Shown here: positions 1 to 64,000 of the stretch, one piece after another | How the letters are laid out: every line of letters starts with the position of its first letter | Numbering within the stretch: the first letter of the stretch is position 1 | Origin: Rhodoferax sp. AJA081-3 | GTDB lineage: Bacteria > Pseudomonadota > Gammaproteobacteria > Burkholderiales > Burkholderiaceae_C | Assembly: GCF_017798165.1 (NCBI RefSeq) | Contig: NZ_CP059068.1 | Coordinates: 806,001 to 870,000 of the forward strand | DNA length: 64,000 nt | Direction: 5' to 3' | Program-made: the position numbers and the translations under genes | The notes under the pieces: generated by a model | What the model was told of the DNA's origin: nothing | The model's database searches: none | What the model saw: the letters and a program-made list of their open reading frames with translations, nothing else

Positions 1-2011
1 TTTGTCCCGCATGTTTGAGCACCACCACGCTCTCGCGCCGCGGCGCGGGCGCCTCGATGCTGAAGAACTGGCGCAGCCGCACCAGCGGCAGCACCTGGCC
101 GCGCAGGTTGCAGTAGTCATGGCCGCCCTCGGCTGAGAACTCCACACACTCGTCAATCATGTCCAGCGGCACCACAAACACGGCCTTGCCCACGCCGACC
201 AAGAATCCGTCGATGATGGCCAGCGTCAGTGGCAGGCGCACGCTGACGGTGGTGCCCACACCTTCTTCGCTGTGCAGGCTGATGGTGCCCCGCAGCGAGG
301 TGATGTTGCGTTTGACCACATCCATGCCCACACCACGGCCCGACAGGTTGGTGATCTGGTCCGCCGTCGAAAAGCCAGGCTCAAAAATCAGGTCAAAGAT
401 TTCCTTGTCGGAGAGGCGTTGGTCGGCATCGATCAGTCCCCGCTCCAGTGCCTTGGCCAGGATGCGGTCTTTCTTGAGACCACCACCGTCGTCCGACACT
501 TCGATGACAATGCTGCCGGAGTCGTGGAATGCGTTGAGGCGTATGCTGCCCTTGACCGATTTGCCCCGTTGCTGGCGTAGGTCGGCTGGCTCGATGCCAT
601 GGTCCATGGCATTGCGCACCAGGTGCATCAGGGGGTCGCCGATCTTCTCCACCACGGTCTTGTCCAGCTCGGTCTCTTCACCGCTGATCTGCAGGCCAAT
701 ATCCTTGCCAATCTCGCGCGACACGTCGTAAACCACACGTTGGAAGCGGGTGAAGGTGGCGCCGATCTTGACCATGCGCAGTTGCAGTGCGCTGTCACGC
801 ACCTCCTGCACCAGGCCGGACAGGCGCGAGGTACTTTCCTGTAACTCCGGCATCTGCGACCGGCGGGCCAGCAGGTTGGAGGTGGCGCCTTCGATGATGA
901 GTTCACCCACCAGGTTGATCAGCTGGTCCAGCTTGTCGGCGTCGATACGGATGGAGCGGTTCTCGCTGGACTTGCTGTCACCCGTCTTCTGTTTGTCAGT
1001 TATCTGCTTTTGCTTGGCCAGGGCCGCCTCCACCAAGGAAGGCTCCACCGCGTTTTGCTCCACCAGGATGTCACCCAGCTTAGGCAGATCCGCGTCGCTT
1101 TGACCGCAGGTCAGTGCGTCGGCCTGTGCGTTTTGCTGGATGGCCAGGGCTTCGGCCAACTCGCGCCGGGTAATGCTGCCACACAGAACCAAAATATCGC
1201 CCAGGCGTACATTGAGTTCGGGCAATTGCTGGATCAGGTCGGCATATTCCACCAGGCGGCTGTGCGGCGGGATGATGCGAATGCTGCAGTCGTCACGCAC
1301 AAACTCGAACACACCCTCGATGGCGTCTTTGGTGGCATTGCTGGCAAAAGCAATCTCGAATCCCAGGTAGCAGGTCTCGGGGTCCATCGCGGTTGCCGGG
1401 GGCATGGCATCGTGCAGCGTGGCAATGCCCACAACGCGACCCAACTGGCCCAGGTAGCGGATAAAGGACAGGGGGTCCATGCCATTGCGCAATACATCAG
1501 GCCCAAAGCGCAGCGAAATGTGCCAGTTGTTGCGGGCGTCACCCGCCGCGTCGTCACGTGATATGCGTTCCAGCTGGGCCTCTGGCTCCGGTGCCGGTGC
1601 AGCCACCTCGGTGCTGGACGGCTTGAGGTACTGGCGCAACTGCGTGAGCAAGGGAACCGACACACGCTCCAGCGCTTCGCTGTTTCCGGTCTGGCCGGCG
1701 TCGACCATCTGCACCATGGTGGTCAGGTGATCGCAGCAGGACAGCAGCAGCACAACCAGGCTGTCGTCGATCTGGACCTGGCCATCGCGCACGCCATCCA
1801 GCACACTCTCGGCCACATGGGTAAAGGCAACGATATGGTCCAGACCAAAAAGTCCAGCCGAGCCCTTGATGGTATGGGCGGCGCGGAAAATGGCGTTGAC
1901 AGCTTCGTCGCGGTCGGGGTTTTGCTCTATGGAGAGTAGCGCGTTCTCCATTTCCTCCAGGAGCTCGCGGCACTCGGCGATGAAGGTTTGCAGGGCGGCG
2001 TCTAGATTCAT
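1..2011 (-). CDS. cheA: Chemotaxis histidine kinase CheA (3' end cut by window edge)
   Basis: CheA phosphorylates CheY when signalled by receptor-CheW complexes in the polar chemotaxis array. About 670 residues are visible. An N-terminal Hpt domain carries phospho-accepting H46 (AAHTIKGSAG). The dimerisation/ATPase core follows (LVRNAMDHGIEP; GRGVGMDVVKRN), then the start of a CheW-like domain that runs off the window at position 1. Between P2 and the kinase, residues about 265-336 hold two LGDIL-type repeats (R269 and K311) resembling an MshEN c-di-GMP-binding motif, which is unusual for CheA. The ATG at 2011 has GAGGGA just upstream. It is the last visible gene of an MCP-cheY-STAS-cheA operon; cheW and cheR/cheB may lie beyond the edge (inference). 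Confidence 0.95.
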   Translation of the reverse strand, partial: MNLDAALQTFIAECRELLEEMENALLSIEQNPDRDEAVNAIFRAAHTIKGSAGLFGLDHIVAFTHVAESVLDGVRDGQVQIDDSLVVLLLSCCDHLTTMVQMVDAGQTGNSEALERVSVPLLTQLRQYLKPSSTEVAAPAPEPEAQLERISRDDAAGDARNNWHISLRFGPDVLRNGMDPLSFIRYLGQLGRVVGIATLHDAMPPATAMDPETCYLGFEIAFASNATKDAIEGVFEFVRDDCSIRIIPPHSRLVEYADLIQQLPELNVRLGDILVLCGSITRRELAEALAIQQNAQADALTCGQSDADLPKLGDILVEQNAVEPSLVEAALAKQKQITDKQKTGDSKSSENRSIRIDADKLDQLINLVGELIIEGATSNLLARRSQMPELQESTSRLSGLVQEVRDSALQLRMVKIGATFTRFQRVVYDVSREIGKDIGLQISGEETELDKTVVEKIGDPLMHLVRNAMDHGIEPADLRQQRGKSVKGSIRLNAFHDSGSIVIEVSDDGGGLKKDRILAKALERGLIDADQRLSDKEIFDLIFEPGFSTADQITNLSGRGVGMDVVKRNITSLRGTISLHSEEGVGTTVSVRLPLTLAIIDGFLVGVGKAVFVVPLDMIDECVEFSAEGGHDYCNLRGQVLPLVRLRQFFSIEAPAPRRESVVVLKHAGQ

Positions 2012-2021
2012 GCTGTGTCCC

Positions 2022-2312
2022 TCAGGTGGTGCCTTCGGCCATGACCAGCTGGTCGCCAAAGAATGCGGCGACGTTGAGGATCTCAAACACCTCAAGCACT
2101 GCGGGGCTATGGGCAACCAGCCGCAATTCGCGGTTCTGGGCTTTGGCGGCCTGTTTGGCCATGATGAGGACCTGCAGACCGGCTACGTCCATTTCGGTAA
2201 CGCTGGATAGGTCAATCACCAGGGTACCGGGCTCTTGTGCAAGTGCTAACAGCAACTGCTCCTTAAGCTCGGCAGCCCGGTAGATGGTCATTTCGCCTGT
2301 AATAGGGATCAT
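2022..2312 (-). CDS. STAS-domain protein (anti-sigma antagonist fold)
   Basis: A 96-residue single STAS domain, the fold of SpoIIAA and of small partners in chemotaxis or type IV pilus clusters. The conserved loop reads VTEMDVAGLQVL. The position after D42, normally the phospho-accepting Ser/Thr, is V43, so regulation by Ser phosphorylation looks lost (seen plus family knowledge). It lies 10 nt upstream of cheA and directly downstream of cheY in the same operon, so it probably acts in this chemosensory system. The ATG at 2312 has AAAGG about 8 nt upstream. The target is unknown. Confidence 0.85.
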   Translation of the reverse strand: MIPITGEMTIYRAAELKEQLLLALAQEPGTLVIDLSSVTEMDVAGLQVLIMAKQAAKAQNRELRLVAHSPAVLEVFEILNVAAFFGDQLVMAEGTT

Positions 2313-2344
2313 GGTGCTGGCCTTTGCTGTATAGGGCTACGCCG

Positions 2345-2713
2345 TTAAGGCAAAACCAGTTTCTGAACTGCGTTGAGCATGACCTCGGGGCGGAAGGGTT
2401 TGACCACCCAGGCCTTGGCACCGGCGGCCTGACCCTCGGCCTTTTTGGACTCTTGCGACTCGGTGGTCAGCATGATCACGGGCGTGAACCGGTAGGCGGG
2501 CAACTGCTTGAGTGCCTTGACAAAGGTGATGCCATCCATATTGGGCATGTTGACGTCGCTGATGACCAAGTGCACCTTTTGCCCGGTTAGCTTTGCGAGT
2601 GCGTCACGCCCGTCGCAGCCCTCGATCACGTCGTAACCCGCACCCTTGAGTGCAATGCCTACAACTTGTCGCAGCGAGGCGGAATCGTCTACCACCATGA
2701 TGGTCTTGGCCAT
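2345..2713 (-). CDS. cheY: CheY-like single-domain response regulator
   Basis: A 122-residue stand-alone receiver domain with all signature residues: acidic pair D9/D10, phospho-acceptor D53 (VISDVNMPNMDG), T83/T84 and K105 (VVKPF). It is the expected diffusible phospho-acceptor of the adjacent CheA and would bind the flagellar switch or another motility target. It has no output domain. It is encoded between the MCP and the STAS gene in a tight minus-strand operon (12 nt after the MCP stop). The name is given by family and context; CheY paralogues are common and the precise target is inferred. Confidence 0.93.
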   Translation of the reverse strand: MAKTIMVVDDSASLRQVVGIALKGAGYDVIEGCDGRDALAKLTGQKVHLVISDVNMPNMDGITFVKALKQLPAYRFTPVIMLTTESQESKKAEGQAAGAKAWVVKPFRPEVMLNAVQKLVLP

Positions 2714-2725
2714 GTTGTCTATCCC

Positions 2726-3940
2726 CTAAAAAAATGTGATTTCATCAACTGGTGCAGCAGCAACAGCAGCCTTGGGCGACGACCCCTTGTGCACGGCACG
2801 TTCGTCCGCCATCACATAGGTGCTTTCCAGCTCGGCCAGCAGGCCGGCCGCGTCCAACGGCTGCAAGGCCTGACCCTGGTGGTAGTCGTTGTGCGCTTGG
2901 TTCAACAACTCAGGCAAGCGGTCCATGTTGTGTTTGACGTGGGTCAGGATCTGGCTGATACGGTCCTGGAATTGCAGGTGCACCAGTGCCTCGCTCACTT
3001 CGCCCTGCAGGTAGTCGCGTCCACTCTTGAGGTGGTTGCTGGATTCAAGCAAGGCATCGGTAGCCTGGCGGAACTGGGCCAGCACAGTCTCAATGGCCTC
3101 CTTGGACGTGTTGACCGATTGCTCTTCCTGCACCAGCGACTGCTCGGCGGCGCCACAGGCTTCGCGGATGGTCTCGCTGATCACGCCCACCTTGCCTGCG
3201 ATGCGGCGGCCGGTTTCTGCCGACAGGTTGGACAGGTTGCGCACCTCATGCGCCACCACTGCAAAGCTGCGGCCCTGCTCACCGGCTCGCGCGGCCTCGA
3301 TGGCGGCATTCAGTGCCAGCAAATTGGTTTGGGCCGCGATGCGGGCCACGTCGGCCGCCATATCTTGCAACTCCACAATGAACTGCTCCAAGGCCTTGAC
3401 CTTGCCCAACATAGCCTGGTTGCTGCCCATGGCCGTTTTGAGCGACTCCACGACCCCGCCCAAATTACGCTCACTGGCGGAAAACACTGCAACCAGTCCC
3501 TTATCACCACTCGCCATGGACTCTGCCGCCACATCGGACTGGCGGGCCGTCTGGTTGAGCTGGTCCACAATGCCCGAGAACCGCAGGGCCAGCTCGGATA
3601 TAGCGGATTCCATCTGGCTGCGGGACGACTCGATGTGGCCCGTCCAGACCGGCAACAGATCCGCACCCAATTGGTGCAGGCCCTGTAAGTGTTCGGCAAT
3701 GGCCTGTTGCATGGCGAGCTGTTTTTTGCGGCTCTGCAGGCTGATCACCCCTCCCGCAACCACCAAAGTCACCGCAATGGCGTAGGCCAACCAGTCGGTA
3801 TACGCAACGCCCAACAAGGCACCTGCCGCCACGACTGCCAAAGCCAGCGGGGCAAAACCTGCCAGGCGGCCCTGGCCGGCTGCGCCCACAACAGCACCAG
3901 CAGGACCAGCTGTCATGTGTAAGGCTCTTGCATCGGACAT
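2726..3940 (-). CDS. Methyl-accepting chemotaxis protein, short N-terminal sensor region
   Basis: A 404-residue chemoreceptor. Two closely spaced hydrophobic segments (about residues 25-65) with almost no periplasmic loop are followed by a cytoplasmic coiled-coil signalling domain, with the hairpin tip around [20 protein letters not shown]. No HAMP domain is evident, so input may be membrane or cytoplasmic. The ATG at 3940 is preferred over an in-frame GTG six bases upstream because AAAGGG sits 8 nt before it. It is the first gene of the MCP-cheY-STAS-cheA operon and is divergent from the HTH-receiver regulator across a 196-bp region of repeated TCG-TTT motifs. Ligand unknown. Confidence 0.9.
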
Positions 3941-4136
3941 GGGCACATCCCTTTCTTTGGATTGGATCGGTTTTGTTACTTTTCAAAACGATTAGATCGA
4001 ATTTATCGGTTTAAAATGATCGTGTCAATCGTTTATATCGCTTTTGCAGAATATTTCGTAACATTGTTGACAGGCTATCGACAAGCGTATGCTGCAAGCA
4101 CATAATCGATTAAACCGACCAAATAGATTTATTCCC
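3941..4136. promoter_or_regulatory. Divergent control region with repeated TCGNTTT-type motifs
   Basis: The 196-bp A/T-rich spacer separates the MCP operon and the HTH-receiver gene. It contains ATCGGTTTT (3966), AAAACGAT (3985, inverse), ATCGGTTTA (4005), ATCGTTTA (4028) and TAAACCGAC (4111, inverse). Repetition in both orientations between divergent genes, one encoding a DNA-binding protein, suggests an operator array for that regulator (inference). A possible promoter for the plus-strand gene is TTGACA at 4067 with TATGCT at 4088, although the 15-bp spacing is short. Confidence 0.5.
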
Positions 4137-4703
4137 ATGGACGAGACACAGGATGACAAACCCTACTTGACCCCCGCTGAGGTGGCCAAGCGGATGATGG
4201 TTTCCCCCATCACGGTGCGGGGCTGGTCCCAGCGCGGGCTGCTGGAGGCCGAGGTGACCCCTGGTGGACACCGCCGATACCACCGCGATGTGGTCGAGCG
4301 TTTTGCCCGCACCTGGAATCCAACAGGCAACAAGGGCCCTATACGTATATTGATAGTGGACGACGACCACGCCCTGGTAGGGTTTCTGTGCGAACTGCTG
4401 GGTGACCGGGATGGGCAAACCGTGCTGGAAACCGCAAACGATGGGTTTGAAGCCGGACATAAGGTGCACACCTTTGGGCCGGATGTGGTCTTGCTGGATT
4501 TGATGATGCCGGGTATCAGCGGCGTAGAGGTATGCCGCCGCATCAAAGACATTCCGGGCAACAGCCGCATCCGCATCCTGGCCATGAGCGGTTACCTGAC
4601 GCCAGAAAACGAAGAGGAACTCCTGGCCGCTGGGGCCGAGCGTTGTTTTGCCAAACCGCTGGACACGGCCCAACTGCTGCTGACCCTGGGCATTCGGGAC
4701 TGA
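4137..4703 (+). CDS. Response regulator with N-terminal HTH and C-terminal receiver
   Basis: A 188-residue regulator. An N-terminal MerR/excisionase-like winged HTH (YLTPAEVAKRMMVSPITVRG, residues about 9-55, with the TPGGHRRY wing) is followed by a receiver domain with an acidic triplet (VDDDHA) and phospho-acceptor in VVLLDLMMPG. This reverses the usual receiver-then-HTH order. The ATG at 4137 is chosen because the HTH begins just after it; an in-frame ATG at 4089 would overlap the putative -10. Two hybrid kinases follow immediately and are the likely phosphodonors. It probably acts on the divergent spacer. Target genes are inferred from position only. Confidence 0.85.
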   Translation: MDETQDDKPYLTPAEVAKRMMVSPITVRGWSQRGLLEAEVTPGGHRRYHRDVVERFARTWNPTGNKGPIRILIVDDDHALVGFLCELLGDRDGQTVLETANDGFEAGHKVHTFGPDVVLLDLMMPGISGVEVCRRIKDIPGNSRIRILAMSGYLTPENEEELLAAGAERCFAKPLDTAQLLLTLGIRD

Positions 4704-4728
4704 CTGCGCCACGCCGCGCGCCATCACC

Positions 4729-7467
4729 ATGGGAGCCGACAACGCAGCGCAAACGCTGGGCCGCCAAACCCGTTTGTTGCTGGGTGCCGCATTCATTGCC
4801 GCGGCGGCCAGCCTATTGCCGCTGGACACCGTCCATATCCCTTTAAGCGCTTACGTGCCTGCTCACTCCATCTTGGAGTTTGTGTCGATCGTGATCGCCT
4901 GTCTGGTGTTTGCAACGGCCTGGTATACGCCGTCTCGTGAGTCTTCGGCAGCGGTGGTTGTCATCGGTATAGCCTTGCTGACCGCTGCGGGACTGGACTG
5001 TTTGCACCTGCTGTCCATCGTTGGTATGCCCGACCTGGTGACGCCCAATACCTCGCAAAAAAGCATTACCTTCTGGCTGGCAGCACGTATCTGTGCCACC
5101 CTGGGTTTTTTGGCCGCCAGCTACTTGCCAGCCACCGCAGCCCTGCCCAGAAGCCGGCGCCGCTGGGTGGCGGCCGGGTTTGCGTTGTATGCAGCCGCCG
5201 TTACGGCGGCCGCGTTGTACGGCGAATCCAGCCTGCCGACCTTCTTTCAAGCCGGCACGGGCACCACGGTGCTGAAGAGCCTATTAGAAAGTGCGCTGGT
5301 CACTGTGTTGGCATGGATTGCCTGGCGGTACTACCGGTCCGCGCGGGCCAGCCAGGACAGCTTCGAGGCACTGATGTTTGGCGCCATGGGCATGGCATCG
5401 CTGACTGAGCTGTTTTTCGCCAATTACGCCCTGGCCAACGACACCCAGAATCTTTTGGGGCACCTGTACAAAATCGCGTCCTACGGTCTGATTTTTCAGG
5501 CCCTTTTTATCTTGAGCATCCGCAAGCCGTATCAACGGCTGGCCATCAAGACCCAGGGGTTGCTGGACGCCAACGAGGCGCTGCGTGTGCAGTCCCTGGC
5601 GCTGGAGTCCACGGCCACACCTGTCATGGTGACCGACACCACGGGCAAGGTGACCTGGCGCAACCATGCTTCGCGCACACTCAAACCAGCAGCCTCGGAA
5701 GAGGACCTGAATCTGTTTGCCCCCACGGTTACACCAGACCCCGAGGTGGCGATCCAGATGCGCAACCGCCTGGATGCCGGTGAAGTGTGGCGTGGCCGCG
5801 TGCGGCTGGAGTCGGCGCTGGGGCAAGACCTGTATCTGGAGCGCACGGTTACCCCGGTGCGCAACACACAGGGCTTGCTGGTCGGTTATGTGTCGGTGTC
5901 AGAAGACATCACGGAGAAGGTGCGCACTGAAAACAGGCACCGGCGCATTTTGGAAACGGCCCTGGACGGTTACTGGGTGACCGATACACACGGCAGTTTG
6001 CTGGAGGTGAACGCCGCCTACGCCAGGATGTCAGGCTATTCGACCCAGGAGTTGCTGGGCATGCGGGTTCACGACCTGAAGTTGGCGGATGAGCAGGACG
6101 ACATCCATGCCCGAATGTTGAAGGTCAAACAGCTGGGGCAGGACCGGTTTCAGTCCCAGCACCGCAAGAAGGATGGCTCCGCACTTTACGTAGAGGTATC
6201 GGTCAACTACGACCTGGCAACGGACAACTTTTTTGTGTTTGTACGTGACCGGACCGAATACGAGCTTTCTGCGGCCACCAAGCAGGATCTGGAACGGCAG
6301 TTGCAACATGCCCAAAAAATGCAGGCCCTGGGCCAACTGACCGGTGGTATTGCCCACGACTTCAACAACATATTGGCGTCCATATTGGGCTACTCCAATC
6401 TGGCTTTGAGCCGCTTTGTGCCAGACAAGGAATCCAAACTGGCCAAATACCTGCAAGAGATCGTGCTTGCCAGCGAACGCGCCCGCGACCTGATCGCCAA
6501 GATGTTGACCTTTACCCGCACCCAGCCCAGCGGTACCTTAAAAGCCATTACGCCATCGCTGGTGGTGAAGGAAGTGGTGGCCATGCTGCGTCCGTCAATC
6601 CCTTCCAGCATCCAGCTGCGCTGCAATGTGGAGTCGGACCAGGCCATACGCATGGACGCAGGTGAACTCAACCAGGTCCTGGTCAACCTGATCATCAATG
6701 CGCGGGACGCCATAACCGAGCAGGGCCTGATCGATATCCGCGTGCGCAAGGTGCGGATCAAAGATGCCCTTTGCGCCATTAGCCACCAACGCCTGTCTGG
6801 GGAGTATTTGGCGATTCAGGTGGCGGACAACGGCTGTGGCATTTCCGCCGAAAACCTGAGCAGTGTGTTCAACCCGTTTTTCACCACCAAAGACGTGGGC
6901 AAGGGCACGGGGCTTGGCCTATCCATGGTGCAGGGCATTCTGCAAAGGTGCGGTGGCCATGTGGTGGTGGCGTCTACGCTCGGACACGGCAGCCAGTTTC
7001 AGCTGCTGTGGGCCGCGGAGTCGCGCCCTCCGGCCCAACACAGCGCACCGGTGCGCCCATCCGGTGACAGCACGGGTACCGGCCAGACGGTATGGGTATT
7101 GGACGACGAGAAGGCCGTGGGCGGTTATGTGGGCGAATTGCTGGCTGACGCGGGTTACAAGGTGCGGGTCTTCACGGACCCGCTGCACGCACTGAGTGCA
7201 TTCAAGACCGATCACAGCAACGTCAACCTGCTTATCACGGACCAAACCATGCCAGGTTTGAGCGGGTTGCAACTGGTGGGGTTGTTGCATGGCATACGGG
7301 CAGACCTGCCCGTCATCATCTGCACGGGTTTCAGCCAAGGTATTGCCGCCAAAGAACTGGAGAGTCATGGCATACAAAGGCTGTTTATCAAACCTGTGGC
7401 CGCCGACCAATTGCTGCAAGTGGTGGCCGACATTCTGGTGCCCCACATGCAAGGAGCACTGAAATGA
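4729..7467 (+). CDS. MASE3-PAS-PAS hybrid histidine kinase
   Basis: A 912-residue membrane hybrid sensor kinase. The N-terminal region (about 15-265) has seven or so hydrophobic helices and [11 protein letters not shown], typical of a MASE3 sensor. Two PAS domains follow (about 285-395 and 400-520), then HisKA with H543 (GGIAHDFNN), an ATPase domain ([14 protein letters not shown]) and a C-terminal receiver with D838 ([10 protein letters not shown]). The attached receiver indicates an internal phosphorelay or auto-inhibition. It overlaps the next kinase gene by four bases (ATGA), so the two are co-translated. It starts 25 nt after the HTH-receiver regulator, its probable partner. The signal sensed is unknown. 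Confidence 0.9.
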
Positions 7468-9338
7468 AGCAGCTGAGCACCTCCAACCGCCTGATCCTGT
7501 TGGTCGCTGTGTTGTCTACTTTGCTATTGCTGGTGGGCACCTTTGGACTGGTCGGGCTCTACCGGTCCAACGATGCGCTGAAGTCGGTGTACGCCGACCG
7601 CACGGTGCCCATGTGGCAGTTGTCGGAAATCCAGCGTTTGATGCAGCGCAGCTGGCTGATTGTGGCCATCGGTCTGGATGTGAAATCGCCAGCCTTTGCC
7701 GAACAGTACATTCCCGATATTGAGGCCAACCTGGCTACGGTCAATGGGCTGTATTCGCAATATTTGCAGACCTTCATGACCCCGGAAGAAAAGGTGCTTG
7801 CAGAAAATTTTCAGCGTGAGCTGGCAGATTTTCAGACCCATGCCTTGCGCCCTGCCTTGGCGGCGCTGCGGGCGCAGGACTATAAAGAGGTGCGACGGCT
7901 GCAAATGGAGGTGATGATTCCCGCCTCCAATACCTACCGCACCCATCTTCAGGCACTGAGCAAGTTACAACTGGATGTTGCCAGCCATGAATACCAACGG
8001 GCCATGGCGCGCTTTGAAAACGTGCGCATGGCTTCAATCATTTCCATGGTTTTGGGGGTGGTGTTTGCCCTTTTGTTCGGGGGATTTCTGGTGCGCAGCA
8101 TGGTGCGGTCACGGGTGGAGTTTGAGCAATCGCTGCTGGCCAAGCGGGATCTGGAGCGCCAGCTCCAGCAGTCACAAAAGGTGCAGGCGCTGGGCCAGCT
8201 GACCGGTGGCATTGCGCACGATTTCAACAATATTTTGTCGGCCATATTGGGCTACTCCAACCTGGCCCTGAGCCGCCATGTGCCCGACAAGGACTCCAAA
8301 CTGGCCAAGTACCTGCGCGAAGTCATCACCGCCAGCGAGCGGGCCCGCGACCTGATCGCCAAGATGCTGACCTTTACCCGCACACAGCCCAGTCAAGACG
8401 TGACACTGATATCCCCGGCCACCGTGGTGCGCGAGGTGGAGTCCATGATGAGCCATTCCATTTCTGCCAGCATCGTGCTGCACAGCCGCATTGAGGACGA
8501 TACCCAGATACTGATGGACGCAGGCGAGTTGAACCAGGTGCTGGTCAACCTCATCATCAACGCACGTGACGCCGTACAAGGCCAGGGGCAGGGCCGTATC
8601 GACATACGGGTGCACAAGGCACAGGTCACCAACCAGATCAGCCTGACCAGCCATCGCCGGTTCACGGGTGAGTTTTTGGCGGTTGATGTGTCAGACACCG
8701 GCACTGGCATAGCGCCAGAACACCTGCCCCGCCTGTTTGACCCGTTCTTTACGACCAAGGACGTTGGCAAAGGCACTGGGCTGGGCCTGTCTATGGTGCA
8801 GGGCATCATGATGCGCGCCGGTGGGCACATCCTGGTCCACTCCATTCCCGGCAGGGGTAGCTGTTTTCAGCTGCTGTTCCCACTTCCTTCAGCACGTCAG
8901 CTGGTGGCCACGGCAACAAGTGACGTTGCAACAACATCCACCGGGAAGGGACAGCTGATCTGGCTGGTGGATGACGAGCCCGCAATTACCGGCTACCTGG
9001 AGGATTTGCTGGCCGATTGGGGCTACACCACACGCAGCTTCAATGATCCGCAGATTGCGCTACGGGCATTCCGCGCCGAGGCGCCGCAGGTAGACTTGCT
9101 TATCACAGACCTGACCATGCCAGGCCTGTCGGGCGCCGACCTGGCAACCCATATGTGTACCGTGACACCCAACATGCCGGTCATCTTTTGCACCGGATTT
9201 TCCGAAGGGTTTGAGCGGGTGCATATACCCACTTTGAATTTCAGCAAACTGCTGGTCAAGCCCGTGGCCAGCGGCGAGCTGGCAACGGCGCTCGGCGATG
9301 TAATGCAACTGACGCAGGGAGGCACCCAGTCGCAGTAA
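7464..9338 (+). CDS. Hybrid histidine kinase with 4-helix-bundle periplasmic sensor
   Basis: A 624-residue hybrid kinase. TM1 (about 10-30) and TM2 (about 194-215) bracket a helical periplasmic domain of the 4HB_MCP type, more typical of chemoreceptors. HisKA follows with H252 (GGIAHDFNN), then the ATPase domain and a receiver with D549 ([10 protein letters not shown]). The HisKA region is nearly identical to that of the preceding kinase (for example [19 protein letters not shown] in both), so the catalytic modules share a recent duplication while the sensors differ. The start codon overlaps the upstream stop (ATGA). Likely function: two inputs feeding one HTH-receiver output (inference). Confidence 0.9.
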
Positions 9339-9379
9339 GATCCCATGCAATCTGCAACCGCTTCTTACCTACCACTGCC

Positions 9380-10033
<654 letters not shown>

Positions 10034-10059
10034 CTGTAAGTTATTGATTTCATTAATAG

Positions 10060-10096
10060 TTCAATGTAATATTTGAAATTCAAAAAATACATTGAA
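10060..10096. promoter_or_regulatory. 37-bp near-perfect dyad abutting a start codon
   Basis: Arms of 18 nt around a central A at 10078 pair at 16 of 18 positions (outer TTCAATGTA/TACATTGAA, inner TTTGAA/TTCAAA). The dyad ends one base before the ATG at 10098 and no Shine-Dalgarno sequence is visible there. It could be an operator for autoregulation, an RNA hairpin controlling translation, or the upp terminator, although it lacks a G/C-rich stem and a proper T tract. Role inferred; the symmetry is directly seen. Confidence 0.6.
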
Positions 10097-10097
10097 C

Positions 10098-11090
10098 ATG
10101 CCTCCCCACACACCGTCAACCACGTTGTTCCTCGACCAGTCGGAAAGCCAGAAGCGCCAGTACATTGACGCAGAAACTGTATTCTTGGCGCTGGCCAAGG
10201 CAAAGAAGGCAGCAGCCGAAGTACGTGGCAGCATGCTGTGGCGGGAGTTGCGTGGCAAGCCGACACTGATCCGAACGTCCGCAAGCGGTGCGCAAAAGTC
10301 CTTGGGAGTGCGCAGCGCCGAGACAGAGGCCATCTACGCCAGTTTCATGGCACGCAAGCAGTCGGCCGAAGAGCGGCACAAAGCACTCAAGGCCCAATTG
10401 GCTACGCAGCAACGCCTAAACCGTGCACTGCGCGTGGGCCGCGTACCCAATGTCGTGGTCGGCGTGATCAATGCACTGGACAACATCGGCGTGCAGGACC
10501 ACTTCATGGTGGTTGGCACCCACGCCCTGTTTGCCTACGAGACTGCAGCAGGCGTGCGCATAACCGAGGAAGCCATGGCCACCCGCGATGTGGACATCCT
10601 GTTTGACACCCGCAAGCGCATTTCCTTCTTCACCGCGATGAAGAAGCTCGACAGTTCGCTGATCGGTGTCCTGCGCAAGGTGGACCCCAGCTTTGAAGTG
10701 GTGGAAGACCAGCTATACACCGCACGCAACCAGGACGGTTTTGAGGTCGACATCATCCGCCGCACGGCAAAAGACGCCGATCCGCACCCGCTGCGTATGA
10801 GCGATGAAGACGACGACTTCTGGGCCGTACAAGTCTCCATGGGCGAGAAGCTGCAATCGGCCCGTCGTATGGACCAGGTCGTAGTGGCGACGTCGGGCGA
10901 GATGGCGCTGATGCGTACCGTCCACCCGCTGGACTTTGCGCGCATCAAGCTGGGGCTGTCCAGGCAAGTCGGGCGCGACCCAAACAAGAGTGGCAAAGAC
11001 GCGCTGCAATCCCGTATCGTCACCGAACTGGTGAGCGAATACCTGCCGCACTTCTTGCCTGCCGAGGGAGAGGCACCGTTAGTCCAATAG
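10098..11090 (+). CDS. Nucleotidyltransferase-fold protein (NTP_transf_8 / GSU2403-like)
   Basis: About 330 residues. The N-terminal half is helical and Lys/Arg/Ala-rich; the C-terminal half contains VVGTHALFAYE and ATRDVDILFD, matching the GG/GS and D-x-D catalytic motifs of nucleotidyltransferase folds, plus EVDIIRR with a possible third acidic residue. I recognise it as the GSU2403-like family, whose biological role is unsettled; members can resemble abortive-infection or TA-type nucleotidyltransferases. The ATG at 10098 follows a striking dyad. The stop codon forms the first bases of a dispersed element. It seems to stand alone, without an obvious partner antitoxin. Confidence 0.75.
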   Translation: MPPHTPSTTLFLDQSESQKRQYIDAETVFLALAKAKKAAAEVRGSMLWRELRGKPTLIRTSASGAQKSLGVRSAETEAIYASFMARKQSAEERHKALKAQLATQQRLNRALRVGRVPNVVVGVINALDNIGVQDHFMVVGTHALFAYETAAGVRITEEAMATRDVDILFDTRKRISFFTAMKKLDSSLIGVLRKVDPSFEVVEDQLYTARNQDGFEVDIIRRTAKDADPHPLRMSDEDDDFWAVQVSMGEKLQSARRMDQVVVATSGEMALMRTVHPLDFARIKLGLSRQVGRDPNKSGKDALQSRIVTELVSEYLPHFLPAEGEAPLVQ

Positions 11091-11141
11091 GGCTATAGCC
11101 CCCGTCACTATTACGTTAGCAGCTATCAAATTTGCAGTAAC
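11090..11141 (+). repeat. Dispersed two-hairpin element, copy 1
   Basis: Starts at the last base of the preceding gene's TAG stop: GGGCTATAGCCCCCGT, then GCTATCAAATTTGCAGTA. The 5' dyad GGGCT/AGCCC and a partial 3' dyad GCTAT/AGTA are seen. Forward orientation, intergenic. Confidence 0.8.
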
Positions 11142-11156
11142 TACCCATACAACACC

Positions 11157-12509
11157 ATGCTCGACCTGCTGATCCACAACGCCACCCTGCCCGACGGCCG
11201 CACCAATATGTCTGTGGCGGTGCAAGCCGGCCGCATCACCGACGTAGCACCTAGCCTGATGGCGCCAGCCACGGAAACGATTGATGCCCAAGGCCTGCTG
11301 CTGAGCCCACCCTTCGTCGACGCCCATTTCCACATGGACGCCACGCTGAGCTACGGCCTGCCGCGCGTCAATGCCAGCGGCACGCTGCTCGAAGGCATTG
11401 CGTTGTGGGGCGAGCTCAAACCGCAGCTAACCCAGGAGGCACTCGTCGAGCGCGCCCTGGCTTACTGCGACTGGGCCGTGGCCAAGGGCCTGCTCGCCAT
11501 CCGCAGCCATGTGGATATCTGCGGAATTAGCCCCCAAGGGACTGCGTCCCGCCCCCCCACGGGGGTGCCCCATGGCTTGGGGCGGCCCGGCGCCATGGGT
11601 GGCCTGCTGGCTGTGGAGGCGCTGCTGGAGGTTAAACGCCGCGTCGCGCGGTATCTGGATCTGCAACTGGTCGCCTTCCCACAAGACGGCGTGTTACGCG
11701 ACCCCCAAGCCATGGACAAGCTGCAACGCGCGCTGGCCATGGGTGTGGACGTGGTCGGCGGTATCCCCCACTTCGAGCGGACCATGGCCGACGGCGCCTT
11801 GAGCGTCAAGCTGCTGTGCGAACTGGCTGCAGCGCAAGGCAAGCTGGTGGACATGCACTGCGACGAGTCCGACGACCCGCTGTCGCGCCACATCGAAACC
11901 CTGGCGTTTGAAACCCAGCGCCTGGGCCTGAACGGCCGCGTCACTGGCTCCCACTGCACATCCATGCACAGCATGGACAACTACTACGTGAGCAAGCTGC
12001 TGCCGCTGATCGCCGAGGCCGGTGTCAGCATCATCAGCAACCCACTGATCAACATCACGCTACAAGGCCGCCACGACACCTACCCCAAGCGCCGCGGCAT
12101 GACCCGCGTGCCCGAGTTGCTGGCCCACGGCGTGACCGTTGCCTTCGGCCACGACTGCGTGATGGACCCCTGGTATTCGCTGGGCAGCGCCGACATGCTG
12201 GAAGTGGCCAGCATGGGCCTGCACGTAGCCCAGATGACCAGCCAGGCTGCCATGCGCCAGTGTTTTGAGGCCGTGACCACCAGCGCGGCGAAGATCCTGC
12301 ATCTGGAAGGCTATGGGATTGAGAAGGGGTGCAACGCGGACTTTGTGTTGCTGCAGGCGCAGGACCCGATTGAGGCGATACGGCTAAGGGCTACGCGGTT
12401 GCAGGTGTTCAGGCGCGGGAAGCGGGTGGCTCAGACGCCGGCGGCTATCGCGACGTTGAACTTGCCGGGGCGTCCACAGACGACCTCGTTGATGCATTCT
12501 GGGTGCTAG
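11157..12509 (+). CDS. codA: Cytosine deaminase-like amidohydrolase with in-frame insertion
   Basis: A 450-residue TIM-barrel metallohydrolase close to E. coli CodA, which deaminates cytosine to uracil. Metal ligands and substrate motifs are present: VDAHFHMDATL, HCDESDDPLSR, SHCTSMHS, QGRHDTYPKRRG and AFGHDCVMDPWY. Between RSHVDIC and the helix EALLEVK, about 25 residues rich in Gly/Pro (roughly 124-148) have no counterpart in CodA as I recall it; the DNA there is a chain of G+C-rich hairpins. The TAG stop lies inside a copy of the dispersed element. Its product would feed upp nearby. The insertion is on a loop and the enzyme may still be active (inference). Confidence 0.88.
   Translation: MLDLLIHNATLPDGRTNMSVAVQAGRITDVAPSLMAPATETIDAQGLLLSPPFVDAHFHMDATLSYGLPRVNASGTLLEGIALWGELKPQLTQEALVERALAYCDWAVAKGLLAIRSHVDICGISPQGTASRPPTGVPHGLGRPGAMGGLLAVEALLEVKRRVARYLDLQLVAFPQDGVLRDPQAMDKLQRALAMGVDVVGGIPHFERTMADGALSVKLLCELAAAQGKLVDMHCDESDDPLSRHIETLAFETQRLGLNGRVTGSHCTSMHSMDNYYVSKLLPLIAEAGVSIISNPLINITLQGRHDTYPKRRGMTRVPELLAHGVTVAFGHDCVMDPWYSLGSADMLEVASMGLHVAQMTSQAAMRQCFEAVTTSAAKILHLEGYGIEKGCNADFVLLQAQDPIEAIRLRATRLQVFRRGKRVAQTPAAIATLNLPGRPQTTSLMHSGC
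11527..11599 (+). repeat. G+C-rich multi-hairpin segment inside codA
   Basis: In-frame segment with stacked dyads: GGGACtgcGTCCC (11538-11550), CCCCC-cac-GGGGG, and GCCCC...GGGGC. It encodes about 25 Gly/Pro/Arg-rich residues at a place where the deaminase family has a short loop. It differs from the TAGCCCCCGT element. Insertion is inferred from memory of the E. coli CodA sequence. Confidence 0.6.
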
Positions 12510-12553
12510 CCCCCGTGGATATTGCGTAAGCCGCTACAAAAAATGCAGCAAAT
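12501..12553 (+). repeat. Dispersed two-hairpin element, copy 2
   Basis: GGGTGCTAGCCCCCGT with GCTACAAAAAATGCAGCAA downstream. The codA TAG stop lies inside it (12507-12509), so it may have altered the protein's C-terminus. Forward orientation. Confidence 0.8.
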
Positions 12554-12582
12554 ACCGTCGCCACAGTGCAGAGTTCTTAAGT

Positions 12583-12762
12583 ATGTCGCAGATGAAGTTG
12601 CTCATGGTGATTGAAAGCATCAAGCAATTACAGGAAAAGGAATCGCTCATCGCCGCCTTGAAAATCATGGCCTTGGGTGAGAAAGACCGCAGGCAAGGCA
12701 AAGGCATATCCATTGCAGAGTCACGTGCGCAACTGGCCGCAGTGCGCCAACGCCACAAGTAA
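12583..12762 (+). CDS. Short antitoxin-like protein (Phd-type C-terminal half)
   Basis: A 59-residue frame beginning ATG at 12583. The segment IAALKIMALGEKDRRQGKG followed by an S/E-rich helix and a basic tail resembles the C-terminal, toxin-binding half of Phd/YefM-like antitoxins; the N-terminal DNA-binding half seems missing. Its stop overlaps the next ATG (TAATG), the usual coupling in TA operons, but the downstream toxin reading frame is lost after about ten codons. Probably a decaying TA remnant. Family assignment is tentative. Confidence 0.5.
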   Translation: MSQMKLLMVIESIKQLQEKESLIAALKIMALGEKDRRQGKGISIAESRAQLAAVRQRHK

Positions 12763-12800
12763 TGGCCATCAACATTCTTCCTGCTACGAGAGAAGAAAAT
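12762..12800 (+). pseudogene. 5' stump of a RelE/ParE-like toxin gene
   Basis: ATG at 12762 overlaps the antitoxin stop. The first residues MAINILPATREEN resemble the start of RelE/ParE toxins, after which the frame enters unrelated sequence opposing the 3' end of yhaV. The rest of the toxin is absent. Very short, so identity is a suggestion only. Confidence 0.35.
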
Positions 12801-12820
12801 TTGACCGTCACACGGACTGC

Positions 12821-13306
12821 CTACTTGCTGGCCTTCGCTTGCGCCAACAACGCATCCCAGTCATCCGGCGGATGCCCACTCTCCAGCATTTTTCGGAATA
12901 CGCGGTAGGCATCATCACTGCTGTCGTAGGCACGCTTAGTGTCGTCGTCATTGACCCACGCCAGCACAATAATTTTTGCTTGCAGGTGGTATCGGAAGAA
13001 CAGACGGTATTGCTGAAAAAACTTGGCGCGAAACCAGTGTTTGTATTCGTCGCCCAAGGTGCCGCCCTGGCGGTATTCGACACGTGTGGGGTCTTGGGGA
13101 ATGACTTCAAACGCCAACTTTTGAATGGCCGCCAAACGCTTGGTCGCGTTCTTTTTGATGTAGCCCTGCGGGTCTTTGGTCTTTAGAGTTTCAACCTGCA
13201 AGGTTAGGGTCTGCAACTGGGCCAAAAACAGCGGATGTGCAAATACCGACCAGCCATTCACCACCCAACGCGCTGACGGACTGCTGGGCTTCTTACGCTC
13301 ACTCAT
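12821..13306 (-). CDS. yhaV: Type II toxin YhaV (RelE-superfamily ribonuclease)
   Basis: A 161-residue toxin, close to the 154 residues of E. coli YhaV, an mRNA/rRNA-cleaving RNase neutralised by PrlF. Recognisable features: WVVNGWSVFAHPLFL near the N-terminus, LKTKDPQGYIKKNATKRLAA, and the core DEYKHWFRAKFFQQYRLFFR with KIIVLAWVNDDDTKRAY. The ATG at 13306 overlaps the antitoxin stop by 8 nt, showing translational coupling. Transcribed from upstream of prlF. Appears intact. Confidence 0.92.
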   Translation of the reverse strand: MSERKKPSSPSARWVVNGWSVFAHPLFLAQLQTLTLQVETLKTKDPQGYIKKNATKRLAAIQKLAFEVIPQDPTRVEYRQGGTLGDEYKHWFRAKFFQQYRLFFRYHLQAKIIVLAWVNDDDTKRAYDSSDDAYRVFRKMLESGHPPDDWDALLAQAKASK

Positions 13307-13628
13307 CGTCAGGAGACAACGACGCGTCCATATCCAACTCCACACCTGCGGTCAGCGCCTGAATACGCTCCACCAAATCAGCATCCACCGCTTGCAGGTG
13401 CTCCGGATGCTGGGTCATGTCGTGTGCCAGAAAGCCCAAAAATGCACCCATCGCAGGGTCGTCCGCCTCCACATCGGCAGCTCGACTCAACACCACCTCG
13501 CCGCCAGGACGGATGCTGTAATGAATTTTGTCGCGTTTACCCAGGCGCAACGCACTGCGTACGGAGGCGGGCACCGTGGTCTGGTAGCGTTCGGTCAAGG
13601 TCGATTCGACTTCCATGGTGGTGGGCAT
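13299..13628 (-). CDS. prlF: Antitoxin PrlF (AbrB-type)
   Basis: A 109-residue antitoxin with an N-terminal swapped-hairpin AbrB DNA-binding fold (ESTLTERYQTTVPASVRSAL, KRDKIHYSI) and an acidic C-terminal region that should wrap YhaV. The length matches E. coli PrlF (111). The ATG at 13628 is chosen because the AbrB domain begins there; an in-frame upstream extension would read through the palindrome at 13664. The gene is first in the prlF-yhaV operon and probably represses it with the toxin. Confidence 0.92.
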   Translation of the reverse strand: MPTTMEVESTLTERYQTTVPASVRSALRLGKRDKIHYSIRPGGEVVLSRAADVEADDPAMGAFLGFLAHDMTQHPEHLQAVDADLVERIQALTAGVELDMDASLSPDDE

Positions 13629-13663
13629 GGTGCACTCCGGTTCAAAAAAGAGATTTTTCACAT

Positions 13664-13683
13664 GGTAATGCATTTGCATTACC
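13664..13683. promoter_or_regulatory. Perfect 20-bp inverted repeat upstream of prlF
   Basis: GGTAATGCA-TT-TGCATTACC, 9-bp arms with a 2-bp centre, lies 35 bp upstream of the prlF ATG. Position and symmetry suggest the autoregulatory operator bound by PrlF or PrlF-YhaV (inference from TA operon biology). The rest of 13684-13922 holds no convincing gene; a 28-codon frame at 13823-13909 was considered weak. Confidence 0.6.
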
Positions 13684-13922
13684 AACACCATACCAGACGT
13701 TGGTCCAGCAGCTCAATTCAAAATTCTCACCGACGCAACGGGTTAGCTTGGCGCAAACTTGGCATCAAAGCGCAACCGCGCAAGAGTGCCCCAGGTCACT
13801 TTAATCTTAAAGGTTCAAACGAATGGAATGCAAATGCATGCTCGCCGACACAATTGCCAACAACAACCGCACCTGGGCTGAAATCGCCCTCTTGAGGTTC
13901 GCAAGATAAGGCAAGCGCGACA

Positions 13923-16049
13923 ATGAAACGTGCGACGAATACTCTGGCTCAAGCATTCCCGGATATTGCAAATAGCTGGGACCATGATCGCAATGGAAAC
14001 CTCACCCCTGCGGACGTTGCCCCGTTCTCACGCACAAAGGTTTGGTGGAAGTGCGACAAGTGCGGGGAAAGTTGGCCGGCATCGGTTGCATCGCGAACTT
14101 CAGGCAGACCGTCGGGTTGTGGCTTCTGCGCAGGGAAACGGGTGTCTCCTTCTCGGTCGCTGGAAGCACAATTCCCCGACATAGCCAAGCATTGGGACGC
14201 GGAAAAGAATGGCAGTTTTAAACCAAGCCAAGTCATGCCCAAGGCAAATCGCAAGGCTTGGTGGAAATGTGACCTAGGCCATTCTTACCATTCGCGTATC
14301 GCTGGACGAGTAGCAGGAAGGGGCTGTCCAATCTGCTCCGGCAACATGGTCATCGAGTCTACAAGTCTCGCGGCGAAGTTTCCCAGTCTTGCCGAGTCGT
14401 GGCATGCCGAGAAAAACTCTCCGCTGACCCCTGCTGATGTTGCTCCGAAATCAAACCGCAAGGTTTGGTGGAAGTGCCAATCAGGGCATGAATGGGCAGC
14501 GACCGTTGTAAACCGATCATTGGCTGGTTCTGGTTGCCCGTATTGCGGTGGCCAGAAAACTTCGTCAACCAACTCGCTGCTCGCCATCAACCCAGAGCTG
14601 GCCGCAGAATGGCACTCGTCGCGAAACGGAGAAAAGACGCCAGCACAGTTCACGCCATTGTCGAGTGTCAAAGTCTGGTGGAGCTGCGCGCGCGGGCACG
14701 AATGGCCTGCCACGATAAGTTCACGTCAGTACGGCGTAGGGTGTCCTTTTTGTGGCGGAGGAACCTCTGCTCTTGAAGCGCGCGTTTTCACAGAACTGAA
14801 AGCGCTTTTTTCTGACGTAATTTGGCATAGCAACGCGATGGGCGTTCAAGTCGATGTACTTCTGCCGACCCTGAAAATCGGTGTCGAAATCGACGGTCAT
14901 TACTGGCACTCTGGGAAGGTCACAGCGGACCTTCGGAAAAATGCAACTTGCGAAACGCAGGGTGTAAGAGTGATCCGGCTGCGCCAGCTCCCACTGAAGA
15001 AACTCAACAGCTGGGATATTGAGTACCTGCGCTCGGACACTGACCTGTCAGTCATTCAACGGCTTGTGTCCGCAATATCCACAGTGGTTGCAAACGTAGA
15101 AACTTGCAGAATCGTAGACGGTTACCTCACCACAGATCGCTTGTTAGCCGACGCTGAGTATCGAAAGATCATTGCGAATCTGCCGTCTCCCCCGGATGGG
15201 GCGTCGTTTGGCGCAATTTATCCGAAGGCAGCGGCCGAATGGCATAGTGAGCGCAACGCTCCACTGGAACCTTCGATGTTTGCGCCGAAGGCAAACCGAG
15301 TGGTGTGGTGGAAGTGCTTGGCGAATGGCCACGAGTGGCAGGCTGCGATTTACGCCCGCGCCGTCGGCGGCGGATGCCCGTATTGCGTCAACAAAAAGAT
15401 TGGAGCGGATAACAGTCTGGCTGTGCTCCGACCTGACCTGGTTCCTGAATGGAATTTCGAGAAGAACAACTCAGTTGCGCCTGAGCGCATCGGACCAGGG
15501 TCGCACAGAAAGGTGTGGTGGAAATGTTTAAAAAGAGGGCATGAATGGGAGGCCACCGTAGATCGCAGGGCAAAAGGTTCAGGCTGCCCATACTGTTCCG
15601 GTCTGTACACCGATGCAAGCACTTCCCTGGCTGCCCTCTATCCAGAAATTGCAGCAACCTGGGATTCGGAGAAGAACGCGCCCCTTCAACCCGAGGACGT
15701 TCGCAGTCAGTCAGGCCGCAAGGTCTGGTGGAAGTGCGCTGGCTGCGATACCTCGTGGCAAGCAAATGTGCAGCACCGAGTGATTGCAAAGCTCGGGTGC
15801 CCGAAGTGCTCCCGGACGCTTGCCGGCGAACAGATGAGGTTGAGGCGACTAAAGTTGTACGGGACCCTCAGGGAAAATGCGCCCGAATTGGCAATGAGAT
15901 GGCATCCCACACTCAATATCGGCCTTACACCTGACGACGTAGGGCGACAAAGTACAAAGTTGGTTTGGTGGCTTTGCCCAGATTGCAATCATGTGTGGAG
16001 CGTATCGCCCAACTATTACCGCCGATGTCCGCAATGTGGATCAAAGTAA
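13923..16049 (+). CDS. Multi-zinc-ribbon protein with central PD-(D/E)XK/Vsr-like nuclease domain
   Basis: A 708-residue protein. Eight copies of a roughly 65-residue zinc-ribbon module (DUF4379-like) are seen: four before and four after a central domain. Each has an FP/YP-x-A-x-x-W-D/H...N-x-x-x-P lead, a VWWKC-x2-C or VWWKC...GHEW strand and a CP-x-C pair. The central domain (about 281-385) contains E285, D311 (VQVDVLL) and E322-D324 (GVEIDGHYWHSGK), then VRVIRLRQLPL, the pattern of Vsr/DUF559-type endonucleases. Probable DNA or RNA binder and nuclease; family roles are not established, though defence or mobile-element functions have been proposed for such folds. Next to prlF-yhaV in an accessory patch. 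Confidence 0.8.
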   Translation: MKRATNTLAQAFPDIANSWDHDRNGNLTPADVAPFSRTKVWWKCDKCGESWPASVASRTSGRPSGCGFCAGKRVSPSRSLEAQFPDIAKHWDAEKNGSFKPSQVMPKANRKAWWKCDLGHSYHSRIAGRVAGRGCPICSGNMVIESTSLAAKFPSLAESWHAEKNSPLTPADVAPKSNRKVWWKCQSGHEWAATVVNRSLAGSGCPYCGGQKTSSTNSLLAINPELAAEWHSSRNGEKTPAQFTPLSSVKVWWSCARGHEWPATISSRQYGVGCPFCGGGTSALEARVFTELKALFSDVIWHSNAMGVQVDVLLPTLKIGVEIDGHYWHSGKVTADLRKNATCETQGVRVIRLRQLPLKKLNSWDIEYLRSDTDLSVIQRLVSAISTVVANVETCRIVDGYLTTDRLLADAEYRKIIANLPSPPDGASFGAIYPKAAAEWHSERNAPLEPSMFAPKANRVVWWKCLANGHEWQAAIYARAVGGGCPYCVNKKIGADNSLAVLRPDLVPEWNFEKNNSVAPERIGPGSHRKVWWKCLKRGHEWEATVDRRAKGSGCPYCSGLYTDASTSLAALYPEIAATWDSEKNAPLQPEDVRSQSGRKVWWKCAGCDTSWQANVQHRVIAKLGCPKCSRTLAGEQMRLRRLKLYGTLRENAPELAMRWHPTLNIGLTPDDVGRQSTKLVWWLCPDCNHVWSVSPNYYRRCPQCGSK

Positions 16050-16457
16050 CGGGCGGCTGGCGAGTACCGCCTTAATGTGGTTGCCCTCTGGGTCTGCAAC
16101 CAGCCCAAAGCACTTTCACCATGGACGTAGCTTAAAAGCAATGGGTTCAAGCCGAATTTTGCTTCATCGCCACAACGAAACCACCCGAGGAGGGTGGCGT
16201 GGCTTACGGGCGCAGGCCGCACTTGCGGTTGCCACTAGAGCTGGCGTGCCTGGCGGGTGTTAACGCAATCGCGCAGGTTAACCAGCCCTGTCCACCCGCG
16301 ACGCGAGCCGGAGAACGTGAGCCACGGCGCCCGCCGTACGCGAACCACAAACAGGCTTTAGTTTCAAGAGAAACGGGCCGCTAGCCCTCGTCCAATATGC
16401 GTGAATCGCTACTGATTCAATAGCAACCAACAGACGACTTAGCAAGCACCAAACCCC
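16050..16457. other. 408-bp spacer without a recognisable gene
   Basis: No frame with coding character was found on either strand. It contains a small hairpin CCACCC-GAGGA-GGGTGG (16181-16197), without a T tract, and copy 3 of the dispersed element at its right end. It could include the terminator of the zinc-ribbon gene, but nothing definite is seen. Confidence 0.5.
16375..16427 (+). repeat. Dispersed two-hairpin element, copy 3
   Basis: GGGCCGCTAGCCCTCGT then GCTACTGATTCAATAGCAAC; the 3' dyad GCTA(C/T)...ATAGC is clear. One mismatch (T for C) in the core. Intergenic, forward orientation. Confidence 0.78.
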
Positions 16458-16934
16458 TCAATGGTGGTGCCCATGCTCCCCGTGCACGTGCTTGTGCGCA
16501 ATCTCTTCTGCCGAAGCAGCACGCACTTCCACCACCTTGATGCCAAACTTCAGCGTCTGGCCGGCCAGGGGGTGGTTGCCGTCCAGGTGCACGGTATCGC
16601 CCTTGATCTTGACGACGTTGAACACATGCTCTTCGCCGTCTTCGCCACGGCCTTGCAGATGGCCGCCGACCTTGACGCCGGGCGGGAAGTCCTTCTTGGC
16701 AATGGTGGTGATCAGTTGCGGGTTGTGCTGGCCGAAGGAATCTTCGGGCGCCAGCGTCAGCGTGACTTCGTAGCCAGCTTCGTGGCCTGCCAGCGCTTCT
16801 TCGACCTTGGGGAAGATGTTGTCGTAGCCACCGTGCAGGTAGACCATGGGCTCAGTGCCCTTGTCGATGACCTTGCCAGCGGCGTCGGTTACGGAGAAAC
16901 GCAGGGTGACGGCGGTGTCTTTGTCGATTTTCAT
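16458..16934 (-). CDS. slyD: FKBP-type peptidyl-prolyl isomerase SlyD
   Basis: A 158-residue cytoplasmic proline isomerase/chaperone. FKBP motifs flank an inserted IF domain (LAPEDSFGQHNPQLITTIAK), followed by VHLDGNHPLAGQTLKF and a His-rich tail (HKHVHGEHGHHH) that in SlyD binds nickel for hydrogenase maturation. The tail is shorter than in E. coli. The ATG at 16934 is preferred to an in-frame TTG 15 nt upstream because the fold starts at MKIDKDTAVTL. Monocistronic, with sbcB next downstream on the same strand in reverse order. Confidence 0.93.
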   Translation of the reverse strand: MKIDKDTAVTLRFSVTDAAGKVIDKGTEPMVYLHGGYDNIFPKVEEALAGHEAGYEVTLTLAPEDSFGQHNPQLITTIAKKDFPPGVKVGGHLQGRGEDGEEHVFNVVKIKGDTVHLDGNHPLAGQTLKFGIKVVEVRAASAEEIAHKHVHGEHGHHH

Positions 16935-17000
16935 AATGGGATTGTGCAAAATGCGTGGAATTAAGGAATGGGCGCTATTTTCGCCGCAGTTCAGTCCCCT

Positions 17001-18464
17001 CTATTCCCGATGGGGTGCGATGGACTCGGCGTAATCGTACAGGGCACCCAAAATGGCCTCGCCGCGCTCGTCTACCGACTCGGACAACTGGTCAATTTGG
17101 TCAAACAGCTGCTCCACTGTGCGGTAGCCACTCGCCCCGTCAAACAGGCGCTCGGCCCGGTGCGCCTCCCAGCGTTCGGACTCTTCGTCCGTCAACACCT
17201 CGGGGAAATTGCGCGCCCGGTAACGGAACAGCAGCTCTGGCAGCCGCGCGTCTTCAAAAGCCGGATGGGCGCTACTCAACTGCTGGGGCGACATGGCCCT
17301 CAGATCGTTCAGGCGGCGTCTATCCGCATTGCCCACAAAACCGCCGTACAGGTCTTCATCTACGTCCAGCGGCGCAAGGGCTTCGGGCCGCTCAAACACC
17401 TCGGGCCAGATGGCGCTCATGTCCGGCAGGTCGCGCGCCCACTCGGCGTGGCGCAGTTGGGCTTCCACATCAATACCCCAGCGCTGTGCCATGGCGGGCG
17501 ACAGCACCTTCAAGTTGGCCATCACCATCGGCGATTTGTTCAGATGGATGGTCTTGACCGGCAAACGCGCCACGCCCTTGGGCAAGTCTGAGGTCTTGCT
17601 GAACAGCCGCAGACGCAGGTCCGCAGGTTTGAGCGACTCCAGCTCGCGCGGGTCAAAGGCTAAATCCCACGCAATCAACTCGTTTTTGTTCTTGGGGTGC
17701 ATGGCCAGCGGCCACATCAGGGCCAGGCAACCCCGCTCGGCTGGGAACATGCCTGATACATGCCAAAAGGGCCGGGCGTTCCGCGGCGCGGTGGGCAGGC
17801 CCAGCTCTGCCGCCACACGGTCTTTTTTGTGCAGGCCCAGGCAAAAGTCAAACAGACGGGGTTGTGCAGTCTTGATCAGCCGGGCCAGCGCGATGGTGGC
17901 ACGTACATCGCTCAGCGCGTCGTGCGCCGCCTCGTGCAGCAGGCCGTTGGCGGCGCTGAGGTCGGTGAGCTTGAAGCTGGCACCGCCTTCGGGCTTGGTC
18001 GGCCATTCAATGCCCTCGGGGCGCAAGGCATAGGCCGTACGCACCACATCCAGCAAATCCCAACGGCCACACTGGTTCTGCCACTCACGGGCATAGGGGT
18101 CGATCAGGTTGCGCCAGAACATGAAGCGTGTGATCTCGTCATCAAACCGGATCGTGTTATAGCCCACGCCTATGGTGCCGGGCAGGCTGAAGGCCTGTTC
18201 AATCGTCGCGGCGAACTGGTGCTCGGGCACGCCCTGCTGCAAGCACTGTTGCGGTGTGATGCCGGTGATCAGGCAGCTCTGCGGGTCGGGCAAAAAGTCA
18301 GGCGCGGGCTGGCAGAACAGCATGATGGGCTCGCCCAGCTCGTTCAAGTCTGCATCGGTGCGGATGGCGGCAAACTGGGCGGGCCGGTCGCGCCGGGGCA
18401 CGGCGCCAAAGGTTTCGTAGTCGTGCCAGAGGAAGGTGTGGCTGCTGCTGAGGCTGTTGTCCAT
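17001..18464 (-). CDS. sbcB: Exodeoxyribonuclease I
   Basis: A 487-residue 3'-5' ssDNA exonuclease for recombination and mismatch repair; length normal (E. coli 475). The DEDDh exonuclease motifs are visible: WHDYETFG (D15, E17), GYNTIRFDDEITR and EAAHDALSDVRATI. SH3-like and C-terminal domains follow (ARLPELLFRYRARNFPE). The start ATG at 18464 lies 24 nt downstream of the MCP stop, so both may share a transcript. Confidence 0.95.
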   Translation of the reverse strand: MDNSLSSSHTFLWHDYETFGAVPRRDRPAQFAAIRTDADLNELGEPIMLFCQPAPDFLPDPQSCLITGITPQQCLQQGVPEHQFAATIEQAFSLPGTIGVGYNTIRFDDEITRFMFWRNLIDPYAREWQNQCGRWDLLDVVRTAYALRPEGIEWPTKPEGGASFKLTDLSAANGLLHEAAHDALSDVRATIALARLIKTAQPRLFDFCLGLHKKDRVAAELGLPTAPRNARPFWHVSGMFPAERGCLALMWPLAMHPKNKNELIAWDLAFDPRELESLKPADLRLRLFSKTSDLPKGVARLPVKTIHLNKSPMVMANLKVLSPAMAQRWGIDVEAQLRHAEWARDLPDMSAIWPEVFERPEALAPLDVDEDLYGGFVGNADRRRLNDLRAMSPQQLSSAHPAFEDARLPELLFRYRARNFPEVLTDEESERWEAHRAERLFDGASGYRTVEQLFDQIDQLSESVDERGEAILGALYDYAESIAPHRE

Positions 18465-18488
18465 GGGGGTGATGGACGACGCCAGTCC

Positions 18489-19805
18489 TTAGAAGGTTTC
18501 CCAGTCGTCATCCGCGCCGCGGGCGGCTGGTTTCGGGGCAACCGCGGCTTGGGGCTTCGCGGGTGCTGCCAGTTTCTGCAAGGGCTTGCCGGCTGGTTTG
18601 GCCGCGGGTTTTGCAATGGCCTTGGGTGCCGGCGCACGGTTAGCCGCAGCGGCAGGCCGGGCGGCGGGCGCGGGTTTTGCGCGGTGCGGGGCGGCCTGGG
18701 GCGGCGCACCGGCCATATTGCCCTGCAGTTTGAACTCACCCACCAGGGCGTGCAGCTTGGCGGCCTGGTGTTTCAGGCTTTCTGCGGCTGCGGTTTCCTG
18801 CTCCACCAGCGCGGCGTTTTGTTGCATGGCCACGTCCAGATGCTCCAGCGTGGTGGATATCTCGTGCAGACCCCGTGTCTGCTGCTGCGACTTGCCGCTG
18901 GCCTCCACGATCAGGCTGGACACCTCTTCGATGGCCTTGACCACTTCGCCCATCTTCTCGCCCGCGTCATTGACTAGGCCGGCGCCCTTCTCCACCTGCT
19001 CGACCGAAGCGGTGATAAGGCTCTTGATTTCCTTGGCCGCTTCGGCAGAACGACCGGCCAGGCTGCGCACCTCAGATGCCACCACGGCAAAACCACGCCC
19101 CTGCTCGCCGGCGCGGGCCGCTTCCACGGCGGCATTCAAAGCCAGGATATTGGTCTGAAAAGCAATGCCATCGATGACGGAAATGATGTCGGCAATCTTG
19201 CGCGACGAGTTGTTGATCTCGCCCATGGCCGCCACGGCCTGGTTCACCACCGCGCCACTGGTGTGTACCAGGGCGCTGGTGCCCTGGCTCAGGCTGGTGG
19301 CCTTTTGCATGGCTTCTGAGCTTTGGGCGGCGGCGTCCGTCATCTCTTTCATCGCGCTGGAGGCGGATTGCAGTTCGGAACTGCCCTGCTCGGTACGGCG
19401 ACTCAAATCCTGGTTGCCGGCGGCGATTTCGCTGGATGCATTGCTGACCTGCCAGGCCCCTTCATTGAGCGCGCCCAGCATGGAGCGTATGCGTGTCTGC
19501 AGCGCCTGCATGGTGCCCAGGCCTTCGCGCAGCGTGGGGTTGCCAAAGCTGGTGGATACATCCTTGGTCAAATCACCCTGGCCCATGCGCTCGGCGCCCG
19601 AGATCAGCTCCTCCACAAACTGCCTACTGGCTAGCGCGCTGTCCAGATACAGCCATAACATGAACAGCCCCACGCCCAGGCTGCTGAGGATCAGGGTCAT
19701 CTTGCTCCAATCCATCAACACGCCGGTGACCACCACTACCTGCAGGGTGACGTTGAGCAACAACTGAAGGACTACGCGTTGCTTGAGGGTGAGCTGATTG
19801 AACAT
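18489..19805 (-). CDS. Methyl-accepting chemotaxis protein with WETF tail
   Basis: A 438-residue receptor. Two adjacent hydrophobic segments near the N-terminus (about 12-55) leave little periplasmic domain. A HAMP-like stretch follows, then a complete signalling domain with tip [20 protein letters not shown] and methylation helices rich in E/Q/A. The C-terminus is a long Ala/Pro/Lys-rich linker ending DDDWETF, close to the NWETF pentapeptide that tethers CheR/CheB in enteric receptors (family knowledge). This makes it a likely high-abundance, self-methylating receptor. Ligand unknown. A promoter should lie in 19806-19904, where none is obvious. Confidence 0.93.
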   Translation of the reverse strand: MFNQLTLKQRVVLQLLLNVTLQVVVVTGVLMDWSKMTLILSSLGVGLFMLWLYLDSALASRQFVEELISGAERMGQGDLTKDVSTSFGNPTLREGLGTMQALQTRIRSMLGALNEGAWQVSNASSEIAAGNQDLSRRTEQGSSELQSASSAMKEMTDAAAQSSEAMQKATSLSQGTSALVHTSGAVVNQAVAAMGEINNSSRKIADIISVIDGIAFQTNILALNAAVEAARAGEQGRGFAVVASEVRSLAGRSAEAAKEIKSLITASVEQVEKGAGLVNDAGEKMGEVVKAIEEVSSLIVEASGKSQQQTRGLHEISTTLEHLDVAMQQNAALVEQETAAAESLKHQAAKLHALVGEFKLQGNMAGAPPQAAPHRAKPAPAARPAAAANRAPAPKAIAKPAAKPAGKPLQKLAAPAKPQAAVAPKPAARGADDDWETF

Positions 19806-19904
19806 GCGGCAGGTCTCCTGGGTTATGGAGCTAATTTAGCAGACGCGGGGAGGCCATGGGGCAGTGTGAACCCGCGAAAAGGGGTGCAAACCAGCAGGCG
19901 CGGT

Positions 19905-21293
19905 TCAGGCCAGCGCGACCAGACGCTCCAGTTCCCGCAGGTTGGATTTGCACACCGTGCGAAAACGCGCGCTGATACGTGGGTCGGCCGCAGCCACTTC
20001 CCAAAAAGCCAATGCTGCGCGGCTGGCCGCCAGCCAAGCGGCACGGTCCTTTGGCGTGGGCAGGCCGGGGGCATACACCGTCTTAGGGATTTCGCCACCA
20101 GCCAGCGGCGCGTAGGCCATGGGCAGCATGTCGTACACCGGCGCAACCCGCAGGCTGTTGGCCTCCGGCACAAAGCTCACATTGCCCTTGTGCATGTCTG
20201 CATTGGCGATGAGTTTGCCAAAAGCCCAGATGGTGCGCAATTGCACCGCAGCTTCACTGCCTAGCCAACCCTGGGCTTGCATCTTGTCGCCCGCATCACC
20301 CCAGTCGGTACTGGTAGTAGGCAATATGGCGGCCTCCAGTGCGTCCAGGCTGCACAGGGGGCTGCGGCCAAACAGGCCGTGGCGATCAAACCGCTCCAGC
20401 TCCAGGAAGGTGCGCCCGCCGTGTTGCAACACCCGGCTGTTGGCACTGTGGACCTGTGGGATGGTGCGTATGGCCTGCAGAGCCAGGTGTTCGCAAACCA
20501 GCAGGTCCGACCAGCGCTGGACCGTATCCGACGTATCGTTGGCCGAAAATTTCACGATGGCATGTGGCGTGTGGGCGCCCTGCAGCGCACGCTGCACCGT
20601 GAACTTGGGGAATTCGCCCCCGGCGCTAGAGCCTGCAGCACCCCGTGCACTGGCCTGCTCTGCATACGCCAGATAACCTGCCAGTGTGTCGCCCTCCGCG
20701 AGCACGGCTTGCGGTCCGGCCTTGTGCTGCAGCCACAAGTCCAATGCCGTATCACCGACGATGAGGTTGCCACTGGTGTCCACGCCCCGGCCCAGCAAGA
20801 TGACCAGCACATCGTCATCACTCCACTCCCTGGGATTAGGTGAAACACCCAGCCCCTTGGACTCCAGGTGTGCAAACTGCCGTCCCAGAAAACCCTGGGG
20901 CTTCATATCCTGCAGCGGGTATGGCAGGCCGTCGGGCCATACGCCCTGGGCAAATTCCTGCTCGATGGGCCAACCCATGGCCGCCACATCCAGCACCGTG
21001 CCCCGCGGCGCAATCAGTTCCAGCTGGCCCACCTGGGACGGGATGCCCTCGCGGTTGATGGCATAGACGGGTGCGGAACTGGTCTGCCCCCGCAGGGCGC
21101 GGCGCAAAAAATATCGCGTACCACGGGCCTTGCCCAGGCGCAAAACACTGTCACCGGCCTCATTGAGCATGCGCACCATGGTGGGCGTACTGACCTGCGC
21201 CAGGGCCGCCAGCTCCGTGCTTTTGGCGCCGGGGCTACTTTGCAACAGTCGGGGCAGCTGCGTGCGGGGAATGTCCAGTATTTTTGGCGGCAT
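19905..21293 (-). CDS. yjjJ: HipA-family kinase, YjjJ-like, with fused N-terminal HTH
   Basis: A 462-residue protein resembling E. coli YjjJ. An N-terminal winged-HTH (residues about 10-55, ELAALAQVSTPTMVRMLNEA) is fused to a HipA-like Ser/Thr kinase domain: HAIVKFSAND ATP-binding strand, RFDRHG, catalytic D366 with N371 (IANADMHKGNVSF) and metal-binding D388 (VYDMLPM). HipA toxins phosphorylate aminoacyl-tRNA synthetases; here the fused HTH may replace a separate HipB antitoxin (inference). The ATG at 21293 begins the HTH; an in-frame TTG upstream overlaps a repeated motif. No separate antitoxin gene is adjacent. Confidence 0.85.
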   Translation of the reverse strand: MPPKILDIPRTQLPRLLQSSPGAKSTELAALAQVSTPTMVRMLNEAGDSVLRLGKARGTRYFLRRALRGQTSSAPVYAINREGIPSQVGQLELIAPRGTVLDVAAMGWPIEQEFAQGVWPDGLPYPLQDMKPQGFLGRQFAHLESKGLGVSPNPREWSDDDVLVILLGRGVDTSGNLIVGDTALDLWLQHKAGPQAVLAEGDTLAGYLAYAEQASARGAAGSSAGGEFPKFTVQRALQGAHTPHAIVKFSANDTSDTVQRWSDLLVCEHLALQAIRTIPQVHSANSRVLQHGGRTFLELERFDRHGLFGRSPLCSLDALEAAILPTTSTDWGDAGDKMQAQGWLGSEAAVQLRTIWAFGKLIANADMHKGNVSFVPEANSLRVAPVYDMLPMAYAPLAGGEIPKTVYAPGLPTPKDRAAWLAASRAALAFWEVAAADPRISARFRTVCKSNLRELERLVALA

Positions 21294-21409
21294 GTGATTC
21301 GATTTTTGAATCAATATTTTGCCACATGAAAACTAATTTACCAATGGATTAACATGTAACTTATGCCAACCCTGTGGTTTTTGTGATTCGATATTTTATC
21401 GATTTACCT
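21294..21409. promoter_or_regulatory. yjjJ upstream region with repeated TGTGATTCGAT motif
   Basis: TGTGATTCGATTTTT at 21293-21307 recurs as TGTGATTCGATATTTT at 21382-21397. The second continues into a perfect dyad TCGATA-TTT-TATCGA (21388-21402), and the first overlaps GATTC...GAATC. Two copies bracketing about 90 bp, one against the start codon, fit an autoregulatory operator pair for the fused HTH (inference). Confidence 0.5.
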
Positions 21410-23641
21410 TCACCGCCGCCGTGCCGCCCGCACCCCATTCAGGTCCGCCACAATGCCCAGCACCCGGTTCAGCCGGCCGGAATCACTCACCTCCACGGTG
21501 AACGTCATCCACGCAATACCGCGTATCGACTGGGTCTGCACGCCGATCACATTCATCTTTTCCTTGGCGAACACCTCGGAGATGTCGCGCAGCAGACCCT
21601 GGCGGTCGTTGGCCTCCACGGCCACATCGACCGGGTAGACAGAGCCATCGCCCCCGGTCTTGCCACCCCACTCCACCTCAATCACACGGTCGCCGCTGCG
21701 GGTGACCATGTTGCGCAGGTTGGAGCAGTCGGCGCGGTGCACGCTGACGCCCTTGCCGCGGGTCACAAAGCCGCAAATGGCGTCGGGCGGTGCCGGCTTG
21801 CAGCATTTGGCCAACTGCGTCATCAGTGAATCGACCCCCACCACGAGAACACCACCTTTGCCGCCCGTGGCGCGTGGCTTTTTGAGCGGCAGGTAATCGT
21901 CTTGCGCAGCCGCAGGCTCGGGCGGGCGCAGCAGCAGTTCGATGTTGCGCAGCGAGAACTCGTCTTTGCCCACCACCTCAAACAAGTCGTCGGCGGAGTT
22001 AAAGCCCAGTTGTGAAGCCAGATCGTCCAGCTTGACGGCCGTCTTGCCTTCACGCTGCAACAGTTTCTCCACCGCCTCGCGGCCCTTTGCAACCGTCTCG
22101 CCCATGGCCAGCGCGTTGAACCAGGCGCGCACCTTGGCGCGCGCGCGGTGGCTGACCAGAAAGCCCAGCTCCGGGTTGAGCCAGTCGCGCGACGGGCCAC
22201 CCTCCTTGACCGTACTCACCTCTACCGTCTGGCCGTTTTTGAGCGGCGTATTCAACGGCACCATGACACCATCTACCCGCGCGCCGCGACAGCGGTGGCC
22301 CAGGGTGGTGTGCACGCTGTAGGCAAAGTCCACCGCGGTGGCGCCCTGGGGCAGCTCCACAATGGCCGCGTTGGGGGTCAGCACGTAGATGCGGTCGTCA
22401 AAACTCACCCTGTCCTGCTGACTGCCCTCTTGTGCGCCCGACAGATCGCGCTCCCAGGCCAGCAGTTGGCGCAGCACGGCGATCTTGGCGTCGTACTCGC
22501 CCGCCGCGGTGACGCTGCCACCGTAGCCTTTGGCACCCGCTTCCTTGTAGGCCCAATGGGCGGCAACACCGGTCTCGGCATGGTCGTGCATGGCCTGGGT
22601 GCGCACCTGTACTTCGATGGGCTGGCCGGTCGCGTCACGCACCACGGTGTGCAACGACTGGTAACCATTGGCCTTGGGCCGGGCAATGTAGTCGTCAAAC
22701 TCGTCGGGCACCGGGGTGAAGTGGTCGTGCACCCAGCCCAGGGCCGCATAACAATCGGGCACCGTGGGCACCACGATGCGCAGCGCGCGTATGTCGTATA
22801 CCTGGTCGAAGCCCAGCGACTTGCCGCGCATCTTTTTAACAATGCTGTAGATGTGTTTGGGACGCCCCTGCACGGTGGCGTGTATGCCCTGCTGGCTCAG
22901 GTCATGCGCCAGCTGCAGGCGCAGTTTCTCGACATGGGCTTCGCGCTCCACCCGCTTTTCGTCCAGCAGCCGGGCAACATGGCGGTAGGTGTCGGGCTCC
23001 AGGAAGCGGAAGGACAGGTCTTCTATCTCCCACTTGATTTCCCAGATACCCAGGCGGTTGGCCAAGGGGGCAAACACCTGAAGCGACTCGCTGGCCAACC
23101 CGGGCGGCAGGACAAGCTTGGTAGCTGCAAAGTGGCGCAGCGTCTGCAGCCGCGAAGCCAGGCGCAGCATGACCACGCGCAGATCACGCGAGAAGGCCAG
23201 CAGCATCTTACGCACACTCTCGGTCTGCGCGGCGGCCGTCTGGGCCATGGGTATGGGGGTGGCGGCGTGGCTGGCCGACTGCTGGGCGATACGCGCCATG
23301 CGCTGCACCCGCACCAGCTTGGTGGTCTCCATGGCCAAGTCGGCAAAGTTGCTGCCAAAGGCCTTGGCAATCACCTCGTGCGGCTTGTTCAGGTGGTCGC
23401 AGGTGTAGACCAGGTAGCAGGCCGCCTGCATGGCCTGCGATCCACCAATGCTATGCAGGATGCGGGCCACGGCGTCGGCATGGGCCAGCACGTTTTCACC
23501 GGTATCCAGCTCCGCGCTGCTGAGCAGCGGTTCGGCAAAGGCGCGGGCACGCGCCAGCGCGTCGGCCTGCTCGGGCAGGCTGGCAGCCGTGGCAGCAATC
23601 ACCGGCGCTGTGGGCGCGTGTTCGGACGAGAGACTCTTCAT
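21410..23641 (-). CDS. relA: (p)ppGpp synthetase RelA
   Basis: A 743-residue RelA/SpoT-family enzyme making (p)ppGpp on stalled ribosomes. Domain order: inactive HD-like region (about 45-200), synthetase (about 240-370, RPKANGYQSLHTVV), TGS (about 405-470, NAAIVELPQGATAVDFAYSV), conserved Cys/ZFD region and C-terminal ACT (about 660-740). Where hydrolases have the HD motif, this reads YTCDHLNKP, so the protein should be synthetase-only, with a SpoT elsewhere in the genome (inference). The gene is separated by 21 bp from an alpha/beta hydrolase gene upstream on the same strand. Confidence 0.95.
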   Translation of the reverse strand: MKSLSSEHAPTAPVIAATAASLPEQADALARARAFAEPLLSSAELDTGENVLAHADAVARILHSIGGSQAMQAACYLVYTCDHLNKPHEVIAKAFGSNFADLAMETTKLVRVQRMARIAQQSASHAATPIPMAQTAAAQTESVRKMLLAFSRDLRVVMLRLASRLQTLRHFAATKLVLPPGLASESLQVFAPLANRLGIWEIKWEIEDLSFRFLEPDTYRHVARLLDEKRVEREAHVEKLRLQLAHDLSQQGIHATVQGRPKHIYSIVKKMRGKSLGFDQVYDIRALRIVVPTVPDCYAALGWVHDHFTPVPDEFDDYIARPKANGYQSLHTVVRDATGQPIEVQVRTQAMHDHAETGVAAHWAYKEAGAKGYGGSVTAAGEYDAKIAVLRQLLAWERDLSGAQEGSQQDRVSFDDRIYVLTPNAAIVELPQGATAVDFAYSVHTTLGHRCRGARVDGVMVPLNTPLKNGQTVEVSTVKEGGPSRDWLNPELGFLVSHRARAKVRAWFNALAMGETVAKGREAVEKLLQREGKTAVKLDDLASQLGFNSADDLFEVVGKDEFSLRNIELLLRPPEPAAAQDDYLPLKKPRATGGKGGVLVVGVDSLMTQLAKCCKPAPPDAICGFVTRGKGVSVHRADCSNLRNMVTRSGDRVIEVEWGGKTGGDGSVYPVDVAVEANDRQGLLRDISEVFAKEKMNVIGVQTQSIRGIAWMTFTVEVSDSGRLNRVLGIVADLNGVRAARRR

Positions 23642-23662
23642 GGAAGCACAACAGGCATGGAT

Positions 23663-24565
23663 TCAGCCCAGCACAAAGCCGGTCACAGCCTCCACCTGGT
23701 CCGGCGCAATCAGCGTGGGCGCGTGGCCTACACCGGCAAACTCCACCAGACGCGCCTTGGGGCCACGCTCGGTCATCATCTTGGCGGTCTGCGGCGACAG
23801 CAGGTCGGACTGGGCGCCACGCAGCACCAGGGTCTGCGCCTGCAGGCCGTCATACAAGGCCCACAACATGGCCTCACCCTGGGTGGCAGCCTCTTGCGTA
23901 ACTGCGGTAAAAGGCACGGCAATGGCAGGATCGTAATGCAGTGTGACCGCAGAGTCAGATCCCGGCACGGGCTTGACCATGTGGCGGGACAGCTCCATCC
24001 ACTGCTCGGGCGTGTGGGGCCCAAAACTGGAAGAAATGGACCACATGGCATCGGCCGCCTGCTGCAGCGAATCAAACTTGACCTCACGCCCCAGGTAGGC
24101 ACCGATGCGGGCCAGCGCCTCCCACTGGATGCTAGGCCCCACATCGTTGAGCACCAGGCGGCGCACCTGCAGCGGCAGCGGAAACTGCTTTTGCCCAAAC
24201 ACGGCCATGCCGATCAGGCCGCCCATGCTGGTGCCCACCCAGTCCAGCGTCTGGGTGGTCGGCTTCAGGTGCATCAGCAGGGCCATCATGTCGCCAGCGT
24301 AAGAGGGAATTTGGTAGCCCTGCGGGTCTGCCAGCCAGTCGCTCTTGCCGCGGCCCACCACGTCGGGGCAAATCACACGCAAGGCACCACCGGCCTTGGC
24401 CACCAGGGCCTGGGCCAGCACATCAAAGTCGCGCCCCTGGCGAGACAGGCCGTGCACACACACCACGACGTGGGTGGCTTGCGGGTCGCCCCACTCCCAA
24501 AATGCCATGCGATGGCCCGAGTCGGTGTCGGGGCACGGTAAGTAATTCAGCTTAGGGTCAGACAT
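23663..24565 (-). CDS. Alpha/beta-fold hydrolase
   Basis: A 300-residue soluble hydrolase. Motifs: oxyanion-hole HGLSRQGRDF, PDVVGRGKSDW, nucleophile elbow GTSMGG with S113, and catalytic His in GVGHAPTL. The substrate cannot be told from sequence; the family covers esterases, haloperoxidase-like and C-C hydrolases. The ATG at 24565 is favoured over one 36 nt upstream because the core begins soon after it. Divergent from bdhA across about 100 bp, and directly upstream of relA, so possibly co-transcribed with it. Confidence 0.88.
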   Translation of the reverse strand: MSDPKLNYLPCPDTDSGHRMAFWEWGDPQATHVVVCVHGLSRQGRDFDVLAQALVAKAGGALRVICPDVVGRGKSDWLADPQGYQIPSYAGDMMALLMHLKPTTQTLDWVGTSMGGLIGMAVFGQKQFPLPLQVRRLVLNDVGPSIQWEALARIGAYLGREVKFDSLQQAADAMWSISSSFGPHTPEQWMELSRHMVKPVPGSDSAVTLHYDPAIAVPFTAVTQEAATQGEAMLWALYDGLQAQTLVLRGAQSDLLSPQTAKMMTERGPKARLVEFAGVGHAPTLIAPDQVEAVTGFVLG

Positions 24566-24671
24566 GGTGCAATGGGGGTTTGATAATGAAGGCCAGGGCA
24601 TTGGTCATGTGTGAGATGGGTTTCGCAAGTTCAATGCCATGGGTGAATCGTAATTGATTAAAAGGATGACC

Positions 24672-25442
24672 ATGCTCAAAGGTAAAACAGCTCTTGTTAC
24701 CGGTTCCACCAGCGGCATTGGCCTCGGCATTGCCAAGGCTTTGGCGGCCCAGGGCGCCAACATCGTGCTCAACGGCTTTGGTGATGTGGAAGGCCCCAAG
24801 GCCGAAGTGGCCGCTCTGGGCGTGCAGGTGGCCTACCACGGCGCCGACATGAGCAAACCCGCCGAGATCGAAGACATGATTGCCTTCGCCAGCAAGACCT
24901 TTGGCAGCCTGGACATCCTGGTCAACAACGCCGGCATCCAGCACGTAGCGCGCATCGAGAACTTCCCGGTGGAAAAGTGGGATGCCATCATCGCCATCAA
25001 CATGAGCAGCGCCTTCCACGCCACCCGCCTGGCGCTACCCGCCATGCGCGAGCGCAACTGGGGCCGCATCATCAACGTGGCCTCCATCCATGGCCTGGTG
25101 GCATCTGCCGAAAAGTCAGCCTATGTGGCCGCCAAACACGGTGTGGTGGGCCTGACCAAGGTGACCGCGCTGGAGAACGCCACCACCGGCGTCACCTGCA
25201 ACGCCATCTGCCCCGGCTGGGTGCTCACACCGCTGGTGCAAAAACAGGTGGATGCCAAGGCTGCTGCCCTGAAGATCAGCAACGAAGAAGCCACCAAGCT
25301 GCTGCTGGGCGAGAAAGAGCCCTCCATGCAATTCACCACACCCGAAGAGCTGGGTGCACTCGCCGTATTCTTCTGCTCCCCTGCAGGTAACAACGTGCGT
25401 GGCGTGGCCTGGAACATGGATGGCGGTTGGACGGCCCAATAA
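24672..25442 (+). CDS. bdhA: D-3-hydroxybutyrate dehydrogenase
   Basis: A 256-residue short-chain dehydrogenase that interconverts 3-hydroxybutyrate and acetoacetate with NAD(H), a step in using PHB breakdown products. Signatures: TGSTSGIG cofactor loop, NNAG, S138, Y151 and K155 (SAYVAAKHG), ICPGWVLTPLV, and the C-terminal FTTPEELGALAVFFCS typical of BdhA. The ATG at 24672 is chosen because AAAGGA precedes it; an upstream in-frame start lacks this. It is metabolically linked to phaCAB 11 kb away. Confidence 0.94.
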   Translation: MLKGKTALVTGSTSGIGLGIAKALAAQGANIVLNGFGDVEGPKAEVAALGVQVAYHGADMSKPAEIEDMIAFASKTFGSLDILVNNAGIQHVARIENFPVEKWDAIIAINMSSAFHATRLALPAMRERNWGRIINVASIHGLVASAEKSAYVAAKHGVVGLTKVTALENATTGVTCNAICPGWVLTPLVQKQVDAKAAALKISNEEATKLLLGEKEPSMQFTTPEELGALAVFFCSPAGNNVRGVAWNMDGGWTAQ

Positions 25443-25460
25443 GGGCTTTGAACGATTTTG

Positions 25461-25510
25461 GGCTCTAGCCCCCGCAGAATCTTACTACGGCGCTATCAAC
25501 TTTGTAGTGG
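25461..25510 (+). repeat. Dispersed two-hairpin element, copy 4
   Basis: GGGCTCTAGCCCCCGC then GCTATCAACTTTGTAGT, between bdhA and the converging UPF0158 gene. The 5' dyad GGGCT/AGCCC is perfect. Confidence 0.8.
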
Positions 25511-25547
25511 ATGTGGCTCTGGTAGATTCTGCAGCCACTATTGGCCG

Positions 25548-25982
25548 TCACCGCGCTTCTTCGACGAGTTCCAAGTCATTCTCCGCCGCCCAAGCGCGCA
25601 GAGCTTCCTGCACGCCGGCAGATTCGTAAGCGTACCAAGCCTCAAGAGCGCCCTGGGCATGCAGCAGATCCTTGAATTTCGCGTACGCCCCAGGCTTGCT
25701 GAAGAAGCCTCTGATCTGCGAAGCGTACTGCGGCAGCTGTGCGTCGGCAAAACGCAATGCAAGGCTTCTCCCAAGATCAAGTTCGTTCTTTTTCGGGACG
25801 GTGGCGTACAAGGACTCGTCGCCCACGTCTTCCGGTGGTTCCTCCCCCATGTCGTCGAAGTCTGAGACTAGCCAAATTTGCCCCGACTCGCGGCTCACAT
25901 AAGCAGCGTTCGCGTAGGGCCCGGTGGCACTAGCCCACTCGTAGGCATCGAGGAGGAGGGACAATTGAACGCGTGCGGTCAT
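25548..25982 (-). CDS. UPF0158-family protein
   Basis: A 144-residue acidic protein. The C-terminal half (PQYASQIRGFFSKPGAYAKF, then WYAYE...ALRAWAAENDLEL) matches my recollection of UPF0158, a family of unknown function often next to TA or small accessory genes. The ATG at 25982 is chosen because a longer frame would run into the antitoxin gene; no clear ribosome site is seen. It lies 25 nt after the antitoxin stop, so it may be the third gene of the higB-higA-like operon (inference). Confidence 0.65.
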   Translation of the reverse strand: MTARVQLSLLLDAYEWASATGPYANAAYVSRESGQIWLVSDFDDMGEEPPEDVGDESLYATVPKKNELDLGRSLALRFADAQLPQYASQIRGFFSKPGAYAKFKDLLHAQGALEAWYAYESAGVQEALRAWAAENDLELVEEAR

Positions 25983-26007
25983 TTCAATCTGACGGACACC
26001 GTTGACG

Positions 26008-26355
26008 TCAAGCAGCAACACGTTTGGGCGTCGTCGGGCTTGGACGACCAGTTGCATTCTTCGTTGACCGAGGCCTGCGGACCAAACGAACCTCCAACTT
26101 GCACCCCAAGGCATCTGCATACTTGGTCAGCGTTGCCAGAGATGGTGAATGCTTGCCACTACCCGATTCCATACGCGCAACTGCAGACTGCGTGGTACCG
26201 ATCTTTTCTGCCACCTGCGCTTGGGTCAGACCTTGCGCCGCCCGAGCCTTCAAGAATTCGTCCAAAAGCGAAAACTCGTCAGCCAGTTTTTCGTATTCCG
26301 CCTTTACCTCAGCAGTAGCCAATGCCTTGGTGCGAAGTTGTTTATGTGTCAACAT
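26008..26355 (-). CDS. higA: XRE-family antitoxin (HigA-like)
   Basis: A 115-residue protein. The central Cro/C1-type HTH (about residues 35-90) reads GLTQAQVAEKIGTTQSAVAR followed by PSLATLTKYADALG; the tail is basic. The helical N-terminus could bind the toxin. Its start overlaps the end of the toxin gene by 14 nt. The toxin-first order is that of higBA modules. It probably represses the operon. Confidence 0.85.
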   Translation of the reverse strand: MLTHKQLRTKALATAEVKAEYEKLADEFSLLDEFLKARAAQGLTQAQVAEKIGTTQSAVARMESGSGKHSPSLATLTKYADALGCKLEVRLVRRPRSTKNATGRPSPTTPKRVAA

Positions 26356-26674
26356 TTTTCCACTCCTTCATTCGCTTGCGCGCAAGTGCCAATTCTTTAG
26401 GAGGTGTCTTATCGGTCTTCTTTACAAACTGGTGGAGCATGACGATCTTGCGATCCACCAAAGTGCAATAAAACACCCGCCCAATACCCTCACGGGATTT
26501 CAAACGCAACTCGAAAAGCCCCATGCTCATTGCCCGCGTGTGAGGCATTCCTAAATCTGGACCAAACTCAACCATACGATCGGTGCAATGAAAGTATCTG
26601 GCCAAAATTCCCGGCGGCAATGCCAGCACATCAGCCTGCAACTTCTCATCGTGATATTTGATCTCCCACTTCAT
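26342..26674 (-). CDS. higB: RelE/HigB-superfamily toxin (Gp49-like)
   Basis: A 110-residue toxin of the phage Gp49-like HigB group. Motifs: an N-terminal strand MKWEIKYHD, LARYFHCTDRMVEFGPDLGM, the core ELRLKSREGIGRVFYCTLVDR, and VMLHQFVKKTDKTPPKELALA, which carries the conserved basic residues of the RNase site. It is expected to cleave mRNA on the ribosome. It is the first gene of the operon and is followed by the XRE antitoxin with a 14-nt overlap. Appears intact. Confidence 0.88.
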   Translation of the reverse strand: MKWEIKYHDEKLQADVLALPPGILARYFHCTDRMVEFGPDLGMPHTRAMSMGLFELRLKSREGIGRVFYCTLVDRKIVMLHQFVKKTDKTPPKELALARKRMKEWKNVDT

Positions 26675-27062
26675 GCAAAGAATATAGCACTTTTGAGATA
26701 ATTAGGTGATGCTAGCCTCAAGCAATTTGCGTGAAATTTAACGTGAAGGTGCCCAACTTGGCATGCGTCGCCAAAAGGGAAGTTCAATACTCCACGTTCC
26801 GAATAGTTCGAGGGCTGCATAGGTAGCTCTCTTGGTTGGTCAATCGCCAGTCATTGGACTCACGCATAGTGCGATTTAACGTAAAGATGACCGGACCACC
26901 AACACGAGCGGTGAAGCCGCAGCCTGCCGTTGTGGGTCCGTGTCGATTGACAAGTTATCCATCATGCTTCCTCCCGCTGTACGCGACCTGAGTGAGTGCA
27001 TCGTGCAGGAACACCCCTGCGCCTGTTGCGCTGTGATACCAAACCATCGCCACACCCACCTC
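26675..27062. other. 388-bp spacer with direct repeats and an imperfect hairpin
   Basis: No gene is recognised. A 16-bp motif ATTTAACGT(G/A)AAG(G/A)TG occurs at 26736-26751 and 26874-26889 (14 of 16 identical). Shortly after the second copy an imperfect dyad, GGACCacCAAC...GTTGtGGGTCC, spans 26893-26939. Beside an IS91/recombinase scar these may be element ends or recombination sites (inference). Confidence 0.4.
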
Positions 27063-27412
27063 TCATGGTGGCCCCCGGCTCGATGGCATCATCGTGCGCG
27101 CTGGCGCTGGCAGTCGTGCCGGCCCCTGCAACACGGCTGTGATGTGCAGCCGTCCCACCTTGCAACAGGGACACAAGTGCACATCGATTTTGGCCACCCG
27201 TGCCATAAAGTCTCGGGCACACTCCATGGCCTGCACGCTTGGCTGCGGCATGTGCAGGGACTGACGGGCCGCTGTGAGTTGGACTCCTTTGCAGGCTGAG
27301 GCGAGCACCCCGTAGTGGCGGATGCGCTTGAGACCGGTGGGCAGGATGTGCGACAGGAAGCGGCGCACAAACTCCTCGCCCTGCAAGCGCTCCAGGCGCT
27401 CCAGGCGCTTGC
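27063..27412 (-). pseudogene. IS91-family transposase, C-terminal remnant
   Basis: About 115 residues of the C-terminal region of an IS91-type rolling-circle transposase: [18 protein letters not shown] followed by [12 protein letters not shown], then a CPCCKVGRLHITAVL zinc-like motif near the end. The catalytic Y2 and HUH part is absent upstream, where sequence switches abruptly to a recombinase fragment on the other strand around 27413-27420. A tandem GCGCTCCAG repeat lies at the break. Clearly non-functional. Confidence 0.75.
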
Positions 27413-27417
27413 CACCC

Positions 27418-27527
27418 TAGACGTAGGCCACTCTGATGTTTCCACCACCATGATCTACACCCATGTGCTCAAGGTGGCAGCAGGTGGCACGGCCAGCCCG
27501 CTGGATGCATTGGCAGCCGGTAATTAG
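27418..27527 (+). pseudogene. Tyrosine recombinase C-terminal tail (integron-integrase type)
   Basis: About 36 codons reading [18 protein letters not shown] and then SPLDALA before a stop. This is the final segment of integron-type tyrosine recombinases, with the nucleophile Tyr in MIYTHV. No N-terminal part is present. Integrases of this kind also accompany some IS91-family elements, so this need not mean a former integron. It ends directly against the mocA-like stop (27528). Confidence 0.7.
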
Positions 27528-28061
27528 CTACGGCAGCAACTGCGCCACCCGGTTCAGATCATCCAGCGTATCAATGTCGGTCACGGCACCGGCATCGGTC
27601 ACTACAAATTCCATAGCATGGAAAGCAGAAAGTACGGGGGCTGCACCCTGATTTCCCTTAAGAGACTCCAGCCCTGCACGGCACTGCGCCGAGAAACCTA
27701 CAGGGTGGCCACGCTGGCCTTCGAATGTAGGGAACACAGCCGCGTGGTCGGCCAACGCCTGCGCCATCGCGCGCAAGGTGTCTGGCTGGATGAGCGGCAG
27801 ATCACCGGGCAGAATGAGCCACCCCGCAGCATCACGCGTAGCGCGCACGGCCGCTGCAATGGAATCCCCCATGCCGAGGTGCGGCCCGTTTTCCACATGG
27901 AAAGGCAAGCCACTGGCACGCACTGCATCCACCGTGTGTTGCAGCACGGTTTTGCCATGCAGCAAGGCCTGCAGCTTGGAGCCTGTGCCGCCTGATGCGA
28001 TGAAACGCCGGCCCCGGCCGCTGGCCAGGATCAGGACGGTGGGTGGGTGGTGGCCAGGCAA
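27528..28061 (-). CDS. MocA/MobA-like molybdenum cofactor nucleotidyltransferase
   Basis: A 177-residue GT-A-fold nucleotidyltransferase, probably transferring CMP or GMP to molybdopterin for the hydroxylase encoded upstream in the operon. The signature ILASGRGRRF...SKLQALL is a variant of LAAGxSxRMG-xxK. GWLILPGDLPLI holds the metal-binding Asp, and GHPVGFS matches the conserved GHP motif. The likely start is TTG at 28061, overlapping xdhC by 31 nt; no better codon is in place. Context with XdhC and a molybdo-hydroxylase favours the MocA (CTP) type. Confidence 0.82.
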   Translation of the reverse strand: MPGHHPPTVLILASGRGRRFIASGGTGSKLQALLHGKTVLQHTVDAVRASGLPFHVENGPHLGMGDSIAAAVRATRDAAGWLILPGDLPLIQPDTLRAMAQALADHAAVFPTFEGQRGHPVGFSAQCRAGLESLKGNQGAAPVLSAFHAMEFVVTDAGAVTDIDTLDDLNRVAQLLP

Positions 28062-29053
28062 GCGCCGGTCTCCGCCACAGGCTGCCCTTGGGGGGCCGCG
28101 TTTTTGACCTGCACGACCTGGGCAATGATGGACACTGCAATTTCGGCAGGTGTCTTGGCACCTATCGACAGCCCCACCGGGCCATGCAGCCGTGCGAGCA
28201 CGTCAGCGGTCAGGTCGAAGTGTTCGGCCAGGCGCTGTTTGCGCGCCTGCTGGTTGCGCCGCGAGCCCAGTGCGCCTACGTAGAAGGCGTCAGAACCCAG
28301 CGCCTCCAACAGCGCCATGTCGTCCAGCTTGGGGTCGTGTGTGAGCGCCACGATGGCGGTGTGGGCATCGGGAGCCAGCGCGCGCACCGCGTCGTCAGGC
28401 ATACCCATCACGCGGGTCACGCCGTCCATGCGCAAGGTGGTCACGTATTCGTCACGCGGGTCGCAGACCAGCACTTCAAAGTCCAGCATCTGCGCCATTT
28501 GGGCCACGGCTTGCGACAGCTGGCCCGCGCCAATCAGCAGCAGACGCCACTTGGGGCCGAATACGGTGGTGAGCACACTGCCATCAAACGCCATGGCCTG
28601 GCCGCGCGTGGCAGGCAGCAACTGCACAGCCCCCGTCGACAAGGTCAGCTGGCGGGCTACCAGCTTATGCCGGGCCGTGCGGTCCAACAGATCCTGCACC
28701 CAGGCCGTGTCCAGCAGCGGCTCGCGCACCAGGCGCAGCGTGCCGCCGCAGGGCAGGCCAAAACGTGCAGCCTCTTCTTTGCTGACGCCGTAGGCCAGCA
28801 TGGACGGGCGCTCTTGGTCAGGCGATGCTGCACGGTTTTGCAGTGCGGCCTTGGTCTGGGCGATCAGGTCGTCTTCCACACAGCCGCCAGATACAGATCC
28901 GCTGACGGCGCCATCGTCCCGCACGGCGAGCAAGGCACCGGGCGGCCGGGGGGCGCTGCCCCAGGTCTCCACCACGGTGACCAGCGTGACGGCGTGGCCG
29001 CTTTGGCGCCACTGCAGCGCGTCGGCCAATACCCTCAGGTCCAGGCTTTCCAT
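28031..29053 (-). CDS. xdhC: XdhC/CoxI-family molybdenum cofactor insertion protein
   Basis: A 340-residue accessory protein that binds, sulfurates or protects Moco before insertion in xanthine dehydrogenase-type enzymes. The N-terminal XdhC/CoxI domain has TVVETWGSAPRPPGA and SGSVSGGCVEDDLI; the Rossmann-like C-terminal domain has LIGAGQLSQAVAQMA and ALTHDPKLDDMAL, then GALGSRRNQQAR. It lies 8 nt downstream of the large subunit gene and overlaps the mocA-like gene. Confidence 0.92.
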   Translation of the reverse strand: MESLDLRVLADALQWRQSGHAVTLVTVVETWGSAPRPPGALLAVRDDGAVSGSVSGGCVEDDLIAQTKAALQNRAASPDQERPSMLAYGVSKEEAARFGLPCGGTLRLVREPLLDTAWVQDLLDRTARHKLVARQLTLSTGAVQLLPATRGQAMAFDGSVLTTVFGPKWRLLLIGAGQLSQAVAQMAQMLDFEVLVCDPRDEYVTTLRMDGVTRVMGMPDDAVRALAPDAHTAIVALTHDPKLDDMALLEALGSDAFYVGALGSRRNQQARKQRLAEHFDLTADVLARLHGPVGLSIGAKTPAEIAVSIIAQVVQVKNAAPQGQPVAETGACLATTHPPS

Positions 29054-29061
29054 TGGTCTGA

Positions 29062-31332
29062 TCAGGCCAGCTTGAACGGCAGGCTGCGGGGCGTCTTGCC
29101 GGTCAGCTTGGCAATGGCATTGCCAAAGGCCGGGGCCAGTGGCGGCAGGCCAGGTTCACCCATGCCAGTGGGCGGCTCGGCGCTGGGGACAATGTGCACG
29201 GCGATCTTGGGCATGTCGGTGATACGGGCCACCACGTAGTCGCCAAAATTGCTTTGCTCAACCAAACCATCCTTGAAGGTAATGGCAGACCCAGGCAGGC
29301 AGGTGCCCAAGCCCATCAGCGCGGCGCCCTGCACTTGCGCTTCAATGGTCTTGGGGTTGACGGCCAGGTTGCAGTGCACGGCAGCAGTGACCGCATGCAG
29401 CTTGGGCACGCCCTTGGTGACCGATGCCTCGGCCACATAGGCCACCACGGTGTCAAACGACTCGTGTACGGCCACGCCCCAGGCCTGGCCCTTGGGCAGC
29501 TTGCGTTTGCCATAACCCGATTGCTCCACCGCCAGCATCAGTGCGGCTTTGTGGCGCGGGTGCTTGTCACCCATCAGCTTCATGCGGTAAGCCACCGGGT
29601 CCTGGTTGGTGGCGCGGGCAATTTCATCGACCAGGGTTTCCATGACGTAGGCGGTGTGGGTGGAGCCCACGCTGCGCCACCACAGCACCGGCACGTTGAC
29701 CTTGGGGTGGTGCACCGACAGGCGCATGGGCACGTCATACGGCTCGCGCATGCCTTCGACGATGGTCGCGTCCACGCCGTCCTTGATCATCATGCCTGCA
29801 AAGGGTGTGCCCTCCACAATCGACTGGCCGACGATGACATGGTCCCAAGCCAGCACCTTGCCCTTGGCGTCAAAACCGATCTCGGCACGGTGCACGTGCA
29901 TGGGGCGGTAGTAGCCGCCTTTGATGTCGTCTTCGCGGCTCCACAGCACACGAATCGGTGCACTGACTCCGGCTGCCATGGCAACCTTGGCCACAGTGCA
30001 GGCCTCAACCACATAGTCGGCCGTGGGCACGGCGCGGCGGCCAAAACCGCCACCGGCCATCTGCACATTCACCTTGACGTTTTGTGGTGGCAGGCCCAGC
30101 ACCTTGGCTGCTGCCATGCCGTCAAAGCCGGGCATTTGTGTGCCCAGGTAGATGGCGGCCTTGGCATCTGCACCACTGCCGGTGACATGCACGGTGCAGT
30201 TCAGCGGCTCCATGGGCGCATGCGCCAGGTAGGGGAAGGTGAACTCGGCGCTGATCTTCTTGGGCGCCTTGGCCAGCGGCGCCATGTCGGCCTGGTATTT
30301 CAGCGCGCCGGTCTTCTTGGCCAGGGCCTTGTAGCTGGCCAGTTGGGCGGTGCTGTCGACTTTCTCCACGCCAGAGGTGTCCCACTCCAGCTTCAGCGCA
30401 TCACGCGCCTGCTTGGCGGCCCAGTAGCCTTGGGCGATCACGGCCACGCCCTCCCCGCCCCGGTCGGTGGGCATGCGTAACACGGCTTTGACACCGGGTA
30501 CCGCCTTGGCGGCCGCGTCGTCCAGCGACTTGATCTTGGCGCCAAACACTGCCGGGTGGGCCACCACGGCGGTCAGCATGCCGGGCAGTTGCACATCGAT
30601 ACCGAAGTTTTGCTGGCCGCTGGACTTGGCTTTGCCGTCCAGCCGCGGTGTGGCTTTGCCGATGATGCGGAAGTTCTTAGGGTCCTTCAGCGCCACTTTG
30701 TCGGGCACGGGCATCTTCATGGCGGCATCCGACAGATCGCCATAACTGATGGATTTGCCTGCGGGGCCCAGGACCATGCCGTTTTCGGTGCGCAGCGCGC
30801 TGGCATCCACACCCCACTGCGCAGCCGCAGCGGCCACCAGCATGGCGCGGGCGCGGGCACCCAGTTCGCGGTACTGCATGAAGGAGCGTTTGATGGAGCC
30901 CGAGCCACCTGTCAGGTGCATGCCAAAGGCAGGGTCCACGTAGGCGGCGTTGGCATCGCCGTGTTCGGCGGTGACCTTGCTCCAGTCGGCGTCCAGCTCC
31001 TCGGCCAGGCACATGGGCAAGGCGGTCCACACGCCCTGGCCAAACTCCAGGCGGTTGATGGCGACGGTGACCGTGCCGTCCTTTGCAATCCGCACGAAGG
31101 CAGAGGGTTGCTCGAAGGGTTTCAGGCCAGCCGGTGCCGCGGCTTGTGCGCCCGCCACCAAGGGGTAGGCACCCAGTGCAAAGCCAGAGGCCGCGCCCAT
31201 CTTCAAAAAGCTGCGCCGGGCCAGCCCTTCAGTTGCTATTGATTTAGAAGCGCCTTGAGACCGTTCCACGCGGGCTAGAAGCCCTTTTGGCAGTTGGTCC
31301 ATCAGTTCGGGGGATGCGGAGTCGAAATGCAT
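29062..31332 (-). CDS. Molybdopterin-binding hydroxylase large subunit (IorB-like), Tat-exported
   Basis: A 756-residue xanthine-oxidase-family catalytic subunit of the isoquinoline 1-oxidoreductase/aldehyde dehydrogenase type. A twin-arginine signal (RRSFLKMGAASGFALG, R39-R40) indicates folded export with the 2Fe-2S subunit. Moco-binding stretches include GGGFGRRAVPTADYVVEA and GEPGLPPLAPAFGNA near the end, with the conserved Glu. Residues about 17-35, before the Tat motif, are encoded by a dispersed element, giving an unusually long n-region. The ATG at 31332 follows GAGGAAA. The substrate (aldehyde or N-heterocycle) cannot be fixed. Confidence 0.88.
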   Translation of the reverse strand: MHFDSASPELMDQLPKGLLARVERSQGASKSIATEGLARRSFLKMGAASGFALGAYPLVAGAQAAAPAGLKPFEQPSAFVRIAKDGTVTVAINRLEFGQGVWTALPMCLAEELDADWSKVTAEHGDANAAYVDPAFGMHLTGGSGSIKRSFMQYRELGARARAMLVAAAAAQWGVDASALRTENGMVLGPAGKSISYGDLSDAAMKMPVPDKVALKDPKNFRIIGKATPRLDGKAKSSGQQNFGIDVQLPGMLTAVVAHPAVFGAKIKSLDDAAAKAVPGVKAVLRMPTDRGGEGVAVIAQGYWAAKQARDALKLEWDTSGVEKVDSTAQLASYKALAKKTGALKYQADMAPLAKAPKKISAEFTFPYLAHAPMEPLNCTVHVTGSGADAKAAIYLGTQMPGFDGMAAAKVLGLPPQNVKVNVQMAGGGFGRRAVPTADYVVEACTVAKVAMAAGVSAPIRVLWSREDDIKGGYYRPMHVHRAEIGFDAKGKVLAWDHVIVGQSIVEGTPFAGMMIKDGVDATIVEGMREPYDVPMRLSVHHPKVNVPVLWWRSVGSTHTAYVMETLVDEIARATNQDPVAYRMKLMGDKHPRHKAALMLAVEQSGYGKRKLPKGQAWGVAVHESFDTVVAYVAEASVTKGVPKLHAVTAAVHCNLAVNPKTIEAQVQGAALMGLGTCLPGSAITFKDGLVEQSNFGDYVVARITDMPKIAVHIVPSAEPPTGMGEPGLPPLAPAFGNAIAKLTGKTPRSLPFKLA
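31232..31284 (-). repeat. Dispersed element, copy 5, in frame in the hydroxylase large subunit
   Basis: Minus strand: GGGCTTCTAGCCCGCGT...GCTTCTAAATCAATAGCAAC. It encodes about 18 residues before the Tat arginines. The frame is CTA-GCC-CGC-GTG, the same as in pgeF. Confidence 0.75.
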
Positions 31333-31354
31333 GGTGATTTCCTCGCGTAATGTT

Positions 31355-31813
31355 TTAGGCCAAGGACGCGGCAGCGGCGTGGATGGCGCTGCGCACGCGG
31401 GCATAGGTGCCGCAGCGGCAGATGTTGCCGGCCATGGCGGAGTCGATGTCGGCGTCGCTGGGCTTTTTATTGGTCTTGAGCAGCGCCGTGGCGCTCATGA
31501 TCTGGCCGCTCTGGCAGTAACCGCACTGCACCACATCGTGCGCGACCCAGGCGTTTTGTACAGCCAGCCCAACCTTGTCCGTGGCAACGGCTTCTATGGT
31601 GGTGATTTTCTTGCCCGCCGCAGCGGAGATGGGCGTAACGCAGGAGCGTGTCGCCACACCATCCACGTGCACAGTACAGGCGCCACACAACGCAGCGCCG
31701 CAACCGAACTTGGTGCCGGTCATGCCCAGCGTGTCGCGAAGGGCCCAGAGTATGGGGGTGGTGGCATCGGCGTCAACCTGCATGTCTTTGCCGTTGATGT
31801 TCAGAGTGGGCAC
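31355..31813 (-). CDS. 2Fe-2S subunit of molybdo-hydroxylase (IorA-like)
   Basis: A 152-residue electron-transfer subunit. An N-terminal plant-type ferredoxin fold has [15 protein letters not shown]; the C-terminal helical domain has [10 protein letters not shown] and NICRCGTY for the second cluster. It partners the Tat-exported large subunit, whose ATG lies 22 nt downstream. It has no signal peptide and is probably co-exported by hitchhiking (family knowledge). A GTG start at 31813 is chosen because GAGGAG lies about 8 nt upstream and the fold begins at once. Confidence 0.92.
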
Positions 31814-31895
31814 AACAATCTCCTCGGTCTGGATCGCGGCCACAGTGGCCGGGTCGGCCGAATGTAATGCAATTCCGCGAAACGTGCTGAATGCG

Positions 31896-33950
31896 CTAGT
31901 GCGCTGATAGCCCCATGGGCAGTGTGGCGTACAAATCTTCAAAGTCTTCCGCTGGCAAGCCCGGCGAACACAGAAAACCCTGGAAGGCTTCGCACTGCAA
32001 ACCGTGCAGGTAGTCACGCTGGGCGCCCGTCTCCACACCCTCGGCCACCACGGACATTTTGAGAGCGCGGGCCATGGCAATGGTGGCACCCACAATGGCA
32101 CGGTCACCTTCGTCTTCGGGCAAGCCCATCACAAAGGCGCGGTCGATCTTCAGTTTGGAAATGGGAAACTTCTTCAAGTAGGCCAGACTGGAATAACCGG
32201 TACCAAAGTCGTCAATCGCCAGGCTGATGCCCAATGCAGCCAGGGCCTGCAGGCGCGTCAGGGTTTCATGGATGTCCTTGATCAGGATGGACTCGGTCAG
32301 CTCCAGCTCCAGCAAAGCCGGGTCCAGCCCTGCATCGCTGATGGCGCTGGCCACACGCTCCACAAAATCACCCTGCTGGAACTGCAGCGCCGAGACGTTG
32401 ACCGACACCACCACCGGACGACCGGACTCCTGCCAGGTGAAAGACTGGCGCACCGCTTCGGCCAGCACCCAGTTGCCTATATTGATGATGAACCCAGACT
32501 CCTCGGCCAGCGGGATAAAGGTGGCCGGTGACACATTGCCCAATTCGGCATCGCTCCAGCGGATAAGCGCCTCCACGCCCAGCAAGCGCCCATCCAGCAA
32601 CGATATCTGCGGTTGGTAGTGCAGGCGAAACAAACCCTGTTCCATGGCAAGGCGCATGGCATGGTCCATCTTGACCCGCGAGAGCAGGTCCACATTCATT
32701 TGCGGCTGGTAGAAGCGGAAGTTGCCTCGCCCGCGTTCCTTGACCCGGAACATGGCCGTGTCTGCGCATTGGACCAGCGTGTCCAGCGTGCGGCCATCTG
32801 CCGGGTACATGGCGATGCCGATGCTGCACCCCATGGAAAAATTCACACTGTCCAACACAAAGGGCTGGGCCAATTTTTCCAGAATGCGGCGGGCCACTAT
32901 CTCGGCACCTATGGCATCGGCCTCTTGCAAAAAAGCAATGAACTCATCACCGCCCACCCGGCACAGGGTATCTACCTCGCGCAGCGTTTGTTGTATGCGT
33001 GCCGAGGCTTCTACCAGCACCCGGTCACCAAAGGCGTGGCCCAGCGAGTCGTTGATATTCTTGAAGCGGTCCAGGTCCACAAACAGCAGGGCAAAGGTCG
33101 AGCCATTGCGTTGTGCGGTGCGCAGTGCAACCGCCACCCGCTGCCCCAGCAGCAGCCGGTTGGGGAGCCCCGTCAACACATCGGTATAGGCCAGGGCTTC
33201 AATGCGTTTTTGGGCGTCCAGCCGCTCGGTCAGGTCGCGGAAGGAATACACCCGCCCCACCACGCGGCTGCGGCTAGTCTGGGGCAGGGTTACACGCTCC
33301 AGCATGCGCCCCGAGCGCAACAACAACACGTCGGTGCACTCCATCTCGGGGTCATCACCAATCAATCCCAGGCGTTCCTGGTAACTCGCTTCATCCTTGA
33401 CGCACCCACGCATATGGGTCAGCAATGCCGCATCGTCATGCGCCTCCAGCATGTCCGGCGGCACATTCCACAATTCTACAAAACGGCGGTTGTAGTGGCG
33501 CACCTCGCCAGCGACGTTGAGAACCAGAATGCCATCACCCGAGGACTCCAGTGTGGCCCGCAACTCCGACATGCGGTTTTCCAATTGTTCCTCGGCACTG
33601 CGCTGGTCCCGCAAATCACGCAGCCCGACCAGAAACACCGGCTCGTCGGGTGCAACCCACACCCGGCTGACCTTGCGCTCTACGGGTATGGCGACACCCT
33701 CACTGCATCGCAATAGCGATTCCGACAGGATGTGGTCCGCCAGACCTGCAGCCACATCCTCCCAAAAAAACAGGTCTTCCGGAGAATTGGTCAGTTCCAC
33801 CACGGGTTTGCCGACAAACTCTGCACTGGGCAATCCCACCAGTTTGGCCATGACCCGATTGGCCATGGTGATACGCAGGGACTTGGGGTCTACCAGGCAG
33901 ACCGCCTCTATCATGGCGTCCAATAAGGGGCCACACGTGGCGGGTGTCAT
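31896..33950 (-). CDS. PAS-PAS-GGDEF-EAL c-di-GMP enzyme
   Basis: A 684-residue protein. Two PAS-like sensor regions (about 5-115 and 130-235) precede a GGDEF domain ([10 protein letters not shown] intact) and an EAL domain ([33 protein letters not shown]), with the catalytic residues of both activities recognisable. Net direction (synthesis or breakdown of c-di-GMP) cannot be told. No membrane segment. It overlaps the preceding HD-GYP gene by ATGA, so the two enzymes are translated together, giving a module with opposing potential. Confidence 0.93.
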
Positions 33951-35233
33951 GCAAGCGCACCCATCTGTGAGTCAACAACCCGCTCAAAAAAATAACTCAC
34001 GCGCTGGCGCGGTGCCAGAAAGTCCATAGCTGCGCTGGGCAAGCCCGAGGGTTTGAGGCTGCGCCGGATACCGATGTTAGGTGCATGCTCCAGATCCAGA
34101 ATCAACGCCTCGTGTTTGGCCACACCGGCTTCATGCACGATGATGCGGGGCTTGAGCGGCCGGGTAGAATTGACCGACACCACCATGCCGTAGCGTTCAT
34201 CAATCAACTGCACCACCGAGCCGGGCGGGTACACCCCCATCATGCGGATAAATGCACTGAGTGCCGCCGTATCAAACCGTGTTTTGAGCTGTGCAAAAAT
34301 CAACGACAGGGATTCGTGCGGTGTCATGGCCGCAGCCGGCCGGCTGGGGTTGCACAGGTTGTCATACCGGTTGACCAGCGCCAAAATACGCGCGGCCACC
34401 GTCATGGATTCACCCTTGGCACGGGTAGGAAAACCACTGCCATCGGTCAGCTCATGGTGCTGCGCAATCGCCAGCAAGGCGCCCTTGGACAGCTCCATGG
34501 CCTTGCCCACCTGCACACTTTTGGCCACATGCTCCTGGTAGAGCTTGTACTCTGCGGTTGAGAAATTTTCTTCCAGCCAGCGTACCCGGTCCGGCAGTTG
34601 GGCCTTGCCGACATCGTGCAAAAACGCAGCCATGCCCAGGTCGATCAATTCAGCCTGGGACAAACCCATGGCCTTGCCAAGCAACAAGGAGACCACCGTG
34701 ACATTGACCGGGTGCATGGACGACTTGTCACCCGCGGCTTCGGACAGTAGGCGAATGGCGGAATCGCCTTCGCACAAGATGTCGCCCACAAAGGTGTTTA
34801 CCAGCGTGTGGCAATGTTCTGCGGCGGCCTTGGGTTGGGTCGGTATGGCCTCCAGCATCTTTTTGTACTGGCGCACAGCGTCACCAAATTGCCGCTCACA
34901 AACGACCAGACTGCGCTGTTGCACCGCCAGTTGTTCGGCGCGTTGCTGGCGCAGCTGGGCTTCACGGTGCGCGGCTTGGGCGCGTTCCACGGCCAGTGCG
35001 TCCATGGCGGGTTTGGCAACCACCGCATCCGGATCGGGATCGCTTTTGGCCAGGTTGACACGCACTTGCTGCATGCCCAGTCCACAAATAGTTTCGATTT
35101 GTTTGGAAGACGTCAGTTTGAAGCTGCCGGTGGGAAACGGATGGGCCAACCAGCCTACGTCCAGCTCCACATACATGCCTATGCGCAGGGACTTGCAATC
35201 CACCAACCCGACGGTATCGTCTTTGCTCTTCAT
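33947..35233 (-). CDS. HD-GYP phosphodiesterase with DUF3391 N-terminus
   Basis: A 428-residue soluble protein. An N-terminal DUF3391-like domain (about 8-130) and a coiled stretch precede the HD-GYP domain: MAAFLHDVGKAQLPDRV has the HD pair, and HHELTDGSGFP is the GYP-type motif with F for Y. It probably hydrolyses c-di-GMP. The ATG at 35233 begins the DUF3391 domain (MKSKDDTVGL); an in-frame extension upstream lacks family similarity. First gene of a two-gene operon with the GGDEF-EAL enzyme. Confidence 0.92.
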   Translation of the reverse strand: MKSKDDTVGLVDCKSLRIGMYVELDVGWLAHPFPTGSFKLTSSKQIETICGLGMQQVRVNLAKSDPDPDAVVAKPAMDALAVERAQAAHREAQLRQQRAEQLAVQQRSLVVCERQFGDAVRQYKKMLEAIPTQPKAAAEHCHTLVNTFVGDILCEGDSAIRLLSEAAGDKSSMHPVNVTVVSLLLGKAMGLSQAELIDLGMAAFLHDVGKAQLPDRVRWLEENFSTAEYKLYQEHVAKSVQVGKAMELSKGALLAIAQHHELTDGSGFPTRAKGESMTVAARILALVNRYDNLCNPSRPAAAMTPHESLSLIFAQLKTRFDTAALSAFIRMMGVYPPGSVVQLIDERYGMVVSVNSTRPLKPRIIVHEAGVAKHEALILDLEHAPNIGIRRSLKPSGLPSAAMDFLAPRQRVSYFFERVVDSQMGALA

Positions 35234-35454
35234 GGGCCACCATCCTTCATCGATTCTCACAACCCAAGCTTGCCGGCCACCGTCCTGTTCTGCGGCAACC
35301 GTGGCATGCTGCAAAGCGCATTCCACAGCCTGCGACAGAGGACTTTGCTTGTTCTAAAGCAAGCATACCCCATGTTTTTGGCCCATTTCTGCAGATACTA
35401 CGCGGCTTATGGGCACTCGCCATCCCATAAACATGTCAGTTACACGTCAGGCGT

Positions 35455-35477
35455 AAAAAAACCCGCCAAAGCGGGTT
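35455..35477 (-). terminator. Rho-independent terminator after phaB
   Basis: On the minus strand AACCCGC-TTTG-GCGGGTT is followed by TTTTT. A 7-bp G/C-rich stem, 4-nt loop and T tract lie 40 nt past the phaB stop, ending the phaCAB operon. Confidence 0.88.
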
Positions 35478-35516
35478 CTTTTGACTCGATATTGCGACTT
35501 CTGGTCGCAAAGCAAC

Positions 35517-36254
35517 TCAGCCCATGTGCAGGCCGCCGTTGACAGAAAATTCTGCACCTGTTGCGTATCCGCCCTCATCCGACGCCAGCCAGGCGATGAT
35601 GGATGCAATTTCGCCGGGCTCACCCAGACGTTTGACCGGCACTGTGGCGATGATCTTGTCCAGCACTTCCTGGCGAATGGCTTTGACCATGTCGGTGCCG
35701 ATGTAGCCTGGGCTCACGGTGTTGACGGTCACACCCTTGGTTGCCAACTCTTGGGCCAGCGCCATGGAGAAACCGTGCATGCCGGCCTTGGCGGCCGAGT
35801 AGTTGGTCTGCCCCGCCTGGCCCTTGACGCCATTGACCGACGAGATGTTGATGATGCGGCCCCAGCCCTTTTCCACCATGTCGCCGACCACCTGCTTGGT
35901 GACATTGAACATGCTGTTAAGGTTGGTCTCGATCACGGCGTCCCAGTCTTCGCGCGTCATCTTCAGGAACATGCGGTCCTTGGTAATGCCGGCGTTGTTG
36001 ATCAACACATCGATAGCGCCATGCTCGGCCTTGGCTTTGGAGAAAGCCTCTACGGTCGAATCCCAATTACCCACATTGCCCACCGACGCGAAGAAGGTGA
36101 AGCCCAAAGCCGCCTGCTCGGCAATCCACTTGGCGTGGTCACGGGTAGGGCCGCAGCCCGCAATGACCTTGAAACCCTCTTTGTGCAAGCGCTGGCAGAT
36201 GGCGGTACCGATGCCACCCATACCACCGGTTACGTAGGCTACTTTTTGACTCAT
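35517..36254 (-). CDS. phaB: Acetoacetyl-CoA reductase
   Basis: A 245-residue NADPH-dependent short-chain reductase making (R)-3-hydroxybutyryl-CoA for PHB. Features: TGGMGGIG cofactor loop, NNAGITKD, catalytic S138/139, Y152 and K156 (NYSAAKAG), and PGYIGTDMVKAI. The ATG at 36254 is chosen over a GTG two codons earlier because GAGGAG sits 5 nt before it. Last gene of phaCAB, with a terminator just downstream. A dispersed element separates it from phaA. Confidence 0.96.
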   Translation of the reverse strand: MSQKVAYVTGGMGGIGTAICQRLHKEGFKVIAGCGPTRDHAKWIAEQAALGFTFFASVGNVGNWDSTVEAFSKAKAEHGAIDVLINNAGITKDRMFLKMTREDWDAVIETNLNSMFNVTKQVVGDMVEKGWGRIINISSVNGVKGQAGQTNYSAAKAGMHGFSMALAQELATKGVTVNTVSPGYIGTDMVKAIRQEVLDKIIATVPVKRLGEPGEIASIIAWLASDEGGYATGAEFSVNGGLHMG

Positions 36255-36278
36255 GTTCACTCCTCTTTGGTTTTACTT

Positions 36279-36327
36279 GCTACAACATTAGTAGCTGTAA
36301 CCCCAGTATTTACGGGGGCTAACAGCC
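36279..36327 (-). repeat. Dispersed two-hairpin element, copy 6 (phaA-phaB spacer)
   Basis: Minus strand: GGCTGTTAGCCCCCGT...CAGCTACTAATGTTGTAGC. It occupies most of the 76-bp space between phaA and phaB, inside the transcript, where its hairpins could affect mRNA processing (inference). Confidence 0.8.
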
Positions 36328-36330
36328 AAT

Positions 36331-37509
36331 TTATCTCTCAATCGTCAGGGCCACGCCCATGCCGCCACCGATACACAGGCTGGCAATGCCCTTCTTGGCA
36401 TTGCGGCGCTGCATTTCATGCAGCAGCGTGACCAGAATACGGCAACCGGACGCACCAATGGGGTGGCCTATGGCAATGGCGCCACCGTTGACGTTGACCT
36501 TGCTGGTGTCCCAGCCCATTTCGTTATTCACCGCGCAGGCCTGGGCGGCAAAGGCTTCGTTGATTTCCAGCAGGTCCAGGTCCTGTGGCTTCCAGCCGGC
36601 ACGCTCCAGCGCCTTGCGCGATGCGGACACCGGGCCCATACCCATCAGCGCAGGGTCCAGGCCACTGGTGGCAAAGCTGGCGATACGGCCCATGGGGGTC
36701 AGGCCCAGAGCTGCCGCCTTCTTGGCGGTCATCACCATCACCGCGGCGGCGCCGTCGTTGATGCCCGAGGCATTGCCTGCCGTCACGCCACCCGCCTTGT
36801 CGAAGGCGGGACGCAGGCCAGCTAGCGCGTCGGCGTTGGACTTGCGGTTGATGAACTCATCGGCTGCAAACACAATCGGGTCGCCCTTCTTCTGCGCAAT
36901 GCTGAAAGGCACGATTTCGTCCACAAACTTGCCGGCGTCTTGTGCGGCAGCGGCCTTTTGTTGGCTGGCCAGCGCCAGTGCGTCCTGCATGTCGCGGCTG
37001 ATGCTGTAGGCCTTGGCCACGTTTTCGGCGGTAATGCCCATGTGGTACTGGTTGTAGACATCCCACAGGCCGTCCACAATCATGGAGTCGGTCATCTTCC
37101 AGTCGCCCATGCGCTGGCCGTCACGGCTGCCCAGCAACACATGGGGTGCGGCGCTCATGTTTTCCTGGCCACCAGCGATCACAACTTCGCTGTCGCCATA
37201 GGCAATGGCTTGCGCAGCCAGCATCACAGCCTTCAGGCCGGAGCCGCATACGGCATTGATGGTCAGGCCGGGCGTTTCTTTGGCCAGGCCACTCTTGATG
37301 ACGGTCTGGCGGGCGGGGTTTTGGCCCGAGCCGGCGGTCAGCACCTGGCCCAGGATGACTTCATTGACCTGCTCAGCAGACAGGCCTGTACGGGCCAGCA
37401 AAGCCTTGATGACGGCGGCGCCCAGTTCGGGTGCCGGAGTCTTGGCCAGCGTGCCGCCAAATTTGCCGACGGCGGTGCGGGCGGCTGAAACGATGACGAT
37501 GTCTTCCAT
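36331..37509 (-). CDS. phaA: Acetyl-CoA acetyltransferase (beta-ketothiolase)
   Basis: A 392-residue thiolase condensing two acetyl-CoA to acetoacetyl-CoA. The nucleophile is C88 (INAVCGSGLKA); GHPIGASG has the catalytic His, and CIGGGMGVAL the second Cys. The ATG at 37509 starts the fold (MEDIVIVSAARTAVG). Second gene of phaCAB, 36 nt after phaC. It could also act on longer ketoacyl-CoA (BktB-like), but its place in the operon supports PhaA. Confidence 0.95.
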   Translation of the reverse strand: MEDIVIVSAARTAVGKFGGTLAKTPAPELGAAVIKALLARTGLSAEQVNEVILGQVLTAGSGQNPARQTVIKSGLAKETPGLTINAVCGSGLKAVMLAAQAIAYGDSEVVIAGGQENMSAAPHVLLGSRDGQRMGDWKMTDSMIVDGLWDVYNQYHMGITAENVAKAYSISRDMQDALALASQQKAAAAQDAGKFVDEIVPFSIAQKKGDPIVFAADEFINRKSNADALAGLRPAFDKAGGVTAGNASGINDGAAAVMVMTAKKAAALGLTPMGRIASFATSGLDPALMGMGPVSASRKALERAGWKPQDLDLLEINEAFAAQACAVNNEMGWDTSKVNVNGGAIAIGHPIGASGCRILVTLLHEMQRRNAKKGIASLCIGGGMGVALTIER

Positions 37510-37545
37510 TTTTATCTTCCTTCGGTGGGTCAAAATTAATTCAGA

Positions 37546-39273
37546 TCAGGCCTTGGCCTTGACGTAGCTGCCTGGGGCTGCTTCGGTCGCTTTGTACTTG
37601 CCTTTTCCGTATGTTTTGGGCGCAGCAATTTGTTTGCCTGCATGGGACTTGAGCCATGTAGACCAGTCTGTCCACCAGCTGCCCGGGTGTTCCACTGCAC
37701 CGTCCAGCCACGCGGTCTGTGTCTTGGGTAATTTGCCATCGGCACGTATCCAGTGGCTGCGCTTGTTTTTGGCGGGCGGGTTGATGACACCGGCAATGTG
37801 GCCAGACGCGCCCATCACAAAACGCTTCTTGCCTGGCAACACCTGGGTAGAGGCATAGGCACCACCAATCGGCACGATATGGTCTTCGCGCGATCCATAG
37901 ATGTAGACCGGGATATCCACCGCGTTCAAATCCACCTTTTCGCCACACACCGTCAACTTGCCGGGCTTGACCAGGTTGTTTTCCAGGTAGGTGTTGCGCA
38001 GGTACCAGGCGTAATAGGGGCCGGGCAGGTTGGTGCTGTCGGAATTCCAGTACAGCAGGTCAAACGGTGGCGGGGTTTCGCCTTTCAGGTAGTTGCCCAC
38101 CACGTAGTTCCAGACCAGGTCGTTGGGGCGCAAAAAGCTGAAGGTACTGGCCAGGTCCTGGCCTTTCATCAAACCGCCCTTGCCCATTTCTTTCTCGCGG
38201 AACTGCACAAAGGCTTCGTCGATGAAAACATCCAGGATGCCGGTGTCGGTGAAGTCCAGCAGGCTGGTCAACAAGGTTGCGCTGGCAACAGGCTCTTCTC
38301 CGCGTGCTGCCAATACGGCCAGTGCCGTGCCCAGCATGGTGCCGCCCACGCAGAAGCCCAGTGCATTGATGCTGGGTGCGCCGGTGATCTCTTGCGTGAC
38401 TGAAATAGCCTTGATGACCGCCTGCTCGATGTAGTCGTCCCAGGTGGCCTTCTCCATGGAGGCATCGGGGTTGCGCCAGCTGACAACAAAGGTGCGGTGC
38501 CCTTGCGCCACGGCGTAACGCACCAGCGAATTGTCCGGCTGCAGGTCCAGGATGTAGAACTTGTTGATGCAGGGTGGCACCATCAAAAACGGCTTCTCGT
38601 AGACCTTGGCGGTCAGAGGCTTGTACTCGATGAGCTGGAAGAAGGCGTTCTCGAACACCACGGCGCCTTCGGTGGTAGCGACATTTTTGCCGACCTCAAA
38701 CAGGCTCTCGTCCGTCATGGACACATGGCCTTGTTGCAGGTCGTGCACCAGGTTTTGCATACCTTTGGCAATGCTTTCACCTTTGGTGTCCAGCGCCTTC
38801 TTTTGGGCTTCGGCGTTGAAAGCCAAAAAGTTGCTGGGCGCCGCAGCGGCCATCCACTGCTCGATGGCGAAGCGGATGCGGTTGCGGGTCTTGGCATCGG
38901 CTTCTACTGCGTCGGCCAGGCCCATCATGGTGCGGGCATTGAGCAGGTACACCGCGGCGGAGAAGGCTGCCACCGGGTTGCTGCCCCAGGCCTCACCCGC
39001 AAAGCGTTTGTCGCCTCCGGTGCTGGGTGCGGACATGCCCTGGCTGAAAAGACCCATCACATCCTGCAAGTACTGCTGTTGCAGCGCCTGCAGTTTGTCG
39101 GGTGCAAAGCGGATGTCGGGGGCTTTGGTGGCAGTGCCGGTGGGCAGGCTGGCGCCCATTGCACCCAGGTCCATGCTTTGCAGGGACTGCACCGCTTTGC
39201 TCCAGTTTTCGGTCATGGACTGCTGAAACTGCTGGGCGGCTTGGGTCCAGAATTCGGGGGCTTGTTGCGTCAC
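37546..39273 (-). CDS. phaC: Class I polyhydroxyalkanoate synthase
   Basis: A 575-residue PHA synthase polymerising (R)-3-hydroxybutyryl-CoA at granules. The lipase-like box GFCVGGT places catalytic C308; D is in YGSREDHIVPIG and H in GASGHIAGVINPP. The N-terminal region with an FWTQAAQQFQQ start and the WRNPD/DDYIEQ block is typical. Length is normal for class I. First gene of phaCAB. No clear promoter was found in 39274-39365. Confidence 0.96.
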   Translation of the reverse strand: MTQQAPEFWTQAAQQFQQSMTENWSKAVQSLQSMDLGAMGASLPTGTATKAPDIRFAPDKLQALQQQYLQDVMGLFSQGMSAPSTGGDKRFAGEAWGSNPVAAFSAAVYLLNARTMMGLADAVEADAKTRNRIRFAIEQWMAAAAPSNFLAFNAEAQKKALDTKGESIAKGMQNLVHDLQQGHVSMTDESLFEVGKNVATTEGAVVFENAFFQLIEYKPLTAKVYEKPFLMVPPCINKFYILDLQPDNSLVRYAVAQGHRTFVVSWRNPDASMEKATWDDYIEQAVIKAISVTQEITGAPSINALGFCVGGTMLGTALAVLAARGEEPVASATLLTSLLDFTDTGILDVFIDEAFVQFREKEMGKGGLMKGQDLASTFSFLRPNDLVWNYVVGNYLKGETPPPFDLLYWNSDSTNLPGPYYAWYLRNTYLENNLVKPGKLTVCGEKVDLNAVDIPVYIYGSREDHIVPIGGAYASTQVLPGKKRFVMGASGHIAGVINPPAKNKRSHWIRADGKLPKTQTAWLDGAVEHPGSWWTDWSTWLKSHAGKQIAAPKTYGKGKYKATEAAPGSYVKAKA

Positions 39274-39365
39274 ACTGTCACCTTTTCTATTGTCTGCGTG
39301 CAGGCCCTAGTATCTCAGCATCCGGCCTACGATTCCCTGACATGTGGTAAACACGCAGTGCACTT

Positions 39366-39647
39366 ATGTACATCATTCCTATCGCCTGGTTGTATGTCGC
39401 TGTCATGATGGCAGTGGCAGAAGCCACCAACACCAACGGCTCCATCCTCGGTGCCATTGTGACCTTTGTTCTTTACGGTTTGTTACCAATTGGGCTCATT
39501 CTGTATTTCATGGGAGCGCCCGCGCGCAAGCGCGCCATCCGGGCCCGTGACGCTGCAGAGCTGGAAGCTGCGAAGGCATCAGTCCAACCAGATACAGGCA
39601 GCCTGCCGACCACTGATACGGTCACGCCGGTGGGAAAAGAAACGTAG
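39366..39647 (+). CDS. Small two-helix membrane protein
   Basis: A 93-residue protein. Two hydrophobic segments (about 2-20 and 27-50) are followed by a charged region RKRAIRARDAAELEAAK and a Thr/Pro-rich tail. No known family is recognised. Its last 69 bases lie on the strand opposite the 3' end of pgeF, so the two genes overlap tail to tail. Ribosome site is weak. Function unknown. Confidence 0.65.
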   Translation: MYIIPIAWLYVAVMMAVAEATNTNGSILGAIVTFVLYGLLPIGLILYFMGAPARKRAIRARDAAELEAAKASVQPDTGSLPTTDTVTPVGKET

Positions 39648-40376
39648 CGGCTGACCCACGGTGCACCACGGCGCACTGCCGTCGTTGCCAAACACCTGGG
39701 TGATGCCCAGAGCCGCCAACCGCTGCCGCGCCAGTGCGGGCAAATCCGCCAGCCACTTGCCACCGGCAAGCGGCTTGAAACACGCTGCCGCCTGCGCATG
39801 GGTCTGCGCAAACGCTGCAACCACATCGGCCCCTACTTCAAAGGCATCCGGCCCTATGCAAGGGCCGAGCCACGCTATCAACTCAATAGCACTATTGTTA
39901 GATACAACGGGGGCTAGAGGCTTAAAAGACTTATAAGCATTTTCCAGAATGCCCACGCCATCCACCCCGGCCAGCCCACGCCATCCGGCATGCACCGCGG
40001 CCACCTGGCGGCCTTGCACATCACACAACAACACGGGCAAACAATCGGCCACCATGATGGTGCAGGCCAGGCCACGTTTGCGCGTGTAGGCACCATCTGC
40101 CGAGGCGCCATCGGGCGTGTCCTGCGCCAGGGCCAGCATGTCGGTGCCATGCACCTGGTTCAAAAACACGGGTTTGGCCCCCAAGGCTTCTTGCAGCAGC
40201 CCACGGTTGTGTGCAACGTGGGCCGTGTCATCACCTACGTGTGAACCCAGGTTCAGACTGTCATACGGCGCGGCGGACACCCCGCCCGTGCGTGTGGTGC
40301 AAAGCGCCCGCACATGGGCTGGTGCGGGCCAGTCGGGTTGTATCCAGTCGGTGCCAACAGAGGGGGAGCGTGTCAT
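39579..40376 (-). CDS. pgeF: PgeF/YfiH family laccase-domain protein with element-encoded insert
   Basis: A 265-residue protein of the family shown to act as purine nucleoside phosphorylase/adenosine deaminase and assigned to peptidoglycan editing. Zinc ligands H76 (NQVHGTD), C112 (VADCLPVL) and H129 (AVHAGWRG) are present, with AWLGPCIGPDAFEVG downstream. Residues about 151-168, just before that strand, are encoded by a dispersed element and have no counterpart in the family as I recall it. The C-terminus (AACIWLD) is the family's usual end, so the overlap with the small membrane protein gene is real. Confidence 0.9.
   Translation of the reverse strand: MTRSPSVGTDWIQPDWPAPAHVRALCTTRTGGVSAAPYDSLNLGSHVGDDTAHVAHNRGLLQEALGAKPVFLNQVHGTDMLALAQDTPDGASADGAYTRKRGLACTIMVADCLPVLLCDVQGRQVAAVHAGWRGLAGVDGVGILENAYKSFKPLAPVVSNNSAIELIAWLGPCIGPDAFEVGADVVAAFAQTHAQAAACFKPLAGGKWLADLPALARQRLAALGITQVFGNDGSAPWCTVGQPLRFFSHRRDRISGRQAACIWLD
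39874..39922 (-). repeat. Dispersed element, copy 7, in frame in pgeF
   Basis: Minus strand: AGCCTCTAGCCCCCGT...GTGCTATTGAGTTGATAGC, with a clear 3' dyad GCTAT...ATAGC. It is read as CTA-GCC-CCC-GTT and encodes about 17 residues with no stop. Confidence 0.82.
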
Positions 40377-40461
40377 GCAAACAAGGATAAACCAAGGCCG
40401 TTACTATTAACCCATATTCAACTTGCACCCTTCAACCACCAACACCTTCCGAGGCCCCGCC

Positions 40462-40764
40462 ATGATTCTCGAACTCGCCGACATCCGCATCCACCCCGGC
40501 CAGAATGCCGCCTTTGAAGAGGCCATCCAGCGCGGCCTGGCCACCGTCATTTCCCAGGCCAAGGGGGCGCGCAGCTTCTCGGTGAACCGCGGCATTGAAA
40601 GCGCCGAACGGTATGTGCTGCAAATTGTGTGGGACACGCTGGAAGACCACACGGTGGGCTTTAGACAATCCGATGCCTTTACCCAGTGGCGCGCAATTGT
40701 GGGTCCGTTTTTTGCCGGCCCACCCACGGTGGAACACTTTGAACTGGTGACCCAGTCGGTCTGA
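40462..40764 (+). CDS. Antibiotic-biosynthesis-monooxygenase-domain protein
   Basis: A 100-residue ABM-fold protein (ferredoxin-like dimer). Start MILELADIRIHPGQ; the central RSFSVNRGIESAERYVLQI and WDTLEDHTVGFRQSD match the fold. Such proteins are small oxygenases or quinone-metabolism proteins; the substrate is unknown. The ATG at 40462 begins the first strand. It starts a plus-strand series with a fumarylacetoacetate hydrolase-family gene 25 nt downstream and a thioesterase, possibly an operon. Confidence 0.8.
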   Translation: MILELADIRIHPGQNAAFEEAIQRGLATVISQAKGARSFSVNRGIESAERYVLQIVWDTLEDHTVGFRQSDAFTQWRAIVGPFFAGPPTVEHFELVTQSV

Positions 40765-40789
40765 GCCCATAACTTTGCCATCGCACGCC

Positions 40790-41485
40790 ATGTCTTACGT
40801 CTTCACTCCACCGGCAACGGTCAGCATTCCCGTGGTCGGCCACAGCGACCTATTTCCCGTGCACCGCATCTACTGCGTGGGCCGCAACTATGTTGAACAC
40901 GCCCAAGAGATGGGCCACACTGGGCGTGAGGCGCCGTTTTTCTTTATGAAACCGGCCGACGCCGTGTTGGTGGCGACACCCGGCAACACGGTGGCCATGC
41001 CCTACCCCAGCCTGACCAGTAACCTGCACCACGAAATCGAGCTGGTGGTCGCCATTGGGGTGGGCGGAGCCAACATCAACGCGGCCGATGCATCCAAACA
41101 CATCTACGGTTACGCCGTGGGCCTGGACATGACCCGGCGCGACCTGCAAAACGACATGAAGAAGCAGGGCCGCCCCTGGTGCATCGGCAAGGGTTTTGAC
41201 CATTCGGCACCCATCGGCCCCATCACCCCCGCGGCCCAGGTGCCCGGTATTGGCACCGCCGCCATCCACCTGCAGGTCAATGGCCAGGACCGCCAGCGCA
41301 GCAACATTGCCAAGTTGATCTGGAACATTGCCGAGACCATTGAGCAACTCTCCGCCGCGTGGACACTGCAAGCCGGCGACCTGATCTTCACAGGCACCCC
41401 CGAGGGCGTGGGCGCCGTGGTGCGCGGCGACACGTTGGTGGGCGGTATAGACGGCCTGCAGAACATTAGCGTGCGTGTGGAGTAA
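40790..41485 (+). CDS. Fumarylacetoacetate hydrolase-family protein
   Basis: A 231-residue FAH-fold enzyme. Motifs: YCVGRNYVEHAQEMG, FFFMKPADAV, metal ligands in HHEIELVV (E-x-E) and the Asp of GLDMTRRDLQ, and FTGTPEGVGAV. Members include fumarylpyruvate hydrolases, acylpyruvases and oxaloacetate decarboxylases; the short length suggests the fumarylpyruvate/acylpyruvate type. The ATG at 40790 (MSYVFTPP) is preferred to one 15 nt upstream. A thioesterase follows 5 nt downstream. Confidence 0.88.
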   Translation: MSYVFTPPATVSIPVVGHSDLFPVHRIYCVGRNYVEHAQEMGHTGREAPFFFMKPADAVLVATPGNTVAMPYPSLTSNLHHEIELVVAIGVGGANINAADASKHIYGYAVGLDMTRRDLQNDMKKQGRPWCIGKGFDHSAPIGPITPAAQVPGIGTAAIHLQVNGQDRQRSNIAKLIWNIAETIEQLSAAWTLQAGDLIFTGTPEGVGAVVRGDTLVGGIDGLQNISVRVE

Positions 41486-41490
41486 AACCC

Positions 41491-42306
41491 TTGTCCAGCA
41501 CCACAGCCCTGCCCGCCTTTGCCTACGCACCGCAGGCGGGCGACACCACCCGCTACCAGTCCACCGAACTGACCCGCGGCCCCTGGCACCCCGACCACCA
41601 GCACGCCGGTCCACCCATTGCGCTGGTCTGTGGCGCGTTTGAGGCCGCGGCCCAGGCCCATGGCTTGACGCATATCGCCCGCCTCACCGCCAACCTGATA
41701 CGCCCCGTGCCGATTGGAGAACTGCAGGTGCAGGTCACACCGGTCTACGTCGGGCGCAATGCGGGCCACTTCTCGGCCCAGTTGCTGGCCGATGGCAAAG
41801 AGGTGGGCATGTTCACCGCCCTGGCCCAACGCGAAAACGCGTTTGAACTGCCTGAGGGCCTGCCCGGCCACCCGCTGCCGATGGCACCGCGACCGCCCGA
41901 GGATTCACCTGTGGCCAACTTCCCGTTTGCGGGCAGACGAGTCGGTTATTCCGACCTGGTCGAAACCCGCACCGCCCAGGGCCGCATCTTCGACGGCCCC
42001 TGCGCCATCTGGTTCTGCCTGCGCCACCCGCTGCTGGACGGCCATGCTCCCAGCGCCTACCAGCGTGTGGCGGTGGCGGCCGACTCGGGCAACGGCATCA
42101 GCGCCGTGCTGGACTATGAACGCTACAGCTTCGTGAATTCCGACCTCACCGTCCACCTGCTGCGCCCGCCCGTTGGTGAGTGGGTGTGCCTGGACGCACG
42201 CACCTGGCTGGGCGACAACGGATGCGGCCTGGCCGAATCGGCGTTGTACGATGCGCAGGGTTTGATCGGCCGCTCCACGCAAAGCCTGGCCGTCAAGGCC
42301 CGATAA
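41491..42306 (+). CDS. Acyl-CoA thioesterase (double hotdog, TesB-like)
   Basis: A 271-residue double-hotdog protein: an N-terminal hotdog with GPWHPDHQHAGPPIALV and LTANLIRPVPIGELQV, and a C-terminal hotdog with FVNSDLTVHLLRPPVGEWV and LGDNGCGLAESALYDAQG. This is the 4HBT_3/TesB-like layout; substrate chain length is unknown. It probably begins at TTG 41491, five bases after the FAH-family stop, as no ATG is available near the first strand. Confidence 0.82.
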   Translation: MSSTTALPAFAYAPQAGDTTRYQSTELTRGPWHPDHQHAGPPIALVCGAFEAAAQAHGLTHIARLTANLIRPVPIGELQVQVTPVYVGRNAGHFSAQLLADGKEVGMFTALAQRENAFELPEGLPGHPLPMAPRPPEDSPVANFPFAGRRVGYSDLVETRTAQGRIFDGPCAIWFCLRHPLLDGHAPSAYQRVAVAADSGNGISAVLDYERYSFVNSDLTVHLLRPPVGEWVCLDARTWLGDNGCGLAESALYDAQGLIGRSTQSLAVKAR

Positions 42307-42354
42307 ATCAACCGATTCGAATACACGTCCCACTACTTTTTAACGGAATTTCAC

Positions 42355-42870
42355 ATGATCAAACTCAGCATTTCAGTTCTTGCCGCGCTCCTGGCCTCGG
42401 CCTGTACCACGACACCCAGTGCGCCATCGGCCTCGGCGGAGCTGGTCCCCACAACCGGCAATATGGTGAGTGGCAGGGTCACGTTTACCCAGCAAGGCAA
42501 TGCGGTATTGATCGCAGGCGAAGTGCGCGGCCTGGCACCCAACAAGGAACACGGCTTTCACATCCACGAAAAAGGCGATTGCTCCAGCGGCGACGGCATG
42601 GGCACAGGTGGCCACTTCAACCCGAACGCACAGGCCCATGGCGCGCATGGCCACAGCAGCCACCATGCCGGCGATTTGGCCAGCCTGAAAGCCGACGCCA
42701 ACGGCGTAGCACGGTTCAGCTACACATCAACCACCATCGCTGTGGGCGCGGGCACCACCGATGTATTGGGCCGCGGGCTGATCGTTCACCGCGATGCAGA
42801 CGACTACAAGACCCAGCCCACCGGCAATTCTGGCCCACGTGTGGCCTGTGCCGTCATCACCAAAGGTTAA
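42355..42870 (+). CDS. sodC: Cu/Zn superoxide dismutase, lipoprotein
   Basis: A 171-residue periplasmic SOD. The N-terminus has a lipobox (LLASAC), so it should be lipid-anchored. Metal ligands: HGFHIHEKGDC, GGHFNP, HGAHGHSSHHAGD and GRGLIVHRDADDY; the disulfide partner is near the end (VACAVI). A short His-rich stretch resembles other beta-proteobacterial SodC proteins. Own promoter likely but not identified in the 48-bp spacer. Confidence 0.95.
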   Translation: MIKLSISVLAALLASACTTTPSAPSASAELVPTTGNMVSGRVTFTQQGNAVLIAGEVRGLAPNKEHGFHIHEKGDCSSGDGMGTGGHFNPNAQAHGAHGHSSHHAGDLASLKADANGVARFSYTSTTIAVGAGTTDVLGRGLIVHRDADDYKTQPTGNSGPRVACAVITKG

Positions 42871-42890
42871 ATCCCTTTTCTCCTACAACC

Positions 42891-43436
42891 ATGCTGCGCA
42901 GCCCCATCAAACATTGCAAACAGTGCGGCACGGCCGTGGTCTACCGCCTGCCGGATGACGGCGACACCAAGGAACGCGCGGTTTGCCCAGCCTGCAGCAC
43001 CGTGCACTACGAGAACCCGCTGAACGTGGTGGGCACCGTGCCCCACTGGGGCGACAAGGTGCTGCTGTGCAAACGCAATATCGAGCCGCGCTGGGGCAAG
43101 TGGACGCTGCCGGCTGGCTTCATGGAGCTGAACGAAACCACGGCCGAGGGCGCCGCGCGCGAGACGGATGAAGAAGCCGGCGCACAGATCGAGATGGAAG
43201 GCCTGTTCACGTTGCTAAACGTGTCGCGGGTTGGCCAGGTGCACCTGTTCTACCGCGCCCGTCTGCTTAGCGACGTATTCAACCCGGGAACCGAGACGAT
43301 TGAAGCGCGCCTGTTTGCCGAGGACGAAATTCCCTGGGACGAGATCGCCTTTCGCACGGTCAAGGAAACGCTGGAACACTACTTTGCCGACCGCAAAAAA
43401 GGCCAGTACGGCTTCCACCAGATGGACATTGTGTAG
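42891..43436 (+). CDS. Nudix hydrolase with N-terminal zinc ribbon
   Basis: A 181-residue protein. The zinc ribbon (CKQCG...CPACS, residues about 9-37) precedes a Nudix domain with an intact box, GFMELNETTAEGAARETDEE-AG. Related to NudC-like/ADP-ribose pyrophosphatases; the substrate is probably a nucleotide sugar or dinucleotide. The ATG at 42891 begins at the ribbon. The stop is 2 nt before the next gene's ATG, so co-translation is likely. Confidence 0.9.
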   Translation: MLRSPIKHCKQCGTAVVYRLPDDGDTKERAVCPACSTVHYENPLNVVGTVPHWGDKVLLCKRNIEPRWGKWTLPAGFMELNETTAEGAARETDEEAGAQIEMEGLFTLLNVSRVGQVHLFYRARLLSDVFNPGTETIEARLFAEDEIPWDEIAFRTVKETLEHYFADRKKGQYGFHQMDIV

Positions 43437-43438
43437 CC

Positions 43439-44131
43439 ATGGCGTCCAAGCCCGCCCCCAGAGACAACCCATTGACCGACGCCGTGTTGCAACTGGTCTT
43501 GCAGGTGCCAGGCAGCACCGAGCCCGTGCGCGCCCACCCGGCCGAGCGGGCCCATGCCATTGCGCGCAAGGCGGCCCGCACGGCCAGTGTGGTGTCGGGT
43601 TCGCTAGCCCTGCCACCAGGCATCTTGGGATGGCTGACGGTGATGCCCGAGCTGGTGGGAGTCTGGAAACTGCAGGCGCAAATGGTGTCTGATATTGCCA
43701 GCGTGTATGGCAAGAGCAAGACCCTGGGGCGCGAGCAGATGTTGTACTGCCTGTTCCGCCACATGTCGGCCCAGGTGTTGCGCGACGTGGTGGTGCGGGT
43801 GGGTGAGCGTTTTGTGGTCAAAAAAGCCTCGCTCAAGGTCTTGCAGGCCGTGGCACAACAACTGGGTTTACAGGTGTCCAAAGCCGTCATCAGCAAAGGG
43901 GCCTCGCGCTTTGTGCCGCTGGTGGGTGCGGTGGGTGCCGGCGCCTATGCCTACTTTGACACCCTGCAGGTTGCCAAAACGGCGGTGGAGCTGTTCGAGC
44001 GCGAAACCGTGGTTGATGCCGAAGGCGAAGTCTGGGTGGATGTGGACGTGCATACCCACGATGGTCTGCAAGAGAAGAAGACCACTGCAAGCACCCCCCA
44101 GACCAAGGCAACGAGCAAAAAAGGCCTATAG
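43439..44131 (+). CDS. EcsC-family protein
   Basis: A 230-residue protein. The middle has Ala/Gly-rich hydrophobic helices (LALPPGILGWLTVMPELVGV and RFVPLVGAVGAGAYAYFDTL) typical of EcsC-like proteins, which associate with ABC transporter function in Bacillus but are poorly understood in proteobacteria. The tail is Lys/Thr-rich. The TAG stop is supplied by the dispersed element copy 8. Tightly follows the Nudix gene. Confidence 0.7.
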   Translation: MASKPAPRDNPLTDAVLQLVLQVPGSTEPVRAHPAERAHAIARKAARTASVVSGSLALPPGILGWLTVMPELVGVWKLQAQMVSDIASVYGKSKTLGREQMLYCLFRHMSAQVLRDVVVRVGERFVVKKASLKVLQAVAQQLGLQVSKAVISKGASRFVPLVGAVGAGAYAYFDTLQVAKTAVELFERETVVDAEGEVWVDVDVHTHDGLQEKKTTASTPQTKATSKKGL

Positions 44132-44165
44132 CCCCCGTAAAATCTTATTGAGTAGCTATAAAAAC
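44123..44165 (+). repeat. Dispersed two-hairpin element, copy 8
   Basis: GGCCTATAGCCCCCGT...AGTAGCTATAAAAAC. The EcsC-family stop codon (44129-44131) lies inside the core. Short 3' end. Forward orientation. Confidence 0.78.
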
Positions 44166-44178
44166 AGGAGCATTTGCC

Positions 44179-45147
44179 TTGGATATCTTGCACAACCTGC
44201 AATGGGTGCTACCCCTGCGCAGCCCGGCACTCACGCAGTTTGCCGTGGGATTTTCGTGGCTGGGCTACACCACCTTCATCATCTTCTTCATCGCCATCGG
44301 TTACTGGACCTGGAACAAGGCCCTGTTCTACCGGCTGCTGGTACTGGTGGCGATCAACGCCCTGGTCAACGCCTATATCAAAGACCTGGTGCAAGACCCG
44401 CGCCCACCGTTGGACCTGCGCCTGGACGATCTGGTGGGCACCAGCTACGGCCTGCCCAGCGCCCATGCCCAGATGGCAGTGGTGATGTGGCTGTGGCTGG
44501 CGTGGGAAGTGCGCCGTGCCTCCTTGTGGGTTCTGTGCATTCTGATCGCGCTGGGCGTGATGCTGAGCCGCATGTACCTTGGCGTGCATGACCTGGAAGA
44601 TGTGCTGGTGGGGGCCGCACTTGGCGGTGCCAGCCTGTTTGCGTTTGAGCGCCTGCGCCGCGACCACTGGCCGTGGGAGCAATCCGTGGGATTGCGCGTG
44701 CTAGCCATTGCCGCAGTCACCGGTGCGGCCCTGCTGGCCTGGCCCAACGGCTTCACCGCGCCCGACTACATTCCGCTGGTGGCCGGCTCCCTGATCGCCG
44801 CCACCTTGGGCATGCAGTGGGACAAGAACCATCTGCGTTTTGCAGCACCACCCCAGTTCTGGCGCCGGGTGGCCATGGGCTTGGTGGGCACCGCCATTTT
44901 TATGGGTGAACAAAAGCTGCTCAAGCTGCTGGGCCCCGTGGTACCGCTGGACCCGATGGTTTGGGTCTTTGTCAAAGGCTTGGCCAATGGCCTGTGTGTG
45001 GCCGTGTTGATGCCGGCTGTTTTTGTGGGGCTGCGTTTGGCGCTACCATCTGCAACCCCGGCCCCTGGCCCCCCCCCGACAAACCCCTCTCCGCGTCCCG
45101 CTGACCTGCATCCATGGCCAAACTTTTTTTTCGCTACTCGGCCATGA
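44179..45147 (+). CDS. PAP2-family membrane phosphatase
   Basis: A 322-residue membrane protein with about six to eight hydrophobic helices. The phosphatase triad motifs are present: KDLVQDPRPP (K-x6-RP type), PSAH, and SRMYLGVHDLEDV (S-R-x5-H-x3-D). It likely dephosphorylates isoprenoid or lipid phosphates at the membrane. A TTG start at 44179 follows CAGGAG by 8 nt. The Pro-rich tail overlaps tdk by 34 nt in another frame. Confidence 0.87.
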   Translation: MDILHNLQWVLPLRSPALTQFAVGFSWLGYTTFIIFFIAIGYWTWNKALFYRLLVLVAINALVNAYIKDLVQDPRPPLDLRLDDLVGTSYGLPSAHAQMAVVMWLWLAWEVRRASLWVLCILIALGVMLSRMYLGVHDLEDVLVGAALGGASLFAFERLRRDHWPWEQSVGLRVLAIAAVTGAALLAWPNGFTAPDYIPLVAGSLIAATLGMQWDKNHLRFAAPPQFWRRVAMGLVGTAIFMGEQKLLKLLGPVVPLDPMVWVFVKGLANGLCVAVLMPAVFVGLRLALPSATPAPGPPPTNPSPRPADLHPWPNFFFATRP

Positions 45148-45701
45148 ACGCCGGTAAATCCACCGCGCTGCTGCAAATCGCCTACAACTACGAAGAACAG
45201 GGCCAACGCGTGCACCTGTTCACCGCAGGTATTGACGACCGCAGCGGCGCCGGTTGTATTGCCTCGCGGCTGGGCCTGCAACGCCAGGCTGATGTGTTTG
45301 ACGAGCACACCGATTTCTTCACCCTGCTGTCGCGCGAAGACGCTCTGGCCTGTGTGCTCATCGACGAGTCACAATTTTTGTCGCCTGAACAAGTACGCCA
45401 GCTGCACCGCGTGGCCAATGTTTGCGGCGTGCCGGTCATCTGCTTTGGCCTGCGCTCGGACTTCCAGGGCAATGCCTTTCCCGGCTCGGCCCAATTGCTG
45501 ACCCTGGCCGACGATATTGAAGAAATCAAGACCATTTGTGGCTGCGGCCGCAAGGCGACGATGAACATCCGCATCGACGACAAAGGCCAGCGCGTACACG
45601 CCGGTGCCCAGGTGGAGATTGGTGGCAACGAGCGCTATCAGCAGGTGTGCGCACGCTGCTTCTATGACGATAAATCCGGCGTCTGTTGTAAAATGAGGTA
45701 A
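45114..45701 (+). CDS. tdk: Thymidine kinase
   Basis: A 195-residue type II thymidine kinase for dTMP salvage. Walker A is in SAMNAGKSTALL, the conserved DESQFLSPEQVRQL holds the Walker B/catalytic region, and GLRSDFQGNAFPGS is the family lid. Four Cys (CGCG...CARC) bind structural zinc. Its start overlaps the PAP2 gene. Confidence 0.96.
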   Translation: MAKLFFRYSAMNAGKSTALLQIAYNYEEQGQRVHLFTAGIDDRSGAGCIASRLGLQRQADVFDEHTDFFTLLSREDALACVLIDESQFLSPEQVRQLHRVANVCGVPVICFGLRSDFQGNAFPGSAQLLTLADDIEEIKTICGCGRKATMNIRIDDKGQRVHAGAQVEIGGNERYQQVCARCFYDDKSGVCCKMR

Positions 45702-45806
45702 CAGTTGTGGTTGGCTACATTGGATTGTTTGAAAAGTCATTCCTTGAATATCTTGCCCCAACGGGTTACTAATTTTTATGTGAGCAACCAACTGAAGGGG
45801 AGTGAT

Positions 45807-46313
45807 ATGTCGAGAGTGGTGAATGGTCTTGTAGCCGGAACTTTAATGGTCTCCACATTTGCACAAGCCGGTAATGTGAGCGGTTTTCTGGCCCAGCGAG
45901 ATGCCATGTACGTCTACAACATGAATGTGACAGAGCGGGTATCCAAAGAGTTCTGGGGTATAGATTGTGATGTTTTCCAGGTGTTGTTCAAAATGGACAG
46001 CGGCAGCACAAGTTTTCGACATGTGCAATCGAACTCGGGGGCCACGGCCGATACGCTGAGCGCGCGGACGTGGTTCCCTAACCCGCTTTACTCTTACCAG
46101 AGCCAGTTTGCCTACAGTCTGTCTGATACAGCCACATATAAAGTATTCGGTTTTGAATCCGCTACGTTGAATGGCGTTGCAAGTACTGGCCGTGGCACAT
46201 TCTTCGCCTATTGCTTTTCTACAAATCCAAACGCCCGCATATTTTTGTGGGATGGCGAGGCTTGTCGCATTAAATACTCTAACGGAAGTAGCGTGTCCTC
46301 TGTCTGCATGTAA
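45807..46313 (+). CDS. Secreted protein of unknown family
   Basis: A 168-residue protein with a typical signal peptide (MSRVVNGLVAGTLMVSTFAQA, cleavage probably after AQA) and Cys residues in the mature part (IDCDVF, FAYCFS, EACRI, SSVCM), suggesting disulfides outside the cytoplasm. No family recognised. The ATG at 45807 is fixed by AAGGGGAG just upstream. Base composition is visibly richer in A/T than flanking genes, so recent acquisition is possible. A hairpin (46335-46370) follows the stop. Confidence 0.7.
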   Translation: MSRVVNGLVAGTLMVSTFAQAGNVSGFLAQRDAMYVYNMNVTERVSKEFWGIDCDVFQVLFKMDSGSTSFRHVQSNSGATADTLSARTWFPNPLYSYQSQFAYSLSDTATYKVFGFESATLNGVASTGRGTFFAYCFSTNPNARIFLWDGEACRIKYSNGSSVSSVCM

Positions 46314-46334
46314 TTTCATAGAGGGATAGCCTCT

Positions 46335-46370
46335 GCGTCATTTGATTCAATAGAACCCCTTGAATGACGC
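46335..46370 (+). terminator. Possible hairpin after secreted-protein gene
   Basis: GCGTCATT...CAA-TAGAACCCC-TTGAATGACGC forms an imperfect stem shortly after the stop. It lacks a T tract, so termination is uncertain. Confidence 0.35.
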
Positions 46371-46504
46371 GCCCTGTTGAACTTTAGATTTGCCCTGGAA
46401 TCTCCCTGCTATTGTTGTATTTGAGACACCCAATATGGAGCAACATTATGATGAACAACGGCATTCTCGTCGTTGCAATTGCATAGACCTTAGTGGGGTA
46501 CAAC

Positions 46505-47065
46505 ATGAGCATGACCATCGGCAACGCAACCTCCCATCTCGGAGATGTCAAAGGCAACTTCGCAATAGGGGCGAGAGAATTCAAGCAGGGCGCGCCAAAA
46601 ACGTTTGCTGAAGTACAAGCCAACGAAATTGCGGCAAACAGTTTTACTGGCTCTGTCGATAGGGAAAGAGCTGCTACCACAGGCAGTGGTACACAGTCTT
46701 TGGATCTTGAAGGGTCTCAAACAACAGATCAACTGTTGTTGCAGCGCCGAATGGCGAACCAACTCGGTGTGGACCCGAAGGCTTCTCTCGACTCAACACG
46801 CGTTAGCCAGCAATCGTCAGCATCTGAAAGCACGTACAGCCCACAAGCGACGACTGACACGCTGTCCGCTTTCCAAGGGCAAGATCAACTTCTGAAGCAA
46901 AGTCGACCAGCTACTCAACAAAGCGAGGATCCCAAGTGGGCAGCTGACGGCTCAAACGTTGTCGTACAGGCTGCCGCTGCTTTAATGTCCAACACAGTGC
47001 AAGCAATTGTCACTACGCCTCTGGCGACGTTGACAACGCTTGAAGAACAGGCCGATCGACCTTAA
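46505..47065 (+). CDS. Hypothetical Ser/Thr/Gln-rich protein
   Basis: A 186-residue protein with no signal peptide or membrane segment, low in hydrophobics and rich in Ser, Thr, Gln and Ala. It starts MSMTIGNATSHLGDVKGNF, with GTGGGG about 8 nt before the ATG at 46505. The composition resembles secreted-effector or disordered proteins, but no motif is recognised. It lies in the same A/T-richer stretch as the secreted protein upstream. Function unknown; coding status is reasonable from length and ribosome site. Confidence 0.55.
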   Translation: MSMTIGNATSHLGDVKGNFAIGAREFKQGAPKTFAEVQANEIAANSFTGSVDRERAATTGSGTQSLDLEGSQTTDQLLLQRRMANQLGVDPKASLDSTRVSQQSSASESTYSPQATTDTLSAFQGQDQLLKQSRPATQQSEDPKWAADGSNVVVQAAAALMSNTVQAIVTTPLATLTTLEEQADRP

Positions 47066-47121
47066 TAGAGGCGAAGTCCAAGCACCGTTTAAGGCACACC
47101 CACTGATGTTAAATAGGCTGG

Positions 47122-49578
47122 CTAGGTGGATTGCTTAAACGCCATCACCGCCTGGTTGCGCAGGGTGCGCAAAAGGGCCAGTTCCTTCTCATCCAACTCC
47201 AGGGATCCCCGGTTCTTCTTGTCGGCATAAATCAGGCCAAAAGGGGCACCCTTTATCATCAGTGGCAACAGCAGAAAAGTGTGGGCGTTCAGCCCCTTTC
47301 GGTACCACTCGGGCAGACGCTGGGCGAGTCGGGGCTCGGTGGCGTCACTGATCATGGTGTCGGTCCCTTTTTGGCACACCACGGCAAACAAATCGGGCGT
47401 TGCCGTCTTCAGAGGCACTTTGAACCCCTTGGCAAACACCTCCACACCTTGGCCCAAGCCAAATCGTCCCGTCATGGTCTCGGTCTTGGCATCACGCATG
47501 CAGAAGATGATGTGGTCGAAATGCAGGGCACGTATCATGGTTTCCAGGATCATGCGCAGCACGTCGGTCAGTTTGAAATCCTCCACCATGGCGTTGGTGA
47601 TGTCTTGAATGCCGGCGGTGAGGGTCTCGGTCACCGAGGAATCCTTGGGCGCCGCAAAACTCTTGCCATCGGGCAAGGTGGTATTGGTCGCATGCAGCGC
47701 AAAGGCGGCCAGGCCACTGTCGGCCTCCTGTGCTGCGCCCTCTTCGTCGTCCTTGCCACTGGGCAGGGTTGGCATGGACAACAGATTGGCCGCGGCAGAG
47801 CCGGGCGAGACCCGTATCTCCATCGCAGCGGCCAGCTCAATCAGTTTTTGCCGCGCGGCGGTGGTGGCAGCCTGCACCGCCTTGGACCCTACCCCCAGCG
47901 CCGATACATATTTGCGGGTGACCGCCTGTACCCGGGCATCCACATCTTTCGGGGCGGAGTGCAACAAAACATCGGCAATTTCATTGGCGGCCAGGGCGAT
48001 CCAGCGCATGCGTTCGTCGTAATCCGAGGGCGCCTTGGATGGCACCGCACCCGTGGGTTTGCGCATGCAACGCTGCATGCTCAGCGGCAAGCCCCAGGCC
48101 TTGGCAATACCCAGACCCAATTCCTCAAAGGTGAGGCCCAGTACCTGGGAGGAGGCAGCACTCTCGCTGACGGGTTCGCGGGTGGACTGCACCATCTTGC
48201 GGACCTGGCTGGCTTCTTCGGGAAAGTAGAACTGCACCAGCAGGCGGCCCAGGTTTTGGAACATGGCACCAATAAACGCCTCTTCACTCTCCCCCGCCCC
48301 TGGACACAACTCACCACCAATGGAACCTGCCATCAGCGAGCGCAAAAACTCTTCCTTCAGTTGGCTTGCATGGGCCTTGTCTTGCATGTGCTCCAGCAGA
48401 ACAAGGCTCAGCGCCATATTGCGAATGCCATTGAAGCCCACCAGGTTGACCGCCCGCGACACGGTGTTGATGCTGCCGCGGTGTGCATAGTGCGCACTGT
48501 TGACCATGCGCAACAGCTTGTTGGTCAGGGCCACATCCTTGAGGATTTCATTGGTGACGCTGTTGACACTTTCGGTGTCGGAGTTGGCCATGTTTTGGAT
48601 GCGCAACACGGAGTCCGACAGTGCCGGAAAGTCGCTTTTATGGCGCATGCGCCGCAGCAGAAAGTCCAGCGTGCTATTGCTGCCGGCTCCACTGGCTGTG
48701 GCAGCCGGTTTGGCCCATTGCTCCAGCTCGGCCTGGAAGGCCCGGGCCGTGGGAAAGCGTTGCCGCGGGTCACGCGCCAGCGCACGCAACACAATGGCAC
48801 GCAGGCGGTCGTCCACATCCGCATTCATCTCATCGGGCAAGACCATCTGCTCGTGCACCACGCGGTAAATGGCGCGGTAGGGGTCTGGCTCGTCAATCAG
48901 GGGCTTGCCGGTCAACAGCTCCGCCAGGACCACACCCGCCGAAAAGATGTCCATGGATGCGGACGGCGCGCCACCATTGGCGGCTTCGGGCGACAGGTAG
49001 CCCACCGTGCCCCCGCCTGCCACAACCGGATCGGTGCTGTTGCGGTCCGGTATACGGGCCGCTATGCCAAAGTCCAGCACGCGGGCGCGCCCTGTGCCAT
49101 CCACCAACACGTTGGAAGGCTTCAGATCGCGGTGCACCACGTTGACCGCATGGGCCACCGCCACCGCATCCAGCACATCCCGCATCAACGCTACGGCCTC
49201 CTGCGGCGGGATGGCGCCGCGTTGCTTGAGAATCTGGTCCAGCGTGTTACCGGCGATGTATTCAAACACCAGGTAGGGCTGGTGGTCCTGGATATCGGCC
49301 TCGTAGACCGGGACAATGCTGGGGTGTTTGACGCGCCCCACGCTACGCGCTTCATCCAGCCACTGCACCAGGGCCTGGGGGTCGGAGCCGCTGCCCGGCC
49401 GCATGACCTTGATGGCCACCTCACGCTCCATGCGGGGGTCAAAGGCCAGCCACACCGTGGACTGTGCGCCCTGGCCCAGAATTTTTCTCAGTTCGAATCG
49501 CCCCAGCGTGTCGGATACGCGCAACGAGCCGGTGGCCAGCGGTGAGCGGCCGTTTGTAAATGTGTTGGGCGTGGGCAT
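47122..49578 (-). CDS. Ser/Thr protein kinase-HDOD-GAF fusion
   Basis: An 818-residue soluble protein. N-terminal Hanks-type kinase (about 27-290): GQGAQSTVW loop, K57 (VAIKVM), D151 (HRDLKPSN) and D169 (DFG). Middle HDOD domain (about 308-540): NSVTNEILKDVALTNKLLRM and SRAVNLVGFNGIRNMALSLV. C-terminal GAF domain (about 650-815). The ATG at 49578 starts the globular part. A kinase joined to an HDOD scaffold and a small-molecule sensor suggests one-protein signal integration; targets unknown. Transcribed alone on the minus strand. Confidence 0.9.
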   Translation of the reverse strand: MPTPNTFTNGRSPLATGSLRVSDTLGRFELRKILGQGAQSTVWLAFDPRMEREVAIKVMRPGSGSDPQALVQWLDEARSVGRVKHPSIVPVYEADIQDHQPYLVFEYIAGNTLDQILKQRGAIPPQEAVALMRDVLDAVAVAHAVNVVHRDLKPSNVLVDGTGRARVLDFGIAARIPDRNSTDPVVAGGGTVGYLSPEAANGGAPSASMDIFSAGVVLAELLTGKPLIDEPDPYRAIYRVVHEQMVLPDEMNADVDDRLRAIVLRALARDPRQRFPTARAFQAELEQWAKPAATASGAGSNSTLDFLLRRMRHKSDFPALSDSVLRIQNMANSDTESVNSVTNEILKDVALTNKLLRMVNSAHYAHRGSINTVSRAVNLVGFNGIRNMALSLVLLEHMQDKAHASQLKEEFLRSLMAGSIGGELCPGAGESEEAFIGAMFQNLGRLLVQFYFPEEASQVRKMVQSTREPVSESAASSQVLGLTFEELGLGIAKAWGLPLSMQRCMRKPTGAVPSKAPSDYDERMRWIALAANEIADVLLHSAPKDVDARVQAVTRKYVSALGVGSKAVQAATTAARQKLIELAAAMEIRVSPGSAAANLLSMPTLPSGKDDEEGAAQEADSGLAAFALHATNTTLPDGKSFAAPKDSSVTETLTAGIQDITNAMVEDFKLTDVLRMILETMIRALHFDHIIFCMRDAKTETMTGRFGLGQGVEVFAKGFKVPLKTATPDLFAVVCQKGTDTMISDATEPRLAQRLPEWYRKGLNAHTFLLLPLMIKGAPFGLIYADKKNRGSLELDEKELALLRTLRNQAVMAFKQST

Positions 49579-49691
49579 GCTCTGGCTGTTGGAAGGGTGC
49601 GCAATAGGTGATTTGCAAACCACAGTATGACACCGCCCTACCCCGCAGCCAAGCATTGGTATCTGGGGGTGAAATACCCCCTTTTCTGCCG

Positions 49692-49961
49692 CTATTGCTG
49701 GCGCAACTGCTGGCGCAAATCGGCCCGTTCCCGGTCACTCATCTGGCGTGGGACAGGGCTTGTGTTTGCCCGGGCGAAGGCGACATCGGGTTGAGATTTG
49801 AGCGACGCCCGCAGCAAGGCGCGGCGTTGTTGGGTGTCGCTCTCGCGTGCGGGCTCGCGGGTTTCAGCCCTTGTTGGCTCCGCTGCCTCTGGCGTCGGTT
49901 GGGCATTGGCACCGTGTGCCACCATGGCCAGAAAGGCATACACAACACGGGGGGCAAACAT
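49692..49961 (-). CDS. Small secreted protein, family unknown
   Basis: An 89-residue protein with a short signal peptide (MFAPRVVYAFLAMVAHGANA before QPTP). The mature part is Arg/Glu/Ala-rich and ends RERADLRQQLRQQ. The start at 49961 is selected for the signal peptide; the frame extends 20 codons upstream. Short, and without a known domain, so moderate support. Confidence 0.5.
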   Translation of the reverse strand: MFAPRVVYAFLAMVAHGANAQPTPEAAEPTRAETREPARESDTQQRRALLRASLKSQPDVAFARANTSPVPRQMSDRERADLRQQLRQQ

Positions 49962-50131
49962 GGTGGAATGGGGTCCGGTGGTCGGTTTATTGGGCTTTTT
50001 TTGCATTGTTGGACGATCCACCGCAACAGTCTGCCGATTTTTGTAACTTTATGTCAATGCCTCGAAATTAAGCAAAGCCAAGCCCCGGAAGCCGCGCAAA
50101 ATCACGGCTGTTACAAATTCCACACCCCCCT

Positions 50132-50863
50132 ATGCAGAACACGGCAACCCGACCCAACAAGATCCTGGTGGTAGATGATGACACCCGCATACGCGACCTG
50201 CTCCGGCGTTACCTGGCACAAGAAGGTTTTGACGTGCTGCTGGCAGAAGACGGCAAGTCCCTCACGCGCATCATGCTGCGCGAAACCGCAGACCTGATCG
50301 TGCTGGACCTGATGATGCCCGGTGAAGACGGCTTGTCCATTTGCCGGCGATTGCGCGCTGCAGGTGACGTCACCCCCATCATCATGCTCACCGCCAAGGG
50401 CGAAGATATAGACCGCATTGTGGGCCTGGAGGTGGGTGCGGACGACTACCTGGGCAAGCCCTTTAACCCGCGCGAACTGCTGGCCCGCATCCATGCCGTC
50501 CTGCGCCGCAGACCCACCCCCGAAGTGCCGGGCGCCCCGTCTACCGAGAACGAAGTCGCACGTTTTGGTGTGTTTACCTTTGACCTGGCAGCCCGCACCC
50601 TGCACAAGGAGGGCAAAGAACTGACCCTGACCACCGGCGAATTTGCCATGCTCAAGGCGCTGGTGCGCCACCCGCGCGTACCCCTGTCGCGTGAAAAGCT
50701 GGCCCAGCTCTCGCGCGGCCGTGAGTTTGAACCGTTTGACCGCAGCCTGGATGTGCAGGTTTCACGTTTGCGCAAACTGATAGAGAAGGACCCTGCCTCG
50801 CCCCACTTCATCCAGACGGTATGGGGTGTGGGGTATGTCTTTGTGCCGGACGAAGCGGCCTGA
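50132..50863 (+). CDS. ompR: OmpR-family response regulator
   Basis: A 243-residue transcription regulator. The receiver has VVDDDTRIRD, phospho-acceptor D59 (IVLDLMMPGEDG), T in MLTAKG and K in LGKPF. A winged-helix output domain follows (LTTGEFAMLKALVRHPRVPL, DVQVSRLRKLIEKD, TVWGVGYVFVP). Close to OmpR, which controls outer-membrane and osmotic-stress genes. The sensor kinase gene begins 2 nt after the stop, so they form an operon. Confidence 0.93.
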   Translation: MQNTATRPNKILVVDDDTRIRDLLRRYLAQEGFDVLLAEDGKSLTRIMLRETADLIVLDLMMPGEDGLSICRRLRAAGDVTPIIMLTAKGEDIDRIVGLEVGADDYLGKPFNPRELLARIHAVLRRRPTPEVPGAPSTENEVARFGVFTFDLAARTLHKEGKELTLTTGEFAMLKALVRHPRVPLSREKLAQLSRGREFEPFDRSLDVQVSRLRKLIEKDPASPHFIQTVWGVGYVFVPDEAA

Positions 50864-50865
50864 GC

Positions 50866-52257
50866 TTGGAATTTCCCGCCACGCAGCAGACTCAAACGGT
50901 GTCGCAGGACGACTCCGAGTACGAGTCCTCGCCGGTTGGCCTCAACCTGTTCTGGCGCACCTTTTTCCTGATCGCATTGCTGCTGCTGGGCAGCATGCTG
51001 GCTTGGTTGCAAACCCTGCATTCGCTGGAGTTTGAAAGCCATGCCGTAGGTACGGCGCAAGAACTGGCATCACAGGTCAACCTGAGCCGCGCGGCTCTGG
51101 TCTACTCCGATGCCATTGCACGGGTGGCCTTGCTCAAGACCATGAGCGACCAGGAGGGTTTGCGCATCGTGCCGCGTGAACCCAGCGACAAATTCACCCT
51201 GTTTGATGGTGACGCCCTGAGCCGCCGTGTTGCCAGTGAACTGGCCAAACGCCTGGGCGCGGGCACGGTGGTGGCCAATAGCGTCAATAGCCAATCTGGC
51301 CTGTGGATAGGCTTCAAGATTGATGGCGACGACTACTGGCTGCTGACGGATGAGGCCCGATTCCGCGCGGCGGAGGGCAAAACCTGGGGCGTATGGCTGG
51401 CAGTGGCTACCGCCTTGTCGCTGGTGGGGGCCGCATTGATAGCCCGGTTGATCAACCGGCCGTTAAAACAACTGTCTTTCGCCGCCAGCCGGGTACGCGA
51501 AGGCGACTTTGAGGCCAGTCGGCTGGACGAAAACGTGCAGACCGGCGAGATCCGCGAGGTGAACATCGGCTTCAACCGCATGGCCCAGCGCCTGGCCAAG
51601 ATCGAGCAGGACCGCGCGGTGATGCTGGCTGGCATTTCACACGACCTGCGCACCCCACTGGCCCGCCTGCGCCTGGAAACCGAAATGAGCGTGACCGACC
51701 TGGACGCCCGGGCCCATATGTCAGCCGACATCGCCCAATTGGACGCCATCATCGGCAAGTTCTTGGACTATGCACGGCCAGAACGAACCAAACTGGCCCC
51801 CGTGGTCTTGGCCGACGTGGTGGAGGCCTGCACCTACTCCTACAAAAAGCAGACCGACGTCAAGATCAAAGTGCAGCTGGAAGACAACCTGCTGGTGCTG
51901 GCCGATGAAGTGGAGCTAGGCCGCATCCTCTCCAATCTGCTGGAAAACGCACGCCGTTATGGCAAATCCGTCGATACCGGCATTGCCCGCATCCACCTGG
52001 CAGCCATCTCGCGGGACAAGTGGGTGCTGATCAAGATTCGCGACCACGGTGTGGGTGTGGCCACCGAGCAGCTCACCAACCTCACCCAACCGTTTTACCG
52101 CGGAGAAGCCGCCCGTACGGCGGCCAACGGCGCCGGCCTGGGCCTGGCCATCGTTGACAAAACCGTGCAGCGCATGGGCGGCGCGTTTTCGCTGGGCAAT
52201 GCACCGTCTGGCGGTTTGTCCTGCAATATTCGCCTGCAACGCGTCAGCAGCCCTTGA
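50866..52257 (+). CDS. envZ: EnvZ-like sensor histidine kinase
   Basis: A 463-residue kinase. TM1 about 29-48, a short periplasmic domain, TM2 about 175-195, HAMP, HisKA with H259 (AGISHDLRTPLARLRLETEM) and an ATPase domain (NLLENARRYG, GAGLGLAIVDKT). Probable partner of the adjacent OmpR. The best start is TTG at 50866, three bases past the regulator's stop; there is no ATG before the first membrane helix. Confidence 0.9.
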   Translation: MEFPATQQTQTVSQDDSEYESSPVGLNLFWRTFFLIALLLLGSMLAWLQTLHSLEFESHAVGTAQELASQVNLSRAALVYSDAIARVALLKTMSDQEGLRIVPREPSDKFTLFDGDALSRRVASELAKRLGAGTVVANSVNSQSGLWIGFKIDGDDYWLLTDEARFRAAEGKTWGVWLAVATALSLVGAALIARLINRPLKQLSFAASRVREGDFEASRLDENVQTGEIREVNIGFNRMAQRLAKIEQDRAVMLAGISHDLRTPLARLRLETEMSVTDLDARAHMSADIAQLDAIIGKFLDYARPERTKLAPVVLADVVEACTYSYKKQTDVKIKVQLEDNLLVLADEVELGRILSNLLENARRYGKSVDTGIARIHLAAISRDKWVLIKIRDHGVGVATEQLTNLTQPFYRGEAARTAANGAGLGLAIVDKTVQRMGGAFSLGNAPSGGLSCNIRLQRVSSP

Positions 52258-52260
52258 AAA

Positions 52261-54784
<2,524 letters not shown>

Positions 54785-54874
54785 AGTCTTCCTGTTTACT
54801 TGTTCCAATCGAGAATAGCCGAATTCCATGGGCGTTACATTTACGCTTTAAGCTCACGCACCTAAAACCCCCCC

Positions 54875-55438
54875 ATGAAAATACTTACCCTTTTGGCCCT
54901 GTTCGCGTTCACCAGCATCACCCACGCCCAATCCACCCCCACCAAGCAAGAGCTGATCGCACGCATATTGGCAGCACAACAGCCAGCAATTGAGCAGACC
55001 GCACAAGCCATCGTGGAACGCCCGGCCATCCAAATGCAGCAACAGGCAGGCTTGGCCCTTCAGGCCCGCGTGGCACCCGAAAAGCGCGAGGCCGCTGCAA
55101 AACGCATCCAGGCAGACCTTAAAAAGTACATCGATGAAGTGGGCCCCGTCGTGCGGGCACAGGCCGTCAAGCTGGGACCCTCAACCATTGGCGCCTTGCT
55201 GGATGAAAAGTTCACCGAAGACGAACTGAAACAATTGATCGCCATCATCGAATCACCCGTCAACAAAAAGTTTGCACAAATGGGTGGTGAGTTTCAAAAG
55301 TCCCTGGGCGAAAAACTGGTGGCACAGACGCAGGCCAGCGTAACGCCCAAGGTCAAGGCGCTGGAGCAATCCATTGCAGGGCATTTGGGTCTGCCAACAA
55401 CGCCATCGGAACCTGCTACCAAAGCACCCAAGAAATAG
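54875..55438 (+). CDS. DUF2059-family exported protein
   Basis: A 187-residue protein with a signal peptide (MKILTLLALFAFTSITHAQ). The DUF2059-like part has KKYIDEVGPVVRAQAVK and LLDEKFTEDELKQLIAIIES-type helices near an invariant region. Family function is unknown; periplasmic location expected. It is encoded on the plus strand between ispD and ispF, which are both on the minus strand; its stop is one base from the ispD stop. Confidence 0.85.
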   Translation: MKILTLLALFAFTSITHAQSTPTKQELIARILAAQQPAIEQTAQAIVERPAIQMQQQAGLALQARVAPEKREAAAKRIQADLKKYIDEVGPVVRAQAVKLGPSTIGALLDEKFTEDELKQLIAIIESPVNKKFAQMGGEFQKSLGEKLVAQTQASVTPKVKALEQSIAGHLGLPTTPSEPATKAPKK

Positions 55439-55439
55439 T

Positions 55440-56159
55440 CTAAGTCGTCTGGAGCCGCGCCTGCAGCACCGCTTGCGCCAGCGCAAAGTCCTGCGGGTAG
55501 GTGACCTTGAAGTTTTGCGCACTGCCCTCGACCAACAGCGGTGCTTTGCCGACAAACTCCAGCGCGCTGGCTTCATCGGTCACGGCATCACCCGCCACCA
55601 GCAAGGCCTGTTGCAGCTCCGCGATCCGAAACATCTGCGGGGTCTGGGCCAGCCACTTGTCGATGCGCTCCACGGTCTCGGCCACCCTGCCACCCACTTC
55701 ACGCTTCAGCGTGTCGGGCAGCTTCAACGCCAACAGGCCACCGACTGCGTCGCCCTGGCAGGCGTCGATCAGTGTATTGATCTGCTCGGGGGTTATCAGG
55801 CAACGGGCCGCGTCATGCACTAGCACCCAGTCATCCGGGTTTGCACCGCGGTCCACCAAGGCAGTCAAACCGTTAAAAACGCTTCCAGCCCTCGTGGAAC
55901 CTCCACATGGCGCTACCAAAACAGTAGCGCCCTGGTTGTCAAAGAAGGTATCACCACTGGACACCACGACCAAGACTCCGCTGAGGCGTGACACCGCTGC
56001 GAAAGCGGACAGCGTGTGTAACACCATGGGTTGGCCCGCCACCGGTTGGTACTGCTTGGGGCCGTCGGAGCCAGCACGGGAGCCGGTGCCGGCACAGGGG
56101 ATCAGCGCCCATAGGCGGGCGGAGGGAGCGGTAAGGGATGCGGTGACCGGAGCTGTCAT
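55440..56159 (-). CDS. ispD: 2-C-methyl-D-erythritol 4-phosphate cytidylyltransferase
   Basis: A 239-residue cytidylyltransferase of the MEP pathway. The CTP-binding signature PCAGTGSRAGSDGPKQYQPV is followed by VLVHDAARCLI and DEASALEF, with catalytic lysines in KQY and near KVTYPQDFALA. Divergent from mfd across about 130 bp. No transcript to ispF is possible without reading through the opposing DUF2059 gene. Confidence 0.95.
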   Translation of the reverse strand: MTAPVTASLTAPSARLWALIPCAGTGSRAGSDGPKQYQPVAGQPMVLHTLSAFAAVSRLSGVLVVVSSGDTFFDNQGATVLVAPCGGSTRAGSVFNGLTALVDRGANPDDWVLVHDAARCLITPEQINTLIDACQGDAVGGLLALKLPDTLKREVGGRVAETVERIDKWLAQTPQMFRIAELQQALLVAGDAVTDEASALEFVGKAPLLVEGSAQNFKVTYPQDFALAQAVLQARLQTT

Positions 56160-56293
56160 GGAAGAGGTATTTGTTGGGCTGGCGGTCTAGGACGGGTGCG
56201 CCATTCTAAAATCGACGCAACCGGTTCCCCTTTTTCTTCCCTTTCCCAGCGGTTGCAGCGCCCTCCACGGCCCGCCCCGCACCCCAAAGCCCC

Positions 56294-59200
56294 ATGGATT
56301 TACCCAAACTAACGGTCGGCAAACGCTTCACCCTGCCCCGCCCCGCTGGCTCTGCCGACGCGATGTTGCTGGCCCGCCTGGGCGAGCGCGAAAAGGCCGC
56401 AGGCAAGCCCATGACCGTGGTCACGGCCAATGCCAATGACGCCCAACGCCTGCTGGATGAGATCAGCTTCTTTGCCCCCACGCTGCGCTGCGCGCTGTTC
56501 CCCGACTGGGAAACCCTGCCCTACGACACCTTCTCGCCGCATCAGGACCTGATCAGCGAACGGCTGGCGACCCTTTGGCGCATCAGCCAGCGCGACAAGG
56601 ACACCGGCGCCGATGTCGTCATCGTGCCCGCCACCACGGCCTTGTACCGCCTGGCGCCACCCAGCTTTCTGGCCGGCTATACCTTTGAATTCAAGGTCAA
56701 GCAAAAGCTCAACGAGGCCAAGCTCAAGGCCCAGCTCACGCTGGCGGGCTACAGCCATGTGACCCAGGTGGTCAGCCCCGGGGAATATGCGGTGCGCGGC
56801 GGCCTGATCGACCTGTTCCCCATGGGATCACTTGTTCCTTTCCGTGTGGATCTGTTTGACGACGAAATCGATTCCATCCGCACCTTTGACCCCGACAGCC
56901 AGCGCAGCCTGTACCCGGTGCCCGAAGTGCGCCTGCTGCCCGGGCGTGAGTTCCCGATGGACGACGACGCGCGTGCGCGTTTTCGCAGCCGCTGGCGCGA
57001 GCTGCTGGAGGGGGACCCCACCAAGAGCCGTATCTACAAGGACATGGGCGCCGGCGTGGCCACGGCCGGTATCGAGTACTACCTGCCGCTCTTCTTTGAA
57101 GAAACGGCCACCGTTTTTGACTATCTGGGGCCGGACGCCACCGTGGTGCTGCACGGCGACCTGGAGCCAGCCTTCCAGCGCTTCTGGCAGGACACCAAGG
57201 ACCGCTACCGCCTGGTACAGGGCGACCCCGAGCGCCCCGCGCTGCCACCCGAGAGCCTGTTCCTGGGCACTGAGCAGTTTTATGCGCGGGCCAATGGCTA
57301 CGCGCAGCTTGCTATCAAATCCGCAGCGCAACCTGTAGATTTAACGGGGGCTACAGCCCAGATTGGCAATGAGGCACCGGCCTCACCCTATACAGAGCTG
57401 GACACCCTGCCCCCCATGGCGGCCGAACGCGGCAGCGAAGACCCGCTGGCCCGCCTGAAGGCCCACGCACGCAACACCCAGCACCGCATCCTGGTGTTGG
57501 CAGAGAGTGATGGCCGCCGCGAAAGCTTGTTGGACTTCTTGCGCGCCAGTGGCATCAACCCGCCGTCGTTTGATTCCCTGCTGGAGTTCCAGACCAGCGA
57601 CGAGAAATTCGGCATCGCCACCGCCGCGCTGAGCGTAGGTTTCAGCTGGCTGGAATACGGCATTGACCTGGTGACAGAGACCGAGCTCTTCGCCAGCGCC
57701 CCCACCACCCGCCGCCGCAAAAAGCAGGAACAGGTCAGCGATGTCGAAGCGCTGATCAAGGACCTGAGTGAACTGAACGTGGGCGACCCGGTCGTGCACT
57801 CCAGCCACGGCATCGGGCGTTACCGCGGTCTGATCAACCTGGACCTGGGCAACAAGCTGGCCAACGGCGAGCCGGAGATGCAGGAGTTTCTGCACCTGGA
57901 ATATGCCGACAAAGCCACGCTGTATGTGCCGGTCAGCCAGTTGCAACTGATCAGTCGTTACACCGGTGTCAGTGCCGACGAAGCCCCCTTGCACAAGCTG
58001 GGCAGCGGCCAGTGGGAAAAAGCCAAGCGCCGCGCCGCCGAGCAAGTGCGCGACTCGGCCGCTGAGTTGCTGAACATCTACGCCCGCCGCGCCGCACGCG
58101 AAGGCCACGCTTTCCGCTACTCGGCCAACGACTACGAGACCTTTGCCAACGACTTTGGCTTTGAAGAAACCGCCGACCAGAAGGCCGCCATCCACTGCGT
58201 GATCCAGGACATGGTCAGCCCCCGCCCCATGGACCGCCTGGTCTGCGGCGACGTGGGTTTTGGCAAGACCGAGGTGGCGCTGCGCGCCGCGTTCATCGCT
58301 GTGACCGGCGGCAAGCAGGTGGCGATTCTTGCGCCGACCACGCTGTTGGCCGAGCAGCATTTCCAGACCATCTCCGACCGTTTCTCCAAATGGCCGGTCA
58401 AGGTGGCGGAGATGAGCCGCTTTCGCTCTACCAAAGAGACCAACCTGGCGCTGAAGGGCGTGGCCGATGGCACGGTGGACATTGTGGTGGGCACGCACAA
58501 GCTGCTGTCGCAAGACACGCACTTCAAGAACCTGGGCCTCTTGATCATCGACGAGGAGCACCGCTTTGGCGTGCGCCACAAGGAGCAGATGAAGGCGCTG
58601 CGCGCCGAGGTCGATGTGTTGACGCTGACCGCCACGCCCATTCCCCGCACCATGGGCATGGCGCTGGAAGGCCTGCGCGATTTAAGCGTGATTGCCACCG
58701 CGCCGCAGCGCCGCCTGGCCATCAAGACCTTTGTGCGCACTGAAGGCAACGGTGTGATCCGCGAGGCGGTGTTGCGCGAACTGAAACGCGGCGGCCAGAT
58801 CTACTTCTTGCACAACGAGGTGGAGACCATAGAAAACCGCCGCGCCAAGCTGGAAGAGCTGCTGCCCGAGGCCCGCATCGCCGTCGCCCACGGCCAGATG
58901 CCGGAGCGCGAGCTGGAGCGCGTGATGCGCGACTTCATCGCCCAACGCTACAACCTGTTGTTGTGCTCCACCATCATCGAGACCGGCATCGACGTGCCCA
59001 CCGCCAACACGATTGTGATGAGCCGCGCCGACAAGTTCGGCCTGGCGCAGTTGCACCAGCTGCGCGGCCGCGTGGGCCGTAGCCATCACCAAGCCTATGC
59101 GTATCTGATGGTGCCCGATATTGAAGGCCTGACCAAACAAGCCACCCAGCGCCTGGACGCCATTCAGGCCATGGAAGAGCTGGGCAGTGGTTTCTATTTG

Positions 59201-59842
59201 GCCATGCACGACCTGGAGATTCGCGGTGCTGGCGAGGTGCTGGGCGAAAACCAGAGCGGCAACATGCTGGAAGTGGGATTTCAGCTCTACAACGAGATGC
59301 TGAGCGAGGCCGTGCGCTGCCTGAAGGCCGGCATCGAGCCCGACCTGCTGAGCCCGCTGAATGTCACCACCGACATCAATCTGCACGCCCCAGCGCTGTT
59401 GCCCGACGACTACTGCGGCGATGTACACCTGCGCCTATCGTTCTACAAAAAGCTGGCCACCGCCAAAACCGCCGACCAGGTGGACACTCTGCTGGAAGAA
59501 ATCGTGGACCGCTTCGGCAAACTGCCACCGCAAGCCCAGACCTTGATCGACGTGCACCGCCTGCGCGTGCTGGCCAAGCCCTACGGCGTGCTGAAGGTAG
59601 ACGCCGCGCCCGGCATCATCAGCATCACGTTCCAGAAAAACCCGCCAATCGACCCGATGAAGATCATCCATCTGATCCAGAAGAACAAACACATCAAGCT
59701 GGCGGGGAATGAGAAGCTGCGTATCGAGCGAGAGTTGCCTGAAGCCAAAGACCGGGCGCAGATGGTGCGGGATATTTTGAAGTCGTTGGGGCAGCCGGTG
59801 GTGGAGGCGGAGGCGGTGGCTACTGCTGCGGTTGCAAAGTAA
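56294..59842 (+). CDS. mfd: Transcription-repair coupling factor with element-encoded insert
   Basis: An 1182-residue ATP-dependent translocase that removes stalled RNA polymerase and recruits UvrA. Order: UvrB-homology region, RNAP-interacting domain (VGDPVVHSSHGIGRYRGL), RecG-like translocase with Walker A (CGDVGFGKTE), DEEH box and LTATPIPRTMG, then the C-terminal UvrA-masking domain. Residues about 340-356 in the N-terminal part come from a reversed dispersed element, read without stops, placed in a linker before the SEDPLARLKAH block. It is unlikely to harm function (inference). Confidence 0.96.
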   Translation: MDLPKLTVGKRFTLPRPAGSADAMLLARLGEREKAAGKPMTVVTANANDAQRLLDEISFFAPTLRCALFPDWETLPYDTFSPHQDLISERLATLWRISQRDKDTGADVVIVPATTALYRLAPPSFLAGYTFEFKVKQKLNEAKLKAQLTLAGYSHVTQVVSPGEYAVRGGLIDLFPMGSLVPFRVDLFDDEIDSIRTFDPDSQRSLYPVPEVRLLPGREFPMDDDARARFRSRWRELLEGDPTKSRIYKDMGAGVATAGIEYYLPLFFEETATVFDYLGPDATVVLHGDLEPAFQRFWQDTKDRYRLVQGDPERPALPPESLFLGTEQFYARANGYAQLAIKSAAQPVDLTGATAQIGNEAPASPYTELDTLPPMAAERGSEDPLARLKAHARNTQHRILVLAESDGRRESLLDFLRASGINPPSFDSLLEFQTSDEKFGIATAALSVGFSWLEYGIDLVTETELFASAPTTRRRKKQEQVSDVEALIKDLSELNVGDPVVHSSHGIGRYRGLINLDLGNKLANGEPEMQEFLHLEYADKATLYVPVSQLQLISRYTGVSADEAPLHKLGSGQWEKAKRRAAEQVRDSAAELLNIYARRAAREGHAFRYSANDYETFANDFGFEETADQKAAIHCVIQDMVSPRPMDRLVCGDVGFGKTEVALRAAFIAVTGGKQVAILAPTTLLAEQHFQTISDRFSKWPVKVAEMSRFRSTKETNLALKGVADGTVDIVVGTHKLLSQDTHFKNLGLLIIDEEHRFGVRHKEQMKALRAEVDVLTLTATPIPRTMGMALEGLRDLSVIATAPQRRLAIKTFVRTEGNGVIREAVLRELKRGGQIYFLHNEVETIENRRAKLEELLPEARIAVAHGQMPERELERVMRDFIAQRYNLLLCSTIIETGIDVPTANTIVMSRADKFGLAQLHQLRGRVGRSHHQAYAYLMVPDIEGLTKQATQRLDAIQAMEELGSGFYLAMHDLEIRGAGEVLGENQSGNMLEVGFQLYNEMLSEAVRCLKAGIEPDLLSPLNVTTDINLHAPALLPDDYCGDVHLRLSFYKKLATAKTADQVDTLLEEIVDRFGKLPPQAQTLIDVHRLRVLAKPYGVLKVDAAPGIISITFQKNPPIDPMKIIHLIQKNKHIKLAGNEKLRIERELPEAKDRAQMVRDILKSLGQPVVEAEAVATAAVAK
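57311..57360 (-). repeat. Dispersed element, copy 9, in frame inside mfd
   Basis: Minus strand of the element: GGGCTGTAGCCCCCGT...GCGGATTTGATAGC. It is antisense to mfd, which reads TTA-ACG-GGG-GCT across the core. About 17 residues are encoded. Confidence 0.82.
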
Positions 59843-60008
59843 CTGGGCAATCGCAGTTTGCTTCGCCCATCTATGGCGTGGGAGGCAGAGTTTGGATCGA
59901 AAAAACCGACCAACAACGAAGCAGACGCGTACGATAGGACAACATCAACAGTGATTGACTGAAATTGTCGATTCTCAGTATCCCCTTCGAGCACACAACA
60001 CAACTCAC
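59843..60008. other. Spacer between mfd and ATPase gene
   Basis: 166 bp with no gene seen. Base composition changes here from G+C-rich to A/T-richer, marking the left edge of the accessory patch. No terminator or repeat was found. Confidence 0.4.
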
Positions 60009-61256
60009 ATGACGAAGATAAATCCGTTCAAACCGAACAGCCCCGTTCCAACTGCAATGTTTGCAGGTCGCATAAATGAAGTTGTTGCGCTGGAAAAAGG
60101 CCTTTACCAAACCAAGCTGGGGCAACCAGCAACCATTCTGATGACTGGCGACAGGGGCATTGGAAAATCCTCACTCTTATTATTTCTAAAGGCGGTGGCC
60201 GTCGGAAACATTAAAAGTCCCGAGTATGAAAATTTTGATTTTTTGTCAATTCATATACCAGTATCAGACAAACTAGACATTGGCACTTTATTGAAGTTAA
60301 TAGAACGCAATATTTCGCGCGAAATTGGCAAAGTCGAGAGCATCCGATCCTTTGTGGCGAATACTTGGTCATTTATACAAAGAATTAAAGTTATGGACTC
60401 TGGCGTCAGTGCAGCAGAAGTAGATTCTGAAGTTGAGCTGCAACTTGACCAGTTCTCATATAGTCTTGCCGAAACGTGCAAGCGAATTGTCAAACCGGAG
60501 CGAGGGGAAAATAAAAAAGATGGAATCCTCTTTTTGTTCGACGAGTGTGACAATGCGACGCCTTTGCTTCGAATAGGTTACTTTTTTAAGACAGTCACAG
60601 AGGCCCTGCAACGACAAGGATGTGACAATGTAATGTTTGTGGTCGCAGGTCTACCAGACACCCCCGAAAAACTGTCAATCTCTCACGAGTCATCTGTTCG
60701 CATTTTCACGCCACTAAAAATAACGGAACTCAGCCTGGCGGACAGAATATATGTCATTGACAAAGGACTTGAAGCTGGGAATAAATTGAATGTTGAACAA
60801 ACAACAATATCCGACGCGGCAAAAGATCAAATAGCTGCCCTTTCCGAGGGATACCCACATTTCATACAACAGTTTGCGTATTCTGCGTTTGATCACAACA
60901 CAGATGGTGAAATATCTCTTGAGGATGTCTTTGATTCCGCATTCAAGCTAGGCGGAGCAATCGACGCTATCGGCAACAGCTATTACGCGAGTGCATTCAA
61001 CGAAAAAATCAAATCCGATGAGTATCGGCAAGTCTTGTCGATCATGGCCGAAAAGATGAATTCTTGGATTACAAAGGCGCAGATTCGCCAAAGTTTCACC
61101 GGCGATGACTCGACGCTTACAAATGCGTTGCAAGCTCTAACGACTCGAAAAATTATTCTGAAAAACCCATCAAAAATTGGTGAATATCGGCTCCAGCAAC
61201 GAGGCTTTGCATTGTGGATACGTCTCTTCGGCAAGCGAAATAGGGACAAAAAGTAA
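60009..61256 (+). CDS. P-loop ATPase of unknown role (archaeal-ATPase/STAND-like)
   Basis: A 415-residue protein. MFAGRINEVVALEKGL is the typical lead of the AAA-like ATPase/STAND group; Walker A is GDRGIGKSS, Walker B ILFLFDECD, with a sensor-like VVAGLPDTP. The C-terminal part (about 330-410) is a probable winged helix. The A/T-richer composition and position beside two TA modules suggest acquisition. Proteins of this kind are found in defence or plasmid-like contexts, but no partner effector is present. Start ATG 60009 precedes the conserved core; an upstream in-frame start is possible. Confidence 0.7.
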   Translation: MTKINPFKPNSPVPTAMFAGRINEVVALEKGLYQTKLGQPATILMTGDRGIGKSSLLLFLKAVAVGNIKSPEYENFDFLSIHIPVSDKLDIGTLLKLIERNISREIGKVESIRSFVANTWSFIQRIKVMDSGVSAAEVDSEVELQLDQFSYSLAETCKRIVKPERGENKKDGILFLFDECDNATPLLRIGYFFKTVTEALQRQGCDNVMFVVAGLPDTPEKLSISHESSVRIFTPLKITELSLADRIYVIDKGLEAGNKLNVEQTTISDAAKDQIAALSEGYPHFIQQFAYSAFDHNTDGEISLEDVFDSAFKLGGAIDAIGNSYYASAFNEKIKSDEYRQVLSIMAEKMNSWITKAQIRQSFTGDDSTLTNALQALTTRKIILKNPSKIGEYRLQQRGFALWIRLFGKRNRDKK

Positions 61257-61508
61257 GCTTGATTCGCCAAAAGCAAATAGGGGCGACGCCTGTAATCACG
61301 CGGTCAATTCGCCCCGGCGATTGTCTCGTATGCGATTTGCATCCAAACCATGACCGTTGATATCGGCGCATCCAAACACGCGGGTATGACGCTGATTGTT
61401 GTTAGCTGAAGGGTCCTGAAATAGCCACTCCGTCCCCGCTGGACAACCGTGATCACCTAATTTACTGACACTTATATAATTGTTCATGTAATTATTTGGA
61501 GAACTGCC
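61257..61508. promoter_or_regulatory. Spacer upstream of first vapBC, with TATAAT and an inverted repeat
   Basis: TATAAT lies at 61475-61480 and overlaps the dyad ATAATT-(8)-AATTAT (about 61476-61495), just ahead of GGAGA and the antitoxin ATG. This fits a repressed TA promoter (inference). A 73-codon minus-strand frame here lacks support. Confidence 0.45.
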
Positions 61509-61763
61509 ATGTCCCAAGTCACCATCTACATGGACGAAGAAGCAATCACCAGAGCCAAGGCTTCCGCAGCTGCAGCCAAGCTGTCGCTCAGTGCGTGGAT
61601 ATCACAGCTGGTCAAGGAGCAAACCACCGCCTTGGACGCAAACGGCTATCCCTTGGGGTTTTTTGAAGAAATTGCCGCCCAAGCCAGCGCTTGGCAAAAC
61701 TTCCCGCTATCGCCATCGCTGCGTGCGGGTGACACGCCCGACCTGCCGCGCGAAGCCCTGTAG
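61509..61763 (+). CDS. vapB: VapB-type antitoxin
   Basis: An 84-residue protein. The N-terminal half has a ribbon-helix-helix-like pattern (SQVTIYMDEEAITRAKASA) and the C-terminal tail is acidic and Trp/Pro-containing, as expected for toxin-neutralising segments. It is followed 18 nt later by a PIN-domain toxin. Good Shine-Dalgarno sequence (GGAGA). Probable autorepressor. Confidence 0.82.
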   Translation: MSQVTIYMDEEAITRAKASAAAAKLSLSAWISQLVKEQTTALDANGYPLGFFEEIAAQASAWQNFPLSPSLRAGDTPDLPREAL

Positions 61764-61781
61764 TGCCTGGGAACACCTGAC

Positions 61782-62180
61782 GTGTTTGCCCTGGACACCA
61801 ACACCCTCATCTACTTCTTCAAGCAAGAGGGTCAAGTCGCTTCACACTTAAAAAGTATTCCGGCCAACCAAGTGTTTGTGCCCGCCGTGGTGTGGTTCGA
61901 GCTGGAGTACGGCGTACTGCGGTCCACCCGACCCGAGTTGCAGCGCCGCGGCATGGAGTCGGTACAGCGTGCGTACCAGATACTGAACTTTGACTCTGCC
62001 AGCGCAAAGTCAGCGGCAGTCATTAAACACACATTGGATGCGGCGGGGACGCCTATCGGAAATTCGGACCTGCTGATTGCCGCTACTGCAATGGCCCGCG
62101 ACCTCACGCTGGTCACCCGCAACACCCGGGAATTCGAGCGGGTGCCGGGTTTGCGGGTTGAAAACTGGTATGGCAATTAG
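61782..62180 (+). CDS. vapC: VapC-type PIN-domain ribonuclease toxin
   Basis: A 132-residue PIN protein. Acidic residues are intact: D5 in FALDTNTLIYFF, E in WFELEYGVL, D in GNSDLLIAA and the final D/E region around RNTREFERVPGL. It probably cleaves tRNA or rRNA. It begins at GTG 61782, in agreement with the first strand. Pairs with the upstream antitoxin; appears complete. Confidence 0.9.
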   Translation: MFALDTNTLIYFFKQEGQVASHLKSIPANQVFVPAVVWFELEYGVLRSTRPELQRRGMESVQRAYQILNFDSASAKSAAVIKHTLDAAGTPIGNSDLLIAATAMARDLTLVTRNTREFERVPGLRVENWYGN

Positions 62181-62247
62181 CCCTCGGTCCAAGGCATATG
62201 CCAAGGCATAGGCTAAAATCAAGCCTGCACTCCTGAGGAGGTTGACC

Positions 62248-62580
62248 ATGTCCACTTCAAACCACCACTCCACTCACCATGCTTCGGAAACAATAGCACC
62301 CTTTCCAGAAAATTCGGGGGCTAGGACCGTAAAACTCTTTAGGAATGGCGCAAACCAGGCGGTCCGCATCCCAAAGGAGTTCGAGTTACCCGGCACTGAC
62401 GCGGTGATGCGCCGAGAAGGCAACCGGCTGATTTTGGAGCTGGTTCCAGACAAACCCAAGAGGGGTACAGCGGCAGCCTTGGCCGCAGCGCTTATCAGCA
62501 TGAAGGACTGGTCTGTCGTCGATGAGCCGTTCCCCGATGCTGGCGAGGACTTGGCGCCGCTCGACGAAATTGACCTATGA
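62248..62580 (+). CDS. vapB: VapB/SpoVT-AbrB antitoxin with element-derived N-terminal extension
   Basis: A 110-residue antitoxin. The AbrB-fold core ARTVKLFRNGANQAVRIPKE begins at about residue 25, where VapB proteins usually start. The preceding residues, from about 14 on, come from a reversed dispersed element with no stop, so the element seems to have added a new N-terminus or the true start is later. AGGAGG precedes the ATG at 62248 by 9 nt. Its stop overlaps the toxin start by ATGA. Confidence 0.85.
   Translation: MSTSNHHSTHHASETIAPFPENSGARTVKLFRNGANQAVRIPKEFELPGTDAVMRREGNRLILELVPDKPKRGTAAALAAALISMKDWSVVDEPFPDAGEDLAPLDEIDL
62289..62338 (-). repeat. Dispersed element, copy 10, in frame at the 5' end of vapB
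   Basis: Minus strand: GGTCCTAGCCCCCGA...GGTGCTATTGTTTCC. It is antisense to the gene, which reads TCG-GGG-GCT over the core, the same frame as in mfd. Confidence 0.75.
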
Positions 62581-62996
62581 GCCTGTATTTGCTGGACACC
62601 AATATCGTGTCAGACATGATGCGCAATCCGCAGGGCCCCGCCGCCCGCCGCGCCATTGCGATCAGCCAATCTACGCCTGAGGCGCAATTTCAGACAAGCG
62701 TCATCGTGGACTGCGAACTGCTGTACGGCTTGGCACGCAGACCGCAAGAGCGCTTGCAAGCTGCCTATGAGCGAACCATGGCGACGCTAACCATTCTCCC
62801 GCTGGGCACCGAAGTGGCTCAAACCTACGCCAACATGCGCAACGCGGTGACGTCGATAGGCCAAGGCTTGGACGCCAATGACACGCTGATCGCTGCGCAC
62901 GCACTCACGCTCGACGCCACACTGGTCAGTGCCGATGCGGCCTTTACCCGCATTCCTGACCTCAAGCTGGAAAACTGGCTACAGGCAAAGCCTTAA
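62577..62996 (+). CDS. vapC: VapC-type PIN-domain ribonuclease toxin
   Basis: A 139-residue PIN-domain protein with conserved acidic residues: YLLDTNIVSDMM, CELLYGL, GLDANDTLIAAHAL and the final ADAAFTRI. FitB/VapC type. Co-translated with its AbrB-type antitoxin (ATGA overlap). The second VapBC module in 1.5 kb; the two toxins are not close copies. Confidence 0.92.
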   Translation: MSLYLLDTNIVSDMMRNPQGPAARRAIAISQSTPEAQFQTSVIVDCELLYGLARRPQERLQAAYERTMATLTILPLGTEVAQTYANMRNAVTSIGQGLDANDTLIAAHALTLDATLVSADAAFTRIPDLKLENWLQAKP

Positions 62997-63003
62997 GGCA
63001 AAT

Positions 63004-63055
63004 AGGCCTCCAGCCCCCGTACAGATTTCGTAAGCAGCTCCCAATTCAATAGCAC
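63004..63055 (+). repeat. Dispersed two-hairpin element, copy 11
   Basis: AGGCCTCCAGCCCCCGT...GCTCCCAATTCAATAGCAC, between the toxin gene and serB, ending 10 bp before the serB ATG. Core imperfect (CCAG for CTAG). Confidence 0.75.
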
Positions 63056-63065
63056 TTTTTACACA

Positions 63066-63797
63066 ATGCAAGCCACAGAACTCTCCCCCGGCCTGGTCCT
63101 GCGCAACTTTGCGCCCGGCACCCAAAAGCTGTCCGACTTCAAGCTCATCGCCTTCGACATGGACTCCACGCTGATCAACATCGAGTGCATCGACGAAATT
63201 GCCGACGCCGTGGGTCGCAAGGCCGAAGTGGCGGCCATCACCGAGGCCACGATGCGGGGCGAAATTACCGACTTCCAGACCAGCCTGCGTCGGCGGGTGG
63301 CGCTGCTCAAGGGTGTCACCGTGGCCGACTTGGAGGCGGTGTATGTGCAGCGCTTGCAGCTCAACCCCGGCGCGGCCGAACTGGTCACGGCGTGCAAGGC
63401 GGCTGGGCTCAAGGTGCTGCTGGTCTCAGGCGGTTTCACCTTTTTTGCCGACCGGGTCAAGGAACGCTTGGGCATTGACTTTGCGCGCTCCAACCGGTTG
63501 GAAGTGGGCGGTGGCCCTAACTGCGGCGCATTGACCGGCGGCCTGGTGACCCAGGCCTGGGGCGAGATTTGTGATGGGGCGGAGAAACGCCGCACGCTGC
63601 TGGAGGTGGCCTCACTACTGGGGATAGAGCCCGAACAGTGCATCGCCATGGGCGATGGCGCCAACGACCTGCCAATGATGGGCGCCGCTGGCCTGTCTGT
63701 GGCCTACCACGCCAAGCCCAAAGTGCGCGAGCAGGCCATGGTGTCGATCGAGTCTGGTGGCCTGGACCGTCTGCTCGAAGTGCTGCAGCCGGGCTAG
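63066..63797 (+). CDS. serB: Phosphoserine phosphatase
   Basis: A 243-residue HAD-family enzyme producing L-serine. Motif I FDMDSTL (D31 nucleophile, D33), motif II LLVSGGFTFF, motif III Lys in AEKRRTLLE and motif IV GDGANDLPMM. It lacks the N-terminal ACT-like region of E. coli SerB, as many beta-proteobacterial versions do. Length normal for this type. Confidence 0.95.
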   Translation: MQATELSPGLVLRNFAPGTQKLSDFKLIAFDMDSTLINIECIDEIADAVGRKAEVAAITEATMRGEITDFQTSLRRRVALLKGVTVADLEAVYVQRLQLNPGAAELVTACKAAGLKVLLVSGGFTFFADRVKERLGIDFARSNRLEVGGGPNCGALTGGLVTQAWGEICDGAEKRRTLLEVASLLGIEPEQCIAMGDGANDLPMMGAAGLSVAYHAKPKVREQAMVSIESGGLDRLLEVLQPG

Positions 63798-63806
63798 ACG
63801 TACGGC

Positions 63807-64000
63807 TTACGCCGTGGCCACGATCTGCCGCAGCGCCTGTTCAAACACCTCAGGGGGTTGGCCGCCAGAAATGAGGTGCCGGTCATTGATGACCACGGCC
63901 GGCACCGAGTTGATGCCCTGGCGCAGGTAAAACTGCTCTTGGGCGCGCACTTCGGCCGTATAGGTGTCGCTGGCCAGGATGGCCTTGGCGCGCTCGGTGT
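63807..64000 (-). CDS. DsbA/FrnE-family oxidoreductase, C-terminal part only
   Basis: The last 64 residues are visible; the start lies beyond the window. The sequence GINSVPAVVINDRHLISGGQ with the cis-Pro and PPEVFEQALRQI near the end is typical of the FrnE/2-hydroxychromene-2-carboxylate isomerase-like DsbA group. The active-site region is not in view. Convergent with serB. Confidence 0.8.
   Translation of the reverse strand, partial: TERAKAILASDTYTAEVRAQEQFYLRQGINSVPAVVINDRHLISGGQPPEVFEQALRQIVATA

Follow-up and report, generated by a model that had tools for sequence, protein, structure and literature searches.

A 59-bp repeat in Comamonadaceae genomes as a tentative DNA recognition motif

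The 64,000-nucleotide stretch of Rhodoferax sp. AJA081-3 analyzed here (the window) carries copies of a 59-bp repeat. We tentatively read this repeat, at rather less than even chances, as a DNA recognition motif that occurs throughout the genomes of Comamonadaceae and is maintained by selection or by a drive, and not as a pair of RNA hairpins; an uptake-like function is our leading guess. Copies are often kept at the same places in relatives, sometimes within genes, suggesting that cells read the motif as DNA. Copy number, the gap in scores, synonymous conservation, the ispD dialect, strand balance, and a copy-free stretch in the G363 genome were counted in support of a recognition motif. The leading-strand lean of the best 150 copies, the ordinary genes in copy-free stretches of G000, the whole-copy ispD score of L125, the length gains at mfd/serB and in Mfd and ThiL, and the copy spacing were counted against it.

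The window was searched with a model built from 12 copies, which returned 13 full-length matches (E <= 9e-15), including the copy at 55875 that lay outside the 12 (Table 1). All 11 sites listed in the original prediction hold a copy, but the total in the window is 13, and both orientations are used as predicted (7 plus, 6 minus). The predicted family was likewise real, but its unit, put at about 50 bp with a spacer of about 18 nt, measured 59 bp. A sample of 126 copies was collected from the window and 39 further stretches of the same genome (stretch L035, which overlaps the window, was excluded from this sampling and from the strand and gene-position counts); 117 were ungapped 59-mers, and the remaining nine contained indels or were incomplete or cut off at an edge. 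The copies have in common TAGCCCCCGT, then a spacer of variable sequence and fixed length, and then GCTAT-n7-ATAGC, and the ends of the consensus carry no terminal inverted repeat of the kind that MITEs have. The strict pattern GGGCTNNNNTAGCCCCCG was too rigid and gave zero matches genome-wide.

Table 1. Copies of the repeat and their host genes in the window. Gene coordinates come from our own simple gene caller; the names mfd, pgeF/yfiH-like (39579-40280), and serB-like (downstream of the last copy) are presumed.
Feature	Coordinates	Strand	Context
copy	11085..11143	+	flanked by a pair of same-strand genes; stop of the upstream one overlaps copy
copy	12496..12554	+	TAG of copy (12507) is predicted stop of gene 11157-12509
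copy	16371..16429	+	intergenic
copy	25455..25513	+	between convergent genes
copy	27596..27654	-	absent from earlier list; site also occupied in G067 and G003
copy	31230..31288	-	near called start of gene 29062-31332(-), start possibly miscalled; site also occupied in G067 and G003
copy	36274..36332	-	between stop of gene 36331-37509 and start of gene 35517-36254; occupied in 12/19 species including that of the window
copy	39869..39927	-	in frame within pgeF/yfiH-like gene 39579-40280
copy	44118..44176	+	TAG of copy (44129) is predicted stop of gene 43439-44131
copy	55875..55933	+	absent from earlier list; antisense within ispD, over CGGxTRAxSVxNG motif
copy	57306..57364	-	antisense within mfd, in open variable linker
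copy	62276..62334	-	intergenic
copy	63000..63058	+	immediately before serB-like gene; site occupied in 15/58 relatives tested
ispD	55440..56159	-	host of in-place copy
mfd	56294..59842	+	host of copy
pgeF/yfiH-like gene	39579..40280	-	host of copy

Outside the window, 113 copies were found in the 780 kb sampled. A profile scan of a contiguous 464 kb, with a profile trained partly on copies from the scanned stretch (as was the profile used for dialect scoring below), gave 59 matches with a cutoff of 12 bits and 57 with one of 30 bits; the same scan of a Markov control sequence gave none. Extrapolation puts the genome total at approximately 660-750 copies (about 750 from 113/780 kb and about 660 from 59/464 kb), each with about 51-58 bits of information over 59 bp. 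Intermediate-scoring, decayed copies were nearly absent from the scan, and this lack suits copying better than stepwise mutation. It also favors the main rival reading, in which the repeat is a non-autonomous mobile element of REP-like kind that a single-copy Y1 (RAYT-like) transposase may have spread and whose old insertions, mostly at gene ends, have since been maintained; we regard this as a real, if doubtful, possibility. Copies in G000 were spaced slightly evenly (CV 0.79, P about 0.04); those in G363 were clustered (CV 1.45) and became random once a large gap was removed (CV 0.92, P 0.36). That gap-bearing genome has 58 copies in 280 kb overall and a copy-free, low-GC stretch of 49.6 kb containing genes that we presume, by name, to be transposition-like; in G000, the two longest stretches free of copies (29.6 and 25.4 kb) contain genes of ordinary appearance, including some that by eye are core metabolic. 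For the depletion in foreign DNA that is typical of uptake sequences, the island-like stretch of G363 and these G000 stretches point in opposite directions.

The original prediction of two conserved hairpins was not supported: covariation scans in 68, 117, and 107 copies supported no helix, neither dyad covaried in the 117 copies (the set that omits the nine of 126 that are not ungapped 59-mers), and the predicted two-dyad structure was only half present. RNAalifold retained three pairs of the distal dyad with zero compensatory changes, and pairing at 41-51 and 42-50 was slightly below that of shuffles (z -1.9 and -1.3; n=117), and pair 8-15 of the GGGC/GCCC dyad was formed in just 28% (n=117). 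An RNA-level element, such as a terminator, mRNA stabilizer, or 3' UTR structure, is suggested by the position of copies after stop codons and by the strong folding of the orthologues of site 36274 (mean z -3.1, n=12), which exceeds that of average genome copies. We nevertheless consider it very improbable, given the missing covariation, the weak mean folding of the genome's copies (mean z -0.87), the equal use of both strands, and the lack of any Rfam match at the gathering threshold in the window, where a search at E <= 1 gave two weak matches outside the copies, one resembling rsmX and one resembling istR.

The predicted closeness to stop codons was borne out: among 50 sampled copies with a same-strand upstream gene, the upstream stop codon ended -33 to +14 of the first base of the copy in 38, and the TAG of two window copies (12507 and 44129) is itself a predicted stop. 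Gap copies favored convergent regions (24 convergent and 8 divergent of 81), an enrichment that, like that in gaps generally, the REP-like reading would expect. By strand, copies in same-direction gaps numbered 26 versus 23, and this larger sample removed an apparent sense-strand bias (18 versus 8 among 46 gap copies). Copies lay inside genes in 37 of 126 cases, 17 sense and 20 antisense. With the ori/ter split inferred from GC skew over 40 stretches, leading and lagging strands carried 64 and 62 of the 126 copies, and replication polarity was rejected for this sample; the best 150 copies leaned to the leading strand (88/150, P 0.04). That copies occur in both orientations relative to genes and to replichores points to a role at the level of DNA.

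The copies inside coding genes were then compared across species. In the pgeF-like gene, agreement at third codon positions was 0.754 inside the motif versus 0.479 outside it (19 species; 0.815 without G077, G018, and G099), and the best of 186 flanking windows reached 0.626. The motif was carried by 20 of 77 ispD sequences, in which third positions agreed at 0.604 versus 0.487 in the flanks (best flank window 0.568); non-carriers gave 0.447 in the same columns. A conserved Arg codon was AGG or AGA in 14/20 carriers versus 2/57 non-carriers. In both of these coding genes, synonymous positions within the motif were shown to be conserved, which argues against a REP-like repeat. So does the finding that the copies in RarA, NadE, and ispD involve no 20-residue insertion; compared with a solved IspD, no length change or insertion was seen at the motif. 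Mfd proteins that carry the motif are about 16 residues longer than those of some relatives, and ThiL gains 11.

The motif differs between lineages in a dialect-like manner, by profile between G000 and G363 and by eye in other genera. Under the G363 profile, the spacer of the ispD copy scored +16.3 in L110 and +14.8 in L125, and five other ispD copies scored -12 to -25; both of these sequences replace CGG with QAG or KAG within the conserved protein motif. For the whole copy, L110 scored 49.1 under the G000 profile versus 54.4 under G363, and L125 scored slightly higher under G000 (47.2) than under G363 (43.7). Judged by these scores, the ispD spacer was shown to track the local dialect, without insertion, in the lineage tested.

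The suggested link to Comamonadaceae was supported by the named loci and by matches in at least 66 of 141 sampled genera of the family to which the window belongs; at least 99 of 250 family genomes had matches. Orthologous sites in relatives were often, but not always, occupied (one partial 14-bit match, L208, was omitted from this check). At the mfd/serB junction, presence of the motif was accompanied by about 70 extra bases (67-72 bp in four occupied species versus -4 in nine empty ones), which looks like an insertion and favors the REP-like reading. Lack of covariation together with always-occupied orthologous sites had been named in advance as evidence against mobility; covariation was indeed absent, but occupancy was frequent rather than universal, and this one junction was insertion-like.

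The transposase itself gave a mixed picture. A Y1 gene in G363 has copies on both sides, and 8 of 38 Y1 flanks hold a copy in 19 copy-rich genomes (of which G352 appears identical to G363). However, a Y1 relative was nearly universal regardless of copy number (237/250 family genomes, against the motif counts above), and the Y1 gene of the window's own genome is surrounded, by eye, by another palindrome. REP sequences associated with RAYTs are described as 20-40 bp palindromes with a GTAG or CGTC tag (PMC3733652). Our repeat shares with REP/REPIN and RAYT (TnpA-REP) systems a high copy number, location at gene ends and in convergent gaps, and a RAYT-like gene in the genome; it differs in showing no covarying palindrome and no GTAG/CGTC end tag, in its many copies within genes, and in an apparently loose association with the RAYT gene. 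Rickettsia palindromic elements also have copies in open reading frames, but here a number of copies lengthen the protein little or not at all, and one sits over a conserved motif of an enzyme. If the repeat is REP-like, it is an unusual one, with orthologous sites kept and coding sequence constrained over the long term.

Returning to the recognition motif, we infer that some cell component would read it as double-stranded DNA and that selection or a drive would maintain it. A chromosome-organizing or regulatory protein coevolving with its sites would account for the conserved boxes, fixed spacing, strand neutrality, synonymous conservation, and lineage dialects. We consider such a protein improbable, since a single protein would have to read a great deal of information at each site (about 51-58 bits) and since 15 of 25 genomes in the genus survey had 0-20 matches among those listed, with R1 tuned to the dialect of this genome and liable to miss others. 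The leading candidate would instead be biased uptake of own DNA in natural transformation, like the DUS of Neisseriaceae and the USS of Pasteurellaceae. Copies would benefit by uptake and recombination; sites would therefore stay fixed, build up where tolerated, and track a changing receptor, and insertion may still create new junction copies. The motif shares with DUS and USS its hundreds of copies on both strands, in genes and gaps, and its lineage dialects. Unlike them, it shows signs of insertion at one junction and spans 59 bp (about 51 bits), far longer than the known uptake cores of 9-12 bp, which counted against uptake. ComEC failed as a discriminator, being present in 22 of 25 genus genomes, copy-rich and copy-poor alike. 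We take Verminephrobacter to be a member of the Comamonadaceae. It is reported to be transformable, with possible sequence specificity inferred by the authors, which we counted in favor of the uptake reading; the same source gives 9-11 bp for the DUS/USS core (PMC4212676).

The stronger claim, that Comamonadaceae use a long uptake motif, differing in dialect from genus to genus, as a third, independent system for marking self DNA that overrides codon choice and even conserved ispD residues, seems to us rather unlikely. If the motif does mark own DNA for uptake, it would join those of Neisseriaceae and Pasteurellaceae as a third example and make dialect evolution testable; if cells read the motif at all, a large and common family would have a conserved recognition signal that constrains codon and protein evolution. 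The open-access literature searched contained no published description of the 59-bp family, in line with the earlier suggestion that its habit of touching stop codons is under-described. In annotating these genomes, caution is advisable, as the motif can supply stop codons and linkers.

A copy was found at each of the 11 places in the original prediction, and the alignment of 12 window copies comprised 59 gap-free columns, 13 of them invariant. The model built from these 12 copies recovered 13 full copies in the window, and the 13th, at 55875 and outside the training set, scored 44.6 bits. The consensus consisted of AAATnGGCCTCTAGCCCCCGT, a variable stretch, and GCTATnaAaTtnaTAGCA, with weaker conservation reaching 13 bases upstream of the motif. 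The spacer was variable in sequence and fixed in length, and 117 of the 126 sampled copies were ungapped 59-mers. Searches of 19 extra 20-kb stretches (57 copies) and another 20 stretches (56 copies) gave 113 copies in 780 kb, which extrapolates to approximately 750 per 5.17-Mb genome; the 59 copies in a contiguous 464-kb stretch extrapolate to approximately 660 per genome, and a third-order Markov control of equal length contained none. The threshold barely affected the count in this stretch (59 copies at 12 bits and 57 at 30 bits), indicating that decayed copies are nearly absent.

Only 37/126 sampled copies lay inside called genes, while these genes cover 82% of the sequence; 81 lay in gaps (49 same-direction, 24 convergent, and 8 divergent) and 8 at stretch edges. 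Neither gene strand nor replichore strand was favoured among the sampled copies; of the 150 best copies, 88 were on the leading strand (P 0.04). This strand neutrality favours recognition of DNA over recognition of RNA. The two conserved hairpins originally proposed were not supported by any covarying helix among the genome's own copies. At site 36274, folding was strong in 12 orthologues (mean z −3.1 versus −0.87 for 117 genome copies), so the copy there may have a local hairpin role.

R1, a model tuned to the dialect (lineage-specific version) of the window genome, had matches in 18 of 41 genomes. Among 25 genus genomes, 10 had at least 135 matches, 7 had 1–20, and 8 had none; low counts may conceal other dialects because of this tuning. 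A broader profile, whose top counts per genome stand for at least 22, gave matches in 99 of the family's 250 sampled genomes and in 66 of its 141 sampled genera. Judged from the closest loci that carry a name, the window genome's genus is Rhodoferax-like. In G363, a Polaromonas-labelled MAG, the spacer was conserved as GCGTATTTAcTGCCTaAg, in a dialect unlike that of the window genome. Short-patch conversion between copies may occur, but long identical runs were few, by eye, among the own-genome copies.

In 20 stretches of relatives, picked for similarity to the window, 30 matches fell at sites shared with it. Site 36274 was occupied in 12 of 19 species, the window's included; G018 and G077 had a short gap without a copy, and a right-end remnant seems, by eye, to be kept in G067 and G022. 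Upstream of the serB-like gene, a copy beginning 58 to 67 bases 5′ of the start codon was present at 15 of 58 loci, and the motif score was below zero at the remaining 43. Where mfd and serB were adjacent, the stop-to-start distance was 67–72 bp at four occupied loci (L062, L063, L070, and L071) and 96 bp at L125, most of the intervening space in occupied junctions being motif; nine empty junctions overlapped by 4, and the others measured 3 to 53 bp. Occupancy here looks like an insertion of approximately 70 bp.

The ispD copy overlies a conserved CGGxTRAxSVxNG segment, with no insertion relative to solved homologues. Insertion at a junction and an in-place copy thus both seem to exist. The Arg codon in ispD was AGG or AGA in 14/20 carriers versus 2/57 others. 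Third-position agreement in carriers was 0.604 in the motif versus 0.487 in the flanks, and non-carriers showed no excess at the motif (0.447 versus 0.526). In the pgeF-like gene of 19 species, third positions, compared given the same amino acid and first two bases, matched in 933/1237 comparisons in the motif and 7228/15083 in the flanks, where the top window of 186 reached 0.626. In L110 (from G363) and L125, QAG or KAG replaces the usual CGG of IspD, and the spacers scored +16.3 and +14.8, respectively, against the G363 dialect, versus −12 to −25 for five other copies. Over the whole copy, L110 scored higher with the G363 profile (54.4 versus 49.1 for G000, the window's genome) and L125 with the G000 profile (47.2 versus 43.7). 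Copies added 0 to 3 residues in RarA and NadE, 11 in ThiL, and approximately 16 in Mfd relative to some relatives and none relative to L073. The Mfd linker of other genera (L117, L124, L085, and L105) carried different repeat-like peptides of HPSPLPEGEG and RPELVEG types.

The dialects and persistence of the motif, its strand neutrality, and its synonymous conservation together suggest that it acts as a signal at the DNA level, one that would be under selection or drive. From sequence, the leading reading is a candidate uptake-like signal; Verminephrobacter is reported to be transformable, with specificity inferred (PMC4212676). Close behind is a REP-like repeat. The own genome has a single Y1 (RAYT-like transposase) gene, and a relative occurs in 237 of 250 family genomes, usually as one copy. 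In 19 copy-rich genomes, 8 of 38 Y1 flanks held a motif copy (2 upstream and 6 downstream); because the G000 baseline is approximately 0.12 copies per gap (89 non-genic copies/723 genes), enrichment beside Y1 is at most mild, and shared ancestry may be its cause. A protein binding site is the third candidate.

Other features of the window and related sequences
Sequence	Position	Feature	Detail
Window	6278-8392	253-nt segments, two	84% alike; apparently paralogous neighbouring genes
Window	14001-15737	54-nt direct repeats, five	final three 210 nt apart; suggests protein with repeated units
Window	35456-35565 (−)	rsmX-like match	weak; 32 bits versus gathering score of 56
Window	59842-63066	~3 kb between mfd and serB-like gene	genes adjacent in several relatives
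Window	62407-62580; 62577-62996	two small genes	putative VapB/VapC-type pair
L001 (own Y1 gene)	1380-1480; 2140-2330	distinct inverted sequence bracketing the gene	GGGGTCAGATTCCAAT and complement
G363:C1	27524-77095	copy-free low-GC stretch, 49.6 kb	genes that by eye resemble those for a methylase, a large adhesin and transposition
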